Positions 1 to 64,000 of a stretch of 64,000 nt of DNA are shown in pieces. Under the pieces are notes generated by a model that worked only from the letters and a program-made list of their open reading frames with translations, did no database searches and was not told the DNA's origin. The stretch comes from Ulota crispa (lineage: Eukaryota; Streptophyta; Bryopsida; Orthotrichales; Orthotrichaceae), in assembly GCA_963920765.1 (NCBI GenBank), contig OY987250.1, forward strand, positions 1,674,001-1,738,000, given 5' to 3'. Position 1 is the stretch's first letter; every line of letters starts with the position of its first letter. Position numbers and translations under genes: made by a program.

Positions 1-1657
1 GTCAATCTGGAGTTGAATTTCCCATCTTTTTGCAAATCCCTCCTTTCCCCAGATGAGGACCCTGGGTGAAAGATCTCAGGATTTCCACCAAGGAAGAACG
101 CATATATTTAGAAGTCTACTAACAAATTTGTAAAACGAATCCATATATGGATCCAAGAAGCCCCAACTAGTAGGGACCAACTTGACCAACTAAATGATAG
201 GGGTAGGTTTTTTCTATTTTTTTTATTCATGTTCGTAAAAAATTGGAACTGTGCCACCTGGGTCCACATACTGATATACAGGCCGGAAACCTCCCTTACT
301 GCATGGGAACTGTGGGATGTATTTAACCCTGGAGCACCGGGTATACTTGTGAATACACAGCCGTAGTGTATTCGTCGGGGACAAAAATCGTCCATGTGGG
401 CGTTTAAGGGTTGAAGAGTATGCACATAAGGAGGTTTTTTTACATAAGTGATTAATTGCGGTTTTTGATTGATGGATAAGTGGCTCAAGGTCCGGGAAGC
501 ATGGTTATTTTTTCCTAGCTTTCCTTACTTGCTAACGGGAGTCATGGGACTATAGACTAGACTGGTGGTCCCACTCACAAAAAATAACTCCAAAAACAAA
601 CACACTTTATACACTTAGGGAGTATGCAATTTGAGAAGTATATATAGAAAATTATGCAAATAGGGAATTTGCAATAAGAGAGATTTCACTGTAAGAAGGT
701 TTGTGAAAAGATGGGAAACTCAAATGCCCCATAGACTCTATTGCTTGGCGCAGCTGCTCCAACAAGCCCTCTCCATTGACGTCTACAGAAGGCATCCATT
801 GCAACAAAAGAGAAACACTTTTGCAATGATTTTACAATGCATTGATGTGGAACAAAACTTGGTTTGGACCTCAATATATTACTAATGCATTACAAAAGTG
901 TTGTTAATCAAATGCAAAAGTGTTGACTAGTGAATCCATGCTATTGTGTATCAAAACTGTTGCAAATTTGTAGATTTACAATTGCAAAATGATTTCAAAT
1001 TCATTAATGTTTTAGTGCAAATACAATGCAATATTGTAACAAAACTATTACAAATGTTAGATAGTCTAGCTTTATAATTGTAATACCAATACAATTATAG
1101 TGCAAAACTATATTTAAACCATTGCAGAACCGTTGAAATTTATTTTGTGGATATTGCAAATCTATTGCAAAAACTGTTGCAAAAGTTGCATTGTGTTGTT
1201 GTGTCGACAAACACTGACAGTAATCGACCTGTTCCTCCAAGACTCAACACTGCAAATCTGCAATCTGAACAAAAATGCACCTCCGTGCACTAATTCGTGT
1301 CGTGGGAGATCCACTGCGAGCGAAATCTGCGATTGACAAGCACACGACCTCCTGTAAAGTCAGATGTTCTCGAATCTCTGAGTGCACCTTCAGAGTTCAG
1401 ATACAGTTCCTGAAGGTCTGTCACTCTGTCCTCGTAAATGCCCCTTTCCTGGTCAGCTAAGTTGTTCTTGGTATATTCTCGTCAGAATCTTACCTCATTT
1501 TGACTTTGGCTCCCTAAAAGGGTGATAAAAAGGATGAGATTTTCAAATTTGTCTCATAGAAGTGTTAGGTTCGCAAATCTTTATAAGAAAAGTCCTTACA
1601 ATAGATTAATTTATGCATGAATTAACCGCTATGAATGATTCTATCCATTCTTTTGTT
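1..1657. other. Intergenic AT-rich sequence, no gene seen
   Basis: No open frame here has splice sites, domain motifs or codon character that I would support. Between about 700 and 1260 the sequence is rich in short degenerate TTGCAAAA and ATTGCAAA words on one strand. This looks like an old simple-sequence-derived region and accounts for the short frames there. Nothing else was recognised. Confidence 0.5.
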
Positions 1658-1978
1658 GGGAAAATCTCATGGATATTCCTGAAGTTTGCAAGATTTACAT
1701 AGTTACCCTTGCTTTTTCAAAAATTGCACAAATACCCTTGGACCATAATTTTTAGGTATTTATTTGTTGTGTTTGTACTTTCTTTATGACCAATATTGAA
1801 AAAGGGAATGTAAAAAAAAAACAAAAAAAAACAACTTGCGCACAAAAGAAGAAGGGAAGTGACATGCACAACAAAACAAACGTTTAAAATTCTTGGTCCA
1901 TGAATATTTGTGTAATTTAAGGACATCTATACCAATATTAGTATATTACAAACTTCAGGGGTATCCATGAAATTTTCC
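1658..1978. mobile_element. Foldback MITE, GGGAAAATTTC family (copy 1)
   Basis: The ends are inverted copies of GGGAAAATTTCATGGATAC, and the next block (ACCCTTGGACCA) is also present in inverted form on the other side. The flanking sequences TCTTTTGTT and TATTTTGTT agree at 8 of 9 positions, compatible with a 9-bp target duplication. Two better-preserved copies of this family elsewhere in the window (17860-18173 and 53413-53723) show perfect 9-bp duplications. A 9-bp duplication is characteristic of Mutator-like elements. No transposase is encoded. Confidence 0.8.
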
Positions 1979-3134
1979 TTATTTTGTTACCTGCATGTAT
2001 TCCAGGGTGTATGTCACTCGATCGATGGAAAAACAAAAGTCTTGATCCTGGTCGTCCGTGATACCACAATAGCAACCGTGCAAACAGCTCCCATATCTAC
2101 TGTAGGGAGACGGCGCTTCAGTCTCCCGAGGTGACGGAGCAAGTGGGGTTCTGTTCATGAACACATTTTGTGGCTATAATTAGCAGATTTGCTGATGCAG
2201 GTAGTGACGTAGCCGTAATTTGTTTTTGAAAGGAGCTTTTCGGCACTCATTACAGCCATCCGGTATGTAAGCTTACTGAAAAAAGATTGTTCCAAATTCA
2301 CGAACCAGCAAATAGAGGTTCATCTACTTCACCTTCGATAGCATTGACAGCGTTTAAAAAGCTGGCGAAAATTCGCCAGAATCTTATTCCGATTTGTGGC
2401 TGGCTACCATAACACTGGAAAAACTAGGTGAAAAAATGGATGAAATCGCCAAGCTTTCACAAGCTAGTACCAGGTTCGCCAATTTTTGGATGAAAACTAT
2501 TAGTGTTAGTACATATGATGGATGAACGTGCACAATTTTCTAACTCTGTCCACTTGTATCCAATATTTCTTGACCTGGTTGCATTGACGGGTGCATGTCG
2601 CGCGATCAATGAAAAAACCAATTTTAGGGGCAAAGCATTTGGCCCTTCCAGATGCAGAAATGATTCCTGAATCAACACTCGGATCACTCGGATCAGTAGG
2701 CTATAAGCTTAGTAGGCTGTCTGATATTAGATTCTGGAGCAAGGATCGGAAGTTCGGGACTTCAGTCTTCAAGAGTCTCATGATTTGTTTGTAGGATCTC
2801 TCCGTATCATTGCCAGCTTTGCAACATGGATTCATTGCACGTGCCAGCATGGAGGGCAGTTCAGAGGACCAATGGTGCTCCTTTTGCTTCAGAATCAAAT
2901 GGGACATAATTATGATAGATTGATAGTATGACCAACCTGAGGAGGAAGTTGAGGAAGTTGATCACCATTTCCTTTTCACCAGCTGTTTCGTATTCTAAAT
3001 TTCTAATCAGGGCTTGCTGGTGATTGTTACTTTGTTAGCTGCCTTTTCGAAATTAAGACGGATTCCTACATGAGCTACTTCCAGCACTTCGTGGGGCTTA
3101 ATAGAAAGTACATCCTTTCCATATCACGTACATT
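1979..3134. other. Intergenic, no gene recognised
   Basis: Somewhat less AT-rich than its surroundings, with short frames on both strands, but I see no coherent exon chain or domain. It could be unannotated gene remnant. I make no call. Confidence 0.4.
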
Positions 3135-3460
3135 AGGGGCTTTAAACATCAACTTTTTTAAGTGACTCACGTTACGATTCACCTATGTGCATTCACTTGT
3201 GAATTGTGAGGTGACTCAGCTCTAGATTTCACTCCTAACGTGATGCAAGTAAGGAGTGGATTTTAAAAACTCACCTTTGTGGCTTCTGGTGGCTTATTCA
3301 CCTGCATTTTCAAATCCCGAAACTGCCCTCACAGAAAGTTTCGCAAACTCACGGGTGTCTCAGACTTTGCGAGTGCTAGAGAACAAAAACAATGCACTAA
3401 TGAACAAAGATCCTGTGAGATGAGGAGATCGAAGACCAGATTTTATGTTTAAAGCCCCCT
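3135..3460. mobile_element. Foldback element, AGGGGGCTTCAAAC family (copy 1)
   Basis: The left end reads AGGGGCTTTAAACATCAAC and the right end is the inverted counterpart TTTAAAGCCCCCT. The arms share GTGACTCACG-type blocks. A second copy lies at 25849-26141. No coding capacity. Confidence 0.65.
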
Positions 3461-4641
3461 ATTGTCCTCAACACCGAACATTAGAAGCAACCCGGTGGTG
3501 ACTGGTGAGTTTTGTAGTAAAGGGAGGGCCTGCCTCCATCTTTCCCAATTTTTTCATTTTCTTTCCAGTGGACCCCGAGCCCGAGGTGAAAATTTGCTGA
3601 ACTTTTATATAAGAAAACGCTGGAATTTGTAAAGTTACCATGGTAGGTCGAATTCGTAAATTTTGAATTCACCATTGGATTCAAAGACCCTCAATTGGAT
3701 TAGCAAGGTAAAGTGCAGAAAAAAATGAACAACTCCACAATAGGCTGATAGGGGCAGACTTTTACTATTTTTTTAATTAGTAAAAATATAATCTTTTTTA
3801 TTAGTAAAGAATATGTTTTTTATTAGTAAAAAAAAGAACTTTTCCATGATAGGGTCCACGTAAAGGAAAAGAGGAGATTTGGAGAAAGATGAAGGTTGGC
3901 CCTTTGTTTAGTAAAAAAAGACGCTCCTCCAAATTGTGTCTAGTGTGCAGCATTATCAACTCACCCCCAATACTAGGTAATGTCATTCATTGCAACCTAC
4001 ATTGAAATGGAGATCATCAATCTCTAGTTCCAATACTAGGTTTGTGTTTTAGGTTCATTAGGTTTTGCTGTGGTTGTCTTGTGTTGGAGGTTTGATGTTT
4101 TTTGTGTTTTTCAATGTCCCTTTTGCTCATAGGTTGTTTAGAGCATCTCCATCAGCCCAGGCTCTTTCAAAGTTTTTCATATGCTTTGGTTGGCCTTCAA
4201 GCCACTCAATCTCTACCCATGCTTTTCAAAAAGGTGGTTTTGCACTCCAACATGCCCCTTAAATAAGCAATTGACCACTTATCAATGAAAGTAGAGGATA
4301 AAATTCACTAAACTTATGGTAAATAGTGAATGAATAGTGGCTTGAAGGGCGCTTGCTAGACATAGTAAGACAGTGTCTTGAGAGGGTTTTTGAGAGGGGC
4401 CTCAACTCTTTTCATCCACTTTGAGCGTGTTTGAGCCACTAGTGGAGATGCCCTTATCTTATGTTTATTGCCATTTTTGCCTTTTTATTTTGATTGTGCC
4501 TTAAGTTGTTTTTGGATGGGGTCTTGTATTATTCTCTTTGTAATAAATCTCTTGTTTGGGTCAAAGAGATAGCAATAATAATATATTTTATACATAATAC
4601 ATGAAATGCAAACACAACATTGCTCTTTAAACAAGTCCCAA
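3461..4641. other. Intergenic, no gene recognised
   Basis: AT-rich sequence with poly-A and poly-T tracts. No transposon ends or exon chain were recognised. Confidence 0.4.
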
Positions 4642-5008
4642 TTTACCCCTAAAGGACCATGGCCTTTAGTTTGTCAAAAGACACTCAAAACTGCCATTTC
4701 TATTACAAAGAGTAAAAAAGTTTGAAAATTAGTCTTTTTGCAAATTTGACCATAGGATCTTGTACTGGACTAGTACAAGAATGTTTAAAAAAAATTCAAA
4801 CACTTTGACCACACAAATTGCAAGATATTTGCATTTAAAGTGTAAAAAACAAACTTTTTTGCACCTTGCATGACTACATTATTTGACTTTGAACTTTTTG
4901 AACTTAAAATTTTTGCACCACAAATTTTGGAGGTTTAAATATTATGGTAGAAAATTGATTTGGGAATCTTTGGAAAAATTTAAAACAAAAAATACTTAAT
5001 TTTCATTC

Positions 5009-6402
5009 TTAACCCCTAAAGGACCAACTGTCCGTTCAACAGACAAATGGGATTTCGGGCATGTACCTATGGCCAAACTACTTTGCATGATTATTTGAAA
5101 CTTTTATTGAAGATGGGGAATTCAAAAATTTGCGTGGGCATCTAATGTTTATTCCAATTGATGCCAGGGAGCAAAAGTTATGCTCAAATAAACACAAATT
5201 TGGGGACTCCGGGCAGCAAAAAAAAAATCTTATAAAAACTTGAAAAAAAAATTAATTTTTTTCCCTCATAGATTATATCTTTGTCTACATCTGAAGCTTT
5301 GAGTCATTCCATTTGGACTAGTTATGAGAAAGTTATGGACAATCTTGTTTTTTGGGCAACTTAAGCATCTTCTTGAAAAAATAACTTATAAACTTCAATT
5401 TTGAATGCAATTTTAACATTTTTTCAAAAAAATTTGTTGGAGAGGGTGAAGTTTGCTTTCTAGAACAATCTCACCATTGGGATCATTGCATTTCAATTCC
5501 ATTTCAAGGTTATTAGCAATTAACTTGTTATTTTTTAAATTGGGAAAAACAAAGGTACCATTTTGTACTCCACCTTAAACCCAAAAAGCCACCTTAAACT
5601 AGATTTGAAGGTATCAAATTTAGTTTGAGCCACACTACTAGAAAAGGGCCCTTTTATGACTTAGTGCATATAACTCTTGATTGTCATCCAAAATTAGTCA
5701 CATTTTGGAGAGTCATATAATAGAGTCATATATAGTGTAAATTATATGCTCTCCAAATATGACTAATTTTGGATGACAATCAACAATTAGATGCACTAAG
5801 TCATAAAAGGGCCCTTTTCTAGTAGTGCCACTAAGATTTTTTCCCTTGCAAATTCCTCCTCTCAGGTAAGGGCACGTGTACCAAAAAAAAAGTTGTGAGC
5901 TCAATTTCAAGTGACTACTTGAAACCTTCAAAAGTCCCAAAATGTAGTGTTTTTCCCAATTTATTGAATAATGCGTTCAATTTAAGTTATTGTTCAATCT
6001 CATACCTTCTTTTGCCTAATGTTTTTTTAAAGAATGAAAATTAATTATTTTTTGTTTTTGTTTTTTTCCCAAGATTACCAACTCAACTTCCCACCATGCA
6101 AAAACAGAATTCCAAACTTTGTGGTGCAAAAATTTTAAGTTAAAAAAGTTCAAAGTTAAATAATCTAGTCATGCAAGGTGCAAAAAAAGTTGTTTTTTAC
6201 TTTTTAAATGCAAATATCTTCCAACCTGTACAGTCAAAGTTCTTGAGTTTTGTATGATACATTTTTATAGTAGTCTAGTACAAGATCCTACAGGTAGATA
6301 TGCAAAAAGACTAATTTTCCAAACTTTTTTACTCTTTGCCATAGAGGTGGCAGTTTTGCGTGTCTTTTGACAAAATAAAGGCCATGGTCCTTTAGGGGTT
6401 AA
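5009..6402 (+). mobile_element. TTAA-family element B (inner, inserted into element A)
   Basis: TTAA (5009-5012), then CCCCTAAAGGACC at 5013. The right end GGTCCTTTAGGGG finishes at 6398, followed by TTAA (6399-6402). The flanks belong to element A and rejoin at a TTAA inside a TTTAAAA tract. The same site is unoccupied in the related copy at 50004-50921 (tract near 50545-50560). The internal sequence is very similar to that copy, but B also carries a CACTA-type MITE at 5633-5827. Confidence 0.88.
5633..5827. mobile_element. CACTA-type miniature element
   Basis: A 195-bp element with ends CACTACTAGAAAAGGGCCC and the inverse GGGCCCTTTTCTAGTAGTG. It is flanked by a perfect 3-bp duplication CCA (5630-5632 and 5828-5830). 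The CACTA terminus and 3-bp duplication are diagnostic of En/Spm-type transposons. The interior is largely self-complementary (ATGACTTAGTGCAT and its inverse), so it is a non-autonomous foldback form. It sits inside TTAA-family element B. Confidence 0.93.
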
Positions 6403-6949
6403 AAAAAACATTAGGTGGAAGAAGGTATGAGATTGAACAATAACTTAAATTGTTAATAACCCTGCAATAAAATTGAAATGCAATAATCCCAATGGTGAGA
6501 TTGTTCTAGAAAGCAAACCTCATCCTCTTTAACAATTTTTTTGAAAAAATGTTAAACTTGCATTTAAAAATGAAGTTTATAAATTATTTTTTCAAGAAAA
6601 TCTTGAACTATCCAAAAAACAAGATTGTCCATAACTTTCTCATAACTAGTCCAATTGGAATGAATCAAAGCCTCAAATGTAGAAAAAAATATAATCTATA
6701 AGGAAAAAAATTTAAAAAAATTTAAGTTTTTGTAATTGTTTTGCCGCCCAATCTCCTCAAATTTGTGCTGATTTGGGCATAACTTTTGCTCTTTGGCATG
6801 GATTGGAATAAAAATTATATTCCCCAAAAGCTAATGTGTTTTACTACCTTCAAAAATAGTTTCAAAAATCAAGACAAAAATTGAGGCCATAGGTACATGC
6901 CCAAAATCCCATTTGTCCCTCATAGAGACAATGATCCTTTAGGGGTTAA

Positions 6950-8140
6950 CAAGTAAATTGTTCAATTTGAGTTAGACTGTTTTTGATTATATTTGCTTTA
7001 TTCCTTAAATCTTTGCAATGAAGTACACCATTTCCATAGAAACATGCATGCAATCTTTCTAAAATGGTTGTGGTACTACACAAACCTTGCGTAGAGGGTA
7101 TAGTAGGCTAGACGTAGTCTCGGGGAGATCACTCCCTTGTAATTTATGGTATACACATGAGTTGAGAGGGTATTTGATGGAGGGCTATTTACCTTAATTG
7201 TTGTATTTTACATGACCAATATTATTATATAAAAAGCTATGAGAGGCATATTTCTTGCACCCTACTTTTTTTAGAAATTCCTTGATTTTATTTTAAAGTG
7301 GGGCTATTTTATTTATAAAATTGATTTGTTCAGTTTGATCATATCTTCACTATTCTTTGTAGAAAAACATTTCTATTACAAACAAGTATATGATGTATGT
7401 CATAAAACCCAATAACAAGCATATAAAATGAAGGGTCATTATAATCTTTCAATTCACAAGTAATGTTGTTGTGTTTATTTTTTCTATGTGATTTTTAACA
7501 TATCTAATTTGAATTTGTAAGTTTATAATTTTAAAGAATTGATGCAAATTATCAAAATATTGGCGTTTTGTTCAAATTAGAGCAAATTCTTAGGACCTCA
7601 AAAAAGGCCTTGCCAAGTGACTAGGGCCTCCCATTGTACCAAGCCCTAACAAGTGGCTTCCTCATGGGGATTTGGTCATCACATTCTGGCATTGCCTAAA
7701 ATGGAATATCCTAGTCGTGAGCATTAACACCCAATAAAGAGATCCACAACCCTAAATTAAATAATTGTAGTGAATATAAATCTATCGTCTACCCTCCATT
7801 GTTGACTTTCTCCATTGTACTATAAAAATTTGTGCATCTCCTATTTGTTAAGACTAATTTATTAATAAAAATTTCTATTACCAATTGTTTTTGCATACCC
7901 TATTTTATATGTATTACAATATATAGTATTTCATGGACCCTATAGTATCCTTGCATATTATATAATTTTTTTGTTCTTGGAATTAATTGAACCCTATCTT
8001 TTAACTCACATAGTTCTTAAAAAGTCAACTAGTGATCTCCCCAAGGACGTAGTCAACCTTCATGAAATTTTACAACTTTCCAATTTTGTACATGGATTAG
8101 CAATTGCTAGTATACCTCTAAAATATTTGCAACCTCTCAT
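6950..8140. other. Intergenic, no gene recognised
   Basis: AT-rich. A GGGGAGATCACT word near 7120 recurs inverted near 8032 (AGTGATCTCCCC). These may be the eroded ends of an older element of about 0.9 kb, but the internal arms are not convincing. Confidence 0.35.
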
Positions 8141-9069
8141 TTAACCCCTAAAAGACCAAAGTCTCCTTGGGGGACAAATGGAATTTCGGGCATGTACCTA
8201 TGGCTAATCTACTTTTTGTGATTTTATGAAACTTTTATTGAAGGTGGGGAATTCAGAGATCTAAGTGGGCATCTAATTTTTTCTTCATTCCAATATTTGA
8301 TGAAGAAGTTATTCATAAATTTATGAAAAATGGTGTTCAAGGGGCAGCCAAAAACTTCTTTAAAACATTTCATATTTTTCAAATAAAAATCTGAAATAGG
8401 TTCTTTAGACTTATATAGACATGGAGAGCTTTGAATCATTCAATTTTGATAGATGAGATGAAAGTTATGAGGAGTTTTGTTTGCGGGCAGTTTTAGATTC
8501 TCTACTCTAAAATAAACTTTGAAGTCCATTATTTTACTCAATTTTCAATATTTTGAAGAAAAAAACAAAGCCAAAGGATGTACATTGTTTATTACAACAT
8601 TACAACTGTTGGGATTTGCATTTTTCATTTTTATAATTAAATTCTTAACAATTTAGTGTTTTGACTCATTCTCTACTTCTTTTTACTTACTATTTTTTCC
8701 CATGTGTTGTATAGTTCCAATTGATATGAAATTTCTCCTACATATACCTAACTTGGTCTCCTACATGGGAAAAATAAACCTCAACTTTGTGTAGAGTTAT
8801 TTTTTTGATCTAAGAGTGGTTAAAGGCTTCTGAAATTTCTGGGCAGCAGCAAAAAAAACTCATTTTTGCAATTCAGATGTAAATATCTCTTTCATTTTTG
8901 TGTAGATTGAGCTGAATTTTTTACCATGTGTACCTCTTGTAGTCTACTATAAGACCTTACGGTTAAATTCTTGTAAAAACTTTTTTTCTTACCATTGTAC
9001 TTGCTTCCCAAAAGTGGCAGTTTTTTGTGTTCTTCACAAAAAAAAATGACTTGGTCCTTTAGGGGTTAA
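8141..9069 (+). mobile_element. TTAA-family element C
   Basis: TTAA at 8141-8144 and 9066-9069 flank a 921-bp element with ends CCCCTAAAAGACC and GGTCCTTTAGGGG. Family landmarks are present: GGGCATGTACCTATGGC and TTTTATTGAAGGTGGGG near the left end, AAAGTTATGAGGAGTTTTG in the middle, AAAAGTGGCAG near the right end. A TTTTTTGTG/CACAAAAAA hairpin lies at about 9021-9043. No transposase. Confidence 0.92.
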
Positions 9070-12000
9070 TTGAACCATTTAAAAAATATTCATTATTAAC
9101 AAAATTGTCAGTATTTGCAACCAAAGATTCCAACAACTAAGTGACTTGTCAATGAAAGAGACCTCAATCTAATGCCAATTTTTTAAAAGAAAAATTCAAT
9201 GATTATTTGTGTATATTTTTGCATCAATGATAGTCAAGCACACATAATTCTTTCATTAATGCTGAATGAAAAGATAGTATTTCGTATTTGTGATTCACGA
9301 TTTGCTACAATGGTATTCAACCTTGGTAGGTCATAACATCTTACTAAAAATTGAACTTTCAAAATTTCAAGTTGTTATTAATAGGATGAAATTTATCCTT
9401 GAATTTATTATTTAGCTCTTATGCTTTGTTAGGTAATGTGAATTGATGGGCAATATTTTCATGTGTGTCTTAATGAATATACAAAAAATTGTAACAAAAA
9501 ACATTGCCTTAGAATCAAGGGGCTAAACATTTAATTCAAGGTGATTGTAAGAAACACTTGTATTATTTTTTGTCCCCTTCACCTCTTGCGGGTGATTTTT
9601 GGCTCATACCTTTTGCGTACCAAGTCATTTTGAATTTTAGAGTAATGTTCACTTTAAAGTTATAAACGTTTGGTGATTTTTTTGTTTTTCTTGAATTAGT
9701 TTACTATTTTTAAACAACCCCCAAATAGGTGTCTACCTTGGCCGTTTTGGGGTTTTTAGTACTATTTTGGGTTCAAAAAAGCGAATCTCATGCCACAAAT
9801 TAAGGAAATTGTTCATCATAGGGCATTATATGGATGTATAGAAGGGTTCTAGGAAATTGTGAATTCTTTGCTTTCCACATGCTCTCAAAGTGGGCATCCA
9901 TTCTCCTTGCATTGGTGAAATAAGAAAAATTCCTCCAAAAACCACTTGCATCAAGTGAAGATACTTAAAGAGATAAAAAATGGCCATTTTTTGTTTTATT
10001 TTTTTGAATTTTTTTACTATATTCTAAAAAACAAAAAGGAAATTATCTTTTTGTTGGTAATTTCTGTCTCTCTATTTTTGTGCATAATTTTTTTGAATTT
10101 TCATAAGTATGCTATTTTAAGCGCTTTACGAATTTTCCATACCAGTGTTAAGGGTATTTGGGACAAAATCATGAAGTGTTTCTTGCAACTACCCTCCATT
10201 CATAAGTAATTAAACATATAAGTTTTTTCCTTCTATCCCTTAGAACATATACAGATTTATGTTTTCATTTGTTAAATCCTTTGAGGATGTGTCATTTAGA
10301 TTTTAAGTTTGATTAAGACAAAACTATATGCATAAATAAAAATCTCCAGAATTTAATCCTTTTTCTAGTTTTTAAGGCCATAGTGTCCTAATAATCGATC
10401 TAAAGAGTAAATGCCTCCAAATAAAGTGATATCATTTTTTATCTTTTATGATGTTATTATTGTACTAAGAAATGATATTATTGAACTTGTGAAGGACACT
10501 CTAAATGCAAATAAAATTAGCTTATTTTTCAGGAAACCAGAACAAAATCGTAAGGCAAAATGATCCAAATTTCAAATAAATACAATCCAAGTTAATTTTA
10601 TATTGTTGTAAAGAATATGAGGAGAATGTTGTAAAGCAAACGATGACTCCAAGAGATGCAAATACTATGGAAAGTGAATCAACGCTTTGTAAATTAACCA
10701 ACAAATTGAATGTCAAGGTATGTTTTTAGAATTGACTGTTTTGTAAATTATGATTTAAGAAACTTCACAGCTTCCTTTTCGTTTACTCAAAGGCTTGGTT
10801 AAACCCTTAATCACTTGGATTGAAAATCCCCATTTCAAAACTCCGAATGTTTAGTCAAATATCTATATAATAAAGGTGTGATATCAAAAAAATACTGCAA
10901 ATTTTATTGATGCTAGCAAAAAAAATTATGGATACAATAGGTACAGTATAGAGTGCAATAAACTTATTTTTTTAGGGAATAAAAACAAGACCTCCTATCA
11001 AGATTAGCTGGATTTTAAAAAATTAAAAAAATTAGATTTCTATTACTACAAATGATACATGAATTGTGCTAGAAATATGATCTAAATTCCAAAATATATG
11101 TTTTGTGAAAGAGAATAAATTATTCCCTCATTGGTACATATACTTGTAATAATAAAAAAACTACAATAAAGCTCTTGTTGTCATGAAGTTTTCAAAAGCT
11201 TAAGCTTCTTTAACAAACAACTTATTTTGTAAATAATTCTAAAATAGCTTCCATCCATCTAAAGCCTAATTTCTAAACAACTTCTATTGTTTTCTAAAAG
11301 GTCTTCTATTATTTTCTAGAAGGTTTGATCAATGCTTTTCTAAATATCTTTTTTATTTCAGCAGTTCATAAGTGTGATATTGCCTTCTTACTATTAGGGA
11401 ACGGATTCCAAGAACACTAGTTGGAACATTCCATAATCTGCATTTCAAAAGAATAAAAAATATGTTGTAGTGTAGCCATAATATAGACTACTCTTTGATT
11501 TTTCAATTGAAAATGAGCATGTACTTTTAAACACCAATAAAGACTAATCGTTCTTTCTATTAAACAAACCATAAAGGAATGAGAATCTTTGTTGAGTTTT
11601 GAAAACATCCATATGCAATTGTTTATAGGAATGACCCTCAATTCTTTCACAATATCAAATATACCCCTATATTATTTGAAATGCCAACTACTAAAAATTT
11701 TGTAAGTCACATTTGTACCAAGAACATTGGCAAGGAAAAGCATGTTATTTAGTCAATGCAATGGCTTTGACCACAATAAATTTAAATGCAAAAACTCTAT
11801 ACAAAGCTTGAAGAGCTTGCCTCCAAGATTTGACTTACATTCAACTTGCATCTAGTTTTTGCAATTTCCATTGTCATCCCAATAATTACAAAAATTTGCA
11901 CTAAAGTGGTACAAGAAAGCTAAGGATATTAGATGTTTTCAAAGATAACTAGGGGTATAGTTGATATTCTTACACAAAACCAGGGGTATTTTTTATATTT

Positions 12001-12301
12001 CAAGTAATATAGGGGTATATTTTATATATGGAAAGAACTAGGGGGCATTTTTTATATTTTCCCTTGTTTATAAGGTGTTAGATTCTATACATCCAATGTG
12101 TAGCAAAATCACAAGGGCTTGAGCCTTCTCTTAGAGGTTGTTGTGCCAAAGGTAATCCAAGTGAAATCAGTTTTATTGTTTGAGAAGTTTCATATTTTTG
12201 AAACAACTCAATGAAGCATTTAATAGTTGAAACAGTCAACATGTGTTTGTGATACAAAAGTATAAACTAAAATTTTAGTAGAAAATTAAGATCTTGAGAT
12301 T
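9070..12301. other. Intergenic, no gene recognised
   Basis: A 3.2-kb AT-rich stretch. Short frames (for example 9946-10209 plus) are low-complexity and Phe/Ile/Lys-rich, as expected from composition. From about 11640 to 12060 the phrase 'aggggtat(a/t)tt..tatttt' repeats irregularly, giving a degenerate direct repeat. No transposon ends or exons recognised. Confidence 0.4.
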
Positions 12302-13268
12302 GTAACCCCTAAAGGACCAAGTGGTTGTTCAACAACCACTTGAGAACTTGAATAGGGTCATATGGAGTTAATTTTTATTGGATGTTCTCAAAATTGTTAT
12401 GCAAGGTGCAAATATGTATCTTGTAAGTGAAAATATAAATTTTTCCCCAATTGGATGCCCGGTTCAAAAGTTATGTTGCCCAAAAGAATTTGGGCAGTTT
12501 GGGCAGTTTGGGCAGCTTGGGCGTCTTTGGAGAATCTTATGCTAAAACTCTCATCAATTTTCAAAATTTGGCAAGTATGTAACTAAAAAAACATGATGTG
12601 CAATTGTCAAAAAAAAAAAAACTCTCACATCACATTTAGAAGGGAGTCAAACTTTGTTAACTATGTTTGCATAGTTTCAAAAAAAAAAAATCCTCAAACT
12701 TCAAGCCCTATTATCTTTCAGTCTATAAATCCAAAACTCTTGAATTTTTTTTCACATATTCCAAATGATTGTCTCTAACTTTTCACCATTTAGATTTCAA
12801 ATAAAAGACTTCCTCATTGCACAAGAAATCATGAAAAAAAGACTAATGTATTGCCAATTCACAAAACCTCCTTGCATTGCACGGTGATTTAGAATAAGCT
12901 AGATTTTATCTTTGCATCCGAATTTTTTCATGAGCAAACCTAACATCATATACTTGTGAATGATCAAAAAGCTCAAATTTGTGTAGAGCAAAAATTTTAC
13001 TTCAAGAAGGCTCAAAGTTTGCTGACCTTGTTTTGCAAGAATGAAGAAAAGGTATTTTTCTCACTTCTTGATCAAACGTTATAATCTTATAATCTGAGAA
13101 GCCAAATGAGCTGAATTTTTTTGTGCACATTAACTTATTTGTTTGACACACTTTTGTACAGTTGGAATTGAGGAAAAGGTTTTTATTTTCAGTTTTGGGC
13201 AATGCAATGAAAGTTGGTTAGTTTTGAGATTTTTTCTCAAAAAACACCCTTAGTCCTTTAGGGGTTAA
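12302..13268 (+). mobile_element. TTAA-family element D
   Basis: The left flank is GTAA (one change from TTAA), then CCCCTAAAGGACC at 12306. The right end stops at 13264, followed by TTAA (13265-13268). This is a divergent subfamily. A 9-bp perfect hairpin with a 1-nt loop (arms GTGGTTGTT and AACAACCAC, 12321-12339) lies just inside the left end. An 8-bp hairpin (TTTTGAGA/TCTCAAAA, 13222-13242) lies just inside the right end. GGGCAGTTT is repeated in tandem at about 12490-12520. Confidence 0.85.
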
Positions 13269-13473
13269 AAAAAAAGAAATTTATTAAACACATTAGAGCT
13301 CCAAAAGGTATGAATGCCATATTTAATTAAATATGGACTTAGCAAAGTCCATAGATAAAAATAAATAAAAAAGACCCTAGGAGATCTCTTTTTGGGTTTC
13401 ATTAAACATTGAGAGATTTCTTAATATTTTGTTTAAACATCAAGACATCTCATGATGTTTTACCTTATTTTGT

Positions 13474-14435
13474 TTAACCTCTAAAGGACCAACTGTCCCC
13501 TCAGGGGACAAATGGATTTCAGGCATGTACCTATAGCTAATCTACTTTTTGTGATTTTTTGAAACTTTTCTTCATGGTGGAAAATTCAAATATCTATGTG
13601 GGCATCTAATATTTTCTTCATTACAACATTTATTGAAGAAGTTATGCATGAATTTTTGAAAAAGGGCGAGGACGAGAAGCCCAAAAAAAATTCAAGATTG
13701 CATTTAAAATAAATAAAAATCTGAAATTGGTTCTTTAGATTTTTATATATGTGGAAATCTTTGAATCATTTTATTTTGATTGATGAGATGAAAGTTATGA
13801 GAAGTTTTAGTTTGCGGGTAGGTATGGGACTCCCAAACCTCCATTCTTTTAGCCCCTTGTAAACTTTGTTACTTTACTTTTTTGAGCTCTTTGTGTGTGT
13901 TTTTTTTTTTTGACTTTTTTTTTTTCCAAGTTGTAGTAGACTAAGATTCCTTGGATTCTACCATTTGGATCAAAGTAATTTAGATTTCTCAATATTACAT
14001 AAATCCTCCAACTTTGCCTAGTGAATACGCAAATTTCATGGCCTTCCAGCATTGCAGGATTTTACAAAGTATGATTCACACCTCCAATTCATTTGAAAAT
14101 TCTCTTACATTTACCTGACTTGGTCTACTACATGGGAAAAATAAACCTCAATTTTGTGTAGAGCAATTTTTTTGATATAGGAGCCGTCAAAGGCTTGTGA
14201 AATTTTTGGGCAGCAAGGAAAAAAACTTTTTTTTTCACTTCAGATGTCAATATCACACTCCTCTACTTCTAGAATGAGCTGAAAAATTTTCCCACAAGTA
14301 CCTCCCATTGTCTAGGGCAAGATCTTTTGGTCAATTTTCAAAATTCTTGTTTTCCTACTTTTCTACTCATTCCCCCAAAAGTGGCGATTTTCAGTGATTT
14401 TCAAAGAAAAAAGGGCTTGGTCCTTTACGGGTTAA
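13474..14435 (+). mobile_element. TTAA-family element E
   Basis: TTAA at 13474-13477 and 14432-14435 flank a 954-bp element with ends CCTCTAAAGGACC and GGTCCTTTACGGG. A perfect 8-bp hairpin (TGTCCCCT, C, AGGGGACA; 13494-13510) sits inside the left end. Internal landmarks match elements C and N. Only about 200 bp separates it from element D. Confidence 0.88.
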
Positions 14436-16586
14436 ATATATCAAGAGCTTTTCTAATGTTTTGCATAGTCTAAAGTTATATGCATGATTTGCAAATACAT
14501 GAATCTATCTATATAATAGAATACATTTTACCACATGATGATGCTTTCTACCTACCACAAATTACCTACCTACCATTTTTACCTACCTGCCATGTCTATC
14601 CTTTTATGGCATGGGTAAATAAACATGCCTGAGTAAAAACTTGGTTGGATAAAAAACACAAAATATGATTTACCCATTTAGCAACACTTTTATTTTATTG
14701 TAGTATTTTTACTACATGGGTAAATAAACATGTATGGGTAAAAACTTGCATGGGTACGAAACTTGCATGGGTAAAAACTTGCATGGGTAAGAAACTTGCA
14801 TGGGTAAAAACTTACATGAGAAAAAAATGTATGGGTAAAAAAATTGTTTTCGTAAAAAAATGTGTGGGTAAATAATAAAAAAATGTGACAAATTTGTGTG
14901 GGTAAAAAACAAAAATATATAAAATAAAATGATTGGGTAATGATTATGTGGGTAAAAAAATTGTGTTGGTAGAAAATAAATAATATTTTTTTTGCGTGAA
15001 AGACTGCTACTTTCCTTTTATTGCATGCATGAATAAAAAACTCTATGGGTATTGAAAAAAATTTGTGTTGTAAGGGGATGTTTTGTAAACAATGACAAAT
15101 GTTTAGTGCATGGGTAAAATTTGAAATTGGAGTTTGTTGACAAAAAGTAAGAATTTTTAACTTGCGGAGGAAATATTTTGTGTCATTGAACTTGATCTTA
15201 TTTTGCGTCCTGTTGGACCAACAGGTGCCTATACTTGTAGTCAATACAAACCACGCAAGAACAAAATGTTGAAATGTCTAAAATATGAAAACCTGATATT
15301 AGTTGTATTTCTTCCCATTCATTGGTATCATTTTTTTCATATTTAATTTTGAAGTATTGATGCAAAGGTTTATTTTTGAATTTTGAATGTTATTTTTATC
15401 TTTGGTTGACTTTGATTTATGAAGATATGAAGTTCCCATACTAATGGACACTTGTTACTTAATTTTCCTTTTCCTTTTTCACTTAGTGATGATATCGCTA
15501 TTAAAATGTCAAATTTAGTCCACGTTACCTTTTGTTTCCTTATTTTACAAATTGAACACTTTGTCCTTATGGCTATTAATTTACTGTATGGAGATGGCAA
15601 TTGCACTTTTTCAAGTATAATTTACTCCTAGTATTATTTTAATTGAAAAGATAAAAAGATTGAATTTCTCCCTTTATGAATGTTGATAACTCCAACTAAT
15701 AAGTAAGAAAATTAAGTTGTTGCTAAAGAAAAATGCAAATTTTTTAATGCTTAGTTTGTTGCACAATCAAGTAGTCTTGATATTGTGCTCTAGAAACCAT
15801 ATTTTGTTGCCAACTTAAAACAAAGGATGTTCTTTCCTAAATTTATTTGCAAATGTTTTATAACATTATCAAGCCTTTTAAAACAAAGAATATTTCAATG
15901 CGTTGGTATTGAAAAAACTACATTGCAAATTGTTCAATAGGATCAACACTCTTGGACACATTGTATAGACTAAAATTTAGATGAAGACTATACGTGGAAT
16001 TGATCAACTTTATTAAATCAAAATATAATGTAATACTTTGAAAAAAAAAATCAACAATTGAAAAACAAAATGTTCAATCATTTTGTTGTACATTGCAAAT
16101 ATTGCTTTTAGCATTTCACTAGTTTACTTTGTTCAACCATCAACTTGATAATACAACATAGAATAGAACTGTTTGTTTATCAATTACTCTGTAGGACTTT
16201 AAGCTTGGACAAAAATTATAATCATTAGATATGATTTTGTGAAAATAATCCATGATGTTTATAGGTATCATAGACAAAAATCTTGATTTTTTATTAATAG
16301 TTAAGAACCAAGCAAACTATTGCATACATTATTAGTTAGATCTACTGTATATTCAATTCAAAGCCCAACTTGCAACTAATGCAATTTTTTCTATTTATTA
16401 TTGTAAGCCCATCCTATGTTATTGCTAAAGAAAAAGATAATGACATTTGATTTTTCATCATTTGAGATCTAAGAAAGCATGTTTCTATTTGTATAAATAC
16501 AAAGCCAGCTTGAATTAAATTCCAGGAATACTAAATGTCTGTATCCTATTTGTATGAAACAAGATCTCAACACACAAACAAGATAT
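14436..16586. other. Intergenic with CATGGGTAA minisatellite
   Basis: Between about 14600 and 15120 there is a degenerate tandem repeat of roughly 15 bp built on CATGGGTAAAAACTTG, cleanest at 14730-14830. The repeat period is a multiple of three, so it keeps a frame open on the minus strand (14690-15244). That frame is a repeat artefact, not a gene. The rest (15245-16586) is AT-rich with nothing recognised. Confidence 0.6.
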
Positions 16587-16800
16587 AAGGTAAGAGGCTC
16601 TAATTGCGTTTGTGTTTAGGAAAGTGTGACATTTGAGTTAAAGTATCTATGACTGTCATTGATGAGTTAGGTAGGCTTAGCATATTGCTAGGCCTACCTA
16701 ACTCATCAATGACAATCATAGATATTTTAACTCAAATGTCACACGTTCCTAGACGCAAACGCAATTAGAGCCATAACGCAATTAGAATCTCTTACCTTAT
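16587..16800. mobile_element. Foldback element, about 214 bp
   Basis: The arms AAGGTAAGAGGCTCTAATTG and its inverse near 16775-16800 continue inward through GTGTGACATTTGAGTTAAA, CATTGATGAGTTAGGTAGGC and their complements. They fold to a near-complete hairpin with a loop at about 16680. The right arm has a small internal duplication (GCAATTAGAG). The superfamily is not determined. Confidence 0.75.
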
Positions 16801-17235
16801 GTTCGTTTCATCACAGAAGACCTGCTTTGAATGTTGGCATCACCATTCTAACAAAGCTTGCTGTTATATGGCACGGGACATATACTTTTGAGCAGTGGCA
16901 TGAACTTCTATTTCAAACTACGTGACTTTAAATCACCAGTTAGAAGAAGTAATATATTTGGAAGTTTGAGTCATTTCACATTAACATTAAACCTTGAAAA
17001 GCCATGTGTATGAATCACGTCATTTGTAGCTTTCAGAGGAGAGAAAATGAAATGACATTGTCAATATGAACTATATGCGTGTGGTGTAAACAATAACACT
17101 GAATAGTTCCAATTCAATCGTGATCTAATGTCAGCAAGTATTTTCACTTGTACATCAGAGGAGCCCACCTCAATTTGGAAGGTGATAAGGAACATAGCAT
17201 TCCGAAGAGATCACCTAAACAGGGTACTTGATAAC

Positions 17236-20200
17236 TCATTCCGTTGATGTGAAAGCCGATTTGAATAAAGATGTTCTAATCTTCACCCCTGCTGGACCCG
17301 CAACAGCTGCACCATACCTACAGCAAGAAGGGCAAGAGCATAGGAAGATTAGCGAATTTAAGAGGAGATTATAACTGTGTCGGACAGCAATGAAAAGGTA
17401 CCAAATAAAACAAGCCATGCAGCCACTGACCACAGTTACGAGTTGCGGTAACTTACGCTACGTCCATAAGGAGACCATGGCCCATAACTCCAGGTATACT
17501 CTCTAAGTTCTCTACCACTTCAGCTGCAGCAAACATTCATATTGGTTGATGAGTAGTGTCCATGGACATTCAATCTTAAACGGAAAACTTCATAAATATC
17601 AGTACCATTTAACAATATCTACTTTCCAGAAGTGAGATGATAAGCAGACCTGCGGTTACAATAGGAGTCGTGAAAATCACATCCAACACAAAATGGCCTT
17701 CAGGAGTTACAAGAGGATTATCACCACCCAATGGACCTGCTTCTCCAGAGCTTGGTCTTCTCCACACCTGCGTAAAAATTAAAAATAAAGGTTCAAAATT
17801 AAGTGCAGGATAAACAAATGCTCAAGGCGAGGAGCAGATCCTGTCAATACTTTTGTTATGGGAAAATTTCATGGATACCCCTGAAGTTTGCAATAATTCA
17901 CAGATACCCCTGCTTTTTTCAGAAATTTCACAGATACCCTTGGACCAAATTTTCAATTGATTTTATTTTGTTGTGCATGTCCCTTTCCTTGTTCCTTGTG
18001 CGCTCGCAAAACAAGAAAGAAGTAGTGTGTGCACGAAGAAAGAAGGGAAGTGACATGCACAACAAAAAAAAACGCTTGACAATTTTGGTCCAAGGGTACC
18101 TGTGAAATTTCTGAAAAAGTAGGGGTATCTATGAAATTATTGCAAACTTCAGGGGTATCCATGAAATTTTCCCTTTTGTTATTACAGCATATCTCAGAGA
18201 TATGATTACAAAATATCTCAGAATTAAACACTAGACCAGAATCACATGAAATTCGTGTAAAGAATTGTTAGGACCGGGCATATTAAAGGTTTTGATCTCT
18301 GAATCTGAAAACTAGCATTACTATACCTCAGCATCGCCCAGAAACATGTCATCGATTTCCTCTGCCACGTCAAGCCAGTTCTCCTGCAAATACATGCAGA
18401 CGAATGCCAAGTTTTCAAGTTCAATACGCCGAGAATTCCCACGATAACTGTTTCAGTTAAACTAATTGCTGCACTGACCTTCAATTTAATTGAAATATCG
18501 CAAACAAGTTCCTTCCCTCAGTGAATCAATCCAGAAACTTTCAAGGTTGCAGACAAAGAAGCTACATAGCAAAACAGACGCACCTGTTGAATAAGAACAG
18601 GCACTGCACCATCCAACTTGCCAACGAACTGTTTATCTTCAATAATGAAAACCATTTGTTTAGCTGCCTTCATTATAGCCTGCCATAACGAAATGCCCAA
18701 AATCCACATTACAATCTCCAAACGAAAACCTTGCCAAAGAACTTCCAATTTCCAGCTAAACAGAAGTACTCCTTAGGCAGACAGTATTAGTTTTCTCGCA
18801 TAGGGCACGCACATGGCCCTCCAAGGGGGAAGAAGGAAGGATCAGAAGTGAGGCCAGCACACCTTACTTTCTCCTTTAAAATGGATTGACGGCCTTCGAC
18901 TCCCTTACGCCCGATGATTGAAAAGAGAGTGCCTTCTTGTACCAAGTCTGCATCATCAAACACGATATCCAGCTGGCGAAAGAGGCCATACCCCTATGTT
19001 AGTTTACCGCGCTCAAGGAGCATCTGCATCATTACTTGTTCAACACAGAAAGTACCATTGCTGGAGGAAGATTCAGTGAGTTGTTAACTGAACGTATAAG
19101 ATACCTGTGGTTTTTCTTCGAATGTAGTGAGAGGCACACCTGCCTGAGCTGCTGCTGCAGCACTTGCACTCGACCTAAGAATTGAACACAATCAGTAAGC
19201 TACTCACAAGAGCATTCACTTGCTCAACAAGAATGACTGTGCAAATTTCGAGCACAAAAGTAAAGATCATTATACTCACATTGGCACACAAATAATGTCT
19301 CGAAGTGAACCACCTCTGAGCTTATCAGCAATATAGGCAATGGCCATGCCAGAAGCGTGCCCTGTTCCAAGGCCAACAGCCATTCCATTCTTCACAAAGT
19401 AGTCCACCTGTACGTGTCATGAACTCATTGGATGAGAGCAAATATTGCGACGTGACACGATCCCTTTGAATAGATACAGCTCTCACTAAGCGGCACAAAA
19501 ACATGGACAACGTTTATGAGTAAGCATACTCTGCAGTCTGTGACACAAGAGTATTGTCAGAACTACAAGAATTGAGGACAATAACTGATCGGTAATTCCT
19601 TACTTCACGTTGTCCGAACTAAGACACCAGCAACCACGCACCTAAAATAAGGGAATGACTAGGGAGACACCCCCTAGTTGCTAGGGAGACACCCCTATAG
19701 CCCAACATATTAAATTTGAGATTATTATTATGTTGAAACATGAAATAAAATCAAAACAATATTTTAGCGCAAATTTGCATATGCAAGCATTGCAAACATA
19801 CAACAAATATGTTTCATTTGTGACATGGTCAAGAGTTAAACTAGTTGTTCACTTCATTTGTAAGTTTAACTCTTGATCATGTCACAAATGAGACATATTC
19901 GTTGTATGTTTGCAACGCTTACAGATGCAGATGTGCACTAAAATGTTTTTTAATTTTATTCAACGTAATAATAATCTCAAATTTAATAGGTTGGGCTATA
20001 GGGGTGTCTCCCTAGCAACTGGGGGTGTCTCCCTAGTCCTTCTCTAAAATAAATGCGCTCAGAGCTATCAACGATGTAATTTATGAAATATTCAAAACTT
20101 GTACCTCCTGTGTCTATCATGAGAAGTTGTTCAAAAAGCCGTAAACCTTGTAAGTAATAATACTAAACAAATTTTATAAAGACATAACAAATACATCCAA

Positions 20201-21975
20201 TTTGTTTAAATTCTAAAGAAATCTCACAATCAAAATTAGAACTCCCAAAGTATGAACTCTACAGAGACATTCAGCAATTTGAAGCGTATCAGAAATGCAA
20301 TTACCGATTGAAAAACCTTGCCTCACACGAATCTCGAATTATATCATGTAAGCTTAATACATTCTAAAACAGGCAAATATAACAAAAGAAACATCGGAAT
20401 TTCCAATGCAATTCGAGAAAAGAAGCTCAAGCTACTACATTGTAACTTAAAACATACTACCCGGCCATTTCTTGACAAACGCATTAGAAAACAAGCAAAA
20501 ACTATGCACCGTTCGCCTTGCAGCAACTCACACATATACAAATACACCTGGATTTCTTTTCAGTTCAAATCAAATTCAAAAATTGAAGTCAGGATGTCTA
20601 GCCCTTAAAGGACTGATCCTGAACCCGTGGCTTAGATTGAGGAAAGTGCACTGTTCATGGGCAACGAACAGCCTATGGCATGTGTCCAAGAGAGGTAATA
20701 TTCTCCTCAAAAAAAGGAAAAGTCAATAGTGTATTGTGCCCTCACAAAAAGGGCAGCAAGGACCTTGTACATCTCTTTACAAATTGGTGTTTAAAAAAAT
20801 ATGGAGACATTGAAAGTAGCTATTTTTGACATTCATTGATGTGGCACATCTCTCTGATCACTTTCAAGAAAAAATTTGAAAAAAAATCTTTTTCCACCCT
20901 TGGGGTGTGTTTTTGGCATTGAAAGGACGATTTTTGTCCTCTTGGACGGGTAGGGGCTAGAGTAAGGATCCTACAGAGACATTTCAGAAATCACATATGC
21001 ATCAGAGATGCAATCATCTATTAAACAATCCTAGCCTAACACGGCCTTAAATTATATAACATAAACTTAGTTCACAATGCAACTGGCAAATCAAAAGAAA
21101 CATTCAAAATCTTAATTCCATAATCTTAAAGGAAGAAGAGCTCACACTATTGCATTGCAATTGAAAACTACTTTCCAGCCATTTCACATACATATTAGAA
21201 ACAAGAAAAAACTATGCACCGTTCGCCTCGCAGCAACTCACAAATATACAAATACACCTGGATTTCTTTTCAGTTCAAAAATAATTCAAAATCGAAATCA
21301 TGATTTCTAGAGTGAGGATCCTACAGAGACATTCAGTATCACATACGCATCAGAGACGCTATCATCTATTAAACAATCCTAGCTTAACACGGGCCATAAA
21401 TTATATCGCATAAACTTAATTCACAATGCAAACTGGCAAATCAAAAGAAACATTCGAAATCCAAATTAAATGCCGTAATCTTAAAGGAAGAAGAGTTCAC
21501 ATTATTGCATTGCAATTGAAAACTGCTTTCCAGCCATTTCACAATGCAACTAGTAAATCAAAAGAAACATTCAAAATCTTAATGCGATAATCTTAAAGAA
21601 AGAAGAGCTCACAATATTGCATTGCAATTGAAAATTGCTTTCCAGCCATTTCACATACATATACTAGAAACAATAAAAGCCACGCACCGTTTGTCTAGCA
21701 GCATCTTGTAAATAATTCTGAGCAGATTGGACCTCTAATGCACTCCCGTTTATCCTGGTGCAAAATGCCACCTGTTGCTTGCAAATGAGTTCCTTCCCTT
21801 TGAAGAACGACGAAGCTCTTAAGAAAATGCTCCTACCCGGGGATGGCTGATATTTCGTAGGTCTACCGGAGGAAGAAGCGAGGCAGGATGGAGTGGTGTC
21901 GAGCTCCTTGAGACGCTGCGGGGCAGCGGTGACGATGGATGAGAGGGCGAGAGGGGAGAATCGTGTGACCGCCAT
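17236..21975 (-). CDS. RPI4: Ribose-5-phosphate isomerase 4-like, predicted plastid (9 exons)
   Basis: Exons in transcript order: 21688-21975, 19280-19407, 19105-19174, 18868-18972, 18584-18679, 18327-18383, 17650-17767, 17457-17523, 17236-17317. They splice in frame to 336 aa, with GT-AG at every junction. Motifs: VDYFVKNGMAVGLGTGHASG near residue 97 (phosphate-binding loop), then SSASAAAAAQAGVPL, FDDADLVQEGTL (counterpart of the RpiA DGADE box), GRKGVEGRQSILKEK (the REK-like Lys-Glu) and GEAGPLGGDNPLVTPEGH. This order matches ribose-5-phosphate isomerase A. The non-canonical GHASG and DDAD boxes point to the plant 'isomerase 4' clade, whose activity is less certain. The family interconverts ribose-5-P and ribulose-5-P. 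The first ~70 residues are Ser/Arg-rich, like a transit peptide; the start ATG is the one giving MAVTRFSPLALSS. Intron 1 (2.28 kb) and intron 6 carry foldback MITEs. Confidence 0.85.
17860..18173. mobile_element. Foldback MITE, GGGAAAATTTC family (copy 2)
   Basis: A 314-bp element with terminal inverted repeats beginning GGGAAAATTTCATGGATACC. It is flanked by a perfect 9-bp duplication TTTTGTTAT (17851-17859 and 18174-18182), supporting a Mutator-like origin. It lies in intron 6 of the isomerase gene. The centre is a second palindrome (AAGAAGGGAAGTGACATGCA and its inverse). Confidence 0.93.
19651..20043. mobile_element. Foldback MITE, GACTAGGGAGACACC family (copy 1)
   Basis: A 393-bp element with inverted ends containing GACTAGGGAGACACCCC. 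It is flanked by a perfect 9-bp duplication CTAAAATAA (19642-19650 and 20044-20052). Long internal arms run through AAATTTGAGATTATTATTA and GTTTAACTCTTGATCATGTC. The CTAGGGAGACACC unit occurs twice at each end. It lies in intron 1 of the isomerase gene. The 9-bp duplication suggests a Mutator-like family distinct from GGGAAAATTTC. Confidence 0.92.
20255..21687. repeat. Segmental duplications in isomerase intron 1, including exon-1 edge
   Basis: A block beginning CTACAGAGACATTCAG and ending in CCAGCCATTTC then CGCAGCAACTCAC recurs at about 20255-20600, 20960-21300 and 21310-21540, with a fourth partial block to 21687. The end of the block (TAGAAACAAGAAAAAACTATG, then CACCGTTCG) is homologous to the real exon-1/intron-1 boundary at 21660-21720. 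The intron therefore carries decayed copies of the 3' edge of exon 1 with its splice donor. Confidence 0.75.
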
Positions 21976-22187
21976 AGCCAGGCTTTGGGCTGCGAGAGAA
22001 AAGAGCCTCTCGACGCAGATTAGAAAGAAGGCAGATAACAAACGCCAGAGGACGTCGGGAGACGTCGGGAAACGCTAGGAAACGCTAGGAAACGCTAAAA
22101 AACGCCGAGAAACGATAAACAAACGGCGAGGCCACATGGGCCAGGGAATTCTCCACGCTGGCATGCCATTTCACCTGTTTACTATGA

Positions 22188-22934
22188 TTAACCCCTCAAG
22201 GCCCAGGCAGCATAATTTGAGATGTTTGGTGATTTTGGGCAGGTCACAACAGATGGGTTTTGCATTTTATTTTATTTTTAATTTTCACACATGAAGTACC
22301 TAAGGAGTAGGTTTAAGGCCCAACAATTTTCATAGCTTTTGACTACATGGTTCAAAAGCTATTGCATGATTTGTTGTTTTCTTTGCTTGTCAGGATAGCT
22401 TGGGCAGTTCAAAAACTTCTTTAAAAATTACTTTTCAAGTTTGTTTGTTTTTTTTTTAAAATTGGTTCTTTAGACCTACATATAGGTGGGAAGCTTTGAA
22501 TCATTCAATTTTCATTAATGAGATGAAAGTTATGAGAAGTTTTAGTTTGCGGGTAGGTTGACTCCACACCTACTTGCAAACTAAAACTTCTCATAACTTT
22601 CATCTCATTAATGAAAATTGAATGATTCAAAGCTTCCCACCTATATGTAGGTCTAAAGAACCAATTTAAAAAAAAACAAACATACTTGAAAAGTAATTTT
22701 TAAAGAAGTTTTTGAGCTGCCCAGGCTGTCTTGACGAGCAAAGAAAACAACAAATCATGCAATAGCTTTTGAACCATGTAGTCAAAAGTTATGAAAATTG
22801 TTGGGCCTTAAAGCTACTCCTTGGGTACTTCATGTGAGAAAATAGAATAAAAAACAAATGCAAAACCCATTTGTTGTGACCTACCCAAATCACCAAACAA
22901 CTCAAAATACGTTGCTTGGGCCTTGAGGGGTTAA
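22188..22934. mobile_element. TTAA-family element F, near-perfect long hairpin
   Basis: TTAA at 22188-22191 and 22931-22934 flank 739 bp whose ends are CCCCTCAAGGCCC and the exact inverse. The two arms, each about 365 bp, are almost perfectly complementary and meet at about 22555-22570. The arm is homologous to the half of the ordinary family member that contains AGATGAAAGTTATGAGAAG. It is thus an inverted duplication of one half-element. Confidence 0.93.
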
Positions 22935-23246
22935 GGTAGGAACACCCATAAGCAACGCTATTCCCATAACCGTTAGCATTGAAATCTTGGAAAATCTTTG
23001 GAAGTAAATACATGTACTGGCAAGGATGTACAATTTGTGAATACAAAATTTTGATAGTGGTTATGGGTACAATGGCAGTTTGCTCTTTAAAAATCCACAA
23101 CTTATTCTCACAATATCCAAATAATACATTCAAAATTGCAAACTTGTTATTTTTTTGTTCCTAATAGGATCCTATAATTTGCTAGCTGTTTATTTATACT
23201 CATAATGTTCGAAACCCTTAGATTGATGCTTACAGGTGCTCCTACC
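22935..23246. mobile_element. Foldback element, GTAGGAGCACCCATA family (copy 1)
   Basis: The left end GGTAGGAACACCCATAAGCA and the right end TGCTTACAGGTGCTCCTACC are inverted. Element F's TTAA abuts it directly. A related copy is at 40326-40724. Superfamily unknown. Confidence 0.65.
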
Positions 23247-23296
23247 TTACGTGGCTTCTTCCTTGGAATGGGAATTGAGGAATTCTAAGGTAAACA

Positions 23297-23443
23297 TCCC
23301 TATACCCAACTGTGTCGCAATTCTGACCCTTATGTATTCACAGTGTATACTTCAATTCTGAAATGTACACCTTGGGTACAAAAAGTTGGAATTGGGGATG
23401 CCCTATTAAAGGGTCAGGTATAGGAATGTTTACCTTATTTTTG
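23297..23443. mobile_element. Small foldback element, TAAACATCCCTATACC
   Basis: AAGGTAAACATCCCTATACC on the left pairs with GGTATAGGAATGTTTACCTT on the right. The interior repeats AATTCTGA-type words. About 147 bp, non-coding. Confidence 0.6.
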
Positions 23444-23448
23444 ATTTA

Positions 23449-23865
23449 ATAGGGGTAGTCATGGCTTCTCAGAGAATGAAAAGAGAAGGGAGATTGAGAA
23501 GTTCTGGAGAGAAAAGAGGAGCCAATAGGAGCTCATTCTTCATGAAGATGGTGTGACACTCTATTTGTTTGGTTTGGAGAATGAGAATGAGGAATGATTA
23601 CCTGTTTTTTAGAAAATATAGTAATTGTGAACATATATCACACAATCGTTAATAAAAACAAGCATTGTGGGTTGTGGGAGATAAAAATTCCCCTGCAAAA
23701 CGTCCATTCTTTACCTCTGGAGGAGAAGAATGGGGCGGTGAGAAGTTTTGCATGCTAACCAAAATGGAAGTTCTGGCAACCAACAACAAAACGGCAAGTT
23801 TGCATTCTCATTCACCACATCCACCCAAGAAAGTTTTGTGACTACCCCTAATGTAATTAGATACC
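23449..23865. mobile_element. Foldback element, AGGGGTAGTCA family (copy 1)
   Basis: The ends are AGGGGTAGTCATGG and the inverse TGTGACTACCCCT. Between them are GA-rich words (GAGAATGAAAAGAGAAG) matching a second, larger copy at 43937-44470. Non-coding. Confidence 0.55.
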
Positions 23866-24138
23866 TAAAATTGACATTATAAGCATATGAGATAAGCATT
23901 TTGACCATGGTTTCATTTCTTAAACTGTTGTAGTTTTTACTAGGTATTTTTGGCAATTCAAAGAGGATATCAAATTTTATTAACATGTATGTTTTATATT
24001 GTAAGAATAAATTGAGAATCTTCAAAGTGTCAATTATAGATGTAGTTAATATGGGCCTTAAGCTCTCATGTTCAAAAATGTGTGTTTAGCCAAAAATCAA
24101 AAGAATTTTTTTTCAATAAAGCCAAGCTTGCGCCACTA

Positions 24139-24355
24139 AGGTAGGTCCATCCAATGGCGTGGGTGTACCCAATGCCATTGAAATGTCAAGCATGCAGTCA
24201 TTTTTGACAGAAGATGTCAACCATATAAAGATGGCTTACCTTCCGAGTTTTAGAAGGTAAGCCATCTTTATATGGCTGACATCTTCTATCAAAAATGACC
24301 GCATGCTTGACATTTCAGTGGCATTGGGTACATCCACGCCATTGGGTGTACCTAC
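24139..24355. mobile_element. Foldback element, about 217 bp
   Basis: The left arm AGGTAGGTCCATCCAATGGC, then AATGCCATTGAAATGTCAAGC, then CATATAAAGATGGCTTACCTT is complemented by the right arm ending in GGTGTACCTACCTT. The loop is near 24245. Superfamily unknown. Confidence 0.75.
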
Positions 24356-25265
24356 CTTGTACTTCTATATTACTAAGTGGGAAGATTTCAATTCCACATT
24401 GATTTCTAGAATTTTCTAGAACCTTCAAGTGTAAGTTGAAGCAATAAAGGACACCCTAGATTTAAAAAACATAAAGTTCCCTCCAATCATGTCCTTTTTC
24501 AAAACTTTTAGAACTTTTTGTTGAAAGTCAAAACAATAAAGGATGCCCCAAATATAAAACACCAAATGCCCTCTAACCATGTGTTAGAAAACCAATAAAA
24601 CACAAAGCGCCCATAGCAAAGTATTAAAAGAGTAAAATTGTGGTGAAGGCAATTACAACTTTGGATTCAAAAAAGGACTAAAATGACTGCATCAAGGTTA
24701 GATTTTGAACCATTTCAAGGAAAAAAGATGAAAACCCCATTGGTAGTGAGCTGCCCAAAATTGCTATATTGCCAAAAGTGGGTGTTCAGGGCTATAGGAT
24801 TTAATACACAATACTAGAATGTAATTATTGCAACTAGTTTGAGATGATTTGTTTAAATACAATAAACATTTTAGTACGTCTGATACCAATAAAATCATAA
24901 AGATGTGGATTTATTCAAGTTAAAAAACTCTACAGATTATAAGAAATAATGTAAGAGCCGAATCAAATGTACCAAATATTTTATATCAAATGTCAACATT
25001 TGTTGCAAATAAGTAAGAAAATCTAAAACATACAAAAAATCTTATATAATCATTGATCAAGATTTGTACAAAATAAATGAAGTTCAACAAAGGAAGAAAC
25101 TTAAAGTTGCTACCGGAACAAGTACTCTTAAGTTGTAAATATTTTCTTTCAAAAAAAGCATTAACTATTCTAATATACTTGTCAAAACAATTGTTTAAAA
25201 CAAATTACTCTACAATTTGCAGTATGCTGTTATTTTTATCAAAAGATATAGTAAAATAAAACATA
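24356..25265. other. Intergenic, no gene recognised
   Basis: AT-rich. 24420-24790 contains imperfect direct repeats (AAAGGACACCCTAGAT and AAAGGATGCCCCAAAT). A degenerate TTAA-family right end (GGGCTATAGGATTTAA) lies near 24790. No coding sequence supported. Confidence 0.4.
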
Positions 25266-25790
25266 TTAACCCCTAAAGGACCATTGTCCCTTCGGGGGAC
25301 AAATGGGATTTTGAGCATGTACCTATGGCTAAACTACTTGTGCGATTTTATGAAAATTTTATGGAAGATGGGGAATTCAAAGATCTACACAAACATCTAA
25401 TTTTTTCTTCATTTTGACATTCGACGAAGAAGTTATGCAAGAAATTATGAAAACTTGGGGAAGACTGCCCATTTGGGTAATCCAAAAAACTACTTAAAAC
25501 TTCTTTTTCTTTTTAAATAAAATTTTGAAACTAGTTCTCTAGATTTTTTAAGGCTTGGGAAGCTTTGAATCATTCAATTTCAATCAATGGGATGAAAGTT
25601 ATGAGGAGTTTTTGTTTGCAAGTAGTTATGGATTCTCTACTCTAAAATAAAATTTGAGGTCCTTTATTTAACTCGATTCTCAATATTAAGGAAAAAGACC
25701 AAACCCAAGGAAGTAGATTGTTCATCACAACACTATAAATGTTGAGGTTTGCATTATTCACTTCAATATTTAAATTCTTAGTGTTTTGAC
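25266..25790 (+). mobile_element. TTAA-family element G (3' truncated)
   Basis: TTAA (25266-25269) then CCCCTAAAGGACC at 25270, with the subterminal hairpin TGTCCC/GGGACA at 25285-25301. Internal landmarks match elements C and N up to the ATTCTTAGTGTTTTGAC region, after which no right end is found. The next sequence belongs to a different foldback element at 25849. Confidence 0.8.
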
Positions 25791-25848
25791 CACGGTGGAG
25801 CCACATGGACATCAAACCAGAAGTCGGAAGAATGTGGACTAATACGAT

Positions 25849-26141
25849 AGGGGGCTTCAAACATAAAATCTTGCCTTTGAACTTCTCACCTCATAGGATC
25901 TCTGCTCGCTAGTGAAATGTTTTCATTCCCTCGCACGCGCAAAGTTTGAGACACCTATGAGTTTGCGGAAATCTCTATGAAAAAAATTTCAGGATTTGAG
26001 GACGCAAGTGCATGAGCCCCGAGATGCCACGAAAGTGAGTTTCTGAAGTCCAGAGGTGAGTCACGTCATGATTCACTAGTGAATTCACTGACGTGAATCC
26101 GTGAGTGAGTCACCTAAAAAAGTTTAAGTTTGAAGCCCCCT
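25849..26141. mobile_element. Foldback element, AGGGGGCTTCAAAC family (copy 2)
   Basis: The left end AGGGGGCTTCAAACATAAA is inverted at the right as AAGTTTGAAGCCCCCT. Internal GTGAGTCACGTCATGATTCAC-type words match copy 1 (3135-3460), in opposite orientation. Confidence 0.72.
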
Positions 26142-26399
26142 AATCGTGTCTACTCAAAATTATGGCCTCTCTTTTCATTGGCTCTCTTTTCATTGGCTCG
26201 TGAGTGCAGGCCTTTACAATAAATACGAGCCCAAACTTTGCCCTAGTCATTCGTTCTATCGGCTCGCGAGGTACGTCTCTCTCCTTCTCTCTTCTTTTCT
26301 TGCTCTTGCTCTCATCTCTGGTTGCTCTTCTTCTCTCCTTGTCTGACAGGACAGGAGAGGCGGGAGCGGCTGGAGCTCCGGCTGGAGACAAAAATACTA

Positions 26400-26765
26400 A
26401 CTTGTGGTGATGCAGGCCGTCACCCCGTTTCACAACAGGAAACCTAAAACACAAACCAGAAAGTTGGATGCATGCCTCAACTCTAATCCTTCGTAGACAA
26501 GAAAGAATGAAGTTGGGATACTTCTGCTGCCGAAGTGCTTCTTCATCCTTGGCCTTCTTACCTGCTGCCTTCAACTCATGCACATCCAACTTCTTCCATT
26601 CTTCGCTCGGACAAGCTGGTGAAGAGGGCAAGCCCTTGCGGTGCCACGGTGTATTGGCAGAACCATCATGTGCAGGAACATTGCGAACAACCGAATGGTT
26701 ACCCTGCTGCATAGCTTGCTCGTTGGTGAGACGAGCCTCGTTTTCACCAGCCTCCTGAAAAAAGC
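26400..26765 (-). other. Unidentified coding-like segment (possible exon or gene fragment)
   Basis: This is markedly GC-richer than its flanks. On the minus strand, an acceptor-like pyrimidine-AG precedes a frame reading EAGENEARLTNEQAMQQ. It continues through NVPAHDGSANTPWHRKG and EEWKKLDVHELKAAGKKAKD to a possible donor near 26500. The charged, helical composition is more protein-like than the surrounding noise, but I recognise no family. The opposite strand also has an open frame, so the strand is uncertain. It could be a captured host-gene fragment, an exon of a small unknown gene, or a decayed gene. Confidence 0.3.
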
Positions 26766-26834
26766 CGTTCCATATCCCCGGTATCTCCCAAGGTCTCCTC
26801 CCTCACAGTTCCTCTCTCTCTCCTCTACTGAGCT

Positions 26835-27605
26835 ACGAGGAAACAAGACGTCCGATTTGAGCTTCTTAGGTCGTTAGGGTATCATGGCTCTTTAGGGTTT
26901 CCCGGTCACTGGTTCGAATCTGGAGCCACTCTGAAATGCACAATGATGCTGAAGGCATAAGGAAACAAGCGCACATGCACAACTCAACAATTGTCATGTT
27001 TGTGAAAAGTTCGAAATGGAAACTGACTGGTAAAACAAAGAAAATGGATAAAGAATGTTTTGTTCTACTTAGCAACGAGAAAACAAGGCATCCGATTTCA
27101 GCTTCTTAGTTCGGTAGGGTTTCATGGCTTTTTAGGGTTTCACGGTCATTGGTTCAAATTTAGAGCATTTCTGGAATGCAAAATGATGCTGAAGGCATAA
27201 GGAAACAAGCGCACATGCACTATTCTAACAAGTACCATGTATGTGAAACTTTCGAAATGGAAAATGACTGGTAAAATAAAGAAAATGGATAAAGAAAATG
27301 GACAAAGAAAAATCCTCCTCCACTTGGCTACGAGAAAACAAGACATCCTATATGAGGTTCTTAGTTCGTTAGGGTTTCATGGCTTTTTATGGTTTCTCGG
27401 TCATATATTCATATTTGAGCTTCTTAGTTCGTTAGGGTTTCATGGGTCTTTAGGGTTTCATGGCTTTTTAGGTTTTCAGGGTCATCTATTCAAATCTAGA
27501 GCCATTCAGGAATGCACAATGATGCTGAAGGCATAAGGAAAACGAGCGCACATGCACTATTCACACAAGCACCATGTATGCGAAACTTTCGAAATGGAAA
27601 AATGA
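26835..27605. repeat. Tandem repeat, three units of about 240-255 bp
   Basis: Units begin near 26835, 27075 and 27330 at ACGAGAAAACAAGACATCC. Each carries GAGCTTCTTAGTTCGTTAGG, a TTAGGGTTTCATGG block, ATGATGCTGAAGGCATAAGG and GCGCACATGCAC. The third unit has an internal duplication of the TTCGTTAGGGTTTCATGG block. The repeat lies 3' of the KONJAC-like gene, where its missing exons would be expected. Confidence 0.85.
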
Positions 27606-27639
27606 GTAGTGATAATCACTCAAACTCGGCAAAAGAGAA

Positions 27640-27720
27640 GTAGGGTACCTTTTCTCCGGCGAGCGGGACCAGCTGCAGAGTGCACTTCTCCTCGTCGGAC
27701 ACGCCCAATTTCAAACAGGA
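27640..27720 (-). other. Orphan exon-like GC-rich patch
   Basis: The minus strand reads VSDEEKCTLQLVPLAGEK in a GC-rich 75-bp patch, preceded by an AT-rich, intron-like stretch. It lies directly downstream of the last recognised KONJAC-like exon but does not resemble the expected continuation of that protein. It may be a remnant or a replacement 3' exon. Confidence 0.25.
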
Positions 27721-27760
27721 GAAAATGAAATGAGAAATTTTCTCAAAATCCTGTTCTCAC

Positions 27761-30700
27761 CCTGGTGTTTTAATCTGTTCCCAGAATCCATTCGTTTCAA
27801 AAGTGTAGAGCTTCTTCTTGCCAGTAGGTGGGGTGAGGATATCCTGATCAAGCCTCACAAAATCAGCTTGCATTGCCCTGAAACACACGCACCATTCGAT
27901 GTCATACGAGTCCTTCCAGAACATGAGTCAGCAAAAACGTCTTTTAACATCAAGCCCACTAGCTGAGTCCTGGTAAGGTATGCATACTTCCAACTAGACT
28001 TTACAAATTTATGCTGCAACAAAGATAAACACAATCCACGGCAATATTCTTCGTTTCAGCTCATTCCAGCCAACAGAGTACAAAAAGTTCCATTAAACCA
28101 CCCAAAGAAACTAGAAAAATACCTGCTGTTAGTTGTAATGTGAAGGGCTTCAAAGCTTGACATGCGCCGTAAACTGGCTGCGAACAGAATTGTAATTTTA
28201 ATTTCATTATTAAGCAGGTCACCTTTGAACTTTTCCAACACATGGATACTGACAATACATATGTAAAGCAAGAAAGTACCCACACAACAAAGCCTTCCAA
28301 AATGCATTCCAGATTATAGTGGGTGCAAAAAAATATGACCAGACTCAATCTCAATGTCTGCTGCAAGACTTAGCTATAATCGATTCGTTAAAATGTGCAT
28401 CATAACGGGAATCTCCTAAACATCCATAACATCACTGAAAACACTCGGATACTAATTAAGAGGCGTTTAAACAAATGAGGTGAGAATAGCGAAATTGGAC
28501 ACAGAAAGACTCATTTGTTTCATGTTTGCTGGAAGAAACATCCTTGATGGCGTTAAAAATTTCTGGTGTGAAAATATAGACTCCACAATTCATAAAATCA
28601 CTCACCTGAAAAACTACCACAATGTCAAGCAAATCATGTGATGTTTGTCAAACCTCCTAAATTCCTGAGCTACACTAGTCGTAAATTACTCGTTTGAGAC
28701 CCACTTTTGCCGGTTTACAACACACTTGAAGAAATTACTGAAAATGACAATTTCAATAAAGACAGGAAAGCATGCTTTGAGCGATATCCAAACCCAGCAA
28801 GGATCTTACAGGGGACCAGATAAGTCAGCACGAACATATCAATGGATTGGAAGAGGGTTCAAAAGCTTACAAAGGTCTCTGGCTTCTCTGCATAGTCAAG
28901 TAGCTCGCCTGTTTTAGAATCTGCCACCAATTCACCAAATTCACTTGCAATTTCTTTAGACACCTGCAGTCGACGAATGTCCTCAAAAAAGTTTCACCAC
29001 TTTGTATCGTGCTCGTCCAAAACATGCTGCTGAAAAGAAAGCAAAAAGTGCCCTGACTGGAACCTCAGGTGTTGAAGACTAGATAGAAACATGAAGCACA
29101 CATAAGGATGTATGAAAAAAAAGTTGATACCCTCTTGACTGGCAGCGTGCCAATGCCCCCATGCTTTCTGTGAGCCGCTGCAGATATATACGAGGCCACA
29201 TCAATGAACAAGTCCCAGCATCCGATTTCCAAAAAATTACTCACATGTCGTTCATAAAAAAGCAAACGGACTTTCAACAGAAAAGACGATAGGCTCCATT
29301 CAAGAAACTGAGAAGCGTCCATAACTTCACAGTTCTCAGCACAAGAAATAGCAGGCCAGCAAATACTGAGCAAGAAGAAGATCTTCCAGCTTGCGTACAG
29401 ACATGACTCGAAGACCTCCACAAACAGTCACGTCCAAGTGAATGCATCCGAACATTACAAAGAGCCAACACTAACCATCAAAGTAGATAATCATAAAGGA
29501 TCCCATTGGCACAAAATTACGACGGTCAACAATATGATCACAATTAAAGATTGCGTTGAGATCAGCAAGTATACCGAGCATTGCAGTTAAAGGAAAGCTG
29601 CAGCATACATCACAGTTCAGTACAACAATATCAATCTGCAGAAAACAAAGTTTTGAGATTTGGTATTAGTACTACAACAGTAGAACCTGTCAAGTTCAAA
29701 CAATTCATCTTCCCAAGCATCACTCGTTTTAGTTAAATACAAGTTCTCCTTACCAACATGGCTAGGCACTGCCGCACACGGTGGGTGTCAAACAATGCAG
29801 GCTCTTGTTATATTATTTGAGAACGATGGTGAAACTACAATATGTCGCACACGTGTAAAACATTGGTTTCGTAGAAACTATGCAGTGACCTTAAAAGATG
29901 AACCGCAAATACAATTGATCATAAGGGCTTACAGGATCATCATCCCTGAGTGGGTCGTGGAACTTGTAAAGACCACCGGCAGATCCTTGAGGCTTGTCTT
30001 CACGCAAGCATCTGTAACCATCCTCAAATGTGTGAAGTCAAACCAACCAAGGGCAAATGGATTTCTGAAAGTCTAGACGAATAAAAGACATTGACCTTTC
30101 AATAAAAAATGATTGTTCGAGTGTCAGCTCACCTTACAGGAACCTTGAGGTCGTTCGAAAGGTTAGAGATATAAAGAGAAAATTCTTTTTCTTCATAGAA
30201 ACCAATGAGAGAAACCTGTGTTAAGTCCGGGATCTGCCACCACCAAACAACTATACTCAGACGCTCGCCTATTTCTAACACAGCGCACACATCCCTAAGG
30301 ACCACTACTGAGACTTCTTGTGTTCTCGAGACCTTGTGAATACGAAGCCACTGTACGCATTACACATATTCACAACACACATACTTAATTCACTAAATGA
30401 CGCTGAGTGTGACAATTCCTCAACCAGAATCCCTATGAGCATAGTGGCTATAGAGCTAATGCATGAAAACGGAAAACCTAACATCAGTCATTACATTTAC
30501 TCAGCTTTTTTGAAGTTTGTATTTCCAATGCGAATTTAACAGAATCTTCGGTACAAATATCTACCTGCTATAAACTCATATTACAGCTTTTCATCCAGTC
30601 CCTTTCAAGAGACAAACTTTAACTTTATCAGAGTTAAGCATATCCATCAGACTAAAAAGTCAGGCCAAAAACGTCCCTAAAGATAAAGCGCCTACCTTTT

Positions 30701-31581
30701 TGCAAGCAAGGATTGGATGGTGGACCATAGGCTGGCCCTCCAAGGGGAACAAAGGCTTCGCCAAATTGAAGAGAGAGGCCGAAAGAAAGCGAGTGCCTAG
30801 ACACCGCACAAAACAAATACAGATTATTTAGAGTGGAATACGTTCAAAATTTGATCGATTGTGTACGACACCTCCTGAGGTACACAGTAGGAACAATCAT
30901 TGCAGTTTCTGATGCTAATGTCCTACAGCTACTTAATAGCAAATAACCGCAACTAGTTAAAATGCCTGTTTAAGCAGCAGAGAGATCACTGCACTGCTGA
31001 ATGAGCAACCTTGGTCAAAACAAAGAACCGTCGTGACCTTGTGGTAACACATTCCGCCCTAACTAGAAAACCTGTCCAAGCTTCCTCCGTGATCAATTAG
31101 CTTCCGAATAAGAACAAAATCACGTCCACGAGCTCAAAATGAACTGAAGAGAACCATGATCTATAGAGAACTGTATGCTTGATGCAATCCCGAAGCTGGA
31201 CGCAAAAAATTCGAAAACACGATTCACACGACAAAAGCTACATTCGTAAATAATTTCGTCCAATCATTCAATCTAAATCTGGTTATAGACATCATCAGGT
31301 TCACGAGCTCAAAACGCAAAGTGAAGAGAAGTACGATTCTTAGAGAACTATACTCTTAATAATGCAGATCACGCAAAACCTTCAAAAAGAAAGATCTATT
31401 AGGAAACACACGAAAGAAGCTACATTTACGATTAACTTTTCGTCCGATCTAAATCTGAGATAATAATTTGCAACCAGTTCGAATTCTGATCAGAAAACAA
31501 CAAACCTTTCGTCGGGCCTCCCATCATGATGACGGCCGCGGTCCTCTTGTTCGAGCTGATCATCTCCGGTGAGCTCTCCAT
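27761..31581 (-). CDS. KJC: KONJAC-type (GDP-mannose pyrophosphorylase-like) protein, catalytic domain only; 3' end not found
   Basis: Ten exons: 31506-31581, 30696-30796, 30133-30233, 29933-30011, 29575-29635, 29131-29177, 28871-28963, 28511-28605, 28123-28173, 27761-27877. They splice in frame to about 273 residues. Landmarks: AAVIMMGGPTKGTRF, KPLFPLEGQPMVHHP, LIGFYEEKEFSLYISNLS, REDKPQGSAGGLYKF, VVLNCDVCCSFPL, AHRKHGGIGTL, FGELVADS, YAEKPETF, NCGVYIFTPEIFNAI, FVRLDQDIL and FWEQIKTPG. This order follows plant KONJAC proteins, GDP-mannose pyrophosphorylase homologues reported to support GDP-mannose and glucomannan synthesis. The family continues after KTPG into a left-handed beta-helix domain; I find no such exons down to 22.2 kb. 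Exon 2 reads GTRFLSASLFNLAKP where the family has an Arg-Pro-Leu and Pro-Lys-Pro signature. The exon 8 donor (GTCTTT) is weak. It may be a truncated gene or a pseudogene with an intact frame. Confidence 0.78.
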
Positions 31582-32142
31582 CGTCTCAACTTATTTTCCT
31601 GTAAGCGATCGAATGCAGCACCAATGAATCCCTCGCACCGACGGTCGCGAAAGCACAAGTGTCGAACACTCTACAACAACGCAATTATTTCCAATGCCAG
31701 AGATGCACCTTCAAAAAAAACACAAAAAAAGAACAACAACAAAGCAATCTCTCACTGACTTCCACAGATCGGCTTCGACTTCGACTCTAAGAGCGTTATA
31801 AAGCTCCAATCAGATTCAGATTGCGCCTCGAGGAATATCGAAACACAGATCTCAAGCAATACGAGACAAATTAGACCTTCAAAGGACTCCATCGATGCCG
31901 CACTTCGCCACTTCCTCAATTCACCGATTCGCAACGCGCCTAGCGTTCGAAAAACGCAATCAACGAGACAGAAGACGCAACAGAGTCAAATTGCGTCTTC
32001 TTTTTCTTCTTCCTGTGGTGGTGCTCCGACGACGTGGTGTCCATCGTCGCCCGTTTTACAGCGAGTGCGTGCGAATATGCGAATCAGAATCACACAACCA
32101 CGACGATTCGAGTGTGTGTGATTTCGATGAAGCCAGCTCCAG

Positions 32143-32222
32143 ATCCTGAAACCCTAAAACCCGATTTTTCCAGATTTCAAAACCCTAAAACCCGATTTCT
32201 CCAGATTTCAAAACCCTAAACG
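32143..32222. repeat. Short tandem repeat with telobox-like AAACCCTAAA
   Basis: Three units of about 32 bp (AAACCCTAAAACCCGATTT, then TCCAGATTTC) lie upstream of the KONJAC-like gene. AAACCCTAA is a known plant promoter motif (telobox). The location fits the gene's promoter or that of an unseen divergent transcript. Confidence 0.6.
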
Positions 32223-32278
32223 TGCGACGTCGTGTGCAAGAGAACAGATGGAGAGCAGGGGAAGACTAGGGTCTAGGT

Positions 32279-33212
32279 TTAACCCCTAAAGGACTGAGCC
32301 ATTTTTTCAGTGAAAATCACTCAAAATTGTCACTTTTGGGGTTGATAAGAAGGTAATGTTTATTGAAAATTTGGATAATCAAACCGTAGGATCTTGCCCT
32401 AAACTAGATTAGGTACTCGTCAAAAAAAATCAGGTCATCTCAGATGGAATGAGTGAGATATGTACATCTAAAGTGAAAAGAAAAGTTTTTTTTCATGCTC
32501 CCCCAAAATTTTAGAAGCCTTTGACCATTCTTACATGAAAATAATTGCTCTATGCAACTTTGCGCTTTATTTTTCCCATGTAGGAGATCAAGTTAGGTAT
32601 GTGTGGGAGAATTTCAAATCAATTGGAACTACACAGCACATGGGAAAAATTAGTAAGTAAAAAGAAGTAGAGAATAAGTCAAACCACGAAATTGTTAAGA
32701 ATTCAATTATTAAAATGAAAAATGCAAATCTCAACGGTTATAATGTTGTGATAAACAATCTATGTCCTTTGGTTTTGTTTTTTTTCCAAAATAATGAAAA
32801 TTGAGTAAAACAAAGGACTTCAAAGTTTATTTTAGAGTAGAGAATCCATAACTGCCCTCAAACAAAAACTCCTCATAACTTTCATGTCATTGATTGAAAT
32901 TGAATGATTCAAAGCTTCTCACCTATGAAAAAATCTAAAGAACCAATTTCAAATTTTAATTTTTAAAAAAATGAAATTTTTAAAGAAGTTTTTGGGCTGC
33001 CCGGGCAGGCACTCCTCCCCAACTTTTCAGAAATTCTTGCATAACTTCTTCAATAATTGTCAAAATGAGGAAAAAAGTAGATGCCCACGTAGATCTTTGA
33101 ATTCCTCACCTTCAATAAAAATTTCAGAAAATCACACATAGTAGTTTATCTAAAGGTACATGCCCAAACTCCCACCTGTCCTCCGAAGGGACAACAGTCC
33201 TTTAGGGATTAA
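32279..33212 (-). mobile_element. TTAA-family element H
   Basis: TTAA at 32279-32282 and 33209-33212 flank 926 bp with ends CCCCTAAAGGACT and AGTCCTTTAGGGA. It is inverted relative to element N, which is its closest relative here. An AGTGA/TCACT hairpin lies at about 32309-32321, and a TGTCC/GGACA hairpin lies near the other end. Confidence 0.9.
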
Positions 33213-33949
33213 CCTCTCACCGCCCACGGACGTTTCTGAGTATCTCATAATCCTTTGCAACATTTTGATAAGTTGCATCATTTTTTAAATATTTGTAACC
33301 GTATAAATTCAAACTAGATATGTTAAAGATTACATAGGAAATGAAAACACAAAAATGTCACTCATGGATTGAAAGATTATAAGATTTGATCATGTGGGTG
33401 TTAAAATTGTGAAAGTGATTTGAAGTCTTTCAATCCTCTTTTCACATCTCAAATTTAGAAACAAGGATATCAAAAAATATATGAGTATGTAAAGTACAAC
33501 ATATATAACCCTAATCAATTCACAACTTCTTAAAATCTACTCTACAACTTTTTTAATTAAGTTTCTAATGTGATTGTTTCTCCAAGTTCTAGTGTACTTG
33601 AGGCTCATTTCCAAGAGCTCTCAACACTAGAAAGTGGAGATTTGCAATAGACACCCTTGCACAATATCTTGAATAGACAAATCATAGTCATTCAATTTCA
33701 AAATCAAATTTTTGATACTAAAACAAAACTTCAATAAGAATAAGATAAAAAAATAACCACTAAAACAAATATTCAAGAAAGTAAAAATCCAAATTAAAAT
33801 GCAAGGTGGACAGTTTTGGTCCCTTTGGGTGGTGAGGGATTAAGGTTTAAGGCCAAAGTGAGAATGCATGTATTGTCAATGATTTTTCTGCTCTTGTGTG
33901 CAACCAAGTAAGTTCTTTTGACGTGTTCATTTTTTTTCCCTATAATGTT
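33213..33949. other. Intergenic, no gene recognised
   Basis: AT-rich, no exons. A GGTCCCTTTGGGTGGTGAGGG word near 33815 and CCTCTCACCGCCCACGG near 33212 may be the remains of paired ends of a further element, but they are too degenerate to call. Confidence 0.35.
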
Positions 33950-34184
33950 TTAACCTTTAAAGGACCGAGTGATTGTACATACTTTGTGCAATGTTGTATA
34001 AGTTGTATTTGGAATGCATCCACACCTCTATTATATTTGATATCAACACAAAAGTTGGACTATAGACAAATGTAGTTCTAGTGAGCTAGTCAAGATCCCA
34101 AATTAAAACTTTGTGTTGGTAGCAAATGCCACTTATATGATAGTACATCTACATACAATGGTCGCTTGGTCCTTTAGTAGGTAA
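33950..34184. mobile_element. TTAA-family element I (short, 227 bp)
   Basis: TTAA (33950-33953) then CCTTTAAAGGACC; the right end GGTCCTTTAGTAG is followed by GTAA. It keeps only the termini and a little interior, so it is an internal-deletion derivative or a separate subfamily. Confidence 0.65.
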
Positions 34185-34318
34185 GAAATGAAAAATTGTG
34201 GTTACAAAAGGAAAAATATACAAAAATAGGTAATTTAGAAAGATATATCAACCAATCATAGGACCACGTAGAAAATTAAGTAGATATATATCAACGGGAA
34301 ATATCCAATAGTTTGATG

Positions 34319-35333
<1,015 letters not shown>

Positions 35334-35826
35334 ATCATTGTTGTCTTTCTCTTGATTAATTTGATGTCAACTTAGTCAATCCGTGTTCATTGAGGTTGAT
35401 TTGTTTATTTATTTATTTGCAAGAAAATTTAAGATTTTATTGATATTGCATTTAGTGTTGGGTATTTGTAGTTCCATGATGTTTGCAATTAACTCTTTAG
35501 GTTTCTCCTACAAATGTTAGAATGTAAGAATGATATAGGAGGGCATACTAGCTCATGATTTATAAATTGAAAAGCGTAGCTTTTTTAAATGTATTTGTAA
35601 TGAGTATTTTAAGTTAATGGGAGACTTAATGGGTAAATTAGATTTGACTTGAGATAATCCCTCAAACTTATAGGATAGTATTAGAGGTCCACAAGTACGA
35701 GTTTTAAAAGGAAAAGAACTCAAAATTTCTTAAGAATCAAATTGGACAAGCTGTAGAAACTCAACAACCAAGGAAAGTATTTGAAAAAAAGCTTGACTAA
35801 TACAACACCTACATTTATCATACTTA
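35334..35826. other. Intergenic, no gene recognised
   Basis: AT-rich sequence without exons or clear element ends. Confidence 0.4.
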
Positions 35827-35948
35827 GGGCGTGTTCACGCTTGGTGTTAAGAGCGGTAATAGAAAGGAAAATGAAATGCATTTGAACACACCCTTAGACT
35901 ACATTCATATTGCTAATACCCTTTTTAACACCTAGTGTAAATACCCCT
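35827..35948. mobile_element. Tourist-like MITE (copy 1)
   Basis: The left end GGGCGTGTTCACGCTTGGTG and the degenerate right end CACCTAGTGTAAATACCCC, with TTA on the left flank. It is homologous along its length to the cleaner copy at 63106-63234, sharing GAACACACCCTTAGACTACA and CATATTGCTAATACCC. Confidence 0.75.
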
Positions 35949-36057
35949 TTATTTGATTTATTGGAGCAAGAGTTGATTGGAATGTGAATATATAAATTTG
36001 CGTTGTATATATCTCAAGGGAATTGATACATGTACCGCCCCTTTTTTACTATTCTAT

Positions 36058-36393
36058 CACACCCTACTATATGGTTAACATTTACAACATTAAGATAGGT
36101 GTAAACCACAAGAAAAACATCACTAAATTGAAAATGTAATTTGACATAGAAGTTACAACTTGAGTTTTGTTTTTTAGCTTCAAACCTCGCTCATAGTATC
36201 AATTAAAAAGTCTAAATTACTTTTAGTATAATCCATATGTTTTTAATTGATACTATGAGTGGAATTAAGAGCCAAAATATAAACATGGAATTGTATCTTC
36301 TATGTCAAGTTGTATTTTCAAATTAGTGTTGTTCCTGTGGTCCACACCTATTTCAATATTGTAAATATTGACCATAAATAGTAGGGTGTGGTA
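36058..36393. mobile_element. Foldback element, CACACCCTACTA family
   Basis: The arms CACACCCTACTATATGGT and its inverse TAGTAGGGTGTG enclose ACATTTACAACATT, TAGGTGTAAACCACA and ATAGTATCAATTAAAAA with their complements. They form a near-complete 336-bp hairpin with the loop near 36220. Confidence 0.75.
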
Positions 36394-36631
36394 ATACACT
36401 CAAGAAGGGGAAGAAACAACAAACCCTCAATGATTTTTGGGAGTATGCACAAGATCAACTTTGATTAATCTCTTTGTTAGAATTCTTATTGTGATGCAAC
36501 AAATTCCATTGAATTCTTTTAATTTCAAAGGAATTGTACCAACTCGTAAACTCTTGGGATGTGACAAATCCAATTTAGTTACAAACAACTAGCAAGAACA
36601 AAACTCTAGTCCAAGTTGTGTTGCTCATTAT

Positions 36632-37501
36632 TTCACCCCTAAAGTTATTTTGTGTTTACATGGTCAAATGGCTCAAAATTGACTTCTCTCAACAATCAGT
36701 AAATGAAAATATTGAATTTTTTTCAGTAGTTTAACCATAAGATCTATTTTGTCACTTGCTTATGTACATCCTCTCAAAAACTCAAACTTTGTGAGGGCAT
36801 ACTTCATTAGATTCTAACACTCAAAGTGGGGTCAAAGCTTTTTTTGAAGCTTCTTTTAGGCGTCAACTTTTTCTTTGGTCATTCAAAATGAGATCTTTTG
36901 TTTTATGAACTTCTTTTACAACTGGAATTTCTTCTAGAGCATGAAGTTGGCTATGTGCCTCAGAAATTCCTCATCATCCAATGCATAAAACATAATGGAA
37001 TAAAACTAGAAGTAGGAATTGCTTTGTTCAAATTGTCATTACACAAAGGAAACTTCACTAAAAAGATTCTTATAGAAATCTCACTTACAAAATCCGCATG
37101 GTGTAAACCTAGAACATCACGTGGGGTATTTACCAAAGTTTATTTTTTTATTTTTTTAAATAAAGAAGTAAAATAGAAGTTATCATATACTCAAGGAGAG
37201 TCGACTGCAAACTTTGCCCATGGACCAAGCCATTGTAAAGTGCTTTTGAACACTACTTAAGCAACACCCTTCCTCATCCCTTTGTCTCTCGATTTTTCTG
37301 AGGATGCCTAACACCCAAATCATGTTTGGACCATATCTCACTCAAGAATTATTCAATTCCACGTTTTTTTGGGAAGTATCAAGTTTTTCATTATGAGCAC
37401 ATACACCCTTATTGACCATCTTATCTTTTGTATCTACTGAGAAATGCTTGCCCAAATATTCCAAAAGCCCAAAGTAGGCTCCTTGGTCCTATTAGGGTCA
37501 A
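36632..37501. mobile_element. TTAA-family element K (degenerate)
   Basis: The left end TTCA then CCCCTAAAG at 36636 and the right end CTTGGTCCTATTAGGG then TCAA (37498-37501) are eroded versions of the family ends, at the usual spacing of about 860 bp. Interior similarity to other copies is weak. A frame at 36898-37176 is compositional. Confidence 0.5.
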
Positions 37502-37873
37502 TTGAAGGAAGCAATAATTTGGTTATCATGAAATTATATTTGAATGTTGGTAAGAAGAAGACATTCAACTAGTGGAAAAAACTTCTATTTAATTGAAAGC
37601 TTAAAATTGGAATAAGTAAGAAAGCCTGAATGATTTTGGGGAATTTGCACATGATCAACTTTGATTAATTTATTTGTTAGACTTCTTGTTCTGATAAAAA
37701 AAAATTCCATTAAACCTCTTACTTTTGAAGTAATTATTCAATAATTTAACATGATTTGCACACCTCAAACCTAACAGCAATCTAGAATCAATTACGTTTC
37801 TATTGTGTACATTTTTTATCCGTATATATTTTATATGTCGTTCAAATGATAAAATTAGTGTTGAAAAGAAATG

Positions 37874-38820
37874 TTAACCGCTAAAGGCCCAAACAATGTT
37901 TTGTTGGCAACATTGTAATTTTGGGTAGCTCACTACAAATGGATTTTTTATTTATTTTCTTTGTAAATTTTCAAACATGATTTTCCCAAGAAATTTTTTT
38001 AGGCCGAACAATTTTCATAACTTTTAATCACATTGTTCAAAATTTACTACATGATATGTTGTAATCTTTTTTATGAGGTAGCCCGGGCATCTCAAAAAAG
38101 TTTTTCAAAATTTACATTTAAAAAATAAACAAAAATTGAAATTTGTTCTTTAGATTTATGTATACTTGGGAAGCTTTGAAACATTCCATTTTGATCAATG
38201 CAATGAAAGTTATTGGGATATTCTATAAACTTGCGGGCAGCCTTGGATTCTCTACTCTAAAGTAAACTTTGAAGTCCTATAGTTTTCTCAATTTTCAATA
38301 TTTTGAAAAGAAAAAAAGCCAGAGGAAGTAAATTGTTTATTACAACTTTATAACCATTAAGATAAAAGATTTAATTTTTTACAGTTAAGATTCTTAAAAA
38401 TTTAGAGTTTTGATTCATTCTCTTCTTCTTTTTACTTACTTTTATTTTTTCATGTGTTGTACAATTCCAAATGACTTGAATGTTTTCAGGTGTGTACGGA
38501 CTTGCCTTGAAGAATGAATCCAAAAACTTACAACCATCTTGAAAAAACTTTCATACAAATATGACCTTGTGAAATGCAACTGCTTAGATTTTTGCAAGGA
38601 CAAAAATAGGCTTTTTGTAAAATCAAACTCAATTATCTAGCAATCTACATGGCTGAAATTTCTAATTTTTTTTCAAAATCTTTGAATACTAGTGTACTAC
38701 AAGACCTTACGGTTAGATATGTCCAAAAATGATTTTTATCTAAAATTTGGTACTTATACTAGAAATGGCAGTTTTGGAGCAATTTTGGTGAAAATGTAGT
38801 GGAAAGCCTTGGGGCTAAAA
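37874..38820 (+). mobile_element. TTAA-family element L
   Basis: TTAA (37874-37877) then CCGCTAAAGGCCC at 37878. The left half resembles element F (CCCAAACAATGTTTTG, then AATTTTCATAACTTTTAATC). The right half resembles C and N (GGATTCTCTACTCTAAAG, then AAATGGCAGTTTTGG). The right end near 38805-38818 (CCTTGGGGCTAA) is degenerate. Confidence 0.7.
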
Positions 38821-39102
38821 TCTGGTTAAAATTGTCTCGGGACATACTAATAATTATGAATATAAAACTTATAATTGTAAAGGAAATCGTCGATAGAAGG
38901 AAAATCAAGTTTTACTCATTAGCCTTTTTTGAAGGGTTGAGATGTGAAAAAAACAAAAATACATACTCGATGCTTAGACAAGGTTTGAAGAAAACGGTTT
39001 ACGTCATTTTCCATCTATTAAAGATTAGAACAAAATTCAAAGTCGTGGAAACCTGTGGATAGAAAGAAAATTGTATTGATTTGAAAAATGTCTTCTAATT
39101 GT

Positions 39103-39395
39103 ATATAACACCATATTCATTAAAATGGGAGATTGGGTAGCTCTCAAAATAACCATGTTGATCTCGACTTGGATTGGCAATTTCCATTAAAAGTAGAGTT
39201 TTCAGTTAAATGGACATAAAACTTTCTAATTTTAAGTCAAATTTGAAAACCTTCTAATTTTTAATTAATTTTGAAAAATTTTATTGCAATTTAGCTCAAC
39301 TTGAGCTAAATTGCAATAAAATGTTTTGTCAAATTTCCTTTCAATTACCTCTCAATTCAGTGAAAATCTCCCATTTTAATGAATATGGTGTTATA
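39103..39395. mobile_element. Foldback element, TATAACACCATATTC
   Basis: The left end TATAACACCATATTCATTAA and right end TTAATGAATATGGTGTTATA are perfect inverses. The centre is a second strong palindrome, AATTTAGCTCAACTTGAGCTAAATT. 293 bp, non-coding; superfamily not assigned. Confidence 0.85.
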
Positions 39396-39686
39396 TCAGT
39401 ATATGTGAATAATGTGACAACTATAACCTAAAAAGGGAAAAAATCGTAAAATGATTTAAAATGTGGATACAAGTTTTGTACATCCAATGTTCCTTGTAAA
39501 GTTTATTATTGAGAAAAGTATATAGATATCATTGTATTTAAAAATAAAAAACATGTTAACATAGAAAAGAACTTGAATGCCATTAAGCAAAAATCATAAC
39601 TCAGCTTTATTAAACTCAAGATAGAGCTGATTCAACTATTGCAAAAAAATCTTACCCTCAAATTAAGGGGAAGGATGGTTAATCTT

Positions 39687-40950
39687 TTAATTCCTACAGC
39701 ACAAAGCTCAAATTTTTACCAAAATTGCACCATAACTGCCAGGTCTAGTACAAGTACCAAAATTTAGGAAAACAATAATTTCTTGACAAATATAGCCGTA
39801 AGATCTTATACTACACTATTATCAAAAGATGTGAAATAAATTCAGGAGTTTTCACCATGTAGATTGTAAGATATTTGAGTTTGAATTGACATTAAGTCGT
39901 TTTTTGTCCTTGCAAAAAATTGGGCACTTGCACTTTACAAGTCATATTTGTATGAAAAAACTCCAAAATGGTTGTAATTATTTGGATTTATTCTTCAAAG
40001 CAAGTTGGGTATACAATTGAAAAACTTCAAATCATTTGGAACTGTAAGACACATGGAGTAAGTAAAAAGAAGTAGAGAATGATTCAAACAACTAAATTGT
40101 TAAGAACTTAATTATGGAATGAAAAGTTCCAATCCTAATGCTTATAACATTGTAATAAACAATCTACAGTTTTTGGATTTTTTTCCTAACATATTGAAAT
40201 TTGATTTAATTAATGAATTTCAAAGTTTGTTTTAGAGTAGAGAATCCATAATTGCCCACAAACAAAATCTCCTCACAACTTCCATCTCATTGATAAAACT
40301 AGAATGATTCAAAAGCTCCCCAAGGAAAGTAGGAGCACCCATATGTGTCAATCTAAGGGTTTTTGGGTAGGAAAATCAATCCATAAACTTTGAAAATAAT
40401 ATTGTCAAGTTAGGAAGAGGAAACCAAAAATATTGGCATCAATCTTAAAGTTCCAATTACAAGTATTTGTTTGCAAAGATTTTTCAAAGTTTGAAATCAA
40501 TAAAGTTGTAAAGCTGTGTGTAAGAGATGCTAAAAACAATGGTTATTGGTTCTTAAATAGTGAGATGGGACACTCAAAATTATCATGTTAGTCACCCAAA
40601 ACCACCACTTTGTTACCCATAACCATCACTTTGTAGCCCACAACCATCTAATTTCCCATTTATTAGTCCCTGCCACTGTCAATGACGCCCATGGAGACAT
40701 GACGCTTATGGGTGCTACCTTACATATAAATCTAAGGAACGAGTTTCAAAAACCAAAATTCAAAAAATGTATTTTTTAGAGAAGTTTTTTGGCTACCCGT
40801 CGAGCAAAGAAAACAACATGTTATGCAATAACTTTTGAACCATGAAGTCCAAAGTTATGAAAGTTGTTGGGCCTTATGGCTACTCCTTGGACACATCGAT
40901 ATTGATTTTTTGTAAAGTTCATCAAGATTAAATTCTAGACCAATTGATTA
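39687..40950 (-). mobile_element. TTAA-family copy, degenerate and interrupted
   Basis: The eroded left end TTAATTCCTACAGCACAAAGC (39687) matches TTAACCCCTAAAGGACCAAGC. Interior landmarks follow in inverted orientation up to about 40325, where a foldback element is inserted. The copy resumes at about 40725 (ATAAATCTAAGGAACGAG) and runs to about 40950. The other terminus is not found; a GGGAAAATTTC-family element starts at 40953. Confidence 0.65.
40326..40724. mobile_element. Foldback element, GTAGGAGCACCCATA family (copy 2)
   Basis: The ends AAGTAGGAGCACCCATATGT and TTATGGGTGCTACCTTACAT are inverted. It interrupts a TTAA-family copy. The interior has three tandem AACCATCACTTTGTA(G)CCCA-like units at about 40600-40650. 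Confidence 0.65.
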
Positions 40951-40952
40951 AA

Positions 40953-41545
40953 GGGAAAATTCCATGGATACCCTTGATGTCTACAATATTTACATAGATA
41001 CTCTTGCTTTTGCAAAGATATCACAAATACCCTTGGACCAAAATTTCAGGCTACTTTTTTTTTGTTGTGCATGCCACTTTCCTTCTTCCTTTGTGCGCAT
41101 GCATAACAAGAAAAAAATAGGGAGAAGGAAGTTACATCCACAACAAAACTAAGGTAGGAGGCTCATAAACCACACATCTAAGAGTTGTTTGCCATTTTGG
41201 GAAGCGAAACTCCTTGAAACAATTTTTAGTAAATTTCAATAAGAAGAAAAAGGGAATTTGCATCAAACCTAAATCATTTCATAATTTTTGGACCTTTGTG
41301 AAATTAGTTAAAAAAATTTGAAGTTCAAACACAATGATCATTAAAACCAATCACCCCTTGAAATGTACACCATTGCTACATGAGAGAAAACAAAATGTAC
41401 CTCTAGGCCTTGATCGGTTTTAATGACCAGTCGGTTTATCAGCCTCTTACCTTGACGCCTAAAAATTTCGGTCCAAGGGTACTTGTGTGAAATTTATCCA
41501 TGAAAACATTGAAAACTGCATGGGTAATTATCCATGAAAATTTCC
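40953..41545. mobile_element. Foldback MITE, GGGAAAATTTC family (copy 3), interrupted
   Basis: The left half (40953 to about 41150) and right half (about 41454-41545) are family sequence: GGGAAAATTCCATGGATACC, CCCTTGGACCAAAATTTC and the inverse TTTCGGTCCAAGGG. They are split by a foldback insertion at 41151-41453. The right terminus has a small duplication of TATCCATGAAAA. No clean target duplication is seen. Confidence 0.75.
41151..41453. mobile_element. Foldback element nested in a GGGAAAATTTC MITE
   Basis: The arms AAGGTAGGAGGCTCATAAACC and GGTTTATCAGCCTCTTACCTT are inverted and enclose a second inverted pair (AATGATCATTAAAACCAATCA and TGATCGGTTTTAATGACCAG). It interrupts MITE copy 3, so it is the younger insertion. 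Confidence 0.72.
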
Positions 41546-41946
41546 GTAGATTGTTAAACCAGTTCAGCTTTCCAAAATATCTACAACAAAAAGTAGACTC
41601 ACGATCCCCACTCTGGTTCTGTATCGCGGACACACAATCTCCTCGAAAAGTTTGTAGACGACGAAATGGACAAAACTTCGCCGATTTCGAAGAGGAATTT
41701 CACATCTTCTCAACGGTCGCAACAAAAGATTCTCTTCCAAAAGAATCATGCACTCGCTCTTCCTGTTTTAATTTCGTATATTCTGTCACTTCCATACTCA
41801 TTTTCATACTCATTTTCATGGTCATTTTCATAGACATTTTCATGAGCTTGCCGCTCTTGATAAACCTCTGTTTCTTCGGTACCAAAATCCCTTGCCTCTT
41901 CCTTTCCTGACTAAGTTAGTATTCGTTCTTGCGTTGTTCGTCCATC

Positions 41947-44900
41947 ATGACTGCCTCAAGTTATCTGGGGAACAAACTGGTGCAAATGGGCACCAAGATC
42001 GTGGGCGTGGGCCGCAACTACGCAGCGCAAGTCAAAGAAGTAGGCGGTGTGATTCCCACGGTACCGCACTTCTCCGCTTCACTCTTCCGCTTCCGATCAG
42101 CTCGATACACCGGTGTCCAATTACAAATAATAATCACCGATCCATGTCGCAATCGATCGATGTCGCTTTTTAGTTTTTAGCTCTTTCTCCTTTTGAAATC
42201 GTCCTCATTCCGCTTGCATTGTCCATCTCTCAAGCATATCGCCGAACGTGGCAGACCGGTCCTCCTTTTGTTGCACAATTATGACGCTTTTAGCCCTAAT
42301 TTCATGTTTACGGCCTTTTCAAACCCTAGGTTTGTGTACCAGGATGGTAGATTTTTCCTTTGGTTCTCTGGGGATCATGCTGCTTAATGCAAACGATCAG
42401 CTCAGGATTCTCCCTTTCTAAAACCCTAGGAATTACACGAATAATCAATGATCGATGTCGCTTTTTGGTTGTTAGCTCCTTCTCCTTTTGAAATTGACTT
42501 CATTCCGCTTGCATTGTCCATCTCTCAAGCATATAGTGAGTGATAAATCGTCGAACATGGGAGACTGGTCCTCCTTATGGCGCTTTTAGCCCTAATTTCA
42601 TGTTTGCGGCCTTTTCAAACCCTAGCCCTATACACCGGTGTCTAATTACACGAATAATCACCGACCGATGTCGTTTCTTGATTTTTAGCTCCTTCTCCTT
42701 TTGAAATCGACCTCATTCCGCTTACATTGTCCATCTCTCAAGCATATCGTGAGTGATAAATCGCCGCACCGGTCTTCTTTATGGCGCTTTTAGCCCTAAT
42801 TTCATGTGTGCGGCCTTTTCAAACCCTAGGTTTGTGTACCTGGTCCTGGATAGTTAAAAAATTATCTTTATCTGGATCATGCTGCTTAATGCAAACGATC
42901 AGCTCAGGATACTCTCCCTTTCTAAAACCCTAGGAATTACACGAATAATCACCGATCGATGTCGCTTTTTGGTTTTTAGCTCTTTTTCCTCGAAATCGAC
43001 TTCATTCCGCTTGCATTGTCCATCTCGCAAGCATATCGTGAGTGATAAATCGCCGAACATGGCAGACCGGTCCTCTCTATGGCGCTTTTAGCCCTAATTT
43101 CATGTTTGTGGCCTTTTCAAACCCTAGGTTTGTGTACCTGGATGGTAGATTTTATCTTGTTCTCTGGATCATTCTGCTTAATGCAAAAACGATCAGCTCA
43201 GGATTTTCTCCCTTTCTAAAACCCTAGGTTAGGGTTTAGTGATAGTCACCGCCCAGCGTGGCTAAATTTCGCAGAATTGCTAACAAAATGTTCATGCAGC
43301 TAAAAAAATGTATAATTTGCAGTGTTAAAATTGAAAATTTTAGCTTTTTAGCAGTGTTTTTAGTCACTTGTGCTGAAAGTGAAAATCATATTTGAGACCG
43401 GTGACTCACCGGGTCTTTCATGTCCGTATCTCTTCATGGAACCATGTCTCTGTTTAATCCTGGCATTGTTTCAACATTTAAACAAATTCTCAAACCGAAT
43501 TCAATACTCTAATAGAGAAAGCAATTGAGGCAAAGTGATCTCCTTTTTTTTTGCTCTTGGCATCATACCAGTCCTTTGTATTTGACGAGTTTTTGTAATT
43601 TAATTGCCTATGGCGGGTTTGTGTGGACGTAACCCTAAGTTTTGAAGTTTAGGTCGAATTGGAGTTGAAACTTTTGCTTAGTGTGGTGCAGGAGCCTCTG
43701 ATTTTTTTGAAGCCGACGTCGTCGTATGTCAGAGAGGGATCAGCTGTTGAGATTCCGTCGTCTTGTACATTTCTGGACCACGAGGTGGAGCTTGGGGTTG
43801 TGATTGGCAAGAAGGGCCGGGATATTCCAGAATCACAAGCTATGAATCATGTTTCCGGTATGAACGCTGACCATTCCCCTGTTTCCGTTTCTTTCATCTC
43901 CTGAGATAAGAGTAGGAATACCCAACGTGGCCACAACAGGGGTAGTCACACCTTCTCCGAGACTGAAAATTCTTTTTCTATAAAGAATGCGGAGTTGTGG
44001 AGTGGACTGAAACTTTTATAAAGAATGAGAAGTTATGGAGTGGAAATAAGAGCCAATAGGGTTAGTCACACCTTCTCCAAGAATGAAACTTTTGTGAAGA
44101 ATGAGAAGCTTTGGAGTGGAAAGAAGAGCCAATGGGAGCACTTCTCCATGAAGAAGGTGTGACTCTCCTTTTCTGGGTGGTGGAGAATGGAGAATGGTTA
44201 AACGAGACAAAGCGATTGTGAAAGGAGGAGGAGTGATTACTAAAAATGGATTAACAGAGACACGCGAGGGTGAATAAGAGACGGTCAAGTGTGAAATCTT
44301 TGCGTGCAAATTTTTCTTCACCCCATTCTTCTCCTCCGGAGATGAAGAGAATCATTTCTCAATCTTTAGAGAATGGGGTTTCTGAAAATCAAGGAGAGAT
44401 TGCCACAACCCCATTTTCTGAAGATTGAAGTTTGAGAATGGGAATGAAGAAGGTGTGACTACCCCTAATGAGTGATCTGACTGCTTATTGTTGCTTAGAG
44501 AAGACACAAGTCATTTTATTCAAAAGGCAAATGAAAATGAGAAGGAATCGAGTAGAAACATTGCTAAAATATGGATCTATTTTGAGTTTTTGAAGTATGT
44601 TGTCCAAGTTGGCATGTGTGCTTTTACTTGACCTCCAGAAATGGCAAAATAATGCCTCCATAATAATTATTGCTCACATGTCAGGGGCGGTTCATACTAT
44701 GTCCTATGTCCAATGTCCGAAGTTCCATCAACAGCTAAAATTGGAATTTATAGCTTCACATTGTGTCTCAAGTCCCAATTCTGAAGTTTGGGTTCACGTA
44801 GAAATGTCTATATGGAAGTTTTTGTGCATGCAACTTTGCTCAAGAACTGAGATCTCCAAAAATGAAGACCTAACTTGGGAGCCAAGTTCCAATTTTTCTT

Positions 44901-46927
44901 GCTAAAACCTTTTTTTTTATAATATTTTTTTTACCCTTTACAAACCAAGACAAAGTTGGAAACTGACCTTGAACTAGGACTTGCAGAGTTGAGACTTGGA
45001 ACATAACTTGAACCGCCTCTAATCTGGAGGCAAATCTAATGTCAAGTTCCTGCTGTGGCCATTTTTTAATATTTTTCCAATAATGCCCTACTGAAACAGT
45101 AAAAGTTTCCATTATGGCCTACTAGTCACTCAATTGTTGTCACCCGAATTTCGGCACCTCAGTTGTGGCCCAAAGTCTTATTTATTCAATAGATGGCCAA
45201 AATAGGGCCTTGCAGATGATGGCTTCAATAGAAATGTAGCCACAACAGGACATTCTACACTATGTATGAGTTTGTGACTATTCTGGACACTGGTAAATTT
45301 GCTGCCAGGTTACGCTTTAACGCTAGATATGACGGCAAAAGAATTACAAGCCATCGCCAAGGTATTTATCTTCTCCTGCTAAGAATGATGTTATGAACGT
45401 CATTATGTCCTTATTTCCATATGAACTTCCCTTTTGTAACTTCACGGTATAAAAATGAAGTTTTCATGTGGAGGAGTGCTCAATTACGTAATGTAATAGA
45501 GCCATATTTATTTGGGGTTCTGTGATTGCAGAAACAGGGGCTTCCGTGGACATTAGGGAAAGGATATGACACTTTTACACCTATTGGTAATTTTGTATGT
45601 ATGCCCCCGTTGCCTGCTCTACCCGTATTTTTCGCTTCAGATTTTTCTTTAGATGTACTGTACTTGGATGTTGCATGGGCAATACCTGCATCTGGATTAA
45701 TTTTTGTTCTGGAAGGTCTCTTGCGCTCTCACTAACATGACTCAGATGAAAACAAAATGCAAGTTGGTTTTCCTGGTCTCTCTCTCCCTTATTCTTTATT
45801 TTTGGGCATTATACTAGGTCACTGGCTTTGAATAGGTTAGCGCTTGAGTGTCTCTTAATTGGTGTCTGATGTCCTTTTTTTCTTTCAGATTCCTAAAAAG
45901 CTGGTGCAAAATCCCAGTGACTTGGAGTTGTGGCTTGAGGTACTCACCAATACTCGGATGACCTCATATTGCTAATATTTAAGTTTGGTTGATTTATTAG
46001 ATTCAATAGACCTCAACCTTAGTTCTGAATGATCTGATTTCTGTGAAGTGCTTTGAGTAGTAAGTATTGCAATTTGGATTAGGTCTTGAGATTTGCTTTT
46101 GTTCAGGTGGATGGAAAGCTAAGACAGAAAGGCAACACAAGTGACATGATTTTCTCTATCCCCGTCCTTATTAATTACATCAGCACCATCATGACCCTAC
46201 ATGAAGGCGATTGTATTCTCACAGGTAAATACTGGAACTCTTCCAGGTCTTTATTCTCTAACTTTGCAAGTTCTGATTCTTCTGCGTTATTGACTTCTTG
46301 TATGTGTTACAAATCTATTCTCTTTGTTCCCTTTTGTTATCATACATTAATTTTGAGCTCAACGGACCAAACATCTATTAGAAGAAGATCATTATTGAAC
46401 AATGAAAATTTTCAGACGCTGGTTGACAATTTGCACTACGACATTATTGTAGGTATGACAAAGAAATAGATTTACCCGTCGGTAGAAGCCCCTATAGAAT
46501 CCGTAGCTTTACTCTCAAGAGAGGGGGAAAGTGTGGGAGTGTGTTTGTGGTTGGTTCAAACTCATCAATCATGTAATCTAAGTGACACAATTTCTAGTTT
46601 AAACCAAAAAAATTGGTTTTCTATTAAGTTACATACCAAGTGTAATAAGCGTAGTTACACACAGCAACCTTTTATACATACTCAATGTGTGCATAAGTTT
46701 GTTAACATTTTCGTGTTGAAAGGACACAAGTTTAGTGATGTCACTTAGGTGGATTTTTTTATATGCATGCAAGTCATCTCAATGCAATGCTCTTAAATGT
46801 GCGAATGTTTTCAGGAACTCCTCCTGGTGTTGGCCCTGTAAAGGCAGGTCAACATATGAAGGCTGGCATCACAGGCCTTGCAGAAATGTCATTTGAAGTG
46901 AAAACACGGAAGTCCGTACGTGCTTAG
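41947..46927 (+). CDS. FAHD1: Fumarylacetoacetate hydrolase-domain protein, FAHD1-like (7 exons)
   Basis: Exons 41947-42060, 43692-43857, 45309-45361, 45532-45594, 45889-45939, 46107-46224 and 46815-46927 splice in frame with GT-AG to 225 aa, the usual length for this family. Motifs in order: KIVGVGRNYAAQ, EPLIFLKPTSSYV, DHEVELGVVIGKKGRD (the two Glu are metal ligands in the FAH fold), GYALTLDMTAKELQ (Asp is the third ligand), GLPWTLGKGYDTFTPIGNF, LELWLEVDGKLRQKGNTSDM and GTPPGVGPVKAG. The FAHD1 group hydrolyses acylpyruvates and decarboxylates oxaloacetate with Mg2+. It is mitochondrial in animals; location here is not shown. The start ATG (MTASSYLGNKL) is set by homology spacing. A possible in-frame extension adds only six residues. 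Intron 1 holds a tandem repeat and intron 2 a foldback element. Confidence 0.92.
42158..43230 (+). repeat. Tandem repeat in FAHD1 intron 1, four units
   Basis: Units start with CGATGTCGCTTTTTGGTTTT at about 42158, 42453, 42665 and 42957 (spacing 212-295 bp). Each contains TTTTGAAATCGACTTCATTC, GCATTGTCCATCTCTCAAGC, GGCGCTTTTAGCCCTAATTT and, in most units, AAACCCTAGG. The third unit lacks part of the block present in the others. Entirely intronic. Confidence 0.88.
43937..44470. mobile_element. Foldback element, AGGGGTAGTCA family (copy 2)
   Basis: The ends AGGGGTAGTCACACCTTCTCC and GAAGGTGTGACTACCCCT are inverted. It is about 534 bp, lying in FAHD1 intron 2. The left arm carries two tandem copies of GAATGAGAAGT(T)ATGGAGTGG. 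Related to 23449-23865. Confidence 0.72.
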
Positions 46928-47824
46928 ATTTTCCAAAAACATGGTGGTATGTGTGTCACTATTGTATGATGTTGGCTGTGTTCAACTTGTTTTAGTGTAG
47001 TTTTGGATGAACGCCATAGTTGCCACCATAAAATGAGAATTGTTAATAAGGAAATTGTTTGCTGCTACGCACAGTCTAAAACTAGCAAAGGATATTAGTT
47101 ATGTCAAGGTATTGACATTCTTTTGCAATGCTCTAGTTTAGTTTGTATAAGTTATTAGAAATTCTTTTTGTAGACTAAGTTAATGGACATTGTCCTTGAG
47201 AAAAGTTGCAAGTGTATTTGACGTTTTGTAGGATGTGATGAGTGCTATTGTGGATACTTCTTTATTTGAGCCTCACTTGCTCTTTCAAGAGTGTATAGTA
47301 GTGCTCAAGAATGTGAGTTATGAAAGAGTTCATACCCATGTTTATTTAGAAGTTTTTGAGTAGGTCATATGAGGATTTCTACTTCTCAAATTACATACAA
47401 TTTTTGTCATTTATATTGACAATATTGCTCTATCAAAAAAAAAGTCATAATTTGGAGGGGAGCCATGACTTCTTTTTGGGACAAAGGAATATACAATTTG
47501 GTCCCATTTGAATTGTACTTTTCACTATCTAAATAAATATCATAAGTCCTTGCCTCCTTGGTTTAATAAAAGCTGAATTTAAAAGCTGAAATGACAAATT
47601 TAAAATTTTAATCTCTAAAGTTCCAAAATTTATAGTTAGTACAAATTTGAGGTTTAGCTCTAACTTCAAAAATGTTCCAATTTAATTTGGATCATTTGAA
47701 CTATGTCAATAACTTGTTGTAAGCTCTTAGTGCGAATTGTCAATTATGTGAAATTCTACCTATGTACCAAATATGACCTTGGGCAGCATAATAAAGAAGT
47801 AATATGTAACATACCTTTATTTTA
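46928..47824. other. FAHD1 3' flank, no further gene
   Basis: AT-rich sequence presumed to hold the 3' untranslated region and polyadenylation signal of the FAHD1-like gene. No separate exon or element recognised. Confidence 0.4.
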
Positions 47825-48201
47825 GGGAGCGACTAGGTGGACACCCCAACACCCCCATAGTCCAATTTGAGATTATTATTACGCTGAAGTATGAAATAAA
47901 ATCAAAGCAATACTTTAGCGTACATCTGTATCTAAAAACAATGCAAACATGCAAAAAAATTGCCTCGTGACATGGTTTAGAGTTAAACAAGTAGCTCCCT
48001 TCATTTTCTAGTTTAGCTCTTGATCATGTCACAAATGAAGCAAATTTGATGTATGTTTGCAATGCTTGGAAATACAAATGTATGCAAAATGTATTGCTTT
48101 GATTTTATTTCATGTATTAGCATAATAATAATCTCAAATTTAATAAGTTGGGTTAGGGGGTGTCTGCGTAGCAATTGGGGGGTGTCCACCTAGTCATTTC
48201 C
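47825..48201. mobile_element. Foldback MITE, GACTAGGGAGACACC family (copy 2)
   Basis: The ends GACTAGGTGGACACCCC and GGGGTGTCCACCTAGTC, with AATTTGAGATTATTATTA and its inverse inside, are homologous to the copy at 19651-20043. The flanks TTTATTTTA and CTTATTTAA are a near, not exact, 9-bp match. Confidence 0.82.
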
Positions 48202-48282
48202 TTATTTAATTGCAAAAGTTTCACCATTCTACATCATAAATGTTGAACAAAAAAACAAATAGAAAGTCCTATGTACTGTACT

Positions 48283-49486
48283 GTACAGAGGGGTACAACA
48301 AGCTTACAAACTGCCTATTTCAAGCATTCAGTTTCTGTAGTAAAATGTAGAGTATGATTGTTACGTTTTTGTCAGTTTTTTTGTCATTGCATCCTTATGC
48401 AATCCCAATCAAGCATACCAAATTGCAGTTCCTAAAAACCAAAACTCCATTTTTGGTGAATTATTTTGTAAGAAATTCATGGTTTTACATGATAATTGAT
48501 TGAAAAACATTGGTGATGAATTTTTGAGATTTGATTCCATGGATATGTAAGAAACATCCATACGCACATCATCCATGCTAAAACAAAGCGCCCTTAAGTA
48601 CAGTGGTGCCTCCATAGGATTAACCTATGTAACAAAAATGCTTGTCTAACATGACTATCCCTATCCTAGTTAGGCCAAGAACACGTGTTCTTTGCCTGCG
48701 TAAGAAAAAATGTTTCCATAAGAAAAGAACACCTCTTGCATTAATGTCCATGGGCTACTTTATGAACAAAGCGTGCCTACGTAAGAGAAATCTGCCTTTA
48801 CCAGGGAGGAAGTCTAGAAGCATGGCTTTCCTTTTCTGCATGGTGAGTTCTGCTACGGTGAATGCTTTTGTAAGATGAAAAGAAATTCTGTCCAGATGCC
48901 TTCATGTTAACCAGGCACTACTATAACAAAAATTTGAGCTACAAAAGATTATGTGAAACTTGTGATAGGCCTAAATTCTGTAAAACAATTTTTTTAATTT
49001 TTTACCTTGATTTTTATCAAGTAAATAGAATGTCATGTTTAGAGATACAAACTTAATTATAATATTTGAGTCAAATAACAAAATTTTATCTTTGTAGAAA
49101 TTAATTTGTTTTACAAAATTTGGACCTATCACAAGTTTCACATAATCTTTTGTAGCTCAAATTTTTGATACTTAAGGGGGTTCTTTTTAGCATGGATGAT
49201 GTGCATATGGATGTTTCCTACATATCCATGGAATCAAATCTCAAAAATTCATCACCAATCTTTTTCAACCAATTATCATGTAAAACCATGAATTTCTTAC
49301 AAAATAATTCACCAAAAATGGAGTTTTGGTTTTTAGGAATTGAAATTTGGTATGCTTGATTAGAATTGCATAAGGATGCAATGACAAAAAAACTGAAAAA
49401 AATGTACCAATTATACTCTACATTTTATTATAAAAAATAAATGCCTAAAATAGGCACTTTGTAAGCTTGTTGTACCCCTCTGTACA
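48283..49486. mobile_element. 1.2-kb foldback element with ~320-bp arms
   Basis: The ends TGTACAGAGGGGTACAACA and TGTTGTACCCCTCTGTACA are perfect inverses. The arms (about 48283-48605 and 49172-49486) are highly similar along their length, so both read the same short peptide-like frame (FSMDDVxMDVSYISMESN) in opposite directions. The frame probably follows from arm identity rather than coding. The centre holds unrelated sequence and a CACTA-like MITE. Superfamily unresolved. Confidence 0.8.
48916..49174. mobile_element. CACTA-like miniature element (degenerate right end)
   Basis: The left end CACTACTATAACAAAAATTT and the arms GAGCTACAAAAGATTATGTG and inverse form a 259-bp hairpin. The flanking AGG is repeated (48913-48915 and 49175-49177). 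The right terminus TTTTTGATACTTA is eroded relative to the left, so the assignment rests on the CACTA end and the 3-bp repeat. Confidence 0.6.
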
Positions 49487-49999
49487 AGGGGACATAAAGA
49501 ATTGCACCCCTCATTCTTTCTCTTGAATTTTATTTAATCTTGTCCTTTACAGTAACCTTTTTTTTAGCAAAGCACATTACACATTGCATACTTATGCAAT
49601 CTCAATCAACAATGCTAACATATCTCATAAAAACCCTAAAAATCAATTTACGTTAAATGTTTTTCATTATTTATCCTAGTTTTGTGGAAAATTGATTAAA
49701 AAGTAGTGATAAATAAGTTTTTGAAACTTGATTGCACAACATGTAGAAATCATGAATGTGCACATTTTTGCTCTCAACGAAAATCTTAAAAATAAAAATA
49801 AAACATTAAGAATATATTATATGCACTTATGTCACCTCCCCAACTATTTGAAATTCAACATCTCAAAAAAATATTGAAATTGTAATTCTTGTATATTTTA
49901 GCAAGACAATTTTGTGGTTTTAGAGCAGGATTATGTTATTGATTTTTAAAACTTTAATCAAGCCTTTGACACATTTATTTATAATATTAAACAAGCAAT
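49487..49999. other. Intergenic, no gene recognised
   Basis: AT-rich sequence. Words such as CATACTTATGCAATCTCAATCA resemble parts of the adjacent foldback arms, suggesting an older related copy. No coding sequence. Confidence 0.4.
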
Positions 50000-50925
50000 T
50001 TAACCCCTAAAGGACCAACTATCCGTTCAACGGACAAATGGGATTTTGGGCATGTACGTATGGCCAAACTACTTTGCATGATTATTTGAAACTTTTATTG
50101 AAGATGGGGAATTCAAAGCTCTACATGGGCATCTAATTTTTATTCCAATTGATGCCAGGGAGCAAAAGTTATGCCCAAATAAGCACAAATTTGGGGACTT
50201 TGGGCAGCAAAACAAATTCTTATAAAAACTTGAAAAAAATAAATAAAAATCTCATAGATTATATTTTTGTCTACGTGTGAAGCTTTGATTCATTCCATTT
50301 GGACTAGTTATGAGAAAGTTATGGACAATCTTGTTTTTCGGGCAGTTCAAGCATCTTCTTGAAAAAATAATTTACAAACTTCATTTTTGAATGCAATTTT
50401 AGTATTTTTTCAAAAAAATTTGTTGGAGAGGGTGAAGTTTGCTTTCTAGAACAATGTCACCATTGGGATCATTGCATTTCAATTCCGTTGCAGGGTTATT
50501 AACAATCTAAGTTTTTGTTCAATCTCATACCTTCTTCTGCATAATGTTTTTTTTTAAAGAATGAAAATTAATTATTTTTGGTTATTTTTTTTCCCAAGAT
50601 TACCAACTCAACTTCCCACCATGCAAAAATAGAATTCCAAACTTTGTGATGCAAAAATTTTAAGTTAAAAAAGTTCAAAGTTAAATAATATAGTCATGCA
50701 CGGTGCAAAAAAAGTTGTTTTTTACTTTTCAAAAGCAAATATCTTCCAACCTGTATAGTCAAGTTCTTGAGTTTTATATGACACATTCTTATAGTAGTCT
50801 AGTACAAGATCTTATGGTTAGATATGCAAAAAGACCGATTTTCAAACTTTTTTGCTCTTTGTCATAGAGGTGACAGTTTTGCGTGTCATTTGACAAAATA
50901 AAGGCCATGGTCCTTTAGGGGTTAA
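50000..50925 (+). mobile_element. TTAA-family element M
   Basis: TTAA at 50000-50003 and 50922-50925 flank 918 bp with ends CCCCTAAAGGACC and GGTCCTTTAGGGG. This is the closest relative of elements A and B and serves as their reference. It contains the unoccupied TTTAAAG tract corresponding to B's insertion site in A. Subterminal hairpins are TCCGTT/AACGGA (50022-50034) and TGTCA/TGACA (50884-50895). Confidence 0.93.
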
Positions 50926-51757
50926 ATACATACAATTACTCATTGACAAAAGTTTACATGTTTTTGAAGGTTTTATCAAAAGCTAGGATGTGCGCACTTA
51001 CAACATATTGTGCACAATCAAAATTTGAAATCCCAACCACTAATAATTTTCCATAAATTTCATTTTAAAATTAGGAAAAAGACATTAAAACACTCAACAC
51101 CAATAATTTTTTACGTTTTGTATATGAAAAATACAACATAGTTGATTGAAATTGCATACACATATATTTTGCCAAAAAAAAAAATGCCATTATGGAGGAC
51201 CAAATCCCAATCAATGTGCAAGAAAATTAGCTGCTTATTCATTGTTAGTGAGTGGAATCGAGAAAAAAACCAATTACATTTCAAAATTGTCGACAAAAAC
51301 ATCGATTAAATTTTACTAAAAAATCTAAGTATAGAAAAATATCCGACTCATTCCGGAAGAAAATCGGTTGAATACGAAAAATGCCGGTTTTTAACTGGTA
51401 AAGGCCAAGAAAATTCCCGAACTCTGATCCCAATTGAATTTTTTTGAAAAGAGCGAATATAGGATGGCAATTCTTTTTATCCACCAATTGCATCTCCAAG
51501 GGATTTATGTCTTCCGAAACTCCCACGCGGCTCGTCAGCAAACCCATCCAGTTGTCATTTGCCAGAAGATAACAACCACGTCAGCTGTCACCAGGACCGA
51601 AATAACAGACACGTGGCGAGACCTCACACCCGATCTCGACAATCTCTGAAATCCTCTTCGTTCTCACAAGCTACGATCTCAACCTTTGGATCATTTAGGT
51701 TACCCAACGGTCCAGATTTCGTCGTCTTGCTCTCTTCGCCAATCCCGGCGGAAGGCA
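50926..51757. other. Intergenic to Qa-SNARE promoter/leader
   Basis: 50926-51400 is AT-rich with nothing recognised. From about 51530 the sequence becomes GC-richer (CCACGTCAGC, CACGTGGCG), including a CACGTG G-box core near 51611. This is consistent with the promoter-proximal region of the Qa-SNARE gene. The transcription start is not determined. Confidence 0.45.
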
Positions 51758-51826
51758 ATGGCGCGTTTGAACCGGCGATGGAGCCTTTCGAGGGCGCTTG
51801 AGCTCAGACGGGTGTGCCTCGGTTAG
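51758..51826 (+). CDS. Possible upstream ORF in Qa-SNARE leader (22 aa)
   Basis: ATG at 51758 opens a 22-codon frame, Arg- and Leu-rich (begins MARLNRRWSLSR), ending at TAG 51824-51826 in the GC-rich leader region. Whether it is transcribed with the SNARE gene is inference from position. It is not a recognised conserved peptide. Confidence 0.25.
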   Translation: MARLNRRWSLSRALELRRVCLG

Positions 51827-52072
51827 GCTCTAATACTAACTGCTTCAGTTTCAAATTTCCTTATATCGACGCGGATTAACAGCTTGTGTACAGGTATGCG
51901 TTTTCCTAGGGTTTAATGCCGCAATTTTGAGTTATTATTATGCGCAAACAACCAGTTCTAAGTAAACTTCATTGTCGGTAAAAATTCTTCTTATGAATGT
52001 ACTTGCTTAGATCAATATCGTAGCCTTATTCTTTTGATTTTGATTATACGTGTTTTTCTGAGAGTCGGATCG

Positions 52073-52810
52073 GGAGTGTCGGATCCAGAGCTTAAGAATC
52101 GATCATCTTGCTTTGGTTTCAGAGAAATTGGTGCCGGATTGAATTAAGGACACTACCTAGGGTTTTATGGACTTAATTGCTGGTGATGGACCGGTAGTGT
52201 CGGATCCAGAGCTTAAGAATCGATAACCTTGCTTTTCTTTTATATTCTTTTGTCTGTGTGTTATTATGTGTATGCGTTTTAGTCTTGGTGTTGATGTTTA
52301 TATGATTAGGTTTCAGAGAGATTGGTGCCGGATTGAATTAACGACACTAACTAGGGTTTTATGGTTGGAGCAATGTCACACTATTATTCTTTTGTTTTTG
52401 CTTATACGTGTTTTTCTGGGAGAGTTGGATCGGGAGTGATGGATCGATAGTGTTGGATCCAGAGCTTAAGAACCGACCATCATGCTTTTTCTTTCGTATT
52501 CTTTAATCTGTGTTATTACATGCGTGTGTGTGTGTGTTGATGTTTATGTGTGTTAGGTTTCAGAGAGATTGGTGCCGGATTGAATTAATGACACTAATTA
52601 GGGTTTTATGGACTTACTTGCTGGTGATGGATTGGTAGTGTTGGATCCAGAGCTTAAGAATCGATCATCTTGCTTTTCTTTCGTATTATTTTGTATGTGT
52701 TATTACATGTGTGAGTGTGTGTGTTGATGTTTATATGAGTTAGGTTACAGAGAGATTGGTGCCGGATTGAATTAATGATACTAACTAGGGTTTTATGGAC
52801 TTACTTGTTG
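52073..52810 (+). repeat. Tandem repeats in Qa-SNARE 5' leader or leader intron
   Basis: GGATCCAGAGCTTAAGAA occurs at 52081, 52202, 52455 and 52643. Each copy is followed by CAGAGAGATTGGTGCCGG (variants) and TAGGGTTTTATGG. Longer units contain TTTCGTATTCTT and a GTGTGT tract. Spacing is irregular (121, 253 and 188 bp). TTAGGTTTCAG before each GTGCCGG block resembles a 3' splice site, so an exon-like segment may be multiplied. Confidence 0.85.
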
Positions 52811-53042
52811 TTGAATTTAGGGTTTGCTACGTTGAAGATATACTTCGTTCTCACTATACTCTTGGCGGAGAGTGATGTTATTTCTGATGAATGTGTCGCT
52901 CAGGAGATTGCAGCTCATCATTGGGTGGAGTGAACTGGAATTTATTGCTTTTTCAATAGTACAGAGATCTCTTTATTTGATCAGGAGTTTACGGTTATTG
53001 ACTTTTTGTAAGTTGGTTGAGTTATAAGAGCGGTAGACAAGG

Positions 53043-56000
53043 ATGAGTTTTTTAGATATAGAAGCCGGGGGTCGTCCCCCCGGTCGCAGGCAGCAGGATT
53101 CGACGCAAGCGCTTGCATCGGGAGTGTTTCAGATTAACACCGCTGTATCTTCATTCAAGCGTCTCGTTGGTGCTTTGGGCACTCCTAAAGACACTCCGGC
53201 CCATCGTGAAAAGTTGTAAGATCTCTCCTCTGAAACTCGAGCAACTGCATATCTGTAATGTTTTCTATCAATGCCTTGCCAAAGGGAATAAGGTAGCAGC
53301 ATCCATAATCATCAAATTAAGGGTTTTGAACATGATGGTTATTAATAAACATCTAGCAAATTATTGGATCCTATTAGCAAGAGAAAATGATGAGTTTTCA
53401 CTTTTGAATGTAGGGAAAATTTCATGGCTACCCCTGAAGTTTGCAACATTTTCACAGATACCCCTGCTTTTTCAGAAATATTACAAATACCCTTGGACCA
53501 AAAAATTTAGTCATTTGCTTTGTTGTGCACGTCACTTCTCTTTTTTCTTTGTGCGCACGCATTCAACAAGAAAGTGGTTTGCGCACAAAGAAAGAAAGGA
53601 AGTGGCATGCACAACAAAACAAATGCCTGAATTTTTGGTCCAAGGGTATTTGTGATATTTCTGAAAAAGCAGGGGTATCTGTGAAAATATTGCAAACTTC
53701 AGGGGTATCCATGAAATTTTCCCTTGAATGTATCATTTGGATACTGTGAGAATAAGTTAGTGAATTTTTAAAGAGCCAACTGCGATTGCACCTAATACCA
53801 ACACTAAGGTTTCATGTTCACATGTTGTACATCCTTGTAATTACATTATTCACTTCCACAGATTTTCCAACATTTTAGAGGTGATGGTATATGGGTACAG
53901 TGATGGTTATGGGTGTTGCTACCTTACCGTACTTTTAGCAGCATTTTCCAATTATCATTGGAGACGCTTAAGTTATTGTTCTACTTCGACATGTTGGCTA
54001 GCAATAGTCAGCGCTTTTCTGTTGTTTAATGGAAACGTGCTGGCACTCTATCGATGGTGGCTTGAGGTTCTCTTTTAAAGAGTATATCTGATGTCTGCTG
54101 GATCATTCAGAGCTGAAATTACCAAAAAATTTCAGGTCTTGAGATTGTGAGTTACAATATTTTTCAAGTGTTGGAAAGAGGACTCGGCTACATGTTTTCA
54201 TACGTGGCACTTCGTGAATTGAACTTTCTTAGGTTTCTACCTTTCGGCACTATATGAATGTGTATGCTTTCTCAGGCACAAAACGAGGCTGCACATAGGA
54301 CAACTCGCCAAAGAAACAGGCTCGAAGTTGAAGACGGCTAGTGATCATGATCACAACAAACCTGTTCAGGTATGCCTTTTGGAATCTTTATCGACTAACC
54401 TTGAGCTCATGCGTGAGAATCTGTCATTCTTTTGTCCTCCTAGTATTTTTCAAAATGCCTACTTTTGTAAATAATTTAGTCTTGTTGTAAGCAGTGATTT
54501 AGTGGATTATCACTAAATGACTTCGTCGATGTGAACAATACAAACTTTTATGCATTAATGGCCGAGTGCATGGCTTTCTTTTATGCTAGGTGGCTTGTTT
54601 TTGGTTTTCTGTAGAAATTCAAGGGCGATCCAATTTTCTGCGCAGGGTAATAAGAAATTGAGCGATGCTAAACTTGCGAAGGACTTTCAAGCTGTGCTTC
54701 TGGAGTTTCAAAATGCCCAGAAAATAGCGCAGGAACGGGAAAAGACGTTTGCACCATTTGTTCCTGAAGATGTACGACTATCAAGGTTTGGGCTTCCATT
54801 CATTTTCAACTTTGAATATTTCCAGGTGCTCTTATTTTGGCATATGTACTTGCACATGCGTGCTGCAGAGTAGTTTAGTCTTTAAGGACTAGGTGGTTGT
54901 CTCTTGGACTGTCTTCTCAGTAAGGCAATCTTATTAAATCAGGGTGTCTTACTTTTTACTGGTGAATCCATTATCGAGTAACTCGAGAGTTCATTCATCT
55001 GGAATCAACCATTTCAGATGTGTGGGATTAGCTGAATTTATAGAAGCTTGGTGGGTGGCATGAACTTTACTTACAGTTCTAATCCTGTAATAGATTAATT
55101 GATTCCCAAATTATAGCATGAGTCTCTTAACAGTCTGACCGTTGGGAGATTGCTGCCCTGTTTGGCATCTTTCAGCTTACCACTTGCTATCAGCTAAGCC
55201 GTGAACATGAACAGCAGATTAGGTGTGAAATGCTGTGTTGCACTGGCCCGAGATGTGGATATATTCACCTAAACCAGTTTTTTCGGCCTTTCAAGACTAA
55301 TGAGATGAGTGGTCTTCTGCAGTCAATATTCTGGCGATTTGAAGTCAGCGCCAGAGGAAAAGCAGTACCAACTCTATGCTGGACAAAAATCGTAAGGCGT
55401 CAGCTACTCTTACCCTCCAGCTTTGGTGCCTCTTATCAAGGTGCCGGTGTAGTTTGTTCTCTATTTTCTCGAAGACGTAGAACTGTATTGTTGTATCACC
55501 TGCCTGCTGAAGTGGTACGAGTATTAACCTTTGCAGGCAAGACTTTATCCAACTGGAGAACGAAACAGTTTTCAATGAAGCAGTGATTGAAGAAAGAGAG
55601 CAAGGCATACGGGAAATACATCAACAAATTGGCGAAGTGAATGAGATTTTCAAGGATTTAGCTGTTCTCGTTCATGATCAAGGCTACATGATTGGTATGT
55701 GACTTAACCGATATCTTATTCTCTTGCTTCTTGTTTAACTATGTATATAGTCACGAGTCATTATTTTTCTTGTGATATGAATTAGTGGGAATGTAATGTA
55801 AGTTCTTGTGAGTGACAACTGCTTCTGCTGGTGCAGATGATATTGACTCGAATTTACAAGGTGCTGAAGCTGCAACTGATCAAGCAAATCGCCAGCTTGC
55901 AAAAGCTTCCAATAGTCAGAAGTCTGGAACAACACTGGTAATTATCTTTTACCCTGACCTCTTTAAAACCACCAACTTCTTAATCACATTTTTTATCTCT

Positions 56001-56638
56001 CTAACCAAACCCTAACTGATTACTCTGTTCAAGATTCACACTTCTCTGATTTGCACTCTGCCATATCACAAGAAGTTACATATAGATTGAAATTTACGGG
56101 TTTCAGCAAGTGTGAAAAGCATTATAGAACATCATTAAGCCTCTTGCGACCCCGATTACTTTTTCGATGTTACTTTCATTTGCAATACTATGTTGACGCA
56201 ATAGAATTATGTGCATTTTGGCCGCCTAAACTTTTGACCTTTAAGATGCCTGGGTGTACTTCTAACAGAATTTTACTGTGAATAATCTCGGGGACGCTGT
56301 ATTTCCGTAGTGAAATCCCGTCTCAATCATTACCCTTCTGTTCACACCTTTCTTGTCCTGAAGACTTACATTAGTGGTAATGTTGGTAACTATTGGCTAG
56401 AGTAAACGTGACTCTTCATGAACGACTGTGCATTTTCAAGTAGATGAAAAAAACTATCTCCAAAAAACATGAATGGAAGATTTTTAAGTGTTTCTGTGGT
56501 TTTGCTATACACTCAAATTTGTTTATGGTATTGTGCTGGATGCACTAATTATTTTGTTGGTGTTTTCTGCAGACTTGTATGATTTTGGTAATTGTAGCAA
56601 TGGCGGTGCTTGTGCTGCTCCTCTTCCTGGTTAGGTGA
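53043..56638 (+). CDS. SYP2: SYP2-type Qa-SNARE (vacuolar/prevacuolar syntaxin), 7 coding exons
   Basis: Exons 53043-53215, 54276-54369, 54646-54771, 55345-55391, 55537-55694, 55837-55937 and 56573-56638 splice in frame to 254 aa. The N-terminal Habc-like region contains [38 protein letters not shown] and [20 protein letters not shown]. The SNARE motif (about 165-220) is [20 protein letters not shown], then [20 protein letters not shown], with the zero-layer Gln at about 195. A single C-terminal membrane anchor of about 18 residues ([18 protein letters not shown]) ends one residue before the stop. Plant SYP2 proteins (PEP12/VAM3 types) act in fusion at prevacuolar and vacuolar membranes. The linker between exons 4 and 5 is about ten residues shorter than I expect, so a missed microexon is possible. 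Intron 1 contains a MITE. Confidence 0.9.
53413..53723. mobile_element. Foldback MITE, GGGAAAATTTC family (copy 4)
   Basis: A 311-bp element in intron 1 of the Qa-SNARE gene. Its inverted ends begin GGGAAAATTTCATGG, and it is flanked by a perfect 9-bp duplication TTGAATGTA (53404-53412 and 53724-53732). Closely similar to the copy at 17860-18173, including the central GCGCACAAAGAAAGAAAGG palindrome. Confidence 0.95.
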
Positions 56639-57257
56639 TGGATGTCTACCTCATTTTTGACATTTGACTGGGGGCTTCTGATAACGCGTAAGTTCTGAGG
56701 TTGCTCTAGTTGGCATATTTTTAAAATAATTGTAGAACCAGGTATACCAGGTATTGTATTTCTACTAGTCCTAGCATTTTGTGTTGTTCAAGGTGAACCT
56801 TGTTTTTTGAAATCGTGCCAGCTGTGGTACAAGCAATTCTCGGTTTCGAGTTACTATGGCTCAGCTAAATTTTGTAGTAGTAATGTCCTCGCAATTTTGG
56901 TATTTAACCTGTTGATGTTTTGAGGGAGATTTTTCAGTAAGATAGAACTACTTCATACAGTGCATTTGAGCTCACTTGCATACAGTCAGGTTTTCATTTC
57001 TAGAGGAACAGAAATGATGAGTTTCAAAGAACGTAATTTTTCTGGAGAGTATTGGTAAGTTTTGCTGATTTTTGAAGGAGTAGGGTTGTACTTTTGTCGC
57101 AGAAATTTTCAAAACATGATTTGTCCATTCTTGTCGAAGTTTTGTGGATAGTATTTTGATGCAAAGTAGGCGCAATCATTCGAAAGCTCATGCCTCTTGT
57201 GAAACTAAACTACAGTTCTTGTATTACCGGTAGTCCACAAGTTGTTGCAACATAACC
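56639..57257. other. Qa-SNARE 3' flank
   Basis: Follows the stop codon and presumably includes the 3' untranslated region. No further exon or element recognised before the foldback at 57267. Confidence 0.4.
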
Positions 57258-57266
57258 ATAAATTTT

Positions 57267-57640
57267 GGGAATTGCTAAAGCCACACCCCAAGGTATGCTT
57301 TGAGCATTAAATGCGAGAGTTTGATGCTGCTTTTCTTGATTTGGATCAAAAGATGTGTTTCACCTCTATCATCCTCAGGTTATATTTGAAAATTTTGGAG
57401 ATGTTTGAATTTGAAATAAAAAATATAGGATTTTTGAATTACTTAAATCAAAAACACATAAAAAAAGTACCAATGAGGCAATAAAAGTTCAACAAAAATT
57501 TATACTTGTTTTTCTTTCTTTCAAGCAGGTGGTAATGCTGTGAGCCTGTGACTAAATGAATGATGAACCACTTGAATATAAAAAAATAACATTAAATTCT
57601 CAAATTACATGCTCATGGGGGTGTGGCATTAGCAATTCCC
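57267..57640. mobile_element. Foldback element, GGGAATTGCTAAAG family
   Basis: The ends GGGAATTGCTAAAGCCACACCCC and GGGGTGTGGCATTAGCAATTCCC are inverted with two mismatches. The flanks ATAAATTTT and CAAATTTTT are an approximate match only. 374 bp, non-coding, AT-rich interior. Confidence 0.72.
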
Positions 57641-58122
57641 CAAATTTTTTCTTCAATAAGAGCTCCTTTAAAATTACAACAATAGAATGAGCTACATTGA
57701 ATATTACATTTAGGTTGCCCCACATTAATTCCTAGATATTGCACACTATGTAAATATTTACTGCTGCTACAATATTTTTCATCAAACGTTATTGCAGCAA
57801 ATTGCAAAAAGATAAATGGCTTTCAATTCATAAACTGTGTGAAATCTTAATATTTAGTGGGTTGCATGTGCCTCCAAGTGGCCAAGTGATGAGTCATGAG
57901 GTCACTTACCTTGTCATGAGGTCACTTACCAAGGTAAGACAACCTAATTGTCAAGGCAACCTAAATGCAATATTTAGTGTAGTTTATTTTGTCATTTATC
58001 CACACTTTTCTATCAAATCATCTTCTAACTATTTGTAGCCTTTTTTTTTTTTTTTTAAATATTGATAATTTTGAATCTTCTAAAAATTGAAAATGAGATC
58101 AATTAAAAAGCTAGAACAAGAT
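57641..58122. other. Intergenic, no gene recognised
   Basis: Contains a direct duplication CATGAGGTCACTTACC (57896-57930) and a GTGGCCAAGTGATGAG stretch. No exon chain. Confidence 0.4.
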
Positions 58123-59055
58123 TTAACCCCTAAAAGACTGTTGTCCCATTGGGGGATAGGTGGGAGTTTGGGCATGTACCTTTGGATAAGCTACTTTGTG
58201 TGATTTTTTGAAACTTTTATTGAAGGTGGGGAATTCAAAGGTCTACGCGGGCATCTACTTTTTTCCTCATTCCAACAATTATTGAAGAAGTTATGCATGA
58301 AAATCTGACAAGCAAGGGAGGACTGCTCCCTTGGGTAGCCCAAAAACTTCTTTAAAAATTTCATTTTTTTAAAAATTAAAATTTGAAATTGGTTCTTTAG
58401 ATTTTTTCATAGGTGAGAAGCTTTGAATCATTCAATTTCAATCAATGACATGAAAGTTATGAGGAGTTTTTGTTTGCGGGCAATTATGGATTCTCTACTC
58501 TAAAATAAACTTTGAAGTCCTTTGTTTTACTCAATTTTCATTATTTTGGAAAAAAAACAAAACCAAAGGACGTAGGTTGTTTATCACAACATTATAACCG
58601 TTGAGATTTGCATTTTTCATTTCAATAATTGAATTCTTAACAATTTAGTGATTTGACTTATTCTCTACTTTTTACTTATTGATTTTTCCCATGTGTTGTG
58701 TAGTTCCAATTGATTTGAAAATTCTCCCACACATACCTTACTTGATCTCCTACATGGGAAAAATAAAGCGCAAAGTTGCATAGAGCAATTATTTTCATGT
58801 AAGAATGGTCAAAGGCTTCTAAAATTTTGCGGCAGCATGAAAAGAACTTTTCTTTTCACTTTAGATGTAAATATCTCACTCATGTCCATCCAGGATGACC
58901 TGATTTTTTTTCCACAAGTACTTAATCTAGTCTAGGGCAAGATCCTATGGTTGGATTTCCCAAATTTTCAAAAAGATCACCTTTTTACTAACCCCCCAAA
59001 AGTGGCAGTTTTGAGTGATTTTCACTAAAAAATGGCTCAATCCTTTAGGGGTTAA
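58123..59055 (+). mobile_element. TTAA-family element N
   Basis: TTAA at 58123-58126 and 59052-59055 flank 925 bp with ends CCCCTAAAAGACT and AATCCTTTAGGGG. It has all the landmarks of the C/H subfamily and an AGTGA/TCACT hairpin at 59014-59026. It is the closest relative of element H, in opposite orientation. Confidence 0.93.
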
Positions 59056-60917
59056 TCATGCAATTACAGAAATGGGGAGTGGCCCTTGTATTGGACTTGG
59101 TGGCATGAAATTGAGAAATCTTGAGTTGTTAGGGTGTTGTAGAAGTTTGGTTGGTTTGATATAAGTTGCAAGTGTTTGGCTTCACAAATTTAGAAAAGTT
59201 GGTGAAAACATGCACTTTGGTTTGAGAGGGTTAAAAATGAATTTCTTTGAAGTTTGTTTGATGTTGGATAATAAATGCACCATCAAGGTCATTATGCATG
59301 TGAGCTTTAGGTTCTCACTTGTTGCAACAATAAAAGTTCAAATAAATAGAGGCATGTACATGAGCATGTTTGAAAGGGGCCTCATATGCAATAAGATGTC
59401 CTTTTGGATGTACTCAAATAGTGTGCTTTAGTTGTGACCCTCTCATGTAAAGTGTCCCATAGGTAGCTCAAGAATGGATATGAAGTGGTCCTTGAATGGA
59501 CCTCATTAAGTCTTAGAAGAAAAGGTGTGTTTATTGCAAGAGTTTATCACACTCACTTTCCCCTCATTTTTTTACAAGTTGCAAAGGAAAAATTTATGGG
59601 AGACCTAGAGTCACAAATAGTTTTAAAATTCACCAACAATTCAATAATGCTTCAAAAAATGTGAATCAAAATGTGTAACATTGGACAACCATTTCTCTTT
59701 GTTTGAAGATTAGACAAAAATCTTCATATCTTGGAAAGCCCATGAAAGGCAAACCAACCCTTACAGTGACTGTTTTAGTGCACACACCTTAGTTGGTGAG
59801 GCAAGTGGATGTTAATTTGAGGCACTTTTTATAAATGATTCCGTGTTAACATGAGGTACCCAATTAACAACAAAATACAATTCTCAAAGGTCAAGCTTTG
59901 AAGTTGCTAACTAATTTTATGGACCTTACATCATAACAAACTATACAAAATATAATTTAATATCTTGTAATTCTCTAAAATCAAACAAGTGGTTCCTTAC
60001 TCTCATATAAAACTGCTGGGGTGACCATAAACCTTATTTAATGTGTATTGAGAACAATAGTGAAATTATAATTTTCCCATGAAAGCCATAATCTACACTA
60101 ACATTGTGTGATTAGGCACATTAAATAACTAAAGCAACAAAGCAAGAGCATCTTTTCAATAGATGCTAACAATCAAAAAATGATCTCATGTTATTTTGAA
60201 ACAAAAACACAAACCTCTACAATTTAAAAAAATGGATGGGTATGCTACAAATCAAGCTCTAGTACTAAGATATTACATGCAAGTTGGCCAACTCATTTGA
60301 TTAAGCTTATCCAAAGGAAGGTTTTTTTTCTCTCATAATTAAATTTTTGGCCTATCCTTGATGTTTGAGTCTAGATACATTATTTGTTAAGGATTGTGCC
60401 ATGTCATGAAACATTGTCTTATATGAGTAAGCACTGCAAAAATGTACAACATAGTGTTTACGTGCATGCTATTAAAATTTGTCAAATTCATTGTCAAACA
60501 CATAACCTTAAACTCTAATGAATGCAAAGAAAACCTCAATGTTGTACGTTATTTCATCCCTTATTAGACGAAACCGTGTTGCTAATTGTTTCTATATAGT
60601 AGAAAACACCTCTTCATTAAATTCAACATTCTAGTTAAAAGCTAAACATGACAATTGAAATAGGAAAAGAACAATGTCAAAGTACAACGTTGCCAACTTT
60701 ATTCATTCTTTATCAAGGTAGAAAGCATCATAATAGCCATCTAAAGCAAGGCTTGAAATTTATCATAATTTCGACATGTAATTGTCACTATTGAGCAAAT
60801 GAGTTCTTACATGATTGCAAAAGGGTGAGCAAGTGATTCAACTCAATGATTCAATTGGCAATAATTGATTAAACTAATCAGCAATAAAATGTTTACTTTT
60901 CTAAAATAGTACCATGA
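59056..60917. other. Intergenic, no gene recognised
   Basis: 1.9 kb of AT-rich sequence with low-quality short frames (for example 59210-59431). No transposon ends, exons or RNA genes recognised. Confidence 0.4.
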
Positions 60918-60919
60918 TA

Positions 60920-62486
60920 CAGTGACAAACAAAACCAAGTATTCATATAGTGAACTCAAGTTTAACTAGAGTTATGTGGCACTTGATAACATGAATTGTT
61001 AAAGTGAATGATAGAAGTGTGAAAACAACTTGTTCTACTCATGTGTGTGAAAACAAAAGGTGGAAAAGTGATGAAGTGCTTTAGAACCAAGAGTTTGAAC
61101 CACTTAGGGTTTTAGTACTCGTTCAAAGCCGTCCTTTGCACTTCAAAATTTGTTTTCGTGAGTGTTTGCTCTTGTTCTGGAGAGGTTGTTGGTGTGTTGC
61201 AATTCTATGTTTGTGGACTTTGTGGGGATAGTGAGGGTTTTCTATTGTTTGAGTATGGCTCCTGTAATTGAAATGAAGAGAACCGTTGCTTTGTCTCAAC
61301 TTCGGAGCGGTGTCGATACGGAAAGTCACTGTTTCAATTGGTATGAGTCAATTGTGGGTGGCTCATGCAAAAGGAGATTGCTAGAGAGATGGAGAAACAA
61401 AAAGGAGGGCATCCAAAGCATCTTAATGCGAGAGAGAGGCGACGTTGCGCGACCCTACTCATTGAAGGTCGTCTTGAAATTGCGTCAAAGACAACAAAAC
61501 AATTTCAAAGCGAGATAGGTAAAATTGTGTCTGACATTATTGTGAGGTGCTCTTTGAGAGGTGAAGGTTTGGCTGCACGTGTGCAACAGAAAAAACATTT
61601 TTTGGCACGGAGACACGTTTTGGCATGTTTGAGGTTTGCTCAAAGGTATGCAAATTGGACAATTCATGATTGCAAACGTGTTATATTTAGTGATGAGACG
61701 TAGATAAATAGTTTCAATTCAGATGGTAGGTCCTAGGGTTGGATTAGAAATGGAGAGCATGTTCAACTGTAGCATCTTTGTCAAATAGTGAAACACAGTG
61801 GCGGACATATCATGATTTGGGGTTGTATGACAGCATTTGGACCTAGAGCTTGGTATAGGATTGAAGGTATTATGGATAAGCATAAGTACAAAATTATTTT
61901 AGAAAACTTTTTGTGATTTACAATTTGGCATTATAGTATGGATCCAAGCAATTTAGTGTTTCAGCAAGATAATGATCCAAAACACACAAGCAAGTTGGTG
62001 CAAGAATGGCTTAAATTGCAACCATTTGAGCTTCTCCAATGGCCTGCTCAATCTCCAAACTTGAATCCCATGGAGCATTTTTGGGCTCTTTTGAAACGGC
62101 AATTGAATGAGTTTTCTACGCTTCCAAGAGGAATTGAAGAATTGTGGGAGCGTGTGTATACAATTTGCCTAGGTTTTAGTTAGGAGGATTGCTTGACATT
62201 GTATGAAAGCATACCGCAAAGAATTGTTGTTGTATTAGTTGCTAAAGGTTATTGAATGGATTATTGAAGTTCAAGAAGTAAGTTGAACAATACTGAGTAC
62301 TTGTATATGGTTGTAGATTGTAAGTTGTAAGAAATTATATATTTTTTAATTTGATTTATGGTTTTGCATACATGTTCACAACTCTATTTGCTTATGATTA
62401 CAATTTATAGCTCTAAAAAATATTAATTTGTAATTGTATTTTGAAGTTCACTTCTTCAAAATAGTACTCGATTTTGTTCGTCACTG
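60920..62486 (+). mobile_element. Tc1/mariner-type transposon (DD34E), decayed
   Basis: A 1567-bp element bounded by inverted repeats starting CAGTGACRAACAAAAYCRAGTA (left 60920, right end at 62486) and flanked by TA on both sides (60918-60919 and 62487-62488). CAGT termini plus a TA duplication are typical of Tc1/mariner. It contains one transposase reading region on the plus strand, broken by a frameshift and stops (separate entry). Differences between the two terminal repeats are mostly at CG versus CA, suggesting decay of methylated CpG. Confidence 0.93.
61255..62255 (+). pseudogene. Tc1-like transposase pseudogene (DD34E)
   Basis: Reading starts MAPVIEMKRTVALSQLR. A frameshift near 61365-61400 moves it into a frame with REMEKQKGGHPKHLNARERR (the second helix-turn-helix/GRPR-like region), then KKHFLARRHVLACLRFA and CKRVIFSDET (first catalytic Asp). 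In-frame stops follow at 61701, 61734, 61770 and 61914. HIMIWGCMTAFGP lies between, then VFQQDNDPKHTS (second Asp) and SPNLNPMEHFWALLKR (Glu). A further stop at 62181 precedes a C-terminus read to TGA 62253-62255. Exactly 34 residues separate the second Asp and the Glu, giving a DD34E triad as in Tc1. Full length would be about 330 residues. It cannot produce an active enzyme as written. Confidence 0.93.
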
Positions 62487-62488
62487 TA

Positions 62489-63105
62489 TAAACTTTAAAT
62501 AAAAAATAGACATAATCAAACAATACCATAACGTCAATTTCAAATAAATATACAAATACCTTTATTTTTTTGCCTCGCCTCTCCACACAAAAACCAGTAG
62601 TTCCGTCACAACTCCAAAATCTTGCACTTCGGCAAGTCCATTGTCAATTGGAGAACAAATTATTACAAAAATTTGAAAAAACACTGACAATTTTACATTT
62701 TACAAACTTTGAAAAGGAAAGACTTCAAGTACAATGGAATATTTTTTTATTTTTTTATTTTTTTTATTCTTTTCAACTTAAAAAAAATTGCGATTTGATC
62801 TACAATATCTTTCAACATTCGTTTGGATTAAAATTACATTAAACTACTAAACAATGCATGCATGTGAAGCTCAAATGGTAATTGAACAATTCTCATTGCG
62901 TCCATTCCCAACTCTTGCTAACAGCTTTGCGTAACCTCAAATGTAGAAGTGTACAAATGAAGTTGGGATTGATAGCGGTTCTAATCCATTCTACCAGCAA
63001 TAAATTAATTGTAAATAACAGAACTCTAAAAACCCAGGAATGCGTAGAGTATCTCAAGTCCCATCAAAGTAAAAACATAATTTATTTGACAAAGTAAGTG
63101 CCTAA
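62489..63105. other. Intergenic, no gene recognised
   Basis: AT-rich sequence with poly-T tracts. Short plus-strand frames at 62570-63097 have no domain features. Confidence 0.4.
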
Positions 63106-63234
63106 GGGTATGTTCACACTTGGTGTTAGGATAGGTACTACTGAAGGAAAAGGAAAATTAGATGCATATGAACACACCTTTAGATTACATTCATATTGCT
63201 AATACCCCTCCTAACATCAAGTGTGAACATACCC
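63106..63234. mobile_element. Tourist-like MITE (copy 2)
   Basis: A 129-bp element with inverted ends GGGTATGTTCACACTTGGTG and the complementary right end CAAGTGTGAACATACCC. It is flanked by a perfect TAA duplication (63103-63105 and 63235-63237). A 3-bp TAA/TTA duplication with a GGG..GTTC terminus fits PIF/Harbinger-derived Tourist elements. Confidence 0.88.
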
Positions 63235-63531
63235 TAACTCCCAGATCTTAGTTTGCGTCATTAGAGTGACTGCACAGAAAATCGATTCAACCTAACATTG
63301 AATTATCACTCATTACAAGGAGACTTTTAATTGTTCCCACACGGGGAACGGCGAAATCTTCTAGAAAGTACACATGTAAAGACCTTGACACATTACGAGT
63401 TAATCTGAGGAATTGTCAAAATCATAACGATTTCCTGCTATGTAGGAACGGTCCAAAAGCCGGTTCCCAATAACCGGTGAAGAAATAAGGATTTTGATAA
63501 GCTGATGCAAAACAAAAAAGGACAAACATTC

Positions 63532-64000
63532 CTATGGCTCAACTCTCGAACTGGGTGTCCACATACTTTTACTCAACGCATAATGTCCTGTGCCATTGGG
63601 ATCAGCAGGAAAGATGGACATGAACCACTTCTGTCTTCTCAAATCACAGACACCGATTGTTGACTGATTAGGAGGACCTACCAGAAAACAAATGTAGTCA
63701 CGGCCGGCTGCACAATCATACTCTTTCATCGACGTCTCACTTTCAAACAGGTTCACGAAGATGTCAGCCGGCATCTTGGTCACCGGATTGAACTCTCCCG
63801 TTGGAAAACCGTCTACAATGACAACCTCGTAGATCTCGATGGTTTTCGCTGCTTCCATTGCTCTTGTCACAGCATACCTGCACCATTGAGAATGGAAGAC
63901 ATATCTGGGTAAAGTACAATCTAAGCTGATGTAACCCTTGGCAATCATATAACGATTCTTATGAAACTCGCCACTTCGTTTGTCTCCCACGATTGGTCTC
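63532..64000 (-). CDS. Unidentified protein, C-terminal exon(s), runs off the window edge
   Basis: The last exon is probably 63532-63877, preceded by a good acceptor (GGTGCAG). It reads RYAVTRAMEAAKTIEIYEV, VIVDGFPTGEFNPVTKMPAD, IFVNLFESETSMKEYDCAAG, RDYICFLVGPPNQSTIGVCD, LRRQKWFMSIFPADPNGTGH and YALSKSMWTPSSRVEP, then stop. Sequence from 63878 to the edge is also open (VGDKRSGEFHKNRYMIAKG), but about 63880-63945 looks like an intron (pyrimidine-rich with a possible branch site). So at least one upstream exon lies near or beyond 64000. Codon composition and GC content are gene-like. I recognise no family; the DLRRQKW stretch faintly recalls the end of a beta-propeller or F-box-associated domain, which is only a guess. 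No start is in the window. Confidence 0.55.
   Translation of the reverse strand, partial: RPIVGDKRSGEFHKNRYMIAKGYISLDCTLPRYVFHSQWCRYAVTRAMEAAKTIEIYEVVIVDGFPTGEFNPVTKMPADIFVNLFESETSMKEYDCAAGRDYICFLVGPPNQSTIGVCDLRRQKWFMSIFPADPNGTGHYALSKSMWTPSSRVEP

Follow-up and report, generated by a model that had tools for sequence, protein, structure and literature searches.

The piggyBac element (IFP2) of Trichoplusia ni targets TTAA, has terminal repeats that start with CCC, carries an internal repeat at both ends and encodes a DDD transposase. It is 2,472 bp long (PMC10813416), and PMC7351741 describes a dimer of the transposase C-terminal domain bound to a left-end palindrome at bp 17-33, centred at about bp 25, and terms the asymmetry between the two ends enigmatic. 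Animal piggyBac elements share the TTAA target, mostly start with CCC and encode a five-domain transposase, the elements of beetles measuring 2.1-3.5 kb (PMC12732532, PMC10813416). For land plants, PMC10004981 assigns angiosperm MITEs to PiggyBac, and a fern repeat table contains a PiggyBac line with 1,230 copies (PMC6890710). No paper on the piggyBac elements of a moss was found in a literature search.

Here we analyze a 64-kb stretch of moss DNA (the window) together with the assembly to which it belongs; plastid proteins identify the host as most likely a moss. The moss family resembles T. ni piggyBac in its TTAA flanks, its CCCC starts, which are common to the main family and a sister family, and the position of its left-end palindrome. 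It differs in the sequence of its terminal repeat (CCCCTAAAGGACC) and in its coding elements, which at 5.7-8.8 kb are longer than the surveyed animal elements. It also comprises thousands of short copies, and the sister family includes a class of 71 bp. With the angiosperm and fern entries it shares the superfamily label, whereas the accessible text of those two reports (PMC10004981, PMC6890710) does not show coding elements that share their ends, such as are present in the moss. We conclude with high confidence that the TTAA-flanked family consists of piggyBac elements, whose short copies were probably moved by the transposase of long relatives.

Copies in the window

The window was scanned with the 17-mer TTAACCCCTAAAGGACC, which is TTAA followed by CCCCTAAAGGACC, allowing up to three mismatches. 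This revealed 24 ends, compared with 0.15 expected from shuffled sequence. The TTAA is intact at 20 of them and reads TTTA, GTAA, TTAC or TTGA at the remaining four, in agreement with a sequence-only reading that had described shared ends flanked by TTAA or a one-base variant. The flanks read TAA on the left and TTA on the right, as inverted and not direct repeats. The copies are as follows.

4642..6949, minus strand: outer short copy, flanked by TTTA at 4642 and TTAA at 6949, with the left-type end at 6949; interrupted by 5009-6402
5009..6402, plus strand: short copy nested in 4642..6949, both ends exact with TTAA; aligns to 50000-50925
8141..9069, plus strand: short copy, 921 bp between TTAA
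12302..13268, plus strand: short copy, 959 bp, flanks GTAA/TTAA
13474..14435, plus strand: short copy, 954 bp
22188..22934, unstranded: short copy, 739 bp, from a diverged subfamily (CCCCTCAAGGCCC), TTAA on both sides
25266..25780, plus strand: short copy represented by its left part, left end exact, right end not found
32279..33212, minus strand: short copy of 926 bp whose left-type end is at 33208
33950..34184, unstranded: copy of 227 bp, flanks TTAA/GTAA
34319..35333, minus strand: copy of 1007 bp from a diverged subfamily, flanks TTGA/TTAA
36632..37501, unstranded: doubtful copy, both ends degenerate (5 and 4 mismatches), body unmatched
37874..38800, plus strand: short copy for which a left end alone was found, body matched over 38095-38800, right limit approximate
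39687..40322, unstranded: degraded copy, end with 5 mismatches, homologous body
50000..50925, plus strand: short copy of 918 bp with two exact ends, each next to TTAA
58123..59055, plus strand: short copy, 925 bp, TTAA on both sides

Thirteen of the 15 start positions previously listed are ends at up to three mismatches. The other two, 36632 and 39687, have five mismatches each; 39687 is backed by body similarity over 39693-40322 and 36632 has no such backing. The copies at 4642 and 5009, listed separately at first, are nested and not neighbours. The joined flanks of the outer copy are collinear with uninterrupted copies in an alignment, and the inner one bears an insert of its own at about 5533-5979. 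Both ends are present in 11 copies, all those listed apart from 25266, 36632, 37874 and 39687 and including the nested pair 4642/6949 and 5009/6402, and no partner end was found for 25266 and 37874. Six of the nine uninterrupted complete copies measure 918-959 bp, close to the 920-960 bp first estimated, and the others 227, 739 and 1007 bp. The copies 32279..33212 and 58123-59055 are 92% identical. Added together, the copies span about 12 kb, or 12.9 kb when 36632 is counted. This is roughly 19-20% of the window and bears out the fifth originally proposed. In total, 10,009 window bases align to copies from elsewhere in the genome. An Rfam search of the window found nothing.

Coding elements and their link to the short copies

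At least 120 stretches in the genome match PF13843 (DDE_Tnp_1_7, piggyBac transposase), a lower bound for which 116 of 528 candidates were scored; the domain was found in 0 of 14 control genomes. Because most of these stretches contain stops (110 of 120), most or all transposition activity is probably over. Among the 30 best loci, none has a 13-bp end (up to two mismatches) with TTAA within 1.5 kb. The search for ends beside PF13843 loci failed with 4-kb pieces, and stretches of 7-9 kb revealed matching ends. Of eight such longer stretches, two have a right end only (L046, L047), three have no matching end pair (L039, L041, L043) and three are complete:

L044+L042, 8,821 bp: window-family ends, TTAA flanks, PF13843
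L045, 8,247 bp: both 13-mers exact, TTAA flanks, PF13843
L040, 5,738 bp: sister-family ends CCCCTAAATGCCTA, PF13843

Longer transposase-coding copies, the search for which had been suggested from the window, thus exist, and the assignment to piggyBac is supported by TTAA flanks together with PF13843 inside elements that have the same ends. The three catalytic positions hold aspartate in 27, 22 and 26 of 30 loci, with stops read as X. Two pieces of transposase match solved piggyBat and piggyBac transposases. The first matches 9c0f (piggyBat) with an E-value of 2.6e-24 and 6x67 with 7.6e-20, and the second has structure matches (piggyBat, piggyBac) at 1.7e-16 and 3e-13. By sequence the closest solved transposase is that of piggyBat, an element of bats, a different host; the moss stretches, for their part, mostly contain stops. 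The C-terminal tail of L040 is rich in cysteine and histidine, which we take to resemble the pattern of the piggyBac C-terminal cysteine-rich zinc domain; a Pfam zinc-domain search of the C-terminal piece gave no hit.

We performed a similarity search with the 15 window copies as queries against four coding stretches. Eight of the 15 align (E≤1e-4), five of them at both ends, with similarity over about 138-217 bp at the left and, in four of the five, over 340-550 bp at the right. In 13474..14435, bp 1-175 (85%) and 413-954 (75%) align to the two ends of L044+L042, and the 3' part of 8141..9069 aligns to L045 (82% over 352 bp). The middle of the short copies is unmatched to the coding elements, for example bp 176-412 of the 13478 query. 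Seven queries (12306, 22192, 33954, 34323, 36632, 37878, 39687), among them the body of 12302..13268, match none of these four stretches; they are therefore linked to the coding elements by their ends and flanks and, in several cases, by a body that resembles those of other copies.

From these features we propose the following mechanism. A transposase dimer would grip the two CCCCTAAAGGACC tips of an element and make its cuts at TTAA. At the left end alone, the palindrome at bp 17-33 would be held by a dimer of the C-terminal cysteine-rich domains, and the excised element would insert into another TTAA. The long copies would have supplied, in trans, the transposase that moved the short ones.

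A palindrome near bp 25 of the left end

Of 22 complete elements, 18 have a palindrome near bp 25 at one end and lack it at the other, and in all three coding elements the end that has it lies upstream of the transposase. Two examples from the window are:

12320..12340, unstranded: left-end palindrome AGTGGTTGTTCAACAACCACT, covering bp 15-35 and centred on bp 25
13494..13510, unstranded: left-end palindrome TGTCCCCTCAGGGGACA, bp 17-33

Among 78 centres in the left ends, centre 25 is the best, with 0.603 paired against 0.376 in shuffles. We prefer the alignment of all 36 left ends (A2) to one (A1) that omits five whose palindrome is not evident and includes two others. Pairing in A2 reaches 79.0% against a comparison value of 63.4%. 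The palindrome passes the threshold in 28 of 36 left ends and is absent by that threshold in 8; the 35329 end of 34319..35333 groups with left ends and has no palindrome by this threshold. Away from bp 25, at least four of five pairs arise by chance in 19 of 288 left-end and 39 of 288 right-end control windows. The half-site sequence differs among subfamilies, at least two families having different palindromes, and 45 cells are double-changed, compared with 14.5 in shuffles.

At the right end no centre stands out (centre 28 has a raw value of 0.631 against 0.602 in shuffles). Unlike T. ni piggyBac with its internal repeat at both ends, the moss elements gave no sign of the left palindrome being repeated at their right ends, where 0 of 17 beat shuffles (p<0.05, bp 14-200).

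This covariation would also be given by a nucleic-acid hairpin, such as a small-RNA source, in place of a protein-binding site. We consider a hairpin rather unlikely: the palindrome coincides with the dimer site of the cysteine-rich domain described for T. ni piggyBac (PMC7351741), occurs at a single end of most complete elements and marks the end upstream of the transposase in all three coding elements. A protein-binding site is thus the preferred reading.

In the sister family, the profile over all 23 ends has no peak at 25 because about half of them are right ends. When these ends are clustered by bp 37-95, the palindrome is found in 10 of 11 ends of the left cluster and 0 of 12 others, by a three-cluster cut chosen post hoc on data already seen. 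The sister family also includes 91 tiny elements with exact ends, 66 of them with TTAA on both sides, and 45 of the 50 among the matches listed are 71 bp long. A 71-bp element is about the size of two 35-bp ends joined. Between exact ends of the main family, a very short class of 30-60 bp gave 0 matches.

Flanks across the assembly and the nature of the target

The exact 13-mer CCCCTAAAGGACC occurs 9,597 times in the assembly, 8,154 times with TTAA and 325 times with VTAA; the reversed control of the TTAA-flanked end occurs 0 times. Flank scoring of this kind, proposed earlier as a check, favours piggyBac. The same flanks and empty site would be produced by Tc1/mariner-type elements that duplicate TA and have ACCCC ends, since TTAA is self-complementary and TA + ACCCC...GGGGT + TA reads identically, and sequence alone cannot formally separate a 2-bp TA from a 4-bp TTAA duplication. 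This alternative, which the sequence-only reading had also raised, is nonetheless very improbable. The outer T is kept in 8,154 of 8,479 ends that retain TAA, about 96% and the average for a base of the four, where about 32% (the T content of the window) would be expected were TA alone important, and elements with these ends carry PF13843.

The piggyBac target is further seen in uninterrupted relatives at two nested insertions, where it is retained. The target site of L048 reads GTTAAC in four uninterrupted relatives. The flanks of L048/L049, GTAA and CTTT, mismatch one another, and in L050 the flank is altered at one side only. GTAA and ATAA flanks were also considered as non-canonical 4-bp duplications, for which there was no supporting case.

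TTAA targeting is not exclusive to piggyBac, Kolobok and Sola/Sola3 being other examples, and the bodies of 7 of the 15 window copies match none of the four coding stretches used. That the short copies belong to such a superfamily and are piggyBac-like at their tips only is nevertheless very improbable, as 5 of 15 match piggyBac-coding stretches well inside both ends.

Implications

The evidence leaves evenly balanced the proposal that moss piggyBac ends follow a simplified plan, with a single cysteine-rich-domain site at the left end, compensating changes in its half-sites between subfamilies and a 71-bp sister transposon that still spread to many TTAA sites. If true, the asymmetry of the T. 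ni ends (PMC7351741) would be an old, conserved rule, and the minimal unit mobile by piggyBac would be smaller than the 35 + 63 bp of the T. ni ends alone. PiggyBac, which is known mainly from animals, is a mainstay of genome engineering, and its superfamily is usually a footnote among land-plant transposons. The moss copies, the relics of their enzyme and the 71-bp form together constitute a natural experiment that can show what an end requires. Thousands of copies can be read to test end asymmetry and whether the C-terminal domain and its site co-evolve, and the moss families could yield pairs of transposase and ends that do not cross-react.

TTAA-flanked elements in the window and the assembly

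The window contains 24 matches to the 17-mer TTAACCCCTAAAGGACC with at most 3 mismatches, shuffled sequence giving 0.15. Thirteen of the 15 start positions in the sequence-only reading coincide with such ends. At positions 36632 and 39687 the ends are degenerate, though the body at 39687 is homologous. Both ends are present in 11 window copies. One complete copy, 5009-6402, is nested within copy 4642-6949. Once the insert is removed, the host copy can be aligned continuously with copy 50004 (50000-50925, named from the first base inside the TTAA) and, elsewhere in the assembly, with L008, L051 and a pair of duplicate copies in L053; all of these uninterrupted relatives have the target once. 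This nested-insertion analysis covered 32 candidate end pairs, some of them false pairings, and yielded a spanning match for two, copy 5009-6402 and an insertion in L048. The latter has four uninterrupted relatives, in which the site is GTTAAC, and its present flanks are GTAA and CTTT. Because TTAA is its own reverse complement, 2-bp and 4-bp duplications leave the same empty site, so that it is the conservation of the target, together with the transposase, that argues for TTAA.

Copy 5009-6402 itself harbors an insert of roughly 445 bp at 5533-5979. Inside it, positions 5633-5705 and 5755-5827 form the arms of a hairpin whose ends are CACTACTAGAAAAGGGCCC, in the manner of a short CACTA-type element.

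In the 274.8 Mb assembly containing the window, the 13-mer CCCCTAAAGGACC has 9,597 exact matches versus 3 for the reversed control. These ends are flanked by TTAA in 8,154 cases and by VTAA in 325, and TAA itself is altered in 1,118. TTAA being intact in 85% implies about 96% conservation per base, and the outer T is retained in 96.2% of the ends that keep TAA. The four-base target proposed from the window copies is thus conserved genome-wide, its outer T being as well kept as the average base. A TA-only target would predict the outer T in about 32% of TAA-keeping ends. Exact ends make up 6 of all 24 ends in the window; were this ratio to apply everywhere, the main family would comprise about 16,000 copies, or roughly 5-6% of the genome, a rough scaling from a single window whose density is about three times the genome average.

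Transposase and coding elements

PF13843, the piggyBac DDE domain, was detected in at least 120 stretches of the assembly (best E 1.3e-73), a lower bound because scoring covered 116 of the 528 first-look candidates, and in none of 14 control genomes. Two of the transposase pieces have matches among solved structures, to the piggyBat and piggyBac transposases. In the best 30 loci, the three catalytic aspartates are retained in 27, 22 and 26 cases, and 29 of these 30 cores carry at least one stop. Ten of the 120 stretches are free of stops; since the other 110 carry them, there is no sign here of present activity. Eight longer stretches were read (L039, L040, L041, L043, L044+L042, L045, L046 and L047), with L045, L046, L047 and L044, an extension of L042, chosen for the sequence that these loci have in common with short copies.

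Transposon ends of the coding stretches
L045: 8,247 bp, complete coding element, both 13-mers exact, TTAA on each side
L044+L042: 8,821 bp, complete coding element, one mismatch in one end, TTAA on each side
L040 (sister family): 5,738 bp, complete coding element, ends CCCCTAAATGCCTA
L046, L047: right end only

The longer transposase-coding copies to be sought according to the sequence-only reading were therefore recovered, as L045 and L044+L042 combine family ends, TTAA and PF13843. No matching pair of transposon ends was found in the stretches read of L039, L041 and L043. Their open piggyBac-transposase frames (L041:3150-4838, L039:3514-4680, L043:3228-4655) are candidates for host-adopted genes, or for elements with ends that were not found. 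A DFLDSQ motif followed by an acidic serine-rich segment marks a stretch common to L044+L042, L045 and L046, upstream of the transposase. For L044+L042 and L045 this stretch is located 1-2 kb inward from the left end, and it may represent an N-terminal exon or a second protein.

Searches of an open-licence library yielded no paper on moss piggyBac elements, and an earlier description may exist elsewhere, for instance in Repbase or subscription journals. Other reports place PiggyBac in all groups studied, land plants included (PMC4438587), and among the MITE superfamilies of angiosperms (PMC10004981), list 1,230 PiggyBac copies in a fern repeat table (PMC6890710), and describe plant cases as occasional, such as red algae (PMC12732532).

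Relationship and age of the short copies

Eight of the 15 window queries align to the four coding stretches searched (E<=1e-4), five of them at both ends (8145, 13478, 32283, 50004 and 58127). Their left-side alignments span 138-217 bp at 73-85% identity. On the right side, 340-550 bp align at 70-82% in 8145, 13478, 32283 and 58127, but for 50004 the alignment is limited to 129 bp at 70%. The remaining seven (12306, 22192, 33954, 34323, 36632, 37878 and 39687) have no similarity to these stretches at that threshold, and the middle part of the short copies has no match in them. When 20 complete short copies are compared with one another, segmental duplicates left out, a copy and its nearest partner are 81-93% identical where the alignment spans 80% or more of the length; five copies have no such partner.

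Several transposon loci occur in pairs of opposite orientation 6-110 kb apart (L048/L049; L053 at 116 and 7000; C7:18203169 and 18223004; C2:36765124 and 36779670; C10:676128 and 785346). The two pairs that were read, L048/L049 and L053, are 99.9-100% identical, and PF13843 scores are equal or nearly equal within those on C7, C2 and C10, which suggests recent inverted duplications or assembly effects.

psaA and psaB are intact on contig 157. Among solved structures they match 8htu, 6l35 and 7ksq best, all Physcomitrium patens photosystem I, followed by 9lut, which makes a moss the likely host. The 46 psaA/psaB-like fragments on other contigs, many of them short, are most readily read as numerous plastid DNA insertions.

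A palindrome at one end

We gathered 88 ends from the window and the fetched loci and sorted them on bp 37-66 only into 36 left, 36 right and 16 other ends. The top self-complementary centre of 78 tried in left ends was bp 25.0 (paired 0.603 vs 0.376 shuffled). In an alignment of all 36 left ends, pairing reaches 79.0% of cells; shuffling lowers this to 63.4%, and sliding the partner to 50.0% or less. Double-sided changes occupy 45 cells against 14.5 in shuffles. Such values are inflated by relatedness among copies, but distinct half-sites have one common centre: TGTCC, GTGGC, AGCCC and, from the sister family, GGCACC. At a threshold of at least 4 of 5 outer pairs, centred at 24-26, the palindrome is present in 28/36 left, 3/36 right and 4/16 other ends, compared with 19/288, 39/288 and 12/128 at control centres. 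It occurs at exactly one end in 18 of 22 complete elements, at both in none and at neither in four. In each of the three coding elements it is the end upstream of the transposase that carries the palindrome. In Trichoplusia ni piggyBac, a dimer of the transposase's C-terminal domain contacts a site spanning bp 17-33, with its centre at about bp 25 (PMC7351741). A search of bp 14-200 in 17 right ends recovered no left-end repeat, whereas in T. ni piggyBac the repeat also occurs in the right end. PMC7351741 terms the T. ni end asymmetry enigmatic and states that the native transposase requires it in cells.

The sister family's TTAACCCCTAAATGCC occurs 4,241 times in the assembly. After clustering, the palindrome at centre 24-26 is present in 10 of its 11 left ends and in none of the 12 other ends. 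The spacings of this family include a very short class of 91 elements genome-wide (exact 12-bp ends, 40-60 bp between), 66 with TTAA on both sides; a comparable class with exact ends gave 0 matches for the main family in the assembly. Fifty listed elements measure 71 bp (45), 64 bp (two), and 70, 73 and 80 bp (one each). In 48 of them, the 73-bp and 80-bp elements being left out, the palindrome is at exactly one end in 35, at both in two and at neither in 11. These very short elements, L098-L111 included, have ends CCCCTAAATGCC and are usually TTAA-flanked. Ten close relatives have unrelated 100-bp flanks except for one 32-bp match, and eight have TTAA on both sides, all ten coming from a list made with a TTAA-containing query. 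The 71-bp unit thus appears to have been mobile in its own right.
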